A stretch of DNA of 64,000 nt from Brachynemurus nebulosus. Taxonomy: Eukaryota > Arthropoda > Insecta > Neuroptera > Myrmeleontidae. The stretch covers positions 13,804,725 through 13,868,724 of the forward strand of contig JAPWDM010000001.1 of the NCBI GenBank assembly GCA_035578155.1. Reading direction: 5' to 3'. Positions 1 to 64,000 of the stretch are shown here, piece after piece. The translations under genes were made by a program, and so were the position numbers. How positions within the stretch are numbered: the stretch's first letter is position 1; each line of letters opens with the position of its first letter. The notes beneath the pieces were generated by a model. The model was not told the origin of the DNA. It ran no database searches and was given only the letters and a program-made list of their open reading frames with translations.

Positions 1-540
1 CCAATAAACACTCAGTTTATGTTTTGTTCATTGTCGTTTTGAATATACATATTTGTTTGTACGTCCGAAGTAAACTCAAGAAGTACTGAACCGATTCTGA
101 AAATATTTTCACTATTAGAAAGCTAAACACAGAAAGATTAAGACTTATATAGGGTTCCTTGAACCCTAGGGGCCTAAAAAGGGCCTGAAGTGAACAATGC
201 AATTAATTTTGAAAATTTTTTCATTGTTTGATAGCTAGGCAGCCAGGATTAACACAGACCATGTTACTCGTATATGAAATTATGAGGTCTCCTGGATCCT
301 AAGAATCCAACCAAAAAAGGTCTAAAGTGAACACATTCAATCGATCTTGAAAGTTTTTTTCACTGTTACAAAGTTAAACTGTTCCAAATTGACATTGGCT
401 ATATTGAATGAGTTTCGCCATGATCTTGGGGATCCTAAAAACTAGAAAATTAACTACCAGATCGAATTTGATCGATTTTTTTCTTTTGAAAAGCTTAACA
501 ATTTTAGGCTGGCATAGACTATATTATACTAGGTTGCTCA
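1..540 (-). repeat. Degenerate tandem array, about 120-130 bp units
   Basis: A block of the form 'cgattttgaaaattttttcactgt' followed by 'agaaagctaaa' recurs near 89, 205, 341 and 464, with diverged spacers, giving units of roughly 118-135 bp. The same core is present in reverse orientation in the much better preserved array at 44990-46870, so this looks like an older, inverted relative. Nothing coding is visible. It may continue left of the window. Confidence 0.6.
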
Positions 541-664
541 GGATTCTGAAGAAATTTTTCCTCAGATACTACTGAATTATGAGAGAAGTTAACGTGAGCT
601 TAGAATTGTTTGCCGGCGTCTCAATAGACTCAAAAAGGATTTAAAATAAACAGCTAGATGGAAA

Positions 665-825
665 TTGGGTAGTGAGATCATACGGACCACTGAGTAGTAA
701 GGTCAGAGGGATTGTGAACTACTGAGTAGTCAGATCACAGTGATTATGGGCCACTAAGTACTAAGATCATAGCGATTATGAGCCACTGAGTAGTAAAGTC
801 ATAGTGATTAAGGGTCACTAAAATC
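665..825. repeat. 32-bp minisatellite, about 5 units
   Basis: Units of the type 'ctgagtagtaaagtcatag' plus 'tgattatgggcca' repeat every 32 bp, with clean unit starts at about 693, 725, 757 and 789 and a partial unit before them. Units differ at a few positions. The core resembles the 31-bp minisatellite at 21471-21822. Confidence 0.8.
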
Positions 826-1682
826 GCAAAATAAATTTTAATACTTTGTAATGTTTGAGTGGAATGGTCTTTTTCATTACGCTTGTTTTTTGGCTTTTAT
901 TCATATATTATTTCTATATTTATCCGTTATCAGCTATTGATTTCAACCCCTTTCTTTTGAAATGGGTGGAAATAGAACAAAAAATTACTTTCGGTGATAT
1001 CTCTATCTTAGGGTCGTTTAGTAGGCGAAGCCAATCACTGTAAATAACATTTGATACAGAATTTCGTAATATCTAATTTGAAAGCAATTGGATACATAAT
1101 TCAGATATTTTTACGTAGACGACACCGTGGGTCACAGCTAATAAAATATATATAATAACAGTTTTAAAATATAAATAATGTATATGTAGGAAATTATACA
1201 AAACGCCAAAATGAAAATAAAAAAAATTTGGGGACAGGTCTACCCACACTGTCAACTTCCCATTGGGTGTCCTCTGGGCCCCCGATAGAGTCTTTGCACC
1301 TTGCACCATACCGGGAGCTTCGTCTTCTGTACCTAAGGGTGGGGGCTCCACCCATATCAAACAAATGATAACATCATTTGTTCTCAAGATATGCGAGACA
1401 AAATGTATTTTGGCAAAAAACAAATTTTTTCAAGTTTCTTATTTATTTTTTTTTTAATTTTGTAATAAAATACTGGCGTTTTTAACATCAAGGAAGGTTC
1501 TTAGGTCATTATAATATAATAATGTTATGGTAAAAAATCCATATAATCTATGTTATCTTGACAAAGTTAATTCCGTTTCTTTGCCACAAAAAACAAACCG
1601 CTAGTCTGAATTTGCTGAAAACTTTATCCGGTCTTCATTTTTTGATTACGCATCTAATGAAATTAGTCCGGAGTTGATATCA
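826..1682. other. Unclassified repeat-derived DNA
   Basis: No supported gene. A locally GC-richer piece at about 1228-1360 inside AT-rich DNA looks like transposon debris. The phrase 'catttgttctcaagatatgcgagac' (about 1375-1400) returns at about 1685-1709 as 'catttgttctcgagatatgcgagac', so the segment is probably an older duplicate of the Helitron-like sequence next to it. Confidence 0.4.
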
Positions 1683-1882
1683 TCATTTGTTCTCGAGATA
1701 TGCGAGACGAAAAAAAATTCACGAACGAACGAACGAACTAACGAACGCATACACAGACATCACGCTAAAAACGATGGATTCGGATTCTAGTGACGCTGAA
1801 GCGATTCGTAAAGCGGACCCATTACAATAACCTCCTATGGAAAGTTAATAGACACCTGAGCGAAGCCAGGATGAGCTTCTAG
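1683..1882 (+). mobile_element. Helitron-like 3' end
   Basis: The segment ends with a small hairpin (CCTG, loop agcgaagc, CAGG), then about 8 nt, then CTAG followed by T at 1883. This is the textbook Helitron 3' terminus (hairpin, CTRR, insertion before T). A short run of 'acga' repeats lies upstream at about 1721-1748. The 5' TC end was not located, so the left limit is arbitrary. No Rep/helicase coding sequence is visible; this would be a non-autonomous copy. Confidence 0.5.
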
Positions 1883-2843
1883 TTGCGCAGGATTTTGGTT
1901 TGTGATGTCATACATTTTACAGTAATCGCACTTCAAAATAACCTTCATCGAATCATAATAATTCTGTGTTTAATTGAATTCTGTGTAACGTTAAATATTT
2001 GAACACTGTATAATTATTACTCAGTTAATTGGTTGTATCATATTTTTGTTTTCGTTGTAACAGAAAAAAAATCCACTCAACGGTAATTGTGTATGAAAGC
2101 ATACAATAAATTTTGAATCTAATTTTAAATTTAATATTTGACAAATGCAATGCCGCTGCTTGCTACCACCACTAACCAGTTCGATGGTAGTAAACGAAGT
2201 GTGTATGTATGATGTTTGAATATTGTACAATAATACTGTACACAGACATCCGTAAATATATATGTAGCTCCAGAGTACGATGTGTAGTATAATTCTCTGC
2301 TACTCTCCATGTAACAACTCACATGATGACAAGCTACTGTCAACGACAGCGAGCGCACTTCACTTTACCAGTTGCCCTCTTTATGTGCTGCCTATGATGC
2401 CACATCTGATCGTGACTGAAATATTGATACACGATGTCATTTATATTGTACATTGTATGTGTGCGGCGAAGGCGGCAGGGGTGTGGGGGGTGGCATTGGA
2501 TGATGGTTGTAGGGTTTGTTTGTCGGTTTGTATTGTATAATACTGACCAACTAATTCTAAATTCACTGTATATTATTAGATGGATATTGTAATACATTTA
2601 TACCGAATGAGTACTTGAATAATTATGGAAGTTTGAATGAAAATTTATCAACACTGGAGGCTTCATTTTTGCATTAATCAGTGGAAGATATGACTTGCTA
2701 TTGTTGGAATTTGTTAATAAGAAGAGGTAACAGTTTATGAATAAATTTCGTTTAGAGCGTCATCAGTAAGTGTCTAATATCATCTGTGTTAGATTTTCTT
2801 TTCTCTGCATTAAACCGCGCAAACACACTGACAAACGTTTTTA
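1883..2843. other. No recognised feature
   Basis: AT-rich DNA with only chance ORFs on both strands. A G-rich patch sits at about 2461-2525. No splice-framed coding sequence or clear element ends were seen. Confidence 0.5.
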
Positions 2844-3475
2844 GGAGGCTCACCAGTCCAGAGATCGAAAAAAATAGATTTTTTCACGATTTTTTTTTTT
2901 AGATAAATTGAACAATGAAAACAAATAACAAATGATGCCAGTTCTTTTATTAACTATTCAAGATTACAAAAATATTTTTTTTTCTTTGTATCAATATATA
3001 CTTAAGTATACATTATATAGTTAAGTATCTAAAAACAAGGTGCTTCCACTTGTGACAAGATTTTGAAGCTCATAAGAATCTGAAAGAAAAAATTAAAAAA
3101 AATTCTTAACCTATATGAGTATGGTTATTGGCGAAACCAAAATTAGCAATTTTGCATGTATAGAAACAAAATGGCGGCCGTTTTAAAAAAATTTCTGAAA
3201 TTTTACCATTTTTCTGAGATTAAAATGGTCATAAAATGGACATATTTTATCCAGAAAATCTGGCTGTGGTTTAGCCAATAGCGAAATGTGTTGTAAATAT
3301 TCTTTCCAAATTTGAGCTAATTTAGATGAATAGATTTAGAGAAATCTTGTTACAGGTGTCGAAAAAAGGCATTTCGAAAAAAATGCTCTTAAAGGGATTT
3401 CTGATAAGTCTAGCTATAAGGAAATGCAAAAACAAAAACATCGATTTTTTCAAATTTCTGGAATGGTGAGCCCCC
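2844..3475. mobile_element. piggyBac-like MITE (GGGGGCTCACC TIR)
   Basis: The left end reads ttta-GGAGGCTCACCAGTCCAGA. The right end, read in reverse complement, is ttaa-GGGGGCTCACCATTCCAGA. The flanking tetramers TTTA (2840-2843) and TTAA (3476-3479) fit a mutated TTAA target duplication, the hallmark of piggyBac elements. The interior of about 630 bp is AT-rich without an ORF, so this is a non-autonomous deletion derivative or MITE. Confidence 0.65.
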
Positions 3476-3479
3476 TTAA

Positions 3480-3954
3480 TTATTTGATGTCTACCACCAT
3501 ATTTAGAGGCTTGTAGATATAAGAAATTTAAATTTTTTCGTAGTGCATTTGTGCGGTTTAATATTACACATACATGATAATTTTTACCATCACGGATCGA
3601 AAACGGTTCAAGTACTGATAAAATGATAAGCATAAAATATTCATCAAAATTAATCATCTGCTGAAGATTTTAATTGTTGAAATATTAAACTGTTCAAATT
3701 TTAACAATGTGTTAAAGATTCCACAATTTACAATAAACGTTACCTATTTTAATAGTTCATTTTGATTGGAGAATCCAAATTTAAAAAATTTCTTTTTAAT
3801 TGCTAAAAATATCATTTCTATAATGAAATTCTAGGAAAAAATGATCATGTTAGCATCATAGCTAACATACAAATAGAATAACCGCTTTTGAATGGGATTC
3901 ACTTGTGTATTTGTCGTGGCAAAATGATGTGTAATTTATGACCATGAGCACACG
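3480..3954. other. No recognised feature
   Basis: AT-rich spacer. Only chance ORFs; no repeat structure noticed. Confidence 0.5.
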
Positions 3955-4810
3955 GGGGACAAAAATGCAACCTTTGTCAGAAACAATTAATTATTAATAA
4001 CGTTAATATGATGGCAACACTATAGTACTTTAAGTTCCCAAAATTTCAATAAAAGTTTGTTTTTAGTTTTTTAGAAATAGTGTAATTTTCAATGTTTTGT
4101 CGTAAGTATAAGCTAATAGTGTATTTTATAGTGGTGTTTTGATTAAATTTTCACGGCAAGTATTTAGAATTATTGTAATCCTAATTGAATCCTTAACGGG
4201 AATAGAATTTATTATAAATTTACAGATTTTGAAAAATCTTAAGAAATTTTGTATTTTAGGTAATAAATAATAAAAATAAGTACATTTTTGTACCTTTAAA
4301 ATTATTTTAAAGTTCCTATTTTATGTCCTATAGGGTCAGTTTTTAGGATTTCATTTAAAAATACTACTTTTTTGCAATTCAAAATGATGGTAGTGTCAGT
4401 CACGTTTTGATCTGTAGTGTCAGTCACGAATTACTTTTCGAATAACTACTTTTCTAAAAAAGTAAAGTCGTTCATTTTATCATTTTCCAATAATCTGTTT
4501 CATATACTTCGGTTAAATATACAATTTAAAATTATAACGTCTGTACAGAGGAAGATTTTCGAAGTTTAAAAACACTCTCGAAAGCGACTTCCTTTTGCAT
4601 GTAGTGTCAGTCACATTTACATTTTATTAAATAAATCATATTTCACAACTTTATTTGTGTACACTTTTTATTACGGAGTCATAATTGGGGTATTAACTAT
4701 AAAACCATGCTAAAATTGAAACTGTAAACATAGTGATATTCGTAATATAAGGCAAAATAAAACGTAAATTGTGTCAAATGTAGAGTCCGTCACATATGGA
4801 ATTGCCCTCC
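3955..4810. mobile_element. Iterated-motif element, copy A (GTGTCAGTCAC family)
   Basis: A shorter relative of the element at 18381-19802. Both share the stretch with 'ctatagtacttt', 'ataagctaa.agtg' and 'attttcacg..aagta', and the right end 'atatggaattgccc'. The motif tagtgtcagtcac occurs at about 4389, 4417 and 4602, with a decayed form near 4784. The right end is clear near 4808; the left end (around 'gggggac') is uncertain. No coding capacity is seen. Confidence 0.6.
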
Positions 4811-5713
4811 GGATCTAATTTTTGAATACAACAAAGAAAAACCCCGTGGCATACCAACATCATCAAAGGCGGGCAAGCACCAAAGTGACTCCATACTCTG
4901 GTGACTTCATCAGAGAAAGTCTTACGGTCCACGGAACACATTTCACATTGATTCCGTAGTACTGTAAGTAAAACATCAAGCTTAGGGTATTTAAACATCA
5001 CCTTAAATCACTCTACCCCCAATGATTACGGTACACAGTTAAGACACCGAAACCGGTCGGAAGAAAAATTTATTATTGATTTCGTAAAGAAATTGTCAAA
5101 TTGTAAATCTGAGTGGTGTAAGTGTATTTTTGATAATAAACATTCATTTGTTAGATCATTTTAAAAAGATTTAAAATCAACAACACAATGTTTAGATCAT
5201 TCTCTCTCTATATCCGTTATTTCTTCAAAAGTATGGATGGTATAGTAAGTACATCTATAGAATGTATTGTGCTTGGAGTATTTTCATTTCTATAGTGTTA
5301 TCTATGTTCAATAACCATAAAACTGATATTAGTTTGAAGTTGATTAAATTAAATCACCCGATTGAATTGTGGTGGCTGACTGTACTAGTAATCCTAATTG
5401 GACTGTCATAAACTGGATTATGGTAATTTCTTTGATTTTAATATGCCGAGCAAATTAAACAATAACAATAACTGAAACGATTGTATTGTGCGCAGTATCG
5501 GTGCATGTCAAATGTGCATTTTTAACGTGTGTTATAAATATAGCGTTTTCGAAATTTAATTTTGATTTTCGTATAATTGTTGAAGAATTTTCATTTTTAC
5601 ATCTATAGGAAACGTCAAATAATTAAGCTAGGTAATGGCTATTATTTTTATTATTTTTGTTGTTAAGGTATGTACTGTAAGATTGCGGTTGTATACTGGA
5701 TTAGTCGTATCTA
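4811..5713. other. No recognised feature
   Basis: AT-rich DNA with chance ORFs only. Confidence 0.5.
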
Positions 5714-6549
5714 CACAGAGAGAAAATTCATCTAAAAATTACTGTGCTCAGCACTACAATCGACGTGTGAAAGGCGTACATATTCAATTTTGTACGGTAA
5801 AAATATAAAAATTATAATTAATCATAGAAAATTTAAAGGATAGAATGTTCTTTCCGTAATATTAGCTCCGTAAAATTGGTAAAACAGCACAGTAAAAAGT
5901 TCCATTGCCGACAGAAAAATATTTTTTAATTGTTTTTCTTACAAAAATTGCCATGCTGTCTTAAAATAGAAGAAAATAGAAAAGAAGGAAAGAAGCTAAT
6001 AGTAGAAAGAAAGAAAGAGAAGGTATCAACGCTGTCACATAGCGAGGCAAGCTGCAGAAGGTATCAACACAATCATATATGAAGGTCACACAGCCAGACT
6101 GGTGGTGTTGCAAGTAGTTGGTCACTGCTGGTGTAGTGTTGTGTATTGTCGAAGCAGTGTTCATTAGAATGTCTTACAGGACGGATGGTCATCGTTTAAT
6201 TCATCATTTTGTTACTTCACTATCTTCAGTATTAGAATATATTGTTGCCAATCATTTTTGTATGCATCATAAAGAATCGAACGTCGGAAAAGATCGGGCA
6301 TCTTCGAAGTTTTTACAGGTACAGTCCAAGCAACATAAGGTTGCGGGTCAGATGCGCAAATGAAAGAGTACGACAAGAATTAAACTATAACATATATGCA
6401 TAAGAGTGTGATAGAAGTTGTGTTAGCACATTAAATTTTACTATGCTATATTTTTTACTTTGGTCGTCGATCGCGCACGCATTATAAGAGAGCATGGTAA
6501 TTTTTCTTAAAATTTTATCTACAAAAATTATATGATTTTTCTCTCCGTG
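5714..6549. mobile_element. TA-flanked TIR element (CACAGAGAGAAAA)
   Basis: The left end is TA-CACAGAGAGAAAATTCAT; the right end, reverse complemented, is TA-CACGGAGAGAAAAATCAT. TA sits directly outside both ends (5712-5713 and 6550-6551), as in Tc1/mariner-type insertions. The interior of about 0.8 kb has no recognisable transposase. It contains a purine-rich gaaag tract (about 5970-6020). Confidence 0.65.
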
Positions 6550-7380
6550 TAGTGATTCCCAACGAATTCATACGAACTCGATTGATTAAACAATGATAAA
6601 GTAAATGTGGTTATGTTGCTTATGTTCGTATGAATTCCTATGAATTTTGCATCGGAACTAAATGTTTCGTTTTCATGTGAATTTGTACAAAACAAAAAAT
6701 AAATCGAAACTGAATTAAAGAAATTTCAAGCTTTTTTTATACATTAAGGAAGGGTATCGTTAGTATGGGTTTCACACAAAACATTATAGAAGTAGTCTAC
6801 ATATAAAAACCTGTCGTTTGTAAGGTGCAATGTTTTATCAATTTACACCGCTCCTGATTTAGTCTGTTACTATTCGTCATGGGGTTCACGTCGTAACTTG
6901 TATCATTATTTTTTTAATCAATTCATGAAATTTTAGACAGAAAAAAATAGACAGTGTGTCGTATTTAAGTATAAAAATTCTACTGAACAAAAAAATTCTC
7001 AAAATAAATAAATCTTTGACAATCTTGAATATTCGGTTGCACTATTTGGTCTCTTTGGTCAGTCTAGAGGTGAGGTCGATTTTTCGTTTTCTTTGTTGGT
7101 TGACGAATAGAATATTTTAGAACATTTGTCGTATTGGGCTGTTTCTTTTTGGTTAGCAATTTAATAGTGAGATTGATTTTTCAATATTTTTTCCGGTTGA
7201 CGAATAGAATAGATCAAACTAATTGTGAAATTGGTTTTTCGATATTTTTGGAAATCGACAAATAGAATGTTCTAGAACGTTTACTAAATTCATGTATGCG
7301 TATGCCAGCGTGTGTAAATCCAAATTTTCTGTACAAGTGAGTATGTCTGCACACGTATGTTGTACGAATTCATTCCAGTG
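6550..7380. repeat. Possible decayed TIR element with three tandem sub-repeats
   Basis: Variants of gaattcrtacraac occur near both ends (about 6563, 6628 inverted, 7363 inverted), suggesting another element with iterated terminal motifs. Inside, three diverged copies of a block ending in 'ttgacgaatagaat' lie at about 7070-7125, 7170-7210 and 7225-7275. The ends are not clean enough to define. Confidence 0.3.
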
Positions 7381-8754
7381 TAACCACAGCCTTAGAGATG
7401 ATTGAAGAGATGAAGAAACACCCGAAATCCATCACAATGGACAGTAATCGATCTTAGGAAGATATATCTAACCGGAAGCTTACGGATACTAAGTAGCTTA
7501 ATGGGTAGAGTCAGAACATCAGGTTGAACTAATAAATTATTATCTCTAGATTACAGTTAATTAGTAGACTAGTTTCGATTATTGAATTGACTATTAAGTG
7601 AAGCCCTGGGCTTCACTTATAACCATACAAATGCCCAATGTATTAATAATCAGGCGTTATGCTGGTCACCCACCACAAGCAAAGATTAAAAATAGTAGGG
7701 TGAAGTGGGACAACTGCAGAATCACTTTTATAAAGTTGAAATTGAAACACAAATATTTTGTCCTGTTGTTATCAACAGAAAGTAGTGTCGGTACGAATGG
7801 ATTGTACACTTGCTAATATTTAATTCGTATTGACCTTAACACCAATTTTCCTTATAAATTTTCTGCCACCTTCTTTTCATTTCCTTTTTGTTTTCTGCTT
7901 ACGTCAAAAGTGTGTGTGTTCCTTAAATGTGACTTTATGAGGATTGATTGAAATACTGAAATTTTACCTTTAAATACTGCGATATCTTCATAGAAATATG
8001 GGTATTAGATTTACGTAAATTATTGCAATATTAACCAAACAAATTTCGCTACTTACATTAAAAAAAAAAAAAAAAACTGCGGTTAATGTACTTACTCCGT
8101 TTACGCACTCATCCTATTATATTTTACCCTAATAAATTTTTGAAAATTTAAGAAAGTTGGAGTGCTACAAAAAAAAAGTGATGAAAACCTGTTGAAATCA
8201 ACAAAATTGGACAGAATTTAAATAAAAAAAAGTACCTAGGGAAAATAGGGAATTTTTGGTATGCTCCAATGAAAAATGATTGTAAAGATAAAAAATATTC
8301 TTTATATTCCGTCAGAGGACTAAAATGGATAGTGGTCAAGATAATTTTTGGGAGACACTCTTTAATTTTCTCTTTGAAATTTGTGCCTTAACAATTTAGT
8401 GACGAGCAATAAAAACGAATTCTTTTGTGAAGCCCTTTTTCCCGATTTTTCGAAAAAACCCTCCTGAAAATTAAATGATAAACAAAAAAAAAAAAGAACA
8501 ACTCAACAATTCTAATACTGTCCAACCCTTAATTAAGTTCTGCCAGCTTTTTTACACATTCGAAGCCCCACTGTGAGGCTCTCAAAGGCGCGGGGCTATA
8601 GCCGGTAGCCTACTTCGCCCACCCTTTGCGCCGTCTCTATATTCAGTTTGTGTACTTTTATTTAATTAGTCTCATGGCATTTGTATACAATGATTTTAAA
8701 ATGTTTATAAAAATTATTATTTTTGTTAATGATAATTTTGGTATAATTTATAAA
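7381..8754. other. No gene; short hairpin and hAT-like fragment
   Basis: A near-perfect short palindrome, taagtgaagccc tgggcttcactta, lies at 7595-7619. A weak tRNA-like A-box (tagcttaatgggtagag) is at about 7495. The segment at about 8398-8640 contains 'gtgacgagcaa', also seen in the hAT MITEs of this window, and a GC-richer patch with 'gccggtagcc'; it is probably a decayed relative. No protein-coding sequence is supported. Confidence 0.4.
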
Positions 8755-9256
8755 GGGCATAGCCAGGTAAGATCTGGAAAACGGCCCTTGACGTAAAATT
8801 GATTGTTTTTATAGAAAATAATAATTCTTAGCCTCAGATACATTCCCGCCAAATTTCAATCCTCCGAGGCTAATAGTTTATGAATACACAAACAGACAAA
8901 ACTTACTGAGCCGACGAAATTACTGAGCCGATTTATTTGAGTTTAATATATATTGTGTACCCACCTTAGGCAAAGTAATAAAAAAAATTAACGTTATATC
9001 CCTTTATTATACTAATTTTTTTTAAATTTTTTAATTTTTTGTAAATTTTTTTTTGCCACTTACGCGTTAGCGACACCCACCATTTTTTGTTCAATAATAT
9101 GTCTCTTAGTACTCTATAACATATATTTTTATGGAAAAATTTCAGTTGGTAGAACATAGTAATATTTCAATACAAATGCATACCATGTTAGGTACTACAT
9201 ATATTACTTATGTATAAAAAGGGCTATAAAGTAAAATATCTACCCTATTTCTAAAA

Positions 9257-9615
9257 TAATACAATTACATACGTTCGTAACTACGATAAACTAGTTTAAG
9301 TTTACAAAAGTCCAACATTATCTGCTGTTTGACTTTTTTTATCAATAAAACAAAATAGATATTGATTTCTCTTTTGCTAGAGTTTTTTCCTTTGTAAGAC
9401 GTTAAGTGAAACTTTGTTAGCTCATACACCACGTCTTACGACGTAAAAAATTTCATACAAGGTTTATTAGCTGTCAAAATAGTATACCAGTTGGTCATTT
9501 CGTTATAATTTCCCATGACCCGTCATCGTGTTAACAAAAGAAGACAAACAGCAAATAAAGCTAGACGTTTGTCTAAGCTTGCTTGTCGTAGTTATGAACG
9601 TATGTAATTTTATTA
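9257..9615. mobile_element. Palindromic MITE nested in the long-TIR element
   Basis: The left tip TAATACAATTACATACGTTC is mirrored by the right tip, which in reverse complement reads TAATAAAATTACATACGTTC, followed by 'ataactacgacaag'. Inner parts also match (tgctgtttgwctt). The element is about 360 bp. It sits exactly at the inner edge of the left long arm. Confidence 0.6.
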
Positions 9616-9843
9616 CAGAAAAAATCCACTTTCTGCACCCCCTTAAGAAGTGCAACAAAAACATCAAGTGAGAGGGGCGAGTTTCTTCAAGTTAGTTATA
9701 TGTACCTACATGTAACTTACCTACATATTTTATAACTACAACAGGTTTTAGCTGGACTGTTGTTATTACTACATATTATTGAAGTTTTTTGTTCCAATTT
9801 ATTAAGTTAATGTTTATTATTATTAAAACAACATAATATTTAA

Positions 9844-10548
9844 GAAGGGGGGGGGATCCTCCAGAACTTTCAAATTTTTCATTAACTTTTTTGCTTTAAA
9901 AGTTCATTTGAATCTTAAAGAATATACTTCCAATGTTTTAAGCCCAATAGAAAGATTATCTTAGATAACTAGAAACTGCTTTTTATTCTACTTTTCAAGA
10001 ACGAAAACTTTTTAATCGCGTTTTTCTCAAGACTGGTTTTTTTCCGCGCCGTGGGACATAACTTAAAAAATTATTAAGATATTAACTTGAGATTTTGTAC
10101 AGATATTTTTAAGATATTGGCCTTTGCACATACCTAAAATTTTGCATAAATTGTTACTATAAACATTATTTATAACAATTTGTTTATATAGAAAAACAGT
10201 AAAATTTTTTTCTTTTTAAGTTTAGTGTGAAAAAATAATTTTTTTCATCAGAAATAGGTATATGCAAAGCGTAGTGACTTATTTTAATAAAATTTTTTTG
10301 CCCGATTGAATTCAGCTGATTACAAGAGACTGGGCATTCCACGGCGGAAATCGAAAGAGTCAACTTTAAACAGCTGTAGCGCCGCAATTTTTTTATGTTT
10401 TTGCATAAAAATTTATTTATTTATTTAGTACATGAGTGAATACATCACAACATGTACTATATTACGTAACTTCATTTGATACAATAAATGTATCCAGTTA
10501 ATCAAAAAAAATTATTAAAAAACCTATTGTCTGGAGTATCCTGCCCCC
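9844..10548. mobile_element. piggyBac-like MITE nested in the long-TIR element
   Basis: TTAA lies at 9840-9843 and 10549-10552. Terminal sequences are related: the left has a G-run then GATCCTCCAGAAC, and the right in reverse complement is GGGGGCAGGATACTCCAGAC. A TTAA duplication with G-rich TIRs points to piggyBac ancestry. Length is about 705 bp with no meaningful ORF. Confidence 0.6.
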
Positions 10549-11348
10549 TTAAGACGTATTATTATTTTAATTTATTTAAATAAGGTTTCTAAAACTTATA
10601 ATTTTTGTTGAGTTATAGATGTAATTTTAATTAGTAAGTATGCTCAGATAATTTTATTGATTTCATTCAGATATTCTGATTCATGGTAAAATTAGCCTTG
10701 AAAATTTTTATCTAATAAGTTAAAACATATTTTTTATAACAAGCCAAAATATATATACTTTAGACGGTTAGAGGAACTCCAAGAACTGCAACTAAGGGGG
10801 GAAGAGAACATTTTATTGGACTCCTTAAAGTTCTACTGTGTTTTAGAAATAAGGCAGATGCTTTACTTTATGGTCCTTTTTATATATAAGTAATATATGT
10901 AGTACCGAACATGGCAAGCATTTGTATTGAAATATTACTATGTTCTACCAACTAAAATTTTTCCGTAAAAATATATGTCATAGAGTACTAAGAGTCATAT
11001 TATTGAACAAAAATGGTGGGTTTCGCTAACGCGTAAGTGCCAAAAAAAATTTACTTAAATTTAAAAATTTAAAAAAAAAATTAGTATAATAAAGGGATAT
11101 AACGTTAATTATATTTTATTACTTTGCCTAAGGTGGGTATACAATATATTTATAACCTCAAATAAATCGGCTCAGTAATTTCGTTAAAAAAAAATTTTTT
11201 TTGAAAATTTTTGTTTGTTTGTGTATTTATAAACTATTAGCCTCTGAAATTTGGCAGGAATGTATCTGGGGTTAAGAAGTATTATTTCCTATAAAAACAA
11301 TCAATTTTGCGTCAAGGGCCGTTTTCCCTATCTTACCCGGCTATGCCC

Positions 11349-12513
11349 TTATGTTTGGTGATAAAAATGTCACAGATAAAGTTTGCTTTGACAATATAGG
11401 TACAAAATAAACGACGCATAATTTATATTATTACTAATAATGTAATGTTACATAATGTAGTTACAAATAATTAGTCTCAATATTCAAGGTTAAAATTCCA
11501 TCTTGTTTACACTGCTCCTTTTATTCTTATTATGTGAAAAAGTGATTTGGTTTTTTGGTATAAAATTATGTGAGCTAATGTTAATTAGTGGATTTGTCGA
11601 AAGTTTCTAGACAATTAGATAGAAATTAATTAAAATGCAAAACAATCTCTACGGTATAATGTTATCAACAGATTGCGTAATGTTATCAAAAGATTGTTGC
11701 CGCCCTTCCCCTGCAAAAAGCAAGTGACGAGCGAAAAAAAACTCAAATTCAACATTTTGACGCCCCTAAAACCTGTAGTAGGGGCACGTGCCTCCGCTCT
11801 CCTCTTATAGATCCGGCTCTGTAAGTATTAATAGATTTTAACTTTATGGTATTCCATTTTGTAAAAACTGTATTGTGTTTTATTGACAAAACGTTAAAAA
11901 TAAATATTTTCTTGTCAACTCTACATTTAAAAATAACAAATGATGACACAAATAGGTGGTCAAATTAGAAGTTTATCAAGTAAAACGGGTATGTATACTG
12001 CTAATTGCCGATACAAAATCTCGTAACCAGCACATAATTTGTATAATATCCACTGCTATCGCCAATAATGTGTGTGATAGGGGTGCTACTTAACGATTAT
12101 TTATATATTGACTATTAACTACAAATTACACTGCATTATATACCCGACGCCTCCACCATTCTCATTCAAGTATTTTGTTTTTGTTTTTTTTTTTTCTTTT
12201 AAATCGATCATCTACAAGTACCGTCAATTTTTCTCTTCGGTATTATAGTACTGTTTCAGAAAATTACCATATGAACTTTAACTGTTATATTGGAACAAAT
12301 AACATAATTTTCACATAAGAATTCCATTATATTTATTTTAAAAACTGTTTATAATATCTTATAAATTTTTTTGTGTGCGTCTTTTTATTTTGAATCACTG
12401 GTGTATAAACGAAAGAAAGTTGTATGAAAATCCTGTGAAAAACTAATTTTTCGGTGGTTGAGGTTCTATTTCTTTACGATATGTAGAGGTACTTTGTATC
12501 TTGTTGTTAGTTA
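11349..12513. other. No gene; hAT-like end at about 11690-11821
   Basis: Mostly featureless AT-rich DNA. The piece around 11690-11821 ends in 'gatccggctctg' and contains 'gtgacgagcgaaaa', matching the end and interior phrase of the hAT-type MITEs at 31793-32028 and 40802-40952. It is probably a fragment of the same group. Confidence 0.4.
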
Positions 12514-13754
12514 CCGTCAGTTAGGGCGAATGTAGACGATTTTTTCAGTTTTTTGGCAATAAATTGTTTAGAGTTTATCTAAAAAATTCTAAAAAAATAA
12601 TTTAAATGCTTTAATATCACGAGCATATAGGGCAGTAATAAAAATATCAAAATTGGTACTGAAACATTTTTTTTTTGTTATATAGTGTCTAGATTCGCCC
12701 CTATGTGTGGGGCGAATCGAGACAGAGCTTTATTTGCATTATAAATCACATTCAGTCATGCATATGGGTAAAATCGGACATAAAAAGATAAAAATAGCTG
12801 AATTTCCAATCTGAAAATTCGCTAAACTAAATAACTGCATCAGCGAATGAGTTCTGATGGGTGGAATAAAACATTTTGCATTTAAATGAATTTTATTTCG
12901 ATTTGCCTTTGAGTCTACCATGCAAGGTCGATTTGGGAACATGCAAATATTCAGCAGCTTGTCCGAGCGATTTTCTTTTATTTTTAATATCAGAAAGCAG
13001 GGGCACAACAACTACATATCTACAGGGGATCCAACAAAAATTTAAATTATCAAATTTTTTGATAACGCAGTTCTCCGATAACAATATGGAAAATGTTTTA
13101 ATAAAATGTCGTTTCTGAAAATTTGATTTTCAAATAAAAAATATTAGTAAACCACTAAAAATTTTACTTTTTAATATCAATAAAATAAATTGAAGGAAAA
13201 TTTCCAGGTAATTTTAGGGGGTCCGGACCCCTTGGACCGCCCGGTTGTTGCGCCTCTGTCGCAAAGAGCCCATTTTATGTTATCTAGACTACAGTTTATG
13301 TAGTTTATACCCACTTTCCTTTTATACTGATGCAACATGCTATATGAATTCGCCTCACCTATAGACAATTTTTTGTTAATCAATTTATAAAAAAAAAAAA
13401 AAAATTAAGCACAATACAGCTTTCATTTTTGGTACATATATTGTCAAAAAAACGCCAAACATTTTGTTGCCAGTCCCAACTTTATACATTTAACTGTTTT
13501 TTTGTACAACAGTTTCTTTACAAGATTTCAAAACGCGCGTTATTTTTAAAAATTATAAACAATGCGCCTGTAAAATAACAAAATACAATGATGTCACGTT
13601 CATCGCTTTTCTTTGATGACTAACTCATAACTGACAAAATTCAGTAGCATAAATTGATCTATGACCTTGTACGGTCATAGCACTGACGAAGAAATATCGA
13701 GAGGCAGCTCTGTCTAGATTCGCCCCTACTGTCTCGGTTCGCCCCAACTGATGG
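12514..13754 (-). mobile_element. pogo-like element relic with GGGGCGAATC motifs
   Basis: The element is bounded by TA (12512-12513 and 13755-13756). Ends: left CCGTCAGTTAGGGCGAATGT, right in reverse complement CCATCAGTTGGGGCGAACCG. A related motif, GGGGCGAATCKAGACAGAGC, recurs inside each end (about 12712 on plus; about 13730-13702 on minus), so each terminus carries iterated sites. The minus strand holds a psq-type helix-turn-helix fragment (12893-12991). The catalytic DDE domain is missing, so the copy is non-autonomous. Confidence 0.75.
12893..12991 (-). pseudogene. pogo/Tigger-like transposase fragment, psq HTH
   Basis: The minus-strand reading frame ends with SLGQAAEYLHVPKSTLHGRL followed by KGKSK and a stop. 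This is the classic pogo/Tigger N-terminal CENP-B/psq helix-turn-helix: a basic stretch (KNKRK), then xLxxAAxxxxVPKSTLxxRLKG. In this family the domain binds the element's terminal repeats. Upstream residues do not look like the family, and downstream the frame is broken, so only about 30 residues are recognisable. Its place inside the TA-flanked element supports the assignment. It is a dead fragment, not a functional gene. Confidence 0.75.
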
Positions 13755-13756
13755 TA

Positions 13757-16489
13757 CATAAATATACTAAATACTGGTAGTTCAACTTATTTATAATACA
13801 TTAATTTGTTAAAAATTTCAATTTTCACATTCAGTAACCATTAGTCTCCCAGTCAACATAATGCAAAATGTATACAACGAATAGTGAATAGCACGTTAAT
13901 AAATTAATATCGTTAATGTCACAAAATAACTCAACTTTCTCTCTCCAAATCCATTGTGTAAATATACTCGTAGTTTTCATATTGAATCAGTAGGAAGCTC
14001 ATTAAACTTACAGCTGTAGGCACTGTGGTTTACAGTTGGTACCAACAGTAACATATTATGAAACTATGCTATATACTTTTTTCAGTCTAACGACAGGGCA
14101 ACCGTAAACGCTGTCAGAGTGTTGCCATCGTAAGTATTAATCAACCACATAACTGTTTACAGTGATATTATTCATATTTTACATATTTTGAAAATGTCAA
14201 TTTGAGACATACGGAATTAAACTGTAGTTGACACGGTAGTTAGTTATGAACATTATTTAACCAAATATACATATTATATTAATATTACTAATGCGTTTTG
14301 TATTAAGGGGTCATAAGCACATAATTTTTTTTCGAATTTTTATTGTATTTGATTTGAGTAAACCATATAAAGAATATTCTCGGAAAATTTTATCCACTTT
14401 TCAAAAACATAACAATTTTTTTTGAATCTTTCGTTTATGGATCTGCCACTGTAATAATAAATAAGTTTGCAAGGTTTTACAACAATTGATGTAAGGAGTC
14501 TTTGGGAAATGATAATGACCACAAGCCACACAAAGAAAACGTTTTCGAACATGGACTACAATAGTATGTTACACATCCAGGGACTAAAGTGTGAGTTTTA
14601 ATCCCGAGTGTGAAGTTTGTTGCCAGAGGGCTTGTAAAGGCCCGAGGGCAACAAATCACATGAGGGATCTAAAAAAACACTTTAATCCTGTGACGTATAT
14701 GGGTAGTCCTACAAACGAGGGAATTTTGGACGACCCAACTGATTTTGTATGTTAATATTTTGAAAAATACATTTTTTCTAGATGTAAACTGTAAACTATT
14801 ACTGCGCGTAACTGGTCACTCCAAATAACCCGGTTTCGAAATAAATTTTTTTATAAAAAATTACACTTAAAATGTAAAATTCTTAGTCTTCTGGCATGTC
14901 ACCTCCCCAAAGTAAAACATAGCAGACTAAATAATTATTTTTTCTGAATGTATATAAAAAAAATTTACACTGCAGTAGTAATCTCTAATATTGGTACTTT
15001 TTTATTGTATAAATAATTTTTGAATTTTTTTCTATTTTCTTTAAGAAATATTCTATTGAATTTTGTCCCCCGAATTTTGCGTCATTGTCCTATCAAACCA
15101 AAAGACTTGAAAAATATAAAAAAATTATATTCCGATCAAATCATCGTTTGTCATAGTAATTAACTGAAATATAATAAATAAAATAAAGTACATTTTTACT
15201 TAATTTGCGGTTGCATCAGTTAATTCAGTTAACATTGTAAGCGAGATCCTACTTGGTCCAGTCAATTTCTCAGTATCCTGGTCAGCATTTTCGTGAAAAA
15301 TACTGTGGATACAAGAAATTTTTCAGTTGTATAAGTTGTAAATATGTTGTATTGGAATAGAGGATTTTTTTTTATAAAACTTTCTTGAGCCGATTTTTAA
15401 AGAATATTTAAAGAATTCGCAGTCTCCTGGCAGCTCCAAAAACGGGATTAAACTTAAGTAAAGTAAATAAATTAGGTAAATATCATTAGAATACTGTAAT
15501 AAATGACTCCGTATATTTTTTAATAAAAAATAAATTCCCTTTTTTTTGTATAATATATACTATATAATTAATGGAACTACTGATACATATACTACTAATA
15601 TAATATATAATATATATTAAACTGTCGTAAATGACTTCGAATATTTTTTAATAAATAATAAATTCCCAGTTTTGTTTTTTATTTATTTAGTTTTTTTTAA
15701 AAATTTTTTTTGTTTTGTTTTTGTAATACATATATATATATATATGTACTATATAACTACTAATATAATATATAATATATATTAAACAAATAATAAATTG
15801 TTTAATAATAAAAATTAATAAATTGTGCTTAATAATAAAAATGAATATAAGAAATTCTCTTGTGTTAATTTTAGTTTTTTACCCATTTTTTCACTTTCCT
15901 GGATGTATCTTGTTTTATAAATAATTTTTAATTTTTTGACTGGCCACTTTGAAATAATGTGAAAAATGTCATCAACTTAAAATAAAACTATTGCCAAAGC
16001 ATATGCATGAAAAAATCTCGTGCCGGAATTAAGTCCATTTTCTTCTTTCGTTTGTATAATTACCCATATACTATTTTTTGCAAGTCCGGATCATTTATAT
16101 ATAAAATTATAAAAATTGATAAAATTACTTAAATGTCATTCAAATTGTATGTAATAATATTCCATCAAGTATAATTTGGATAAATCAATCGAATTGTACA
16201 ATTCAATATTATAACTGTTTGTCTTTATCTACAACCTTTTGTTTATAATTTTCAATTACCTAGCAACACTATTTAATTTAAGTTAAATTTCTGTAAATTG
16301 TGTTTGTTGAATGGTTTAAAAGCGGGAGCAAAATAATTTTTTCTACTCCTACTATAAAAAGTAACATTTTGTGCACGGTTATCTGTATGTAAAAATTAAC
16401 AATTGCCCACACCGTGCGGAAATAGCCGTGGGAAATTATTTCGCACAGCTTAATATAATAAAAAAGGTGGCTATGCTGTTGATTTAATG

Positions 16490-16494
<5 letters not shown>
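13757..16494. other. No gene; AT-rich, local tandem duplication
   Basis: No supported coding sequence. A roughly 130-bp duplication lies at about 15495-15790: 'gtaataaatgactccgtat' and 'taataaaaaataaattccc' recur as 'gtaaatgacttcgaat' and 'taataaataataaattccc', each followed by a TA-rich tract. Material around 14590-14720 and 16330-16450 is less AT-rich and looks like old repeat debris. Confidence 0.45.

Positions 16495-16573
<79 letters not shown>
16495..16573. repeat. (TA)n microsatellite
   Basis: About 78 bp of uninterrupted TA dinucleotides. Confidence 0.95.
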
Positions 16574-16577
<4 letters not shown>

Positions 16578-16931
16578 TTATGAAAACATACATATTTAAG
16601 TTGTTTATTTATTATTGTTTCTATAGTTCTAAAGTATGCTTTGGAAAAAATTTGAACATCTTAATAGTGACGTTGTAAATTAAAAAAAAGTTTTACTGCT
16701 TATTTAAATTTTATTTTAATTATTTATGTTAAATTTTACGAAAAAAAATGTGCTTGTAGAAAAAGTATAGTGTAAAATGCGTACGAAAAGCTTATTTATC
16801 ACTCATATGAATTGTTGCAACAAAATCATATTCGTGAGAAATAAGCCTCTTTTCCCACTTATTGTACAATATACTATTTTAGTCCCTTGGGTCTAAAAGT
16901 GGCATTTTACTCGTTATTATGAGGGATAAAT

Positions 16932-17290
16932 CATGTCTTTTAGTCCTAGAATAGCAAAAAATTCCTTTTTTTAAATTAAAATTCATAATAAGAATTCATT
17001 TATATACGTACTTAAGTGATGGTGCAAATTTTCTTTGAATAAAATCAAGTTAAACAATTTGACTCATGTGTATGAAATGCGATAAAAAATATTGAATTCT
17101 TTTCACTCATCATGTCTTTTAGACTCGAAATTGCAAAAAATTCCTTTTTATTTAAATAAAATTCATAATAAAAATTCATTTATATACGTACTTAATGATG
17201 GTGTAAATTTTCTTTGAATAAAATTAAGTTAAACAATTTGACTCATGTTTATGAAATGCGATAAAAAAATACTGAATTCTTTTCACTCAT
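16932..17290. repeat. Tandem duplication, 2 x about 179 bp
   Basis: Two adjacent copies begin with 'catgtcttttag' at 16932 and 17111 and end with 'cttttcactcat' at 17110 and 17290. They differ by a modest number of substitutions and small indels. Noncoding. Confidence 0.9.
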
Positions 17291-18060
17291 ACAGTGAAAA
17301 CAAATTAAGACAGACTTTTACAGCGAAAAAATTCACTATTTCGTTTCACATTTTATTGAAGGTAAACGCGATAAGTTTTTATTGGTGAATTTAGCTGATT
17401 ACAAATCCGTAATAAAAAATATTAAATTATCGGTAATATGAATTACAGTAACATATTTTATTCGTTGAATTGTATTACACGTGGATTTAATAGTTTTTCT
17501 GAAAAAAGTCTCTTTTTGCAATGCAAATCTGTTGCCTAAAAGCAATCTGACTCAAAGAACTATCAACCGAAAAATATTCTGGCGATGCTGTTTATATTTT
17601 TACTAGTTGACAGTGCCTCTCATTAAATTGCTAAAAGGCAATAAAATTTCTTTACATATAAATACCAATTTATTCGAAAAAATACAAACTTCTGGTATAA
17701 TAACTTCAGTGAAAAAAGTAGTGAAACCCTGTTATTTTTCCTGGACACAAGTACATACAATTTCCTAAACAGTGTATTAGCCTTGATACACATTTGTAAA
17801 AATTATTTACAGCTTTTAATGCAAAGTGTGTTACAGTACAAGGGGAGTAACTAAGATCTATTCTCAAAAGGTATCTATATTAAAATGCGAGGTAGTAAAT
17901 AATTTTATAAAATGTAGTGAATGAAATATTTCGAAAATATTTTTGATTCTTGCCGATACCTAATATAAATAGGTAGATAATATAAATCGATACCTTGCTA
18001 ATAATATAAACAGATACCTGCTATTTTTTTTTATTTTTTTCAAGTTTAGTTCCTGATGTA
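17291..18060. other. No recognised feature
   Basis: AT-rich DNA, no gene or element ends noticed. A small 'gatacct...aatataaa' repetition occurs near 17950-18020. Confidence 0.5.
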
Positions 18061-18380
18061 GGGTAAAGCAGGGATAGATGGCCATGATTTTTTCAATAGT
18101 CAATAGTGGAGCCAATTATGGCTAAAAAAAATCTAGAAAATTTACAGAAACTGCTTCATGGACCTATGAACGAAAATACAGGTTCCTTAACAAAGTAATA
18201 TCTTAGTTTAAAAAGATAAACCTTTTATGGTTACGTAACACTTGGCCATCTCACCCGTATATAGAGGTTAGATGGCCATATACCAAAGTGATAGAAGGCT
18301 AGCCCACAAAATCCCCAAAAACCAAGGAGGAATTGTATTAAAGAGTTAATAATTTGTTTACATGTATTTCTACGTACATA

Positions 18381-19802
18381 GGGGCAGTTCCATGCATAGG
18401 GGCAATTCCATGCAAAAGTCTCGAAAAATGAAAAAAATAATTAATTGTTATTGGTAGTAAAAATACTATAGTATGATAGTAGCACTATAGTACTTTTAAG
18501 TTTTCAGAATTGCAGCAAGGATTTGTTTTTTATTTTCTGGCAATACTGTCATTTTCGAAGTGGTGTCGTGAATATAAGCTAACAGTGAATTTGTAATGGA
18601 GTTTTAATTATATTTTCACGATAAGTACTTTGAGTTATTATAATGATTTACTACAAACTGATAAGTCAAGTAACGATTTACCGATAAATAGTCCGTAATT
18701 CATGTAAACACTATGTTTTTAAGAGATATTAAATTGATAAGATTGTAGTTTTGAGTTGTAGTGTCAGTTACAGAATAAACAGAATTTTCTCTCTTACTTT
18801 AGTAAAACGTATCCTTCATCAAGGAAAAATTAAATTTTCCTATTTAACAGAATTACTTACATGATGCCAATATCAAAAATTAAATTAAAATAATTCTTAA
18901 AAAGCTTGAAACATTTTTGTAGTGTTAGTCACACTGTAGAGTCAGTCACGACTGCACATCATAGTGAATTGTAGCATTTTGTGTCTTTTGAAGACATACT
19001 GGAGATACTACCCAATCCTAACCTGATTATTAAAGAGAACATAATTTATTTATAAGTTTCCTAAAAGTCTGGATGTCTTTAAAAAATCTTAATAAATTTT
19101 GTATTTCTGTAAAATAAAAAAAAAATTATTCGCTGTTAAAGGAAATGTTTAAGTTTTTAAAAAGAATTTTACTATTAATATTTCTAAGAATTTTTTGATT
19201 TAAATTAAAAGTGCTGGTTTCCAACATTTTACTAGTGACTTTCTGTGTGATTTAATTCAAAAAATAATTTATAAGTACGTTTTTGTACCTTTAAAATTAT
19301 TTTAAAGTTCTTATTTTATGTCCTGTAATGTCAACTTCTAAGAATTCATTTAAAAATACTACTGTTTTGCAATGCAAAGTGACGGTAGTGTCAGTCACGT
19401 TTTGGTCTGTAGTGTCAGTCACGATTTATTTTTCGAATAACTAATTTCCTAAAAAAGAAAAGTTTTTTATTTTATCATTTTCCAATAATTTGTTTCATAT
19501 ACTTTGGTTAAAGATACAATTTAAAAACATAACACTTGTACAGAGGAAGATTTTCGAAGTTTAAAAACACTCTCGAAAGTGACTGCCTTTTACATGTCAG
19601 TCACATTTATATTTTATTAAATAAATCATATTTAACAACTTTGTATGTGTGCACTTTTTACTAAAGTGGGATAATTTGAGGATCAACTATAAAACCATGC
19701 TAAAATTGAAACTGTAAACATAGTGGTATTCGTAATATGTATAAGGCAAAATAAAACGCAAATTGTGTCAAATGTAAGGTCAGTCATATATGGAATTGCC
19801 CA
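18381..19802. mobile_element. Iterated-motif element, copy B (GTGTCAGTCAC family)
   Basis: TA flanks (18379-18380 and 19803-19804). Left end GGGGCAGTTCCATGC, repeated at once as GGGGCAATTCCATGC; right end in reverse complement TGGGCAATTCCATATATGAC. The motif tagtgtcagtcac, with variants, recurs at about 18759, 18920, 18938, 19386, 19411, 19596 and 19778. About 1.42 kb, no transposase recognised. It is the longer relative of copy A (3955-4810), which lacks part of the left half. Confidence 0.75.
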
Positions 19803-19805
19803 TAG

Positions 19806-19908
19806 GCAAAGGATTCAATAACCTTTTTTATAGCATTTTTTAGATCTTCTTCTGTCCATCTACCTTTAGTGGAACCAGACTTAGGACCGTATTTATTTGG
19901 TAAAAAAA
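19806..19908 (-). pseudogene. pogo-like transposase N-terminal fragment
   Basis: The minus-strand frame reads NKYGPKSGSTKGRWTEEDLK followed by NAIKKVIESFAYG. The signature (R/K)W(T/S)EEDL..AI..V is the start of the DNA-binding region in pogo/Tigger transposases, just before the psq HTH. The frame runs into the inserted copy-B element at 19802. Beyond that insert no HTH continuation was found, so an internal deletion probably preceded the insertion. No start codon in frame was identified. This is a nonfunctional relic. Confidence 0.7.
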
Positions 19909-20301
19909 TATGTTAGAATAAAAACAATATTAAACAGGCGTTTAACTAGCCCAATGATAGTATGGTCATCTCTTACAAACGGCAGAAACAATGACCATAA
20001 CGCGTCAACAAATATGGCGGACAAGAACTTATATAAAAAGAACGTGGTGGTATGGAATTAGACCCAAATAATCCTGAAATACATCACTAAATACTGTTTA
20101 TTTTACTTAAAAATATAAATATATTGACCTACAATACCAAAAAGGTATACTAAAAACTAAAAACATGAAAAATGTTTTTTTTTTAAATAAATAGACGACA
20201 GAACCAACACGTGACACTAGTAACAAAGCTCACTACTGACTATTTGAAAACTACAGCCGTTGGCCATCTCTCCCGTTTGGTCATCTATCCCTGTTTTACT
20301 C

Positions 20302-20814
20302 TACATATTTTGTTACTTGCATTCAAAATGTATAAGTAATTGACTTTTTGTATACACTACGGATACTCTATGCGGGAATTTTTTTGCTTTTTTGTTAAAT
20401 TATGCATTCTAATAAATATTTCGATTCTATATAATTCAAGTATAAATAACACAAAATTCAAAATTATGTTCATACACGGTTTATGCACGGTTTATGCAGG
20501 TTCATGCAGGCATACCAAAATGTTGTAGGTTTGCTGACTTGAATTCTAATGAAAACTGGGCGGTAAACAATGAGAAAAACTTTATCAGGTGCCCAAAGCT
20601 TTAGCAGTAATCGTTAAAAAAATAATTTTTAAAAACCCACGACGACAAAGTTCTAAAAAGTATCAAATAAAAATTCCTAGAATTTTTACAAATAATGAAG
20701 TTTACAATATGGAATTCTAGGAATTTTCAATTAAAACATTTTAGAGCTTTTACGTCGTCGGTTTTTTTAAACTTTTTTATCAAGTAGAGATAACAGCCAT
20801 ACAGCGCGTATACA
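20302..20814. other. No recognised feature
   Basis: AT-rich spacer. A short 'acggtttatgca' repetition occurs near 20477-20497. Confidence 0.5.
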
Positions 20815-21031
20815 CAGGCTCGGCGAGAAGGTAGGGCAGGTGGGACAATTGCTCGGGAGCCCGGAGGCTTGATTACCGGCTCGGCGAAAATTGTAGGAGT
20901 GGACTGTGACTTATGATGTTTGGGAGAAAAAGTGAGGAAGCTCAAAGTGGTGTTAAACGGTGGGGAAAAAAAGTGTGTTAAAAAATTTTTTTCGTTTGCC
21001 CGGGGGCCCGACATCGCTCTCACCGGCCCTG
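20815..21031 (-). mobile_element. hAT-type MITE (CAGGGCCGG family), copy 1
   Basis: The right end in reverse complement is CAGGGCCGGTGAGAGCGATG; the left end is CAGGCTCGGCGAGAAGGTAG followed by 'ggtgggacaattgctcgg'. Both tips and the interior match the copies at 40802-40952 and 57597-57780. CAGRG termini are typical of hAT elements. A (CA)n run starts immediately to its right (about 21036-21060). The 8-bp flanks do not match cleanly, probably because of the microsatellite. Confidence 0.7.
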
Positions 21032-21060
21032 CATACATACACACACACACACACACACAT

Positions 21061-21470
21061 ACTTACCTTTTACATGAAACGCATATACTTGCTCCGTTCC
21101 GTCGTGGGTAAAAATTGGATTAAAATTTCGACTTATTTACTGGACAATTATATTGCGAAAAAATTACGGGACTTTCGCTTGATGTGTATAATTTCAGGTT
21201 TGACGTTATTGGGGATTGTCCAGTTGATTGTACTCTTGAATTTAAATGAAACTTTGTATAATTGAATAGGATACGTCATGAAACCTTTATTGTAATTTTT
21301 AAAGTGTTACATTCATTACCATTAGTGTTATATTACCAATTAAACTATTACCATTGTATCTACAGAAGTACAGAAAGATCTTTTTGAAGACAGAAGATAA
21401 TAAAATATTACTTTGAACTTACCGTCAGTGAAGACCAACTTACCTATTTTATTCATCAGATTTCTATACA
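21061..21470. other. No recognised feature
   Basis: AT-rich spacer between the hAT MITE and the minisatellite; chance ORFs only. Confidence 0.5.
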
Positions 21471-21822
21471 AAAAGTAGTTAGGTTACAGTGGTTCTGTAC
21501 CAGAAGTAGAAAGATTACAGCAGTTCTGTACCAAAAGTGTTAAGATTACAGCAATTGCGTATCAAAAGTAGTAAAATCACAGCAAATCTGTATCGAAAGT
21601 ATAGTAAGGCCACAGAAGTTTGATACTATAAGTAGTAAAGTTACAGTGGTTCTGTAGCAAAAGTAACAACAGTGGTTATGTATTACAAGTAGTAAAATTA
21701 CTTATTACTTTGGAAATACTGTACAAAAAATAGTAAAGTCACCATAGTTCTGTACCAAAAGTAGTAAAGTTACAGCGATTTTATACCAAAAGTAGTAAAG
21801 TTATAGTAGTTCTATACCAATA
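21471..21822. repeat. 31-bp minisatellite, about 11 units
   Basis: Units of the type 'aagtagtaaagttacagtgg' plus 'ttctgtaccaa' repeat at 31-bp spacing, with two irregular units near 21600 and 21690. Substitutions between units are frequent, so the array is not recent. Confidence 0.85.
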
Positions 21823-22419
21823 GATTTACGAAAATGAAATATAAATTATATATTATGAATGTGTGTTTTTCAATACAGTTATAAATTTATAATATAAAAA
21901 TTGAGAGCAATCGTGCATTTTGTTAAAAAATTGTATTTCCAGATGAAATTTTGCATGTAAGAATCTTGTATATGTTGTTGAACAACCACATTCCCATAAG
22001 TATCTACCATATGTCCAGAATTGTCAAATCGTCTCCATATATTGTAGATCATTCTACCTCTGACTGACTGTACGAATTTGTGCAACGTAAAGATTACAAA
22101 ATGCAATAAATTGTTATGTTGCTATACAAAATTTGTTTTAAGGTTCCGCAACTTAATTATGCGTCAAGCCCCGCTTTTGGTTGAGCTGGATCTGAGTGTC
22201 AAGACTGTTGAATACGGCTAGTATGAAAAAAAGAAAACAATAACCATCATCACTCTAATACTGAAGTTCGTATTATGAATCCACAACTTGATGTAATTGC
22301 ATATCCCCAAAAAGCTACCTTATTTAATTTGCTTATTTTAATTTTTATTAATTTTATTGTTTCCTCTCTATCTTCTACTCCTAATCGTTCTTTAAAAGGA
22401 TTCGCACAGAAATTTAATT
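21823..22419. other. No recognised feature
   Basis: AT-rich DNA without element ends or coding potential that could be supported. Confidence 0.5.
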
Positions 22420-22894
22420 TTCAATTTCCCTGACTTTCCCCGACATTCCGTGACGTATTTCCAAAACTTTTTCTATCGACATATATAAAGTCATAACTTT
22501 CCTTCGGGTAAATGTAAGAATAATGGTATGTAGAAAGAAAAATATTATTATTTAATAATACGGTCTTCACCATCTCCATTAGCCGTTCTTACTAAAACTT
22601 AACTTACATATGACTTGTATAAAAGTAATAACAAGTAACAAAAAACTCTTACAAAAATACGTTATACTAAAAATCAAAATATTGGATGTTTTCTAAAAAT
22701 CACAGATTATATCGCAACAGTACTCTAACTTCTATAAAAAAAAACGCGCACTTCTTATAATTTTACAAGAGTTTCCTTGATTTATCTTGATTTTGACCAA
22801 TTTTCCATAACTTTTGGCCCATTTTCACTACCTTCTCTGATTTTCCATGACTGTGAATCAATTTCCCTGACTTTCCAGGTCTGTGGGAACCCTG
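22420..22894 (-). mobile_element. hAT-like element end (CAGGGTTCCCACAGACC)
   Basis: On the minus strand the right edge reads CAGGGTTCCCACAGACCTGG followed by 'aaagtcagggaaattg', a hAT-like tip with internal 'tttccctgactttcc' iterations. Similar 'ccctgactttcccc' sequence appears near 22426, so about 470 bp may be one decayed element. The opposite tip and a target duplication were not found. Confidence 0.45.
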
Positions 22895-24210
22895 TTTAAG
22901 TAATAAAATCTCTATACAAATCAACTTACCTTTGTAATTTATTACCTACCTTGTCCTTACACCTGAAATTCAAATTGTAATACTTAGAATTTAGGATTAA
23001 ATTTTAGAGAAAAAGACAGTCTTTCTTCCAAGTTTCATTTATTATTATATATAATAATATTCTTTAAATATATGTAAATTATTTATTATATAATAGGTTA
23101 TACAATGTTTATTGTCTTGATTGTTCACAAATATTTTGTGTAGAATATTTGTCGTAGTTAAAAATTTTACAACAATATTACTTTTTTTAAAACAAAAAAT
23201 TTATATAAAATATCAAAAATGTTATTTTTCTCATTTTTTATTTTAAATAGTTTTTTGATAATTATGAAATGTACATTTCAACAGAATATTATCTAACCTA
23301 TCTACACAATATTTTTTTTTTTTTTTGGTACTACTTACAGGATTAAGATAATATTTTATAACAAAAAAAACTAAAGACATTTTTATAGTCTTTAATTTTA
23401 TTATATTTTGTAGATATGCATTATGTTTTGATAAAAAAGATATCATGCAGTACATTTAGATTAGTATAATATGTGTGTATGTATAGGTAAGGTTTGTTTG
23501 GTATTGTTTACACAAAAACACCCTTGTGTGTTTTTTACTTTTTTTTTTTTTATATAAAAAATCATAAGCTCAGCAAATATCTGTAATTGTTTCAAAATTT
23601 GTTTATTTATTTGTTTTTCTGATACAGATATGTGCGGTTTTTTGTAAATGTTTTGTGTGTTCTTTCCTCTTTTTTTTTGTTTTTTGTTTATTTATGCAAA
23701 TAAAATACATGATTTAATATATCAATCCTAACTACACTACACAGATATTTGCTGTATGTTATGTATAACATAAAACATATATTGTAACAGACTTAATAAT
23801 TTATAAAAGAAATTCAAATTAAACATTTTATGTGAAGAATTTATTTATGAACACTGATATATAATTTTTTTATTAGCATATTTTAAACGTCCACTTTTTT
23901 TTGGGGGGATACCGAAAAAATGAACGTTGTTTTTAAAAACATCTGACAAAAGAGAAAAAACGAAATTATTTTGAATGAAATTTTTTTGAACGGGGGTATC
24001 TGTCGTTTTACATATTAGACGTTTTTTCCTATTTTTACCACAACATTCAGTTATTAAATTTAAAATGTTTTATGCAGTGATACAATATATATTTATTTTT
24101 ATACTTTAATGTTAAAAAAAATTAAATTTATTTGAATTATATAAAAATATTTCTATAATCTAATAATATACATTAATAAAATTTTTTAACTATTTTCATT
24201 TTAAATAATT
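22895..24210. other. No recognised feature
   Basis: Very AT-rich with poly-T runs (for example about 23309-23326 and 23538-23551). No coding or repeat structure supported. Confidence 0.5.
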
Positions 24211-24400
24211 TTAAAATAAAAAGACAATTTCTTACTTTACTAATTCCCCTTTATTTAGAGTTTTAATTGTCTGTGACAAGTTTCGGCCCGTATGGTCATT
24301 GACGAACAGTCACAGACAATTAAGTGGTATTAGTAAAGTAAAAAATTGTCTTTTTATTTTAAAATGGAATACCATAAAGTAACGCTCAAATTTATCAAAT
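24211..24400 (+). mobile_element. Hairpin element 1 with shared right tail
   Basis: Arms 'ttaaaataaaaagacaattt' (left) and its complement (right, ending about 24364) enclose inner arms 'taattgtctgtgac' / 'gtcacagacaatta' and a short loop around 24275-24300. Directly to the right lies 'atggaataccataaagtaac' then 'gctcaaat', which is repeated almost exactly after hairpin element 2 at 26381-26611. Confidence 0.6.
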
Positions 24401-24918
24401 ATATTAAATAATTTTATATTTGGCAAAATTGTACATAATTTAGTAATTCGTAAATTAATTTTTAGAAAATACCTCTGTAATAAAATTGCTGTTTTAATGC
24501 CCAAGATGTCGCACTGAAATTATAAAATCTGAAAAAAGAAATTAAAATTAACGTACGTACTATTTTAAAATAATTTTCGTTCGGATTATTAACACCATTA
24601 AACATTTAATAAAAATTATAGTTTTTTTCGGAACAATTTTATTGAAACTGATTATACTCCTGCTGTGACAGGGGTAAAAGAAACAAAATTATACCGCAAT
24701 TTTATTTCCCCGAATTTTATGAATTTAATAATGAAGCATTTGAAACAATTATTAAATAAGACTTTAATCACAGAAATTGAAAAAATCGGTAACTATAAAT
24801 CAATCAAATTATTATTCTATTAATCACAGAAATTAAAAAAATCTATAACTTTAAACAATATTAACAACTAAAACACAAACATTATAATTGTCGTGCTGAA
24901 TATCTCGAATGTTCTAAA
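24401..24918. other. No recognised feature
   Basis: AT-rich. A phrase 'taatcacagaaattraaaaaatc' occurs twice (about 24764 and 24821), a small local duplication. Confidence 0.45.
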
Positions 24919-25082
24919 GGCGCATCCACATTCTCGCCGAGGTTGGACGAATAGAGAATGTAGAGGGTCATTGCGTTGTGCCTCGTGATTGGTGTTTTAA
25001 TGCTATTCATATGCCTCAGCCAACCTCACCGAGGATCTCGGCGAGGAACCTCGTCCAACCTCGGCGAGAATGTGGAGGGCCC
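24919..25082. mobile_element. Short MITE with GC-rich TIRs (TCTCGCCGAGG)
   Basis: Left GGCGCATCCACATTCTCGCC, right in reverse complement GGGCCCTCCACATTCTCGCC, both continuing 'gaggttggacga'. The inner part also contains inverted copies of 'cctcggcgagg'. At 164 bp it is strikingly GC-rich against its surroundings. No matching flank duplication was seen. Confidence 0.7.
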
Positions 25083-25160
25083 ATAAAAACTTCGAAATGG
25101 AATTAGTATTATTTTTTTAATTTCTGACATAATTATATATTTATGGATATTTACACAATA

Positions 25161-25440
25161 ATTGAAGAGGCAAGTGGATGAAGGTGTTATGTTACATATT
25201 ACATTTTCTTTTTTTTATAATTTTATATTAGAAACATTTGTAGGTTTTTATTTAGGTACATAATATATTTCCTATGCAACAGTAAATTACTGAATTTCTA
25301 TAAAAACTATTGGACCTAATGAATTCAAATTTAAATTTATGGTAGGTAACTACATCAGCATACGAAATTTCTAAATTTTGCAAAATCTGCTTTTCTGAAA
25401 AAGTATTACATAACACCTTCATCCACTTGGCTCTTCAATT
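25161..25440. mobile_element. TIR MITE (ATTGAAGAGGCAAGTGGATG)
   Basis: About 35-bp inverted termini: left attgaagaggcaagtggatg plus aaggtgttatgtta, right in reverse complement aattgaagagccaagtggat plus gaaggtgttatgta. AT-rich middle, 280 bp in all. A partial match, 'aagaggcaagtgga', also occurs at about 33667. Confidence 0.7.
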
Positions 25441-26380
25441 ATTAAAAAAAAAAAAAAATTATTAATAAAACAAATAAAGCTAAGTAAATATTTTATGGTG
25501 TTTATATTTGATTGATTTGCGGAATAACAGATATTTCCTTAAAAAAATAAATTCCTATCTATAAAATATTTTTCTTTAAAATTTTTTGTTATTACTTTTC
25601 TCTAAAACGATTTAATATTTTTTTAAAATTATTTGACAGTAATTTTTACAATTTTATGTTATATTACCTTCATTTTCTCTATTAGTATGTATTTTTGGTA
25701 TATGCATATTGTTTTTTACAATTTTTCTCATTAAAAAATTAATTAAAAGTCAATATTTTTTTAATACCTTATATTTTAATTATTTCATAAATATAAATAT
25801 ATCGTACAGTGGTGGTACTCATAAAGTATTCGTATCACTATCAGTTACAAACAATTTTAATAAAAAATTTACTATAACTACTTCCAGTGCGCAGCGTAGT
25901 CTTGATATATACACTAAACTGTTTCACTGTTAAGCATTACTTACTACAATACTGCACACTGAATAACTTTAAAAAATTATTTTTACTAACAAAAGAACGA
26001 ATATTTATGAATACGACTGTACTTCAATTTGTTAATTATTTTTATTGATTATAAAAATGTTGTTAATAAATCAAAATGCATATGTATTTGGTTTGATAAA
26101 AAAAAATTAACTCATGGGTCTCACATAAATAAATGTTCCTGTTCTTATAACAGATATTAGCGTTGCAAAGCATTGACATGTACAGCGCCTTAAATACTCA
26201 AACTTACACCAAATTTCATAATAGTTACTTTATAGTTCAATCGTAATTTGTTTTCTGTTTTCGGAATGGTACAAAAAGGTATTGTACAGATTGATTATTT
26301 ATTTATGAAAATGTGTCACTGAATTACATTTTTGAAATAATTAAGAATATTTCATATTTAAAATTAAAAATAAAGTTAAG
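25441..26380. other. No recognised feature
   Basis: AT-rich spacer with chance ORFs only. Confidence 0.5.
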
Positions 26381-26611
26381 TAATAAACAAATACTTTACT
26401 TTGCAAAATACCATTTTTATTTTTGAAACTGTGACAATATTGTTTCGAACCGTTAGTTCAATTTCAAACAGAAATTGAAAGTCTCTCTGAAAATGAAACG
26501 GTTCGAAGCAATATTGTCACAGTTTCAAAAATAAAAGTAGTATTTTACAACGTAAAGTATTTGTTCATTATTTACAAATATGGAATAGCATAAAGGAACG
26601 CTCAAATCTAT
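26381..26611 (+). mobile_element. Hairpin element 2 with shared right tail
   Basis: Long imperfect hairpin: 'aaacaaatactttact' and 'tttttgaaactgtgacaat' on the left are mirrored at 26500-26573, around a loop near 26450-26490 that itself contains 'tttcaaacagaaattgaaa'. The right tail 'atggaatagcataaagga' then 'acgctcaaat' matches that of hairpin element 1, so the two are members of one family with a variable hairpin. Confidence 0.6.
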
Positions 26612-28384
26612 TAATATAATAAAGCCAAGAGTGCAATTGTTTTAGTAACAGTTAACTAATTAAAATTTTAACAGCCATAAAAATCTCTGTAATACAGAGA
26701 AAAACGGTTTCGCTTACCCGATACTAAACTATTTTTCAGGCTAAAATTATGGAAAGGACTAGGTTTGCCAATGTATTTCTTCCAACTCTAAATAATTTTA
26801 TAATACCAGATATCGTAGGTAATTGTTACCGAATCTATAGTTGGCCGGGAACAGTTTGTCATCTAAAGGGTCGTTTATATCTACAGACGTGGTGCATCAC
26901 ATTGTATATTGTATCTCTTAAGAATATAGTCATACAAAAAGTGTAACGTAACCGCACAGACACGAACAGACATAGACCGTGTCCGTACAGTATTTCCGTG
27001 TAAAATATTTTGTCTGTGTTGGGCCGTGTCTATTCATCTTGTACTATGAAATGAATGCATGTTCCGAAACCTACAGGCAAAATTTTCCAAATTTATACGT
27101 AAATTTTCGTTTTATTAGTTATGTCTTCTAGATAATGTGGCACAAAATGGGTCCGGTTTTGATTGTGCTTGGAAAATTCCGACTCACACCTGTGATTGTT
27201 TCGTTTTATGTATGGTTGATATTTCAATTTTAATTACAAGGATCAATTTTATAGTCTAATATCAGTACAGGTGATGAGAAAACTTAAAAAATACGAAATA
27301 TCCGGACTAAAAATACTGAAAGAATTTATAGCTTGATAATTGTTGCTCGAGTCTATAGTTATATCTAGTATAAATTCGTTTTTCCGAATAATTATACTAA
27401 ATTAAAAATATCTTATGTTCTGTCGAACAACCTGCAACTATAAAAAATAAACTATTTTTAAGTTTTAACTAAGTTTAATTTGAGCGTAAATATTTTAAAA
27501 TCAGCCTGAAGAAAATTTTTTCCAAAAAATATTATCAAAATCAAACAATGAATTGTACAATACCTTTTTGTTTCATTAATTCCAAAAATACATTTTATTT
27601 TATTACTTTTTTTTTGTAATTCCTGCTCACAAATATACGTCTTTTCGTTTTTCGACAAAATTAATTAATTCATTCCCATAGGGACTGATCAACAGCTGCC
27701 AGTGTTTCTTAAAACTGTTTCATTTGCAAGTGAGAAAGCTTTATTCAGACAAAAAAAATTAACAAAATAAAATAAAATAATTCCTTTCCAGTTAATGTTT
27801 TATATAATATATATGTTGTTTTTTTTTTTTTTTTTTTTGTTTCATGAAATTCATTACTGACCGGCTTTCGTCCAATGCAGTTATATTATGTAAATGTAAT
27901 TATTTTTTATGGAGCTACCCTATCAGAAAGAGATAAATTAATTGTATGCTTTGTATTCATGTTAAAATATATATTTTAAATATTATTTTTAGAAATGAAT
28001 TGTATTTTCATTTTCATTTTAATATATTTATAAGTATTACAAATTAATAATTATTGAAATATTATCTATCGGAAGACACTGTGAAACAATGAATGTTTTC
28101 ATTGTTATTTTTTTTTTTTTTTATATGGTTAAATATAACCAAATAATATGTATGTGTTAAATATTCTTTCTCGTTTTGTTCTTTATTCTTCTCACCCACC
28201 CGTATATTAAGTTTATGACAAGTAATTTATTACCTGTTTATAGTAAGTTATACGGTTTCAATGAAAAATTTCTTCACGTACTTTTAATAAAAATTATAAA
28301 AAATTCCTAGTATAATATCATTTTATTGCTGAAATCAGTAAAAATGTTGTTATTATTTATTAAGGCTTATCGTATATATACGTA
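26612..28384. other. No gene; unclassified repeat debris
   Basis: Mostly AT-rich. An inverted pair built on 'acagacacg' / 'cgtgtct' at about 26955-27035 hints at another decayed element. Long T-runs occur at about 27820-27839 and 28107-28122. No coding sequence supported. Confidence 0.45.
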
Positions 28385-29379
28385 CCGTAAACACGGATTA
28401 CTTGAGCCCTGGGGTGTAACTTGAGCCCAAAACGGAAAAAGTATTATTTTCTGTTTTGTGGTTATAGTAGTCGGAAATAGTAGTAAGTTACATGTTTAGT
28501 TAATAGGTAACAGCAGTAGGTTTACGGTGTTTAAGTTTAGGTAGTTCTGAAAATTGACACTAGAGGTCAGACAAGTGTTGTTTACTCTCTGTTTGAAGTT
28601 GATGTTTTGTTACGTTGCTAACTTTTGACTGTAAAAATAATTGTGATAGCCTACAAAGGAAGGTAAGTGTACAATTTTAATATTTTGTTCATTACTAAAC
28701 TAAATTCAGATATGTTCATATGCCAACTATTTCGTTAATTTTTTAAATGAAGGTTTTGCTAAATCAGTAAAATAACCTTAAAATTAGGGTAACTTGAGCC
28801 CATTATAACTTTGGTATAAAATGGTACATGGATCCAATTAAAAAGGCATGGAAGTGGTCCAAGAACAAGGACGTATTGTACTATAAATGGGAAGATATGG
28901 TCAAGAAAATACCTCCACCTACACTAATCAAAAAAAAAAATTATTCTCTTTAGGTAGACTAAAAGACACATTTTAACTAATAACAGTAATTTGGTATCCA
29001 TAATAATTTTTTGTTTGAAAATTTTTATTCAGTTTCGGTACCTATTCATGTTTTTTGAATAAGTACATGTTTGTATAATTTATTTTAGTTAGTAATCAAC
29101 ATCCTGCATGGTCTCAAACTGTTTTCAAATGGAAATCACTTGGAAATTTAGGTTTAGGCCCAAGTAACCCGATCTTGAGGTTAACTTGAGCCAAAATCTA
29201 AAAAGCTGTAAAATTTATGAACCATAAGAGAAAGATCTATATTATATAATAAACTAACCGTAGTCATATACAGATTAATATACTGAATTTGCTATCCCAA
29301 ATAAATATAACAGTTATGCTCAATTTTTAAAATTATCAGATGATTTGCAAATATGGGCTCAAGTAATGCGTGTTTACGG
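28385..29379. mobile_element. TA-flanked element with AACTTGAGCCC motifs
   Basis: TA flanks (28383-28384 and 29380-29381). Left CCGTAAACACGGATTACTTG, right in reverse complement CCGTAAACACGCATTACTTG. The motif taacttgagccc, or a near form, recurs at about 28416, 28790, 29181 and inverted near 29157 and 29355. About 1 kb. The plus-strand run around 28825-28935 (WYMDPIKKAWKW then YYKWEDMVKKIP) might be a scrap of a transposase C-terminal part, but this is weak. Confidence 0.7.
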
Positions 29380-29505
29380 TACGATTTTTTTGCCTTTTCC
29401 TTTTTTATAACTTTGCTGCACTAATATTCAGTAATTTTTTAACGTTTAAGTAGAATGCCTTCATTGTACAACAAGAGTGAGTTTTTGTAAGATATTGTAT
29501 CTTAA

Positions 29506-29743
29506 GAGTCGCTTCACACTACAATGGCGGTCACAGTTCTTTCTCAATCCGGTTTCGGTTCAGCAAAATATTATTATATTGAAATAAATGTATGTAATCT
29601 CCTCTACCAACACCATTCCAAACCTAGTCCAATCACGATTGATAGTGTAAATACATTCATTTTTTCTTATTTAAGAATATTTTACCGGACTGAGGCTGGG
29701 CCGAGAATGAACCGTGATAGGCACTATAGTGTGGAGTAATGGC
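29506..29743. mobile_element. TIR MITE (CTTCACACTACA)
   Basis: Left 'gtcgcttcacactacaatgg', right in reverse complement 'ccattactccacactatagt', then on both sides 'cacagttctttctc' or 'cacggttcattctc' and 'tccggt'. 238 bp. The ORF across it is incidental. No clear flank duplication. Confidence 0.55.
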
Positions 29744-29797
29744 CGATCCTAAATAACATATGGAAGGTAATTCAAATTTTGAACGTTAATTTTCATT

Positions 29798-30128
29798 AAA
29801 ATATAAAATAGCAGGAAACTAATTGTAAGTACATTTTAAATATTGAAAAATATTTAAAGTTCGATTACTTTGTCTATTTCACGAATTAAAAATTATTTTT
29901 ATTTTAACTGAACGCGTTTTCAACCTTTCGGTCATCCTAAGAGTAGAAAGATGAAAGATGAATAATTATTTTCATCTTTGTACTCTGAGGATGACCGAAA
30001 GGTTGAAAACGCGTTCAGTAAAAATAAAAATAATTTTTAATTCGTGAAATAGACAAAGTAATCGAACTTTAAATATTTTTCAATATTTAAAATGTACTTA
30101 CAATTAGTTTCCTGCTATTTTATATTTT
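29798..30128. mobile_element. Near-perfect palindromic (foldback) MITE
   Basis: The left half, from 'aaaatataaaatagcaggaa', is repeated inverted in the right half with very few differences over about 150 bp, including 'acgcgttttcaacctttcgg'. The loop is only about 25 bp near 29960. High arm identity indicates either a young insertion or gene conversion between arms. Confidence 0.85.
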
Positions 30129-31792
30129 CCCAGCCAATTTAATTTGATAATTTTTCAAACACTATGTGAACTTTAATTAACATAATGAATTGGCCACTTG
30201 CGAAAGTACATCGTGTGTTTAAGTATCAGCTAAAGCTGGACATTAAGTGAGAAAATGAATATTGGTATATGTTTAAATACGGACAAAAGTTCGCCATACA
30301 TTAATAATCTTTCACAGGGACTCGATAACATTTGAGATTAAAAATTTTTATTATATTTTAACGGCGTTATTATATTTTAAAGGAACTTTTAAAAATAGCG
30401 TAACATAGTTTGAAGTGTACTTTCTTATCCTATATAAATTGAATAATTCTGGCATGTAAGAGCTTACTAGACTTGGCTCTACTTCTAAAGTGTTCATAAC
30501 TCTGAGTTCACAACTCTGATGTTACGCAGTATATAGTATGGCTAATTAATTTTGATAATTATTATAGGAATTTTTAACCAAATGACGATTGTCCTTAGTG
30601 TTTTGACCTTGCTTTAAAAGTCTGCGAAAGAACTTTTAAAACGTCATGTGTATATGAGAAAAGATGTTTCTTTTTTTTTTTTATTAAACATGCTTCGATG
30701 ATGGGTAGGGAAAGAAACATGCTTATTTCAAAATAATTAACACACCCGGTAGCAAATAATAGAAATAGAGGGGGGTAAAACATTAAGAAAACGAATATTG
30801 CCGTTTAAATGAAGAATGGAGTGTTTAGTAACGAAAAGGGATGCTTTATGGTTTCAGTCCCATCAATGTATTTACAAACCTCTAATTCCTTTTAGAGAAA
30901 TCTTTAATAAATTTGTGGAAAATACTTCAAATTTATTGTTATTTTAGAATTCTTTTTGCACTATTCAATATTTGGGTTGGGAATAACCATCCTGCGAAAA
31001 ATGTTGTTTCAAATTCTTACATTATTTATTTTTAAGATGACTCGTTTTAAAATGAAGGCACTATACTGTAGATTTTTGCATAATTTTAATGAAAAATAAT
31101 TAATATTAAGTAAACGTTTATTAAATGTTATAATTAATTACTTCACATCAACAAAGGAGACATCCTTCATTTTATTATTATTTTCATTAGGTATTGTATT
31201 CCTGTCAACATAATGTATACTGAATAATATACTGATGGAAGGTATAGGTAACTTATTCATGCTAACGAAGCGGACAACAGCAAAAATTAGTGTAATACTA
31301 ATTTTGCAGGATAAATATGATACGAATATTTATGCTCAAGGTAATTATTATATTTTAAAGATAAAATATTCTTATGATAGAAGTCTACATATTTGTGAAG
31401 GTAGTCAAGATGAGTAAGTTAATTATTGTTTAAAGAGAAAAATTCCAGGAACAACTAAGCAAATAATATATTGGTATTTTTCATCAAAAAGGTAAGAACT
31501 TTGGTATCAGTATTAAGAGAAACGTACCGAAATAGTTTTAAAAAATTCTAAACGGTTTGGTCACAAACATGACAAAATTATTATAAGGGTTCCCGTATTT
31601 TAAATAGTAATTATTTTGATACTAGAAAGCTAATAGGCATAAGTAGATAAAAAACGAATCGATGTTGCACACACAGATATTATCCTAGAAGCGAAAGTAT
31701 ACGAGTCTAAGATTCTCAAAACGTAGATATATATTGAAATTAAGACTTTTGAAAATCGGGTTCATTACAATAACTTTCTACTTAGGGCCAGA
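30129..31792. other. No recognised feature
   Basis: AT-rich spacer with chance ORFs only. Confidence 0.5.
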
Positions 31793-32028
31793 TTTACTTT
31801 TGTGGAAACCCAGGGGGGCGGCGTCGAAGTTCCTTGGAAAATTTCCGAAATTATTCAAATTTATCCGAAAAATAGGTTTGCGAGCAAAAAAAAGAAACAA
31901 CGAAAAAGCGGCTTATCCTTTCTATTCTATTCCTTCATTTTGAGATATTATTCGATTTTGTGGAGCACCCTATTATGTGGAGGCCCCGGGACACATACCT
32001 CAAGTACTCTTATGTAAATTCGGCTCTG
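31793..32028. mobile_element. hAT-type MITE with perfect 8-bp target duplication
   Basis: The octamer tttctact lies directly on both sides (31785-31792 and 32029-32036). Tips: left TAGGGCCAGATTTACTTTTG, right in reverse complement CAGAGCCGAATTTACATAAG. An 8-bp duplication plus YAGRGCC tips is diagnostic of hAT transposition. The 236-bp interior is noncoding and contains 'gcgagcaaaaaaaag', resembling the phrase in other hAT MITEs here. Confidence 0.85.
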
Positions 32029-32181
32029 TTTCTACTGGGTAGATGATATATTATAGCTGCTTGTCTCTCAAAATTAATTTTTATGTTATTATAGAAGAGC
32101 AATTCTCAATTAATCAAAATATATTTAGGGTGAATGCGGGAGAGATGCCGCACATTTTGAAAACACTTGATAATTCTTAAA

Positions 32182-32315
32182 GTATGCATTTAATTAAAAA
32201 TAAATTGATACCTCTATTTTCGCCAAAACATTTTAAGCTTGTAATAAAGTATGCATTTAATTAAAAATAAATTGATACCTCTATTTTCGCCAAAACATTT
32301 TAAGCTTGTTTTATA
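32182..32315. repeat. 67-bp tandem duplication
   Basis: Two adjacent copies of a 67-bp segment, starting 'gtatgcatttaattaaaaat', appear identical base for base, so the duplication is much younger than the decayed element that carries it. Confidence 0.9.
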
Positions 32316-32557
32316 TCGCCAAATAAAGTCAATAATGGAATTACAAGCTTATGCATTTAATTGATTTGAAAGTTCGTACGCAATAAAAAAAAAATTGTTC
32401 TTTAAAATTATTTATAAATAATTTTAAATTTTGTGTCATAAAGGATTCATAATTAACATTTTTGTAGAGCCTGCAAAGCGGCGTCTCTCCTACACCTATG
32501 GGAGAGATGCCGCATCAAAAAAAGTGAGACGCCGCATAGTTCATATTAAAAATTTTG

Positions 32558-32760
32558 CATTTTACACATACTGTATGAAATGCCTGCAATATGTAACCAT
32601 TTTTGGCACTTTATACATCTTAACCAGTCAACTTTTTTTTCTGTTTCTGAGTACCTTTCAAAACATTCAATACACAGGCAATCATCATTATTTTCGTTAT
32701 CTTCACTGATATGAGGGCTCTTCCTGATCCATTAATGGATCTTTTATATTTGCGTGGCAT
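32558..32760 (-). pseudogene. pogo/Tigger-like transposase: N-terminus joined to zinc finger
   Basis: From an ATG at 32760 the minus strand reads MPRKYKRSINGSG, the typical start of Tigger/pogo transposases. About 55 bases later, in another frame, 32704-32558 reads DDCLCIECFERYSETEKK then VDWLRCIKCQKWLH, a PHD-like zinc finger (CxxC ... CxxCxxWxH) such as closes many insect pogo-type transposases. The helix-turn-helix and DDE catalytic core between them are gone. A large internal deletion that left start and finish is the simplest explanation. The copy cannot encode transposase. Confidence 0.7.
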
Positions 32761-33228
32761 AATTTACAGTCAAAAAAAAAAAGTTGCATAATTAAGGTAT
32801 ATAAGTCTATGTTTTTAACATGTAATATGATGCGGCTTCTATACCAACTTTAAATGCGGCATCTCTCCTTTTTGTTGGGATAGATGCCGCATGTTGCTAT
32901 AGCAAGCTTAGTGCGGAGTTCCAACCTAAAATTTTATACAGTACTTTTAAAATATACCTAAATTAGTAACAAAACTCATTTTCATTAAAACAATGAAATA
33001 TACATACTTAAATTCGAATGAATTAAATGCTTGATAAAATATTATGTTAAAAAACATACTTTTCAATAATAAAAAGTTGGATAATTACTAAACTGATGGA
33101 CTAATCATAAATGTTACCATATACAGCTTAAATAAGTAACTTATTTTAAACATATAATCCATTATTAGCGCTATCTATCAATCAACGGACGAACTATGGC
33201 TACTGCGGCATCTCTCCCGCCCTTACCC

Positions 33229-36200
33229 TATATGGATAAAATCTACCGATTTTTCAACCACTCGTTAACCATATAATCGCGCGATAAAAAAAAAAAAACG
33301 CTCCCACGTGTTAGGCCTAAACATATTGCACCTACCTATGCTCAAATAAATCAATTATCAAAAATAAAAAATTGGAATTTCTTAAGTTATGTAGTTAAAT
33401 TTTTTTTTATTATGTTTAGTTTTTTTGGGTTTTCGGCTACATAGGAATTATACATACATCAGTAGTGAACTGAATAATGATTAAAGTAAGGAATTTTAAC
33501 ATTTCAGGATTGATACATCAAATTAGAATGTATCTTTTTAGTCGATTGCTTTGATGTATCGAAATGTTGCCAATATACCTATACAACGAACGTTCTTTAC
33601 AACTATGATACAATTAACAAACTATTGAAAACAATCAGTGTACAGATAAAGTGTTGAGTGAACCAAAGAGGCAAGTGGAATCTATGGTCAAATAATTAAT
33701 TACCAAAATTCAGTCCGATTTCTTCAAGTGCATACCAGCCTTTTATTTCCCGCATCAGACAAGTTTTTACTGATTTCAGCTTGCAAGCAACATAACCAAT
33801 TAGTGGATGCTTGTATTCACGATAAGAAAAAACCATGGCGTTCGTATACAAACAAGAATATTGCGTCTGTGTTCACAATAAGATTTTTAGCAAATATAAG
33901 TACAGCGAGTAATTTTATATTAATGTGTATAGTGTTTACGTTTCTGATTAATTCGTATTAGAACAGTAACCATTCAACAACCCAAGATAATTATATCAAT
34001 CTAGAGAGGTAGACCAAATGCAACTTATTGCCCTGTGCCTGTTTTCCTTACCGCAACTTTATGGTTGTAAAAGATAATACACAAATTTGAACGTATTAGC
34101 AATCGGGAGCTGCTAAATTGGTATGTGACATCTGGTGATAAGACCGTGCACTTAAAATTAGGAAACAATTTACATGCGCACAATATCAGTGAATCGTGAA
34201 ATTGTTTATTACAGAATTTTTTTTTTTTTTTTTTGGAAAAATAGATGACAAGGACCAGTTGAAGGTTTAAATGAAAGTCTTAAAAATTCAAAAAGTTAAT
34301 TCTAGAATGAGTGGTTCACGTCAGCTTGTATAGATTCTAAATAAACTATGAAGTTTACTATAATTGAGCGACCCATTTTATGATGTGACCGGCATTTCAG
34401 GGATTTAAAGGTTTATGTCAGCCCTTGTCACAGTATATTAATTTAAAAACTTGAAGTTTGCATGGAAACTATAGAAATTATGAAAAATTCTTCCTCATAT
34501 CTATCATGTTTTTTTAAACTCCTCCCATTTGACGGATCTCAACAGTCTATCAAAAATAGGCTTTCATAATTATTAATTACACCAGTGGTGTTCAATAAGG
34601 TGACAATAATATACTAGTTTCAGAAAGTAGATACCTCGCTAAAACTTGGAAATATCCCCAAACTTAACTTTCTTATTAGGTAAGGTTGGGAAGTAAACTG
34701 TGTTCGATCATCAAATTTATGCTTATTTAATTTCGTCGCTAGGTTCTACGTGAGTTGCTGTACTGGATGCTGTGATGGTTTTTTCGCGATGTTAGCTGCC
34801 CATGAGGTGTGTTACTGGCCTGAGTCTGCAGACCTGAGCCGACGCGTTTATCAGCCCTTTACTACTACTGGCGACTACGACTTTCTCATTGATTAACACG
34901 GTCAAATATAGCAGAGAAAAAAGAATGAAAAATAAAATTGGTTCTAGTAAACGTTCTCGCAACGAAGCCAACAGTAACGTTAATTTTCATAACTATAGCA
35001 AACAGTCTATCTAAGAATAATAGTCAATCTAATCATCTTGCCAACAATCTTATATATACCTATCATTCTTGTTCGTATATGAACGTGGTGATTTTTTGTA
35101 TTTGGAATACATATTATGCCCTTAAGGTCCAATTTGATATAATCGTAAATGTTTCAATGTACATACTTGTATATTATAAAAAATTGGCAGAAATAAAATT
35201 TATGAAAAAAATGTAGCTAGCCAACTGCTTTTTAGAATTTTTTGTTAATTAAATTTAGCAACAATTTACGTATTCAATTTTGTATATTGCTGTTGTACAT
35301 ATACTTAAGTATAAAAAACGAAAAAAAAAAACGTAAGACACATAATTAAAAATTATAAACATGATTACTCTTATTAAATTTTAATTTTCTTATTCCATTT
35401 TGTTTGAGAAAATAATTTGATTTCGTTGAAAATATTGAAAATGTTATTTAATAATAATAATATATAAGTAAGTATAGATACTCAAAATAAATTCTACAAT
35501 ATATAATTAAATTTTTCGGTTATAGCTGTTCAATAAAGACGCAACAGGAGTCGTCAACATTGGAATTTTATTAATTTACTATGACAGTAATTTCAGAATA
35601 TACAGTCACCATGTTATACATTAAACAATTAAAACTTATAACAAATATTTAAGTAAGAATTTTCAATTAGTTTCACAAGACAATAAAATATGCTGAAGTA
35701 ATTTATAAATATTCCAATATTAACATAAATTGCAAAATTTATAACATTGTATAAGATTTTCCATTTAATATGATAATAATAAAGGAAAACGATTTTCTTG
35801 AACAATAAAATGTAAGAAAACAACCAGCACCATCAACGCCACAGCAAAGCATGGCACAGCGTAGCATAGCGACGTATTTTTAAAACAAAGGAAGGAAGTA
35901 AGACAAAATATAAAAATCATCATTCAGACTTCTTCTTATATACATACTTGTATTATAATACTCACTCATAATATTATATTATATGTACAGTGTTTCACAC
36001 TTACAATGAAAAAAAAAATAAATATAATACCACTTTTTCTTCCTCAGCCGTTTTTTTTTTGCGCATTTTAGTGTAATTTTCCGTGTGCAAAAAAACATTC
36101 GATAAAGTAAATAATACGTAAATACAAACCTATACACTAAATACAATGCCAGTTTTTTTTTTTGTTTTTATAAATTACTTCAAAATTCCTTGATCTATTT

Positions 36201-38435
36201 TTGGATAAAATCGGTTAGGTACGTCAGTTTATATAGCTGTAGCACAAAAAATAATAGCAGTGAATGAATAGTGTAAATGAAAATAAACCGAAAGCATCAA
36301 GCCATTGATGCTAGGCCAAGGGAAACCTAGTCCAGTATAAATAGTGGAATTTGTAATGGCCAGAAAGTAAAGAGTCGATTTTTGTAGATATTCTGAAACA
36401 ATTATTGATTTAGCATTCGGTACTGTTCGAATATCTGAGAATTTACGATAAAAGTAATTTTCTTTTTTACGAACTTTGATTATTAAATATTTTGTGTAAA
36501 ATCCCAAATATTTTACACATTTTTAAAGATACAGAATATATTAAAGCGTAAATATATTCCATATTCCAGAAAGTGATCTTATAATAATATTTTACAATAT
36601 AAGTTCGGCAAGTTGTTTTTACTGATCGAGAAGATGTTGCGAAAACGAGTTTTTGTAATTTTTGAGATCAGTAAATGCACTTAACGCATTGTGTATTGTA
36701 TAATATTTTTTTCACAATCGATCTAAATTAATTAAAGAATAAAAATATATTAAATAAAAAATAAAATTCGGATAATATAGGTGAAATTTATATTTCTATG
36801 TTATGACCTAGAATTCCATGAATAAATATTATAAATATTTATAGCAACTAATAAGAATCTTTGTAGTGACAATTGACAACTACATTTGTAAATAAAAAAT
36901 TAAGTGTCAATATTGGCGTGAGTATTTTTTTTGAATTTTTTAGTAAAAAATTGAGGAAAATAGTTTGTTAAACTATAATTTTAGTGAGAATGATGAAGTT
37001 GATGAAGCATTTTATTTTTGGCTGCAAATTTATTCTCGTAAAATGAAAAGAAGATTATGAAAACCACCGAAAATTTTAATTATTGATCGACCTTTTGAAA
37101 TGTCAATCAAATATGAAGACTAATAGTAACAATAATAATAATGTGCAAACTAGTGAAAATTGTCATATTAATCGATTTATTTTTCCTAATTGTTCAAATT
37201 GTACTTTTAATTTTAATATAAATAAATAATTACTATCATTTTAGAGCTAATTTCACTTACCACACTCCCATTCATTTACCACGCATCTATTTCACTTACC
37301 GTACTGTTATTATTTAGTTTCCATGTATATAAACAAACGTTCGGGAAATGTTACTTACCAGCATTGTCAACAGCATCGGTAAATGCATGAAAATATACGA
37401 TCGTGCAAAAAAGAAAATAACCTAGAGTCAGCAAATAAGTAATATTTCTATTGAGAAATTTTTATAAGTAACAGACAATTTAGTAAGAACATTTCTTATA
37501 TTACTTTTACTTTTCGAAATATCTACAAAAAAGTTGTTTTCTTCGCTTTCTGATATAGATTTCGGACCAGATTTTCATAAATTATTTTACGAATTGATCA
37601 CAACCAATGTTATGCTCCATCAATGAAGTGAAATTTGTTATTTTTGATAAGCCCGACCGGATTAATTTTCATTTACAAGTTTACAAGTTGACGCACACTG
37701 CTATTTTCTTTCTTACTACAGCTAAATAGTGAAAATAGGAATGATCAATTTAGTATTATTATAGTCTTATCTAGTAAATTGTACGTACATTCGACTTATA
37801 ATTTGAAGAGTTTTAGAAGCGACAGATGGAAAGATCTAGTCTAATATCTAATTTTTTTTTAAATATAGGTTACAATTATTTAACTTATTTTTAGACATTT
37901 TTTTATATTTATATAAATTAACACGTTTTTATAAATTTTTAACAATTTTATTGTTTACATTTTTGTATATATAATTTGTTGATAATTTTTTAACAAATTT
38001 TTCTTGACACTTTTCATCAACAAACCAATATTAGAATTTAGTTTCTTAATGGCCCAGAACAAACGGTGTGAAAAACGGTGGCAGTACTTTACCCATATTG
38101 TCATTTAATGACTGCATGTAAAATATAAAATGGTAAAGGAATTCACACAATTCCTGAAAATAAAATTTCTAATTCCTTTGCGCATTAATCTCACTTTCCC
38201 AAGACAAATCAGTAAATAGTTTGGAATGTGTAACCAATTGAAAGCAGGCAATGCTGTCAGAATAAATCAGTTAACCCATCTAGGGTCTTACCAAATTAAC
38301 CGCTCGTACTATTTGGAAAATGTAAAAAAATAATTGGGAGTGAGAACTGTTCTATATTTAAGGAAATTAGCAGGACTCTAATCGTAACGTAGATGTATTT
38401 ATTTTTTTGAACTGATTTCATAATGTTATTTTAGG
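33229..38435. other. No gene recognised; AT-rich flank of the DIP gene
   Basis: More than 5 kb with only chance ORFs. It lies 3' of the DIP-family stop codon on the minus strand and may contain the rest of the 3'UTR near its right end. A less AT-rich patch at about 34740-34880 and a run of 'agcatggcacagcgtagc' at about 35847-35875 stand out but are unassigned. Confidence 0.45.
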
Positions 38436-38689
38436 CAGGGCTTTATTTCTAAAATTGTAGGTGCCGGAACGCATGCTAAACAATAGAAGTGACGAGCAAA
38501 AAAGAAAAAAACAAACGTCGGCCGAACTACAAATTTTCCTAAAAAAAACCTCGTATTGGTTTACCGTACTTAAAAACAGAGGGTAAAAAAAGATCCTTAG
38601 GACGTGCCGGGACGGTGGAACGGCGCTCCGGCAAAGAATGAAATTTCTGGGAGGTACCATAACACCGTTCCGACCGAAATTAGCCCCTG
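38436..38689. mobile_element. hAT-type MITE (CAGGGSYTWATTT)
   Basis: Left CAGGGCTTTATTTCTAAAAT, right in reverse complement CAGGGGCTAATTTCGGTCGG, and both have 'gccggaacg' or 'gtcggaacg' a little further in. The flanks attttagg and cgattagg are compatible with a decayed 8-bp duplication. Contains the shared phrase 'gtgacgagcaaaaaag'. The long minus-strand ORF across it is incidental. Confidence 0.65.
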
Positions 38690-39080
38690 CGATTAGGGTA
38701 AGGTGTACCAAAAACACAGAACAAAAATATGGTTGATAGTCTATTAAGTATAAAAAACGAACAAAGGGTAAAACTAATAAATTGTAAATAGTAGGTGCGT
38801 TTTTGCAACAAAATTTTGTTACCATTTTATATTTTTTGATGTATTGCACTTTTCTATGGATTTACACATAGCTTAATTTTAATTTTTTTATTTACCGTAA
38901 TAACTTTCGTATTGGACTTAATATTAATTTTCTGAAAGTTTTTTATGTGTTGTACTGCATTGTTTGGCCAAAAAAGTTATCCATCTATCCTAATTCCATT
39001 TGATAATAGTACATGTATATGTATGTCCAGTTTTATATATTACATTACTTTTTTTTTTTTATCAAAAACAAAATTTTCGT

Positions 39081-39502
39081 TCATCGTATAAGAAGCACAC
39101 TTAATACGTCCGTATTGGTTAATAACAATGGAAGACAACAGGCAACAAAAAATAGAAATATTTGCTGATAATTATTATTTTTCGGTAATTGTTTCGACGC
39201 ATTTGCAACAACTACCCACGGCGGTTGCGGTGCACGTGTGATCGGATAGATATCGTACCGGGTCGTTCTGGATTCAATCAGCCACGTGGAACCGGTTGTC
39301 GCGACCATCACTGACGGCAAATCATCCTCGTAGTCACCGCCGTTGTTTGGATATTTACCTTTTTGCATACCGGGTGGCCGTTTTTTTCGTGTTTTATTAT
39401 TTGCCCCGATGTTACTGTGTGATGGTTTTGTTCGTGGTTTTATCATATCTATATATCTTGGTGCTAATGTCGTTGTCGTGGTTTTTACCGGAAGATGTAA
39501 TT
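39081..39502 (-). CDS. DIP/lachesin-family protein, last coding exon (stalk and GPI-type tail)
   Basis: The minus-strand exon begins after the acceptor 'ttattatattattag' at 39503 and ends at a TGA at 39081-39083. It encodes about 140 residues: LHLPVKTTTTTLAPRY, a basic, Asn/Pro/Thr-rich stalk (residues about 15-100), then a hydrophobic C-terminus (IFLFFVACCLPLLL) typical of a GPI-attachment signal, with small residues (ANAS) upstream as possible cleavage sites. DIP proteins are GPI-anchored IgSF receptors that bind Dpr partners in synaptic recognition. The acceptor leaves 2 nt of a codon, matching the phase-1 donor of the Ig exon at 50180, and joining gives ...RLQ-E-LHLP, as expected for the end of Ig3 in this family. 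Codon content is clearly less AT-rich than the surroundings. Which DIP paralog is unknown. Confidence 0.8.
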
Positions 39503-40801
39503 CTAATAATATAATAATGAAACGAATATTTAATATCAATGTGTATTGCGGTTTTAGAAATGGAAGGAAATTGTTAAAGTGTAAATATTAAAGGATGTAG
39601 AAATGTACCAAATACATATAGAGCATAATAATAATGATAATATTCAACAATAATTATTTCCCAACAAAAGGAAACGTTTAAATATATTTAATATGGAACA
39701 AAATTTTAATGTTTTAATGGCCGTTGTTTAAATATCATTTCACAGTAAAAGCAAAAATTAAACAAACAAAAATACTGAACATGGAAAAATCGGACAGATA
39801 AACAAATGGTCTGACATAAGTTTTATCTATTAAATTTATTTTGTTAAAAATAAAAATAAGAGAGATTTATTTGCACGTACCAAGTTAAATGAAAATCACC
39901 AAAAAAACAACATTGAATAGATATTACATTAAAAATAATTTTTTACCGTTGTTTGCAAAATATTTGCATATTATTTTTCTGTAGTAAATACAAATTATCG
40001 GATGTTAAAAGTTTGTAAAAATTTCAATGACTAATGGACTGTAATTGGAGAAATATCAATTTAAAAAAATCTTTTAATAAATTCTAAGCTACGTTTCGAC
40101 TTCAAAAAGCAAACCGCTCATATTTCTGTTCGAGCAGTTTTGTTCGAATAATCCGTTTTCAGCAAGTGAAGATAAAAGCTGATTCGAAAGTACACTGACA
40201 GTATAACAACTGAAGAAATAAGTTTAATTTTTTCTTCTAGCTAGTACGATGGTTTCTACACGACATAATAACAAAAACTGAATAATAATGGAAATAGTTA
40301 TCGCATAAATACTTAGAAATTTAACTCTAGTCGGGGTTAAGAGAATAGTGCTTGCTCTCTTTTAAGAATCGAAATAATTTTTTTTGGCAGATTAAATAAA
40401 AATTCTGATTGTTTTATACCACTTCCTTACTACATAAATTTTTTATAGGTGGCAGAAAATTTGTAGGAGTGTACGACAGGATTATAACTTAATTTTTCTT
40501 GACTAAAATATTGCATAGTCGGTGCCTAGAATGAATTTTTTCTACGTAGGTAGGTATACCTTAATAAATAAAGTAAAATTCATTATAGACAAAATAAATT
40601 AATGAAAACAGGCTATTTGCATAATTGATGAAATAATTTATTCAAAATATTCACTGACTTTTTCACTGTTAATCAATGTTGCTCGAATGTAAGTGTTAAG
40701 AAATAATATATCTTGAATTTTTTTTTTTTTAATTTAAATACCATTAACTACGTAATTTAATAACTGTATTATTATATTACAAGTTGATGAAATAGTGGTA
40801 T

Positions 40802-40952
40802 CAGGGCCGGTGAGAGAAACTACGGGTTCCGGGAACCAGAAAAAATACAATTGACGAGCAAAAAGAAGTCTTCTTACGCTGTTCGGGCCCCCCTATTTAG
40901 ACCCGGGCCCACGAGCAATTGCTCCACCTACCCCATCTTGTCGCCGGCTCTG
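40802..40952 (+). mobile_element. hAT-type MITE (CAGGGCCGG family), copy 2, perfect 8-bp TSD
   Basis: agtggtat is present on both sides (40794-40801 and 40953-40960). Tips: left CAGGGCCGGTGAGAGAAACT, right in reverse complement CAGAGCCGGCGACAAGATGG. Interior 'gggcccgggtctaaatagg' in reverse complement matches copy 3, and 'ggtggagcaattgctcg' matches copy 1. 151 bp, noncoding. Confidence 0.9.
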
Positions 40953-41431
40953 AGTGGTATTATGAATTCGCAACGTGAATAGTATATGAGACTTTAAATG
41001 TTTTTGAATTAAGGTCATTGCCTTTTGCAATCATTTGTTTCGATGGATTCGGATCCCAACAGAGTCTATGACGCAGAAACGGCAAAAATGCCAAAATTGT
41101 GTTACGTACTGTACAATATCGGAAATAAATTGGGGGATAGTAAAACTAAGGATAATTCAAACTTAAATTATTTTTAAATTCTAATTTTTATGAATCTTTT
41201 TAATCGAAATATGAATCTTTAATTGAAGAAGAACATTTTGAGACATACGACAGCCCAATATATTTGCACAGAAGTTTATTCTGGAAGAACTACTTTCATG
41301 TATAAAACGTTGAAATGTAACCTTACCCTACTCATTGATGTAACTACAATTTTTACCTCATGGGGCGATTTTGACTCAAGCGCTCCTGCTACAAGAGTTT
41401 ATTTTTCCCCAAAAATAGAACTGGCGAGCTA

Positions 41432-41997
41432 TCTACTTAATAAATTTCTAACACTGACTGACTGACTGACAGACAACGCACAGCCTAAACCGTTGGGTTT
41501 AGAAGAATGAAATTTTGCACAGGAGTTCCCTATGTAACGTAGGTGCCCACTAAGAAAGGATTTCTGAAAATTCGCCCCCTAAGTGGGTTAAATAAGGAAT
41601 GAAAATTTTTATGGAAATTCGACATTTTTGAAGTTAGATATATAAAAATATGTTACTATGACTATTCAAATAAATAATATTTTATACACTAATTGACAGA
41701 CAACGCACAGCCTAAACTGTTGGGTTTAAAAGGACGAAATTTAGCACAGAAGATATGTATGAAGATTGATCTTTAGGCTTCTATTTATAAATAAAAGTTA
41801 GTTGTGTAAACGTTTCTGGAAATTCATTACCTAAGTGGTTAAAAAAAGGAAATGAAAGTTCGTATAGAAAGTTCGTCATTTTTGAAATTAGAAACGTGGA
41901 AATTGGTATTTAGGTTTTTGAAAAACATTGAAAGCGAGTAGTGATTACCTAATACAAAGATATTGCCGATGGGAAATCCCATCGGGTATACGGCTAG
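41432..41997 (+). mobile_element. Non-autonomous Helitron
   Basis: Starts TCTACTTAATAAATTTC after an A (41431) and ends with hairpin CCGATGGGAAATCCCATCGG, about 7 nt, then CTAG before T (41998): the A|TC...CTAG|T structure of Helitrons. No Rep/helicase. The part from 'gacagacaacgcacagccta' (about 41470) is repeated near 41696, so the interior is a diverged direct duplication. 566 bp. Confidence 0.85.
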
Positions 41998-42212
41998 TAA
42001 ACAATAAAACGTTCACATTTTATCATCTTTTTTCCAGAAATAAAATGCCAATGAACTATTTCTTTTATTTATGGATAATTCCTTGGCTCTGATATCTAGG
42101 AAAAATAAACACTTCTCAATAAAAAAAAAAAAAAAACTATTTTCCCTTTTTGGCACATATTTTTCTTTGGAGTGACTGCCCCGCTTGCTCCATTGTAGTT
42201 AAGCCTCTGACG

Positions 42213-42900
42213 CTACTTAGCAAAAAGAGATATTTTAAAACTAATACACTTCCTAATCCAATTCAAATAATTATTAAACGTAAACGCAACTACGCTGGTA
42301 TTTTTTAAGCTAATATATCCCATAAATAAAACGATAACAAATGAATAAATAAAAAAAATAAATAAATAAAAATAAATGAATTGAATAAATATCTGCAGCA
42401 TGTCGGCGTTCATGCTGGTGCAGACGGACAATTCAAGCGAATGGAAATTGACAATTTTTTGTTTTTTTGTATGGACGTCAGTCACATTAATTATTGTTTT
42501 TGTAATATTTATTGCTCATCATTTTCCATTACACATTTGGAAATCAACACGTTCAATAGAGAGAACCGAGCGGCGACACATAGCAGTGATTATGAATTTA
42601 AATGAGAATCTATTGAATAAACTGGTCGGTGACCATTTTACAAAACAATAATGTTTGTATTAAAACATATGTAATTGTGTATGACTAATAAATGGGTTTG
42701 ACATGATTGAAACAATGATGACATACAAAAGTATCCACGTACGTATGCGGGTATTAATATCCGCGGGCACAAAAATCTTGAAAATATTTGTTAAAAATTT
42801 TCATGTGGACCTGTATTTGGAATACCGAAATCTTAGGAATAAATAAAAATAACTTAAAAATTGGTTTATTTTGTCAATACCTAAAAGTTTTCTTGGAATG
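42213..42900. other. No recognised feature
   Basis: AT-rich intronic DNA. Overlapping ORFs on both strands (42381-42651) lack family resemblance and flanking splice logic. Confidence 0.45.
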
Positions 42901-42905
42901 AAATA

Positions 42906-43115
42906 CCAGCGGAGGAGTAGCCAAGTATGCTTAAGCACTGGCACATGCAGACTGGTAGGTCGAGGGTTCAAATCCCTTGGCCGGTTATGCTCGTGAACAT
43001 TTTCTACAATTTCACAATTTCAGGTGAATATTGGTATAGTTCTTTAAGAAAACGGCTACAGACGCATACCTACCAATCCTAACCGTCACACCATTTCCTT
43101 TGTCTTTCCCCCACA
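42906..43115 (+). mobile_element. tRNA-derived SINE, copy 1
   Basis: The head has a pol III A-box-like segment (tagccaagtatgcttaagcac) and a good B-box, GGTTCAAATCC, at about 42967. A unique body follows ('gaatattggta', 'aagaaaacggctacagac', 'accatttccttt'). The same head and body occur on the minus strand at 44060-44275, which confirms a dispersed family rather than a tRNA gene. The head is closest in feel to class II tRNAs (Leu/Ser), but this is uncertain. Confidence 0.8.
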
Positions 43116-43311
43116 TCATAATAAAATAAAAATTGTAATGTGGTTAAATAAAAAACGTCGTCATCTGAAAAACAGACGTTAATACGCATTAATATTATTA
43201 TTATTACTTAGAATAAAACTATAATCCGTATTCGAGTATAATTTTATTGTATATGTAGCCACTGAAGATAAGCCACACACAGTAAGAAATAGGTTCTAAA
43301 TTTTTGAAATA

Positions 43312-43847
43312 CAGTATAGCACCGATAATGGAAACATCAGTTTTGGAAATTTTTTGAGAACATCAAATTAGTCAACATCACTTTTGGAAAGTTGCATCAA
43401 AAATGTCAAGTACATAAATACTAAATCCATGTGCAATAGACCATGACGCTTGATTTAATTAAACGAAACAAATAAATATACCGATAATAGTAGTGACAAA
43501 CAACAACAGATCTCAAAGCGTGGGAATGTAGATTTTAATTATTGTACATAGAATGTTTATCAATACATGTATTCTGTTCTGTGACCGTTTTTATTATACG
43601 TAAAATATAAACAAATTATTTCAAAGCAAATTAATAAAACGACAAATGAAAAAATATTTTCTGACATAAATAATTTTTAATTCTTCACTTCTTTTTTTCC
43701 TTTATTAATATTTAAAAAAAAAAACACAGTTTTAATTCAAAACATAATCTTACGATATTTGTGAATCGCATCTGGTCAAAAAGCATCACTTTTGTCAAGC
43801 ACCACTTTTGGAGACTACTTTTTCTTGACAAAACTGCTACTCTACTG
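43312..43847. mobile_element. TA-flanked element with CATCACTTTTGG motifs
   Basis: TA flanks (43310-43311 and 43848-43849). Left CAGTATAGCACCGATAATGG, right in reverse complement CAGTAGAGTAGCAGTTTTGT. The motif rcatcacttttgg, with variants, recurs at about 43336, 43376 and 43783, with 'caccacttttgg' at 43799. No coding capacity; 536 bp. Confidence 0.65.
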
Positions 43848-44059
43848 TATCGTAATGTTACCATTTGTTCCTAGCCTTACTATTAAAGTAAAACAGAAAA
43901 TAAATCAATGTATTTTAGACAATTTATTGAAATATCCAATTAACTTCTCTTTTTGAAACTTCTAGTCGATAACAGACGCTACCAACACTATTATTTGTGT
44001 ACTTTATTTATACTTTTACACTTCTTTTTACAATACTTCAAATTATATATTCATGATCC

Positions 44060-44275
44060 GACTGCACGACAAGGAAAGTGGTGGGGGGCTAAGATTTGGA
44101 AGATGTGCATTTGCAGCCGACTGACTTAAAGGAATTTTGCCGATATTCATCTAGAATCGTGAAGGGAAACTGTAGAAAAACTTTACGAGCATAGTTGGCC
44201 AAAAGATTCGAACTCTCAACCTAAAAGTGGATAAGTTCCAGTGCCTAAGCACGTTCGGCCACTGCGCTAGTGTTG
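44060..44275 (-). mobile_element. tRNA-derived SINE, copy 2
   Basis: On the minus strand from about 44275: 'agcgcagtggccgaacgtgc' (A-box region), then 'gagagttcgaatc' (B-box), then the body 'gatgaatatcggcaaaattc', 'aagtcagtcggctgcaaatg' and 'ccaccactttcc'. Aligns along its length with copy 1 (42906-43115) with many substitutions, so the family is old. Confidence 0.8.
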
Positions 44276-44989
44276 CTTAATTCAAACATTTAAAAAAATT
44301 GAAAAAAATAGAAAAAAATGGCAGTTAACGAGACAACTTAATTTTCACTTTTTTTCTTTTTTCAAGAAACCGTGATTTTTGTATTGTGAATTGTGACGTC
44401 TGCAACAATATATTACCGTTATTCATTATCTATATATTCATTTTTTTTATGTGTACAAATTGTGTAGGTACATGAAAGATAGGGTTTTGAGGGGTCCCAA
44501 CATAGCATTTATCAATCATCTAGAGCATAGATTCCCAACCTTTTCTGGACTATCGCCCCCTTTATTATAGAACAGAAATTTCAACGCCCCCTCGTCCCTA
44601 AACTTAGCCCATAGTAGTTAATTTTATATGAAATATTAAAATATTGTTGCATATTATCTATACTTAATTTATCTGTTTATTATATAAGCAGAAATATATT
44701 TATTCATCAAAGCTTGTACTTACAAAGTATTTTATTATATTAAGGAGAATTTCACTAAAAAAAAAGATAAATAAAAAATAAATCTATTTTTTTCTTCATA
44801 ATTGTGTTTCTTAAGGTATTAGAAATATTTTCTTAAAATTTTATTTAAACAAATAAAAACTCAAAATGTTATGGGCATTTTAGTGCACGCACTTTACTAC
44901 AATTCAATTTAATACCCCTGTCGCAGCATCTGCATAACATAGCGAATTTCCAAATCTTGGGCACTGGCGGATCTCATCTAAGACCTGTA
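44276..44989. other. No gene; possible hAT tip at about 44524
   Basis: 'catagattcccaaccttttc' followed by 'tggactatcgcccccttt' resembles the tip of Charlie-type hAT elements (CAGnGgTTCCCAACCTTTT). The other tip was not found. The rest is AT-rich. Confidence 0.35.
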
Positions 44990-45254
44990 CCTATTTAAAA
45001 TAGTTTAGCTTTCTAAGAGTAAAAGAATTTTTAAAATCAGCTGGGTAATTAGTTTTGGTAGTTTTGGGGACCCAAGAACCCGAACGAATTTTGTGCAGCA
45101 TAGTTGTATCCATCTAAAATAATTTAATTCTCTAGCAGTGAGAAATTTTTTAGCATCGGTTCGATAGCTTATTACTGGCGTTTTCGGATCTGCAAGATCC
45201 CGGTGGACCTCATTAAAAAATCAGCTCGACCGTATATTCTAGGCGGACTTTATG

Positions 45255-45348
<94 letters not shown>

Positions 45349-46870
45349 AACCCGTTGTGTAGCATTCTACGCCGCATTTGCATCCGCAGGACAGTTGTGG
45401 ATCTCAGATAACACAACCTGTACCTATCTAAAATAGTTTACCTTGGTAATAGTAAAAGGGTTTCAAAATCGGTCAGTTATTTTATTTTTGACACTTTTAG
45501 GTCCTACTGACATTTCAGACCTTACATAACGTAATCTATATGTATCTAAAATAGCTTAGCTCCCCAACAGTGAAAAAATTTTAAAAATCGGTCGGCTAGT
45601 TTATTTTTGACGCTTTTGGATCCGATGGACCCTGGCAGACTTTACATAACGTAATCTATATTTATCTAAAATAGTTTAGCTCTGTAAGAGTGAAAAAATT
45701 TTCAAAATCGGTCGGTTAGTTTATTTTTACCACTTTTGGGTCCCATGGACCCTGGCGGACCCTAAATAACGTAATGTATGTCTATCTAAAATAGTTAGTT
45801 CCCCAACAGTGAAAAAATTTTCAAAATCGGTCGGTTAGTTTATTTTTGACACTTTTGGATCCATGGACCTTGGCAGACCTTACATAACGTAATCTATATT
45901 TATCTAAAATAGTTTAGCTCTGTAACAGTGAAAAAATTTTCAAAATCGGTCGGTTAGTTTATTTTTGACACTTTTGGATCCCATGGACCCTGGCAGACCT
46001 TATATAACGTAATCTATATTAGCTAAAATAGTTTAGCTCTGTGACAGTGAAAAAATTTTCAAAATCGGTCAGTTAGTTTATTTTTGACACTTTTGGGTTC
46101 TATGGACCTTGGTGGACCTTACATAACGTAATTTATATTTATCTAAAATAGTTTAGCTCTGTAACAGTGAAAAAATTTTCAAAATCGGTCAGTTAGTTTA
46201 TTTTTGACACTTCTGGATCCTATGGACCTTGGCAGACCTTACATAACGGAATCTATATTTATCTAAAACAGTTTAGCTCTGTAACAGTGAAAAAATTTTC
46301 AAAATCGATCAGGCAGTTTATTTTTGACACTTTTGGGTCCTATGGACCGAGGCGGACCTTACATAACGTAATCGATATTTATCTAAAATAGTTTAGCTCT
46401 GTAACAGTGAAAAAATTTTCAAAATCGGTCAGTTAGTTTATTTTTGACACTTTTGGGTCCTGTGGACCCTGGCGGACCTTACATAATGTATTCTAAATCT
46501 ATCTAAAATAGTTTAGCTCTGTAACAGTGAAGAAATTTTTAAAATTGGTCGTTTAGTTTATTTTTTACAATTATGGGATCAGTAAATCCTGGCGAAACTC
46601 ATACAAGTCTAGTACTCTAACAGTAAGAAAAGGGTTCTAAGGATCTCATATAATCTATGGCAGTCCGTACGCTTCTTGCGGACATCATTTAATTAATTAA
46701 TTCAAATACTTTAACTTACTAACTGTGAAAAAATTTTTAAAATCGATTGGTTAATTAATTTCTGGCCGTTTTAGGTCCCGAAAACCTTGACCTCACATAA
46801 AATACCTTAAATACATTTGAAATGGTTTATTCTTTAACATTATTAATTATTAGTGAAAAAATTTTCAAAA
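44990..46870 (+). repeat. Tandem array, about 119-bp units, 9 good plus several decayed units
   Basis: The core 'cagtgaaaaaattttcaaaa' followed by 'tcggtcrgttagtttat' recurs at about 45569, 45690, 45809, 45928, 46047, 46166, 46285, 46404 and 46524 with near-constant spacing. Each unit also holds 'cttttgggtcc', 'tggacc' and 'ttacataacgtaatctat'. Decayed units flank both sides (about 45010, 45138, 45455; 46724, 46852). The (TA)n tract at 45258-45344 interrupts the left part. Noncoding. Confidence 0.9.
45258..45344. repeat. (AT)n microsatellite
   Basis: About 87 bp of uninterrupted AT dinucleotides inside the 119-bp tandem array. Confidence 0.95.
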
Positions 46871-47521
46871 TCGATTCAAAATATTTTTCCGTGCATACAT
46901 ATGTACATTATACATACTTTGTTTTGTTTCATATATTTAATAATATTATATCATAACATAATCTTCAATTTCTTGTTTACTTAAAAATTCAATAAAAAAA
47001 AAAAAATTCTTCATTACATTAGCTTAGAAAATCTGTTTAATTTACATTTTTTAACATGGGATAGAACCATGCTAATTATAATGCAATAAATGAGAAACAA
47101 AACTCTATACATGTATGTGTGTTATATCAAATATATGTGAATAGTTTTCACTTGTTCTCACAAAATTCTTTAATAAAAAAGTGAAATATTTTTATACTTA
47201 ATAAAGAACTGAGATATAAATATAAATTACTTATTAGACTAACAAAGAAAGAATAAAAGTGAAAATTTACATTTTCTCGAAAAATACTTAAAATAGAAAG
47301 AAAATTATAAGAATATTTTCTTCATAATTTTTTTTTTCCTTTTCAACGATGTAAAAATTGAACTGCCTTATGATAGGATCGAATGATAAAAAATGGCCAG
47401 AAAACCTACTTCTGGGCATCCGACGTGTCTGGCTAACGAACTTAGCCGAGCGAATTCAGAATCCAGTCCGCACACAAAATTTCATAAGCATTAGACGTTT
47501 CGTTCGAGAGTTATCGTGGCG

Positions 47522-47575
<54 letters not shown>

Positions 47576-49958
47576 TTTAGTGAATATCATTTTCGTATTC
47601 TAGGGACCTCAAAACAGATTTCTGCCATAGTCCCGGACTCAGATTGCGTCATGACACCTACTGTAATAGCTGAATTTCGAGTTTTCGAAATTCGCTAAAA
47701 ACAAAAAGCTTTGTAACAATATTTGACATTGGTGTATAATTAGTTAATACAGAAGTTGTTCTTCTCAAAGGAAAACGCGATCTCCTTTATTGTAGTCACA
47801 AGTGCATGATCTCTTTATTATAGGATCACCCCCAGTCTTTAATGTGAACATAAAATTTGAATATTTGAAAATATGTAATCATTTTTATCAATATTATATT
47901 TCTTTCCAAGAATTAAGAGTTATTTTAACCAATCATGTAAAAGCTTAGAAAATGATTAGTGACGCTACATAATACGCATGTATGCTTTAAAGTAACGCTA
48001 TAGTATTGACCAATAGTGTTCTGTTAAAATAACGCCATCTAGCTTTGGCCAATTACATAAATTTTTGTTATAGTTATCTTTCTGGTAAAAGTTAACAAGT
48101 AACGCCAAGGAATCGCCTACTCAAAAAACAGACTTGTTCTCAACATTGCAAAATGTAGACGTATTATTTTAAATATACAATGAAATAAAGATTGAAAAAG
48201 TGTTTAAAGTTTATAAAAATGAAACGAAAAGTATTTTGTAATATTTAAAAAGTGAATTTATATGTTGAATTGTGTAACAAAGTTGTTTGTGTAATACGCC
48301 ATATTGTTGCTGTTTATAAAGTATGAAAATTTGAAGAATAATTAATTGAAGATATATTGCTTGAAGATTGAAATAAGTGTTTTATTATTTATCCTATAAG
48401 AAAAAGTATTATTAGTAAAACTTAGGGAAAATGATGGTTAAGATTTTTTAATTTGAATTGGTAAATTTCGTGAGTATGAAATAACGCCATCATGAAGCAC
48501 ATGTTTTTGAAGCAGAATTGCAATTGGAATTTATATGTTTGAAAAAGAGAAGTTATCTAAATTGAATATTAGTAAACGAAAAAACGTAATGTGGTAATAT
48601 ATTTTTACTATTCCTAAAAATTATTCCCTTTAAGAAAATTGTTTTCCTTTACAAGATAAGCATTTTCCTTACTATCGGTACAATCACCTTTCCATGTAGT
48701 ATCTTTGAACCCAAACCTAGCATTCTATACCACTGAACATTATCACCCGATATGTGCCTTTGGAATACCACCTTCCAACCGATCACATTACGTGGACCCC
48801 ATCGTCAACGAGGTACCATACCCAGGTGTGTTACATAGTTACAACAACCCGGCAAATTATTACCGGACACCTGGAGCTCGACAACTTCGTCGAATCGTTG
48901 ATTGGTGAATGTTGTATCACCTGGTGCATACACCTGGTAAACATCAACGTACCCCTTCACGTAGTCAAGTGGTGCATACGTCCGAAAAGCACCTAAGCGG
49001 CCACGTTGTGTTGATACAGCTTTAAATGCTTTTTACTCGAAAGTACGTTTTTCGACATGGTTTCTCATGTATATTAAAAAGTATTTGAGATATTGATATA
49101 AATCAAAGTGCATATTATTCCTCGATACCGTCATTTTGGCAAAAACTAGGATCTTTTGGTTCATTAAAATATTTTCAAAATGGCGGCTGTTTATAGTCGA
49201 GAAACAGCGGTGATTTTTGAAAATTTATTTTCAAAATTGGATTTTTCGTTGGTTTTTTATATTTTTCTTAGATTCTAGTTAGTGCCGTAACTATATATAG
49301 TCAAAAAATTCTTTTCTTTTATTTTAGTTCACTGGGGATTTTAGAACGCGAGGATCAATCAAGATGGAACTTCAGTGTCGACTTCAAAGCCATTTATACT
49401 TAGCTGATTCTAGAGAAATAATAGACCCAACATTGCATTGGTGGCACTGCTGGTCAAACCTAATAAAAGTATAGAACTATGGAATCGGTCGTATTAATTT
49501 TTTATGGGAACTCAGAAGTAAGTAACTAAAGGATTAGTTAACGAGTTTGCCTGTATTTGAGGTTTAAAGACAAGCTTACATTTTTATTACACTTTTTTTT
49601 TTCTAAAATTGTTATAGCTATAACTATTTCCATCATTATTTCAATTAGAGGGTAGGTAGGTAGCTTTTTTCAATTAGAGGAGAATTAGAAAGAGCGAATA
49701 ATTTAAATTAGATTGTTTTAAATATCTTAAAGAAATGTTCGAACAAATTCATTATTCTTAAAAATTTTAAAATAGAATTTAAATCTAAATTATTAAATTC
49801 ACAGTTAATATTGTGCACATTTGCCACAATACTACTCACTTTTTGCCATACAAAAAGTTTAGTTTTGAGAGATTAAATTCTCGTTAGTTTTGACGTTACA
49901 AAATTTAAAATAAGAATATTTCTTTTTGGGTAATATTACTATTATAACTTGATAATTT
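46871..49958. other. No recognised gene; (TA)n tract and one GC-richer ORF
   Basis: A (TA)n run lies at 47526-47572. Sequence on both sides of it (47385-47700) is repeat-like but unclassified. The plus-strand open frame 48705-48908 (about 67 codons, no ATG start) is less AT-rich than its neighbours and reads like Pro/Tyr-rich protein (for example HYVDPIVNEVPYPGVLHSY), but no family was recognised. It could be a gag-like or exon scrap. Confidence 0.35.
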
Positions 49959-50179
49959 TTATTCTTTTATTTTCATCAGTTGGTATCCGATGTGTAGAAA
50001 AAAGTTAATATCTGACCATTGGAACAATGTATAATTAAATAAAAACGTTAATACAATAATCACACACACGTTTAGAATTAGAAATAGAACGAAAATAAAT
50101 AATATTATAACTTCGAAATTAATAATAAATATCGTGTTGCGTGAACGGAAAAACCCAAAACTTAATACTTTATAAATAC

Positions 50180-50350
50180 CTTGTAACCGTATAAGACCCT
50201 CGGCTTTACCGAGCGCATTCTCTGACGAACAGATGTATCCACCGAAGTCTCTTCGCTCGAGTGATTTGATTGTTAAATTCATCAAAAGCGAGTAATCGTT
50301 GAGCATAGTTTCTTGCATCACGTATTTACTTCCTTCCATTAACTTTTCAC
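50180..50350 (-). CDS. DIP/lachesin-family protein, exon encoding the C-terminal half of Ig3
   Basis: A 171-bp minus-strand exon between acceptor 'ttgtttcgactttcag' and donor 'acaag|gtattt', phase 1 at both ends. It encodes KLMEGSKYVMQET, then NDYSLLMNLTIKSLERRDFG and GYICSSENALGKAEGLIRLQ. The L.I..L...D.G.Y.C..EN..G.AEG.IRL pattern is the E-F-G strands of a C2/I-type Ig domain, with the F-strand cysteine in YIC; the partner B-strand cysteine would be in the preceding exon. Sequence and the IRL ending fit Ig3 of insect DIP/lachesin/IgLON-like adhesion proteins, which act at the cell surface in neuron-neuron recognition. The next exon is at 39081-39502. The exon upstream was not found in this window. 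Confidence 0.85.
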
Positions 50351-50779
50351 CTGAAAGTCGAAACAAACATGGCTTGAATAAAATATTACATTTATTAAAA
50401 CAATATAATAAGAGGTACATAGAACATAGAGATAGATAATATGTATGGAGTTAGAAATTGAACCGTTATGTTAGTTAGTTAGTAGACTTGCACATATTAA
50501 GTTAAACACTGTGGAAAGACATTAGAGTACACGTTTTGTTTCGTTCACTTCATTCTTAATAATATTGTGTTATGAGAATATTATGTAATTACATAATATA
50601 CAAAGTGTTTCAGAACGAATAGCAAATATGTATTACTATAGAATCAGTATGCTATGTAAATCTTAACTCTATGTAAAATTTCATTTATTGACGACCGTTT
50701 TCTCTACTTTAAATTTCTTTTTGAATTTTTGTACAAACTTTGTCCCGAACTGGTAAAAAAAGTTTTTTTCTTTTTATTT
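50351..50779. other. No recognised feature; presumed intron
   Basis: AT-rich DNA upstream of the Ig exon on the minus strand. Begins with the acceptor's pyrimidine tract. Confidence 0.5.
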
Positions 50780-52140
50780 ACGGTCCATAGCAGCGCACGT
50801 CTAGCACAATATAGCACAACCTTTTTAGTTTTAAAAATAAGAAACGGTGGCACTGACTTTCAGCTCAAAAACAGTTTTTGGCTTTGACAAAACTAATTTT
50901 TGTGGTTTGGCTTTTTCATTTACGATATATAATAACACACGACTAATATAATACATCACAGCCTTTTTGTATGGAAAAAAGAAAATGGTGGAACTAACTT
51001 GGTGGGGACATTTGGTGGACCATATGGTCGGAAAACGACATTTCATAATACACGACTAAATGTTATTCCAACTTATAGCAGAAATGATTTTAGCATACAA
51101 TAATGCTACTTAACTCGACAATTCCCAAGCCGCGATCTATCGACAAAATATTCTTACTTTGTGCTAGTTTTTATCTTTAGGTACTCAACATATAAAAAAT
51201 GAAAGGTATTTTTTTTAAATGGCGTGTCAATTATAGGTCATACGGGCCGTTATTTGTAATATGAACTGATAAAACGGTATGAAATTACCGGCAAAAAATC
51301 ACTTTCATTATAAGCTTGATTCTTAAATAATAATTTGTTATCACAATATTAACAGTACCTACTTTTTAGACATTTTTATAACAGCGAAAATACCACAAGA
51401 TACACTCACGTGCAATAAAACAGCAAATCGTTTGAAACAACAGAATTAATTTGATCGTTAACATAACTTCAGTGTTGCCAAATTAAAACCATGAATACTA
51501 CTAAGTATTAACATTATAGTCGTAACACATTTATTTTTAAAATTTGTTATATTGTCTGTAAAACAAAATCACAAATCACTGTCACCTAGAGGTGACACTG
51601 GGAATTCCCGAGTTAAGATTAAAGAGTGGCTTTTAAACATTTCTCTAATGCTTAAGAAAATGTAGATATTAAATTTATCTCAATTAAATGCTTAAACAAG
51701 TGATCGAAAAACGACGTTTCATATTACACGACTAAATGTTATTCTAATTAATGGCGGAAATTATTCTAGGATACAATAATTTAAGATTAAAGAATGACTT
51801 ACAAACATTTCTGTAATGCTTAAGACAGTGTCGATATTTATTTGAATTGCATGGTAGACCAAGTGGTCGGAAAACGATATTTCATATTACACAACCAAAT
51901 GATACAATAATGCTATTTAAGTTTAGAAAGTGGCTTTTAAACATTTCTTTAATGCTTAAGAAAATGTAGATGTTAAATTTATCTGAATTAAATGCTTGAC
52001 TAAGTGATCGAAAGAAGACATTTTTTATTGGAGGGTGTCAGATTAGAGCTATGTCAGCTTAGAACGAAAATGATTTCAAGGTAGACGAATTCTGTTGAAA
52101 TGTTTAAGAAAGTGATCATATTTATCTGAGTTACATGGCC
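50780..52140. repeat. Degenerate tandem array, about 145-180 bp units
   Basis: The phrase 'gtcggaaaacgacatttcat' with 'aatacacgactaaatg' recurs at about 51026, 51703, 51865 and 52006, and 'ctttaaacatttctctaatgc' with 'ttaagaaaatgtagat' at about 51630, 51800, 51935. An earlier pair ('cagcctttttgtat', 'aaaatggtggaactaactt') repeats at about 50815 and 50962. The array is split by the insertion at 51114-51612. Confidence 0.7.
51114..51612. mobile_element. piggyBac-like MITE inserted in the tandem array
   Basis: TTAA at 51110-51113 and 51613-51616. Tips: left CTCGACAATTCCCAAG, right in reverse complement CTCGGGAATTCCCAGTG. Removing it restores 'aataatgctacttaagatta', which matches sister units of the array ('aataatgctatttaagttta' near 51906), proving insertion. 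499 bp, noncoding. Confidence 0.8.
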
Positions 52141-52240
52141 GTGACTGAAAAAAAGGTTGGGAAACGCAGGGTTTCCTAAACTGTTCGCTACGCCGTGAAG
52201 CATCGTCAGGCGTACGGCGGTTGCCTTGCCCAAATTGTAT
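52141..52240. mobile_element. Two abutting hAT-like tips
   Basis: On the minus strand 'ctgcgtttcccaaccttttt' (ending near 52172) and on the plus strand from 52170 'cagggtttcctaaactgttc' both resemble hAT termini (CAGnGTTTCCCAA). They touch head to head, which suggests one element inserted at the tip of another, or a composite. The partner ends were not located. Confidence 0.45.
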
Positions 52241-52578
52241 AAGATTTTTATCTCAAATAACTTTTTTCCTTGAGATCTTCAAACACATTTAATATTCCCA
52301 ACAAGACACCCTGTGCACTTGCTCGCGTACACAGCATGTGTCAGTGTATATGAAAGTGTGTGAAAGAGCACAGTACAAACACAAGAAATATTTAATGTAT
52401 TGTAAAAATTTTAATTAACATATTTATATTAACTGAACACTGAATTGTACACAGAATGTACGGTAGTGTATTTGTGTACGTAGAACTAGTTTCAAAAAAA
52501 TCTGGCACATTTTTTTTGGAGTTGTGTAATTTAAACTTTAATCATAGAATAGTTAATAGTATATTACGTATATGTATG

Positions 52579-54176
52579 TGTTACTGTGAATGTCCGAAAT
52601 GCAGTGTATCTTAAGATAGACTGGTGTATGTTAACAACCACCACGCTAGTGGGTGAATGACCGTTATTTATTCTCTTCATGGCGATTTCGATCATACACC
52701 AGTGAATGTTAACATATACCACGACGACTTTGGCCATTAATGGTATAGAAAAACCTGTTATTGTTATACAAAAAAATGTTACAATAAATAAAACTATTAA
52801 CAGTCATTTATGAGTCTCCTCTGAACACGGTATTCGAAATTCTAGGTAGAAAGAACTTAGCCATTTTTGAAATATTTTAATAAAATTTTGAAAACAACAT
52901 TCGACAAAGATTCATTTAATCTCGTTTTTTTCTAATTTTTGACTTAACGGTAATATGATAATCTGACGATTTTAAAAGTTTAAAAATACTGGTACTAACG
53001 CGTACAAACTATAGTCTTTCCAATGCTGTTTTCAAGTTTTGAGTGTCTCTAGAGACAACGGAATTCATTCTACCTAAAATATCTCCGAACCGATTGAGAA
53101 CAAACGAAATGAAAACAGCTATAACGGGTACAAATTATACTCTTTCGAATGCGATTTTCAAAATTTCAATATCTACAAAAAACAATAAATTTTGTTCTAC
53201 CTAGAATTTCGAGTATCGTGTTATCTTCCAACTTTTTGATGTACAAACGAAAAATAAAGAGCTACAAACGGGTGCAAACAAATTTTTATCGAATTCTGTT
53301 TACAAATTTTGAATGCCTCTAAAAAAAACCATAAGTTCATTCTACCTCGAGTTTCGAGTAACGTGAATCTTCCAACTCTTTGAGGAAAAAATGAAAAGAA
53401 AGGATTCATAAATGGGTACAAATGAATCTTTATTGAATGCCGTTTTCAAATTTTAAATTTTTCTAAAAACAACCAAATTCATTCTATCTAGAATTTTGAA
53501 TACCGTGTCTTTCCGAACCCTTTGAAACACAAACAAAAATAAAACAGAAGCAAACGGCTCTCTATCGAATGCTGTTTTCAAAATTGAATTATTTCAACAA
53601 ATAATTTAGTTGGTTCTATCTAGAATTTCGGGTATCGTGAATCTCCGAATTTTTTGAGGTACAAATATACATAATAGAAAGACAAAGGTACAAGCGAATT
53701 GCTACCAAAGGATACTAAAAAAATTAAAATATTGGGCGCCAGCCATTTTTAAAATCTTTTTTATCTGTTTACCCTTCGGGCTACAAACAAGATAAAGTGC
53801 GGTACAATCGGGTACAAACGAGTTGTACCTATTACTTATTTTTGAATATTCAATATTTACTAGTTTTAAATATTAGGATGAAATTCCACAAGCTAAATCT
53901 TTGAACAATGAATTATTTTAAAACGAACATAATCTTACTCGTTACAACATAACTTATTTTTAAACAAACAGTGATGTGTTTTAACATTCACGTAATTTTT
54001 AAATCGTTGTTACTAAGATTCACAGAATCGTCTTGGTGTATGTTAACATCCACCGGTGTAGATCCGATTTAAAAAGATTTATTAAAAAAATTCGGACATA
54101 CACCATCGAAATTGGTGATTGTCATCATACACCGGTGTATCTTAACATTCACCAATTTCAGACATTCACAGTAACA
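52579..54176. mobile_element. TIR element with GGTGTATGTTAAC motifs
   Basis: Left TGTTACTGTGAATGTCCGAA, right in reverse complement TGTTACTGTGAATGTCTGAA. Motifs of the form ggtgtatgttaacawccacc occur at about 52623, 52695 (caccagtgaatgttaacata), 54033, 54103, 54128 and 54140, in both orientations, on both sides of the interior. No transposase. The interior is mostly a tandem array (52840-53720). TA-rich flanks make the exact target duplication ambiguous. Confidence 0.7.
52840..53720 (-). repeat. Tandem array, about 120-bp units, about 6-7 units
   Basis: 'cattctacctagaatttcg' followed by 'agtatcgtgaatctycc' recurs at about 52845, 53068, 53190, 53338, 53480 and 53615, with 'acgggtacaaa' and 'tcgaatgctgttttcaaa' in each unit. 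It sits inside the TIR element at 52579-54176. Confidence 0.8.
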
Positions 54177-55983
54177 TATACATCTTATACAAAATCAAAG
54201 TATGACGTCTGAGCATACTGTAATCCAAAGATGACCAGAACATCTTAAAAAATATCGTCATTGTATTTTATGTTCTCCAGTGATTCAGTTAAAACTAGTT
54301 CAATATTATAACTTAATTTTCAATAGTTTTTCACTTTTATTAATTCAGTTAGTATAGGTAGTTATAAATTTCGTTCTGTTTTAATTATTTCTAATAGGTA
54401 AATTTTATTTTTGATACTTAGTATCTTTTTATAGTGAATAGTAGTTTTGCTTTTATTTAATTTAAATTTTACTAATTTTTTTTTTCAGTTTTATTTAGTA
54501 TTGTTTTTTACTCAGTTTAGTTTTATAAAAAAATTTATTTAATCATGTTAGTTGAAATTTAATTTAACACGTTAATAGTCATGAATGGCTGACCTGACTA
54601 ACTGTGACACAACGGTATACCGCGCCAAAAATTCCATATAGAGTGTATTAGGTGTCAAAAAGTGTACTTGTTGGGCGTTTCATCATTATAGGCTTTGATC
54701 GTCAAGATGTTAGCTAAATCTAGTTCATTTTTCTTTATATTATACAATGTGATAATACTCTCTAATGAAAAATTTTAATTTTTTTATTTTATTAATTCAT
54801 ACCAACAATTATTTATCGGTAATGGGCATCCCTGAAAAATTGAATTTTACAATCTAAAGAGATTCAATTGGATTAGTATATAACAAACAAAGATAGAAAA
54901 TACAGTATCGTACCTGTCTACGATACTATTTTAGAATGCAAAAAAATTTCAAAATGAACCATAAGATCTGTCCAACATTTTTATGGAACCAATTCTACCT
55001 AAACCTGCAGTATGTTTGGAAACTGTGCTTGGTTCTCGGTAGTTTTAACAAGTGTAACAGGAGAATAATTTAATTTTCTGATTACATATTAAAATGCTAA
55101 ACAGGACCGTCATGGACACAATACAATACATGCAAATGTTTTGGTTTTGTACACTAATGCTAGGTTGTTTATGAAATTTTGAAATATCACACAGAGTAGG
55201 ATTTTCATCGTCATATTATTATTTTGAGTCGTGAGACTCATGAGTAATGTTCAAAACTGTCTAAGCAACGTTTTACTTTACACTGAATGTAGTAAAGTCA
55301 AATGAATGCAATAGCATTTCGATAACTGTAGGACACAACGCTTAGAGTGGACTTGATCCTTTTACGTTACATCAAATTTCCAAAGTACTTACTTGTTAAC
55401 AGCTTATGAGCCAGAAAAGAACTTGAAAGATATTTTTTTCAGAAATTATACTTTTGCAATCTATTTTGTTGTTTACATAAATTATGCTAATGGAAGCCGA
55501 ATACTTTGCCGAAAATTGACGTATATTTATGTCGACCGATTTTTGGCGACTATTTCATATCATTTCATTACACTATTTCAACTACGGTAGAGAACACTAG
55601 TGTCTCTAGTATCAATTTCAGATTTATCAACCCGATATTCCACGTTACGCCACACGGCGCGAAATGTTTAAATTGTAGTATATTAATTTATTCCTTTTTT
55701 TCTGCTGAATTTTTTAAAAATTAATATGAGTTTCCTGTAATGATTTAGGTAATAAAAAAATTGAGTCTGGGACAAATATTCTCGACGCCATAACTTGACG
55801 TTATGGAAATGCACATATAGGAAAAACAGACTATATTGGCATCAAGTTCGTCTATTTTGCCACAAAAAATATCGCTTCCAAAATCATTACTTTTCGCAAG
55901 ATAAAAATACGTTTTAAAAGAAACGTATGAAGACATCTGCATCCGTTGTCATTTATAACGTTAGATTTTTTGTTACCTTTGAC
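54177..55983. other. No recognised feature
   Basis: AT-rich, probably intron. Only chance ORFs. Confidence 0.5.
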
Positions 55984-56742
55984 AAGGAGACGGCATACCC
56001 TTGGGATCGCCGATTTAGCTGAAATTTTTTTTAGTGATAGAGTACATTTAAAATGTTAATATCCTAAAATAATAGCGCGCACTATTCAGAAAAACCTGTA
56101 AAAAAATATTTAAAAATTTTAATACGGGAAGTAGGTTGCAGGTAAGGTGCTTGCCTCAAACTAGACTGGTCCTACATTCGAAACCGACTCTGTTTAATAA
56201 AACTTTTTTTTTATTTAGAAGAATCTTGTTTATTTATAAAACATTTTATTTAAAATATGTATTTGTAACAAATCTTTAAATAAAAATCAATATAACTTCA
56301 TTTTTTTCAATACTATTTATTTACGATTAATTGATATATATTTTTATAATCTTTCATAATACAGTCATATTTTTATTGGAAAAAGCTTTTAATGTTTTAT
56401 AAGTAAATAAGATTTTCGCTGATAAACAAAAAAAAAAATTAATACAAAAAAAGTTTTGTTGAACATAATCGGTTTTGAACGTATATAGGACAATTCTATT
56501 GTGAGGTCAGAACTTTACCTCCAACCTACTTCGGATCTTGCGTACAACAATATTTTCTAAGCTTATTAAGTAGGTACACTAAAATTAAAATTTAAAATTT
56601 AATTAAAATTTTGAAATATTTTTTTACAGGTTTTTCTGAATAGTGCGCGCTATTATTTTAGGATATTAACATACTAAGTGTACTCTATCACCGAAAAAAA
56701 TTTCAGCTAGATCGGCGACCCCAAGACTGTGCCGTCCCTTTG
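55984..56742. mobile_element. Foldback element, about 760 bp, arms with tRNA-like boxes
   Basis: The two halves are inverted copies of each other over about 350 bp: tips 'aaggagacggcataccctt' and, in reverse complement, 'caaagggacggcacagtctt', then 'tcgccgatytagctgaaatt', 'gatagagtaca' and 'aataatagcgcgcactattc'. Each arm holds a tRNA-like stretch ('gtaggttgcaggtaaggtgc' and 'cattcgaaaccga' on the left; diverged on the right). Arm identity drops toward the centre. Confidence 0.8.
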
Positions 56743-57399
56743 TGAATTCTTGCCTACTCTGTAATGAAACGAAATAAGAAATTTTATAAACCAACCGCTC
56801 GTCCTTATCATTCATGCGTAATCATTACTGAAGTGATACTGTACAATGATGCAATTTTACAATTACTACTTTTCAACTGTAAAAAGTTAAAATAATGGAT
56901 GTATGCAACGGACGGAGTAGTGAGTGGTTTTTGAAATATGCATCTGTGGTTTAAGAAAATAACATTTGCATATTTACTTCAACCATACCATTACTTCCCA
57001 CCCTGAAGTAAGATGTATCTTTTTAATTTACACACATATTTTCAAGGAAAGTAATGAATTTATTTCATTTAATTAAATGCGCTTGATTTTTGTTGTTTTT
57101 TAACTGTAAATGTTCAACATAAAAAGTATGAATTCATAAACTTACTCATATCTCATTATCAACATAAAATATAAATTATATTAAATGTTAAAAAAAGTCG
57201 TTATTGCATTTTATATATTATTGTTCTTAAAATAATGGACAATTTAAATAAGCTTCCATACGAAGAGTACCAGTAATGTCGAATTCTATAGTAATAAATG
57301 GTATTAAACTGGTAAACCAGAAAATACGTTGGAAAAAAATGCAGAAAAATATCTTTCTTCTTGATGTTCTAATCTGTGTTCAGTCTATTTCTTTAAATA
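56743..57399. other. No recognised feature
   Basis: AT-rich spacer. Confidence 0.5.
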
Positions 57400-57491
57400 G
57401 TTATTGAAAAATATATAAAGGTCACTGAGATTCATTTAAACTTTAAATGAATCTCAGTGACCTCTATAACATGTTTATATTTTTCAGTAAC
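57400..57491. repeat. Perfect short palindrome with imperfect extension
   Basis: Core 'aggtcactgagattcattta' is mirrored exactly around 57440 with almost no loop; outer parts 'ttattgaaaaatatata' and 'tatatttttcagtaa' extend the pairing. It may be a tiny MITE. Confidence 0.75.
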
Positions 57492-57596
57492 GTCGGGAAA
57501 ACCATTTAAAAGGTAAAAATTATTTTCAAAATTTTGAAAAGTATTTTCTGTACTTAAAAGGGTTTATAATTAAGGATTGACACTTTACTAAATTTA

Positions 57597-57780
57597 CAGT
57601 GGGTAGGCTAGGTGGGCCAATTGTCCGGGGGCTCGGGTCTAAAAATGGGGCCCGGAGCCTCTGTTAGGGGCCCAAACAAAGTTAGAAAACTTTTTTTAGG
57701 CTCAACTGTATTCTTGGAGGAAAAATGTTTGAAATCTTTTTGTTGTGCCCGGAGATCCGTCATTTCTTTCACCGGCCCTG
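57597..57780 (-). mobile_element. hAT-type MITE (CAGGGCCGG family), copy 3
   Basis: The right tip in reverse complement is CAGGGCCGGTGAAAGAAATG. The left part 'ggtgggccaattgtccgg' followed by 'gggctcgggtctaaaaatgg' matches copies 1 and 2. The left tip (CAGTGGGTAGG) appears to have lost its GCCGG block, and the flanks do not match. Confidence 0.7.
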
Positions 57781-58980
57781 ACAATACTTCTTGCATTTTC
57801 TAAATAATTGGACATTTTGAAACGTTTTTCTTGTTATTATATCTACAAATAATTCTTCACGTCATTAGTTACAAAAATAATTATTACATAAGTTGCTATT
57901 AACGTAATATTTTTTTTAAATGTTTATGAAACTATACCTTATTATCTATCTTTACTCTTTGTGAATTTATTGCACGGTGTAAATTGTAGAATTGTTAACC
58001 TGAGGGAATTAAATTTAAAAATATTTTATAAAAAAAAAAAAATATTTTTTTTACACAAATAGAATTTTATAAAAGAAGAAACCATTTATTGTTTCTAAAA
58101 ATAAATATATTTATTATATTCGCTTATATAGCTGTCCCTGTTGCACGTTTTGTGCTTTTCACGATACCACAGACAGAAGACCAACAATTTACATAGAATT
58201 TTTTTGTCATTTGTTTTTTTTTTCTCTACATTCATCAAGTCAAAACATTATTTTCTCCTCTTTAACCGTATAACGGCCACGAAGTATTATATTCTATGTA
58301 ATATAGCCGGGACTCTGCATCCCATCCGCACCAAGTTGGAGAGCACAACGGACGCTACAGGATGTGACTGAGTGAGACGAGTGAGCAATGAACGGTTGCA
58401 GAATATAATAACAAAGAATTTGTTGTAATTAAACTATGGAATGTAAGTATTGCTTTATTTTGCTCTTTTACTTTATTTTTTTTATGTTTCATTTTTCTTT
58501 CTTTTTTTTTGTAACATATTTGCATCATATCTCTCATATCGTTGCCATATTCTTCTCTATTCGTACGGAGCAGTGGTTGCCAAACTTTTTTTTTGTCTTA
58601 CGATACATTAGTCGAGGAAATTTATTTTTTATTACTCATGCAGGAGAAGTACTAACTTGGCGCACACATTTTTGTACACAAAATAGCTGTTTGCCCACTG
58701 TATTCCACTGTACACCTTCCCACATACTTTTTTGCGGGCGGAAAGTAACTTTCCACACGCAAATTGACAATAAAACACGCAAAGCCGCCTCTTAATTTTT
58801 CATTTAATAAATATTTCATAATTAATTCTATAGAAACCACCAACAAAATAATTTAAACAAGATTTAATTCAAGAAAAAAAGACGAACACTTAAAAATATT
58901 ATTTTAAAAAGTAATAAAAATGTCAAAAATAGTAATAATAATAGAAAAAAGTATGTGAAATTCGTAATAAAAAATAATAT
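57781..58980. other. No gene; possible hAT tip at about 58571
   Basis: 'cagtggttgccaaacttttt' resembles a hAT terminus; its partner was not found. ORFs on both strands here are incidental and rich in poly-T-encoded Phe or Lys. Confidence 0.35.
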
Positions 58981-59095
58981 GTGCAACTCGTGCGGGATTG
59001 TCGATTGCCCACTCAAGCGAATGAACGCACTCACTACGTTCGTGCGCTCAACTTCGCTTTCGTGGGCAATCGACAATTTCCCGCACTTATTGCAC
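58981..59095. mobile_element. GC-richer palindromic element
   Basis: 'gtgcaactcgtgcgggattg' and, in reverse complement from the right, 'gtgcaataagtgcgggaaat', both continuing 'tcgattgcccac'. The phrase 'acttattgcacaatatacta' at its right edge also occurs at about 16857 ('acttattgtacaatatacta'), so this may be a dispersed family. Confidence 0.65.
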
Positions 59096-59278
59096 AATAT
59101 ACTATTGCGGTACTTATATTGAATGGAAACCTCAACAAATATACTTTATTGCTATGAATAAATAATATATTACTTACTGCACAAGTGAAGTAATCCAGAT
59201 TTACATAATCGAGCGAGCTAGCTACCTGAGTAAGCCTACAGCCAGTGAGGTAGAGTAAATCGTTCCTTTTTCCATATA

Positions 59279-60121
59279 CGAGGTGTGGTCAAAAAATACC
59301 GTGGATCAATTTTTATAGGAGCAACTACTGACGTTATGTAAATTTGAAATAATAAATCCAGTAGTCTGATTCGCTGAGACAGTTGGTACCACGTTAGGGC
59401 AAGTTATGACTTACAGGCCAATTTCTAGAGCCGGAAGAGTGAGGTTGTGTTTACCGTGTCTGTCGGGCATCATGGATATTGAACAACGTATTAACATTAA
59501 ATTTTGTTTTAAGTTGAAAAAAGTGCCAAAGAAGGCTAGGAAATTTTTAAAATCAGTATATGGCGATAATGTGGTGACTTAGAACACGGTTTACAAGTGA
59601 TATGCACGATTCAAAACCGTAAATGGCTCGACTGAATACGATCAACGATCGGGACGTGCTTCGACCTCAAAAAAAGTTACGAGTTCGTTCCAAGGGCAAA
59701 GACTGTAAACTCCAAATAATACAAGGGCCTACTGTACCATTTCATATCTCACCTTTCCGTGCCTGAGTGAATTTTTGGCACAAAATAAGGTTCTTGTTTG
59801 TCCATATCCAGCTCATTCTCCGGATTTAACTCCATGCGACTTCTGGCGCTTTATAAAAATAAAAATCGTGCTAAAAGGAAAATGTTTTGATATCATTCTT
59901 TTCATTAAGAAAGCCACGACAGAGCAGCTCGAAGCCATTCCAAGGGAAGCCTTCCTAAAATGTTTACAATCATGGAATCAATGTTGGAATAAGAGTATCG
60001 CTAACCGAGGGAAGTATTTTGAAAGAGATTGATTTAAATTTGATGTAAACTTATTACTTTGCTCGTAAGAAAATTATTCACCTTGTTTATCAAAAAATTA
60101 TTATTTTTTAATCATACCACG
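59279..60121 (+). mobile_element. mariner-like element, internally deleted
   Basis: TA flanks (59277-59278 and 60122-60123). Tips: left cgaggtgtggtcaaaaaata, right in reverse complement cgtggtatgattaaaaaata. At about 843 bp it is shorter than the usual 1.2-1.3 kb. It encodes both ends of a mariner transposase (59472-60032) with the middle missing. Confidence 0.85.
59472..60032 (+). pseudogene. mariner transposase pseudogene
   Basis: From ATG 59472 the frame reads MDIEQRINIKFCFKLKKVPK, the mariner N-terminal DNA-binding region, with stops soon after (about 59580 and 59598). It reaches RSGRAS at about 59655, then jumps to LVCPYPAHSPDLTPCDFW (about 59795-59848), which carries the third catalytic Asp of the D,D34D triad (PCD, normally PSD). 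It ends RGKYFERD and a stop at 60032. The segment holding the first two Asp is deleted. SETMAR and mariner transposases share this C-terminal motif. Inactive. Confidence 0.85.
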
Positions 60122-60653
60122 TATAAATACATTATTTTTTTCATTATCAGAACAATAAGCATAACAATAATTAATAAATAATCTGTCAAGAGCCAATCGG
60201 GTTCGCAAAATTAGGATTCCATAAAATAACAGGATGCAAGAAAGTCATTAAATACGTCCAAATGAAATTAAATTATGTAGACAGATCAATGAAATTTGTT
60301 TAATTTAGCGTTATTTTTAGATAAATATTAATATTAATCCGAATTACTTGCTTTCCTGAGAAAATACTGTCATGCTAACCATAAAAATTTTGTAGCTTCA
60401 TAAATACTGCTTGATTAGTGATAAAAAAAATTACATTCTTCAATTTCTTTTAACTTCAGGTACGAATTTACTGAAATTATTATTGCTCTTACTGTTAAGT
60501 ATACTACTGCACAGAGTATTATTATTTGATAGAAAGAAAATATACTCAAATTTTGTGAATCTCAAGTTTTGAAAATACATTGTTTTTTAAAAATAACCTA
60601 TTAGCCGTGACATCCTATTTGTTTATATTTTTAATTCTTTCGTGGTACACCTA
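60122..60653. other. No recognised feature
   Basis: AT-rich spacer between the mariner relic and the Tc1-type MITE. Confidence 0.5.
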
Positions 60654-61051
60654 CAGTCGTCACTCAAGTTATTGACGATGTAACTTATTGACACTGATGG
60701 TAATTTACCTCAAGTTATAGACAAACCATACGTATGTACGCATTCCCACAGTACCCACGAACTTGGGTACATACATATGGTTTGTCTATAACTTGAGGTA
60801 AACTACGATCATTGTCAATATGTCAAATCGTCAATAGACCCGGCAGAAAATGAACTAAGAGATGCGCAGAAACACATTTTAAAATGAATCAGTCTAAGTC
60901 ATTTTGAAGGTAAGGTGGATATCTGTCAAATACATATTGTATCTTATGAACTATAGGGCAGTGAGTTGATTTATTTTACCCACTCCAGCTGCGCAAACGA
61001 AGATTCGTCTCTTACTTCAAAATTTTTTGACTATAACTTGAGTGACGACTG
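60654..61051. mobile_element. Tc1/mariner-type MITE (CAGTCGTCACTCAAGTTAT)
   Basis: TA flanks (60652-60653 and 61052-61053). Both tips read CAGTCGTCACTCAAGTTAT when oriented inward, 19 of 19 identical. A second inverted pair, 'ctcaagttatagacaaacca', centred at about 60747 lies in the left half, so the tip motif CTCAAGTTAT is iterated. 398 bp, noncoding. Confidence 0.85.
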
Positions 61052-61053
61052 TA

Positions 61054-63561
61054 AATTTCCTCGCGACGTACAGTTTAAAAAACGCTGGAATAGAATAATA
61101 TTCCCTTGCTAACTACTGCTGCACTATAAAATTAAATGTATATATTCGATGAACAATATAGACTAGGTTAACATTTCTTCGTAGTTATTCTAAAATTAAA
61201 TTTCAACGATCTAAAAAGCTTGTACAGTTCTCTTTTTTAATTGAACGATATTAGTGAAATATCTGTTGAACATCAAGAATTAGTAAATTAAACTAATTAT
61301 ATCGGTAATATTATTTCAAATATATTCCTCTGTTTCTTAATATCCTTTACTAAGTTTTTACACACATAATGCCGTCAGAAAATATCAGCCTTGAACGTCT
61401 TGAACATTTCAATAAATTTCTTTACTAAACGATACGGTTAATATAGTTAATAAATTGATGACGAATTGAAGAAATAAATTTGCAATCAGTATAATTATTA
61501 TGTTTATTAAAATATTTATTAATATTAATTATATATGTCACATAAATGGTCGTCACATTCGAACGTATTTTAAATGTATTTAATATTTTGCATAATTTTA
61601 TTAAAATTGCTTTAGAACATTTAAAATTCAGTTGCATTCCGCCTCTGTTCTATTTTCAATTAACATAATACATATGTATTATTGAAAATATATTTAATGA
61701 ATAAATAATTAATTAACTATGCATATGTGTTATGTAACGCAGAATAAATAAATTCATTCTAGATTTTTCTATGACGAGTGCGCAGGCGACCTTTAACAAT
61801 AGAGGCAAACTGACTTAAGTTAGCTAATAAGAACAGCAGAAAGAAAAACACAGTCAGCCAGCAGGCAGTGAGTTTTAATTATTACCTACTGGTAACTTAC
61901 TTTTGAAGTGTCCTTCCGGCACTTATGATTAAAATTTTAAGTGGATAATGGGACGGTGAAATAGACGCCCATTACCACTAGATCACCTGGCCCTTCAGGC
62001 TTCGCGATCATGTTTGCTACTCGATTTTATTAAACTATTTAATTATATAAATTATGTCAATATAGTTATTTTACGCTCGGGTAATATGGGAGAAACTTAT
62101 TGTTAGTTAGTGTTTAACAATTTAATATTTATATATTGACGCCAAAAATACTTTGGTGATATTTATTTAAAACGTAAGTTTTTTTTTTCTTTTCTAATGA
62201 AATTTAATTTCATTTTATTGTAACAATTGTATGAGTTTAAATTTACCTTTTCATACTTTTGTAATTATTTCAATTATTATTTTTATTATTTATTAGTGTT
62301 AAGTTTAGTATAGTTAAGTATTCGTTTCTCTCAAGTTACTCCTGCGTATGTAAATAATTTCATAATATGTAAATAGCCGGTATTGTATTATGTGTAACAT
62401 TTTCACACCTTCAGGTAGTATTTTTTTTTTTATTTGTTACTTACCAAACAGCTGTAACAGTTTGACAAGTAATGTTTACCGATTGTTAATTATTTTCATT
62501 GTTAATTATTTTCATTGATAATTTGTTTTCATTTTTTCTTCAATGTTAATTATTTAAAAATAGATTTGTTTGTTTACCGATTCCATTCAGTAATTGTAAA
62601 GGTATTCATTTAAAAATTGTTTCATATTAAATTATAAATATATTTGTAATGTTTGAAATTTAATCTTTTCATTGTTTTATCCCTAAAAGACATCGTGGTC
62701 AATTATAGGGTTTTGATTAAACAAATTTTGTGAAAGGTGTTTATATTTTGCGTATTCTGCTTATTTAATTTTGTAATTTAGAAATCTCTTTTAATAAATA
62801 TTGTTAAAGTTTATTTATTTTTTTTAATTTTTAAATTTCAGCTTCCAAACACCCAAACTTATTTTACAGATTTGTAATTACAAATTTTTATCTTCACAAA
62901 CCCACAAGATTTGTTATAACATGTGCGAGAAAATTCCGAAGAACGCGCATTGCGTATGCGACAGATCCGAGCGTATATACCTACTGACCTGTAGACAGAT
63001 ATTTTCCAGAGTATTAAAAACCTACAATTTATTTTTTATCTATTAATTTAGTTAAGATAAAAATGATTCTAAAAACATTTATAGTGTTTGAGAATATCTT
63101 TGTAATAAATAACATATATTTTAGTATCAACAGAGCTCACATTTAAATGAATCAAGAAATAGTTTTATTAAATTTTTGTGATGACTACCACAGCAACATT
63201 TGAATTAACAATATAACGGTGGATATTTATACTATTCACGAGACATATTCAACACAAATATACAATGTATTTGCACACATCTATATATATATTTAGATAC
63301 ATAAAATCAAGTGAAACGTATAAGTCATAAAATTAAACGAAAAAATATTGTCGATATTACAATAGAAATTACTTTTCGACATATCTCTCTCTATCACTTT
63401 AAAATAAATAATGACGGAATATATTCGAAGAGAAATAAGAATGTTATCACATGAGAAACGATAGTATCTATCTCTATTGATAGTATATAGATATATCGTT
63501 TTTAAAGATGAACAAGTGGATATCCATACCTAGTTACTTATATTTACCTATAGGTATATAG
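61054..63561. other. No recognised feature
   Basis: AT-rich, probably intron. A weak tRNA-Glu-like A-box (gatctagtggtaatggg, minus strand, about 61977-61993) has no B-box, so no tRNA or SINE is called. Confidence 0.45.
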
Positions 63562-64000
63562 CAGGGGTGGCCATAACGTGGCTCGCGAGCCGCTTGCGGC
63601 TCGCGAGTTGATCTTGTGCGGCTCTTTAATGCATCTCGAAAATTTGTTTTGATAGGTTTATTTGAAATAAGAAAAAAAATAAAAATTTCGCACAAAAAAA
63701 TCAAATAACGATCTTTTTCAACAAGTTTTGAGTAAAGTATGTACCTAGATAAAAAAGATCGTCATTTTAACTCGTTTCTCAAAGTTGGAACAGCGTTTGA
63801 AGCGCCAGCGATGGGGAGGTGAGAGGGTGTCTTGTTGTTTTGCCTGTGTCAGTATTAAGCCAGTAACAGAACTACTAGGTGCTGTCTTATTTTTATTTTT
63901 ATCTGTGCAGTTGCGTTGTTAAAACTAGTAAAGCTGTATTAATTGTGGGTTGTACGATGGTGTCCAGGAAGCGTAAATATGGAGAGGAGCATCGAGCTTT
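63562..64000 (+). mobile_element. hAT element, left end (continues beyond the window)
   Basis: Starts CAGGGGTGGCCATAACGTGG followed by 'ctcgcgagccgc' and 'ttgcggctcgcgag', the well-known tip and subterminal palindrome of a Charlie-like hAT group. The preceding octamer gtatatag is the candidate target duplication. A transposase ORF begins at 63957. The right end is outside the window. Confidence 0.8.
63957..64000 (+). CDS. hAT transposase, first codons (GTF2IRD2/ZBED5-like), partial
   Basis: From the ATG the frame reads MVSRKRKYGEEHRAF and is still open at the window edge. A short basic start followed by xExRxF matches the N-terminus of hAT-family proteins annotated as general transcription factor II-I repeat domain-containing protein 2-like or ZBED5-like, where a zinc finger and RNase H-like domain follow. 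A pyrimidine-rich acceptor (tttttatctgtgcag) at about 63896-63910 suggests the start codon lies in a second exon. Only 14 full codons are visible, so the call rests mostly on the hAT tip upstream. Confidence 0.55.
   Translation, partial: MVSRKRKYGEEHRA

What the first reader, a model, noticed from the sequence alone, without database searches (positions are those of the whole stretch)
3955..61051. Many TA-flanked elements share one design: a private terminal motif iterated inside both ends
At least eight elements (12514-13754, 18061-20301, 18381-19802, 28385-29379, 32128-33228, 43312-43847, 52579-54176, 60654-61051), plus the relative at 3955-4810, each repeat their own tip motif several times subterminally, often in both orientations. 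Motifs differ between elements: GGGGCGAATC, GGGATAGATGGCCA, GTGTCAGTCAC, AACTTGAGCCC, GAGAGATGCCGCA, CATCACTTTTGG, GGTGTATGTTAAC, CTCAAGTTAT. Three carry pogo-like transposase scraps. This looks like diversification of pogo-type elements with multi-site DNA recognition, one binding motif per lineage.
Basis: partly seen in the sequence, partly recalled or inferred. Interest (0 to 1): 0.75.

Follow-up and report, generated by a model that had tools for sequence, protein, structure and literature searches.

The report
Jumping genes sharing one docking layout
This insect-like DNA is littered with small jumping genes of the pogo type whose likely docking sites for the jumping enzyme keep nearly the same positions from family to family, while the letters of the docking site differ between families together with the enzyme's DNA-reading part.

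Summary
E1, E2, E4 and E5 are TA-flanked transposon families whose tip motif recurs internally; genome-wide the motifs are enriched about 30-fold or more over reversed controls. E1, E2 and E5 carry pogo-type transposase scraps; intact relatives encode HTH_psq + HTH_Tnp_Tc5 + DDE_1 transposases.
New: the arrays share one asymmetric layout. In 12 of 12 intact-transposase lineages with both ends read, the 3' end has an inverted site at 182-185 bp and a direct one at 207-209 bp; the 5' end has a tandem pair at 10 and 27-28 bp plus a far cluster. Motifs mostly differ between lineages, and spacers are mostly at random identity. HTH helix sequence covaries with motif; Arg at one helix position goes with GGCC in 6 of 6 lineages, neither in 11 others (rule loosened twice while reading).
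Not supported: E3/E0 repeat a motif that is not their tip; E7 uses palindromic sites; E6 and E8 stay unassigned. Binding and function are inferred.

The parts
12514..13754 (.). E1, non-autonomous pogo-type element; sites GGGGCGAATCNAGACAG at 12523(+), 12685(-), 12709(+), 13710(-), 13729(-)
   Evidence: sites; ends in 18 printed copies; 14-copy consensus
12896..13039 (-). HTH_psq scrap of the E1 transposase, reading from the tandem-site end to the inverted-pair end
   Evidence: same region passes the Pfam HTH_psq cutoff in copy L028 (24.9 vs 20.4 bits), below it in L025 and L027
18061..20301 (.). E2, interrupted by E3; sites GGGATAGATGGCCA at 18071(+), 18243(-), 18265(+), 18288(+), 20261(-), 20278(-)
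   Evidence: copies, layout
19814..19903 (-). N-terminal transposase scrap in E2
   Evidence: profile of 14 homologues, 16.1 bits, E 0.00018
18381..19802 (.). E3, inserted in E2 with TA on both sides; iterated motif TGTAGTGTCAGTCAC (not its tip GGGGCARTTCCAT)
3955..4800 (.). E0, diverged relative of E3 (88% over 535 bp); inward sites 7, 186, 373, 397 bp from the right end
28385..29379 (.). E4; sites TTAACTTGAGCCC-type at 28395(+), 28414(+), 28787(+), 29156(-), 29179(+), 29355(-); tandem end is the left one
   Evidence: 11 of 21 copies (window included) fitted the end pattern
32128..33228 (.). E5; sites GGGAGAGATGCCGCA at 32138(+), 32477(-), 32500(+), 32522(+), 32831(-), 32855(-), 32877(+), 33204(-); left cluster lies 166 bp further in than in most copies
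   Evidence: 14 of 21 copies with both ends; 67-bp duplication 32178-32309
32564..32707 (-). C-terminal PHD-like transposase scrap in E5
   Evidence: profile of 14 homologues, 42 bits, E 2.6e-12
43312..43847 (.). E6, weak CAGT-tipped element with degenerate CATCACTTTTGG-type repeats; class not settled
52577..54178 (.). E7; palindromic sites GGTGNATGTTAACATNCACC at 26, 46, 124 bp (left) and 25, 45, 124, 186 bp (right); superfamily not shown
60654..61051 (.). E8, 398-bp CAGT-tipped element; sites CTCAAGTTATTGAC-type at 60663(+), 60679(+), 60709(+), 60784(-), 61029(-)
   Evidence: genome copies not retrieved

Best explanation
E1, E2, E4 and E5 are non-autonomous (MITE-like) derivatives of a large group of pogo-type TA-target transposons. 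Each lineage's transposase carries an N-terminal HTH_psq plus HTH_Tnp_Tc5 DNA-binding region that reads a ~15-bp site, for most lineages a private one. The outermost site, 9-10 bp inside the TA, would place the DD36D catalytic domain on the cleavage point; a tandem second site marks the 5' end; an inverted-then-direct cluster at ~184/207 bp (3' end) and a cluster near ~340-415 bp (5' end) would nucleate and hold the two ends together. Shown from sequence: elements, TA ends, sites, layout, domains, helix-motif covariation. Inferred: that the transposase binds these sites, that the layout is needed for synapsis and end choice, and that MITEs move because they keep the arrays. Evolution: the motif is rewritten along with the recognition helix, while the spacing is held.
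For: TA-bounded families. Transposase scraps in E1, E2, E5. Intact transposases: L032 631 aa, DDE_1 91.7 bits, HTH_psq 38.5, HTH_Tnp_Tc5 31.4; 74 matches in the genome. Layout in intact lineages: 3' end 182-185 inverted and 207-209 direct in 12 of 12; 219 matched inner-site pairs vs null mean 11.6, maximum 30 of 5000. Same plan in the MITE families: E2 182-184O in 6 of 11, 204-207S in 6 of 11, 27S in 9 of 11; E5 183O in 10 of 14, 206S in 12 of 14, inverted site at 330-354 from the other end in 12 of 14; E1 170-188O in 13 of 18, 193-212S in 16 of 18; E4 186-187O and 209-210S in 7 of 11 each. Spacers mostly at random identity; E1, E2, E4, E5 share no blastn match. Covariation: Mantel r 0.47, p 0.0001, 13 lineages; Arg with GGCC 6 of 6, neither in 11 of 11 others, p 8e-5. 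In the predicted model this residue (46) is the first of the third HTH helix, 46-54.
Against: No binding or transposition data. Site calls come from a lenient, iterated matrix seeded on the tip site, so the 10-bp site is given, not found. Lineages share ancestry, so permutation and Fisher p-values overstate independence. Residues before the helix also correlate with the motif (r 0.24, p 0.033). The Arg rule was noted as TGGCCA and loosened to GGCCA for k and to GGCC for s; the six lineages read afterwards give p 0.067 alone. Some spacer pairs keep similarity (7 of 55 at the 3' end, 4 of 55 at the 5' end exceed z = 2). Exceptions: lineage e has the far 5' site at 399 and E4 at about 402 instead of ~365; only 6 of 14 E5 copies have the tandem 27-bp site; E1 copies L011 and L021 have displaced clusters. 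Lineages p, a and c have nearly one motif. Sites are not better conserved than the rest in E1 copies (0.893 vs 0.917). E4's transposase was not found, E1 has only an HTH scrap, and E2's own N-terminal scrap differs from the fetched relative.
Confidence: 0.82

Rival explanations
1. The inner sites are regulatory: the transposase (or a host factor) binds them to control its own promoter, and only the tip sites matter for transposition.
For: The larger arrays lie at the 5' end, upstream of the transposase start. Not tested further.
Against: The 3' end has its own cluster at a fixed distance in 12 of 12 lineages, and gene-less MITE copies keep arrays at both ends, which promoter control alone does not predict.
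Confidence: 0.15
2. The shared layout is only inheritance from a common ancestor and spacing is not under selection.
For: All fetched lineages encode homologous transposases (31-100% identity to P0002 among the listed matches); residual spacer similarity exists in a few pairs.
Against: Spacers are at random identity in most pairs, yet the 3' distances vary with a standard deviation of about 1 bp over 12 lineages; unconstrained spacers would be expected to collect indels.
Confidence: 0.1
3. The repeats are tandem or satellite growth, or chance matches, with no relation to transposase binding.
For: Tandem copies exist (third tandem site in L019; 67-bp duplication in the window's E5).
Against: Motif enrichment over reversed controls, shared positions and orientations, and covariation with the HTH.
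Confidence: 0.02
4. The nine elements are a mixture: E1, E2, E4, E5 are the pogo group, while E3/E0, E7 and perhaps E6, E8 belong to other TA-target families that also use repeated sites.
For: E7's sites are palindromic and symmetric; E3/E0 iterate a non-tip motif; no pogo transposase scraps found in these in the window.
Against: E0's inward sites at 7, 186, 373, 397 bp resemble the common positions; E6 and E8 have the CAGT tip that I recall for pogo.
Confidence: 0.6

Closest known systems
pogo superfamily; insect Fot-like/Tigger-like pogo elements (PMC7386202, PMC7325037, PMC8472432: passages seen)
   Same: TA duplication, short TIR, N-terminal HTH (psq) plus HTH_Tnp_Tc5, DDE_1 catalytic domain, elements of 1.2-5.2 kb.
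   Different: In the main texts, 'subterminal', 'direct repeat' and 'binding site' do not occur in PMC7325037 or PMC8472432, nor 'subterminal' and 'PHD' in PMC7386202. Here an ordered array of 7-11 called sites, an asymmetric layout and a C-terminal PHD-like finger are seen.
Drosophila pogo (Wang, Hartswood and Finnegan 1999; recalled, paper not held)
   Same: Recalled: an N-terminal HTH binds a 12-bp sequence present in two copies at each end, the outer copies near the tips.
   Different: Here more sites, different numbers at the two ends, an inverted plus direct cluster at ~184/207 bp, and a layout shared by lineages with different motifs.
IR/DR transposons such as Sleeping Beauty (PMC7827188, passages seen)
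   Same: Outer and inner transposase sites within ~220 bp of each end; inner sites organise the synaptic complex, cleavage happens at the outer ones; left and right ends differ.
   Different: Other transposase family (PAIRED-like domain); two direct sites per end plus a half site on the left, no inverted cluster and no tandem tip pair.
Subterminal-repeat transposons of other superfamilies (hAT, P, CACTA; recalled)
   Same: Many short transposase sites near the ends.
   Different: Different superfamilies and target duplications; I recall no comparable base-pair layout kept across rewritten motifs.

Membership tests
pogo superfamily (IS630-Tc1-mariner) | TA target duplication | tested here: met
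   TA at the ends in most printed copies of E1, E2 and E5. For E4 and the intact lineages the end search itself required TA; flanks outside differ
pogo superfamily (IS630-Tc1-mariner) | N-terminal HTH (psq or CENP-B type) plus HTH_Tnp_Tc5 | tested here: met
   P0002 from L032: HTH_psq 38.5 bits, HTH_Tnp_Tc5 31.4 bits. In window elements only scraps: E1 HTH, E2 N-terminus, E5 C-terminus
pogo superfamily (IS630-Tc1-mariner) | DDE_1 domain with a DDxD triad | tested here: met
   DDE_1 91.7 bits; D183, D291, D328 invariant in 14 aligned proteins, 36 residues between the last two; not tested for E1 and E4
pogo superfamily (IS630-Tc1-mariner) | Short TIR | tested here: met
   20-24 of 24 matching bases next to TA in 10 of 10 lineages
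pogo superfamily (IS630-Tc1-mariner) | Transposase groups with pogo subfamilies in a tree | not tested
pogo superfamily: E3/E0, E6, E7, E8 | pogo-type transposase or scraps | tested here: not met
   No profile match in these window elements (whole window) and no Pfam pogo match (E7); genome copies were not read, so they are not filed under pogo
Sleeping Beauty-type IR/DR transposons | Tc1-type transposase with two direct sites per long TIR | tested here: not met
   Transposase is DDE_1/psq and the inner 3' cluster contains an inverted site; it resembles IR/DR in working plan only

The most novel reading that the evidence does not exclude
A pogo transpososome whose architecture acts as a fixed ruler: at the 3' end site orientation and spacing are kept to about a base pair between lineages whose motifs and spacers have diverged, so the DNA-reading code can be swapped by coordinated replacement of the recognition helix and the 7-11 sites of an element, giving new mutually blind transposon lineages within one genome. 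A one-residue rule (Arg at helix position 1 with GGCC) is the first letter of that code.
Probability: 0.5. Interest if true: 0.82.

Novelty: new variant of a known kind. Interest (0 to 1): 0.68.

Why it matters
It turns the question of how selfish DNA escapes cross-mobilisation and founds new lineages into something testable: one genome holds many lineages with the same array plan, different motifs and matching changes in the HTH. That is natural material for a psq-HTH recognition code and for finding which spacings a eukaryotic transpososome cannot change. It also suggests that a simple TIR description misses much of a pogo end, and gives a layout by which MITEs could be assigned to their parent type.

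Tried and rejected
Six-frame Pfam scans of the whole window and of five elements found no pogo domain; the scraps needed a profile of 14 relatives or the E1 copies. IMG/VR gave no confirmed relative of the transposase. Site conservation in E1 copies was not higher than elsewhere (0.893 vs 0.917), so that argument was dropped. Lineage l gave no usable 3' end; its 5' tandem pair was read by eye only and is left out of the counts. The E8 genome search failed: the answered request used a wrong spacing, the corrected one did not complete. E1's cognate lineage could not be fixed: its motif core resembles lineage e, but its HTH scores best against i and n. A nucleosome-sized reading of the ~174-bp gap was considered and is untested. 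Rows dropped before counts: one search used only copies in which both ends matched my end patterns (E2 11 of 20, E5 14 of 21, E1 18 of 21); one search used 11 of 21; one search used 14 of 21 E1 copies; one search left out lineage k (5' end only). For lineages r, v, f, s, k (and the seed of q) the tandem pair itself was used to find or seed the 5' end, and the E4 end pattern demanded two tandem sites, so the pair is not independent evidence there. Of the 74 matches, 18 were examined by fetched flanks or loci (p, a, c, d, e, g, h, i, j, m, n, q, k, l, r, v, f, s); r has the same helix as h and is not an independent lineage.
Full report
WHAT THE WINDOW IS. The 64-kb window lies in contig C1 (196 Mb) of a 960-Mb assembly. 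It is AT-rich, and one minus-strand open frame near 50 kb looks like an immunoglobulin-domain exon of an insect (weak I-set match, E 0.054; the rest by eye). Of the 120 listed relatives of the transposase described below, every one with a named species is from an insect. The organism was not identified.

THE ELEMENTS. A scan for inverted repeats abutting TA recovers E1, E2, E3, E4, E5, E7 and E8, not E6. With the motifs as seeds every element has more sites than shuffles give on average; with the motif left free, E2, E4, E5, E7 and E8 beat all 100 shuffles, E1 98 of 100, and E6, E0 and E3 are not convincing.

GENOME COPIES. Motif counts against the reversed motif are 2659 vs 68 (E1), 159 vs 2 (E2), 7330 vs 0 (E5) and 3694 vs 127 (E4). 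Twenty regions were fetched for each of the four families. E1 copies begin TA-CCGTCAGTTGGGGCGAATC and end with two tandem sites before TA, with unrelated flanks. E2 copies begin TA-GGGTAAARCAGGGATAGATGGCCA, E5 copies TA-GGGTGAATGCGGGAGAGATGCCGCA, E4 copies TA-CCGTAA...TTACTTGAGCCC; a minority of ends has lost the TA or is damaged. These are real transposon families with TA targets.

TRANSPOSASE. E1 keeps a pogo-type HTH_psq piece (window 13039-12896 minus), which passes the Pfam cutoff in one of three copies tested. A profile of 14 relatives finds an N-terminal piece in E2 (19903-19814 minus) and a C-terminal piece in E5 (32707-32564 minus). In two E2-like elements (L031, L032; [quoted passage not shown] the PDB match to a PHD finger is weak (E 0.02; not found with the profile at E 0.1). 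In the host genome this protein has 74 matches at 31-100% identity (70 of 2754 candidates were scored, so this is a lower bound).

LAYOUT. For ten further lineages I fetched only the flanks. All ten show TIRs of 20-24 of 24 bases next to TA. Sites were found with a position matrix seeded on the two tip sites and a lenient threshold, so the site at 10 bp is given. With P0002's own element and lineage q, 12 lineages have both ends. At the 3' end they have an inverted site at 182-185 bp and a direct site at 207-209 bp in 12 of 12, and a further direct site at 229-231 bp in 7 of 12. At the 5' end they have a second direct site at 27-28 bp in 12 of 12 (in q it was used as a seed), a direct site at 363-369 bp in 11 of 12 (399 in lineage e) and one at 387-394 bp in 9 of 12; inverted sites lie at 340-346 bp in 4 of 12 and at 404-415 bp in 7 of 12. 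Counting inner sites that agree in position (within 3 bp) and orientation gives 219, against a mean of 11.6 and a maximum of 30 in 5000 random placements. Five more 5' ends (k, r, v, f, s) show an inner direct site at 364-377 bp; there the tandem pair was used to find the end, v's motif is weak, and r has the helix of h.

THE SAME PLAN IN THE WINDOW'S FAMILIES (S direct, O inverted, distance from TA). E2: 182-184O and 204-207S in 6 of 11 copies each, 27S at the other end in 9 of 11. E5: 183O in 10 of 14, 206S in 12 of 14; at the other end 27S in 6 of 14 and an inverted site at 330-354 in 12 of 14. E1: 170-188O in 13 of 18, 193-212S in 16 of 18, and usually a tandem pair at 9 and 28 (all). E4: 186-187O and 209-210S in 7 of 11 each, about 402S at the tandem end in 6 of 11 (where the tandem pair was demanded). 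The window's E5 differs by about 166 bp extra before its left cluster (349O, 372S, 394S). E1, E2, E4 and E5 show no blastn match to one another at E 0.01. Ungapped identity of the spacers between 11 lineages is mostly that of rotated controls: 7 of 55 pairs at the 3' end and 4 of 55 at the 5' end exceed z = 2. So distance and orientation are retained where sequence mostly is not. The transposase scraps of E1, E2 and E5 are all read from the 5' (tandem-end) side, as in the intact elements; the window's E5 itself has only a single site at that end.

ONE MOTIF PER LINEAGE, READ BY THE HTH. Consensus sites include GGGAGAGATGGCCAT (p), GGGAGAGATGGACCG (d), GGGCGAATCGGATCA (e), GGGCAAAGTGGCCAC (g), GGGTAATACCACGCA (h), GGGGAATTCCGCGCG (i), GGGCATGACGGGGTC (m), GGGTAATGGCAGTCA (n), GGGCAAGATGGAAGG (j) and GGACAAAATGACATA (q); p, a and c have nearly the same motif, and h and i are close. 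In 13 lineages the distance between HTH segments correlates with the distance between motifs (Mantel r 0.47, p 0.0001); the preceding 16 residues do so less (r 0.24, p 0.033; partial 0.42). After 11 lineages I noted that Arg following IP/VP goes with TGGCCA. Of six lineages read later, k (Arg) has AAGGCCA and s (Arg) has AAGGCCT, so the rule was loosened to GGCCA and then GGCC; q, r, v and f have neither. In the loosened form it is 6 of 6 with Arg and 0 of 11 without (p 8e-5; the later six alone p 0.067). The AlphaFold model (mean pLDDT 68, block means 79-89 over residues 21-60) places this residue, 46, as the first of helix 46-54, the third helix of the HTH. Shared ancestry inflates these p-values.

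MECHANISM. The likely reading is that the transposase binds the sites, that the tip site aligns the catalytic domain with the TA, and that the inner clusters build the paired-end complex and tell the 5' from the 3' end, much as inner and outer sites do in Sleeping Beauty (PMC7827188, passages). MITEs would stay mobile by keeping the arrays. Binding, synapsis and mobility are inferred.

WHAT DOES NOT FIT. E3 and E0 iterate TGTAGTGTCAGTCAC, which is not their tip; 510 genomic hits, often 187 bp apart; E0's inward sites at 7, 186, 373 and 397 bp recall the common positions but all have one orientation. E7 has palindromic sites, nearly symmetric at the two ends, 184 in the genome. E6 and E8 remain unassigned.

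KNOWN OR NEW. Pogo-type membership of the transposase rests on domains and the DDD triad (definitions from passages of PMC7386202 and PMC7325037). Two sites per end in Drosophila pogo are recalled, not read. My searches of open papers: 'subterminal repeats' + pogo + transposon, 0 papers; pogo + 'PHD finger' + transposase + insect, 0; broader ones listed no title that names this layout, but only five of the listed papers were looked into, as passages (PMC7325037, PMC9976928, PMC8472432, PMC7827188, PMC7386202). Subscription papers and Repbase were not searched, so absence from print is not claimed.

Noticed in passing
window 59487-59867: Mariner-type transposase remnant (HTH_48 and DDE pieces, with stops).
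   Followed up: partly
window 29802-30124 and 56060-56665: Further TA-flanked inverted repeats, identical over 16 of 16 bases and beyond; not studied.
   Followed up: no
window 8760-11343: Long interrupted inverted repeat of about 2.6 kb with a smaller inverted repeat (9260-9612) inside; class unknown.
   Followed up: no
window 45425-46577: Tandem array of a 120-bp unit, 9.6 copies, 88% matches.
   Followed up: no
window 32178-32309: Perfect 67-bp tandem duplication inside E5 that accounts for part of its displaced left cluster.
   Followed up: partly
L032 (host contig C84): An E2-like element with an intact frame sits inside a (TA)n microsatellite; a 99% identical intact frame lies on C59, suggesting recent movement.
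   Followed up: no
G000 C96, C1, C129, C116: Four places match the query with a 659-aa open frame and near-equal scores, another sign of recent activity of a different pogo lineage.
   Followed up: no
L019, tandem end: Three tandem tip sites at 19-bp spacing instead of two, so the number of tip sites can change by unit steps.
   Followed up: no
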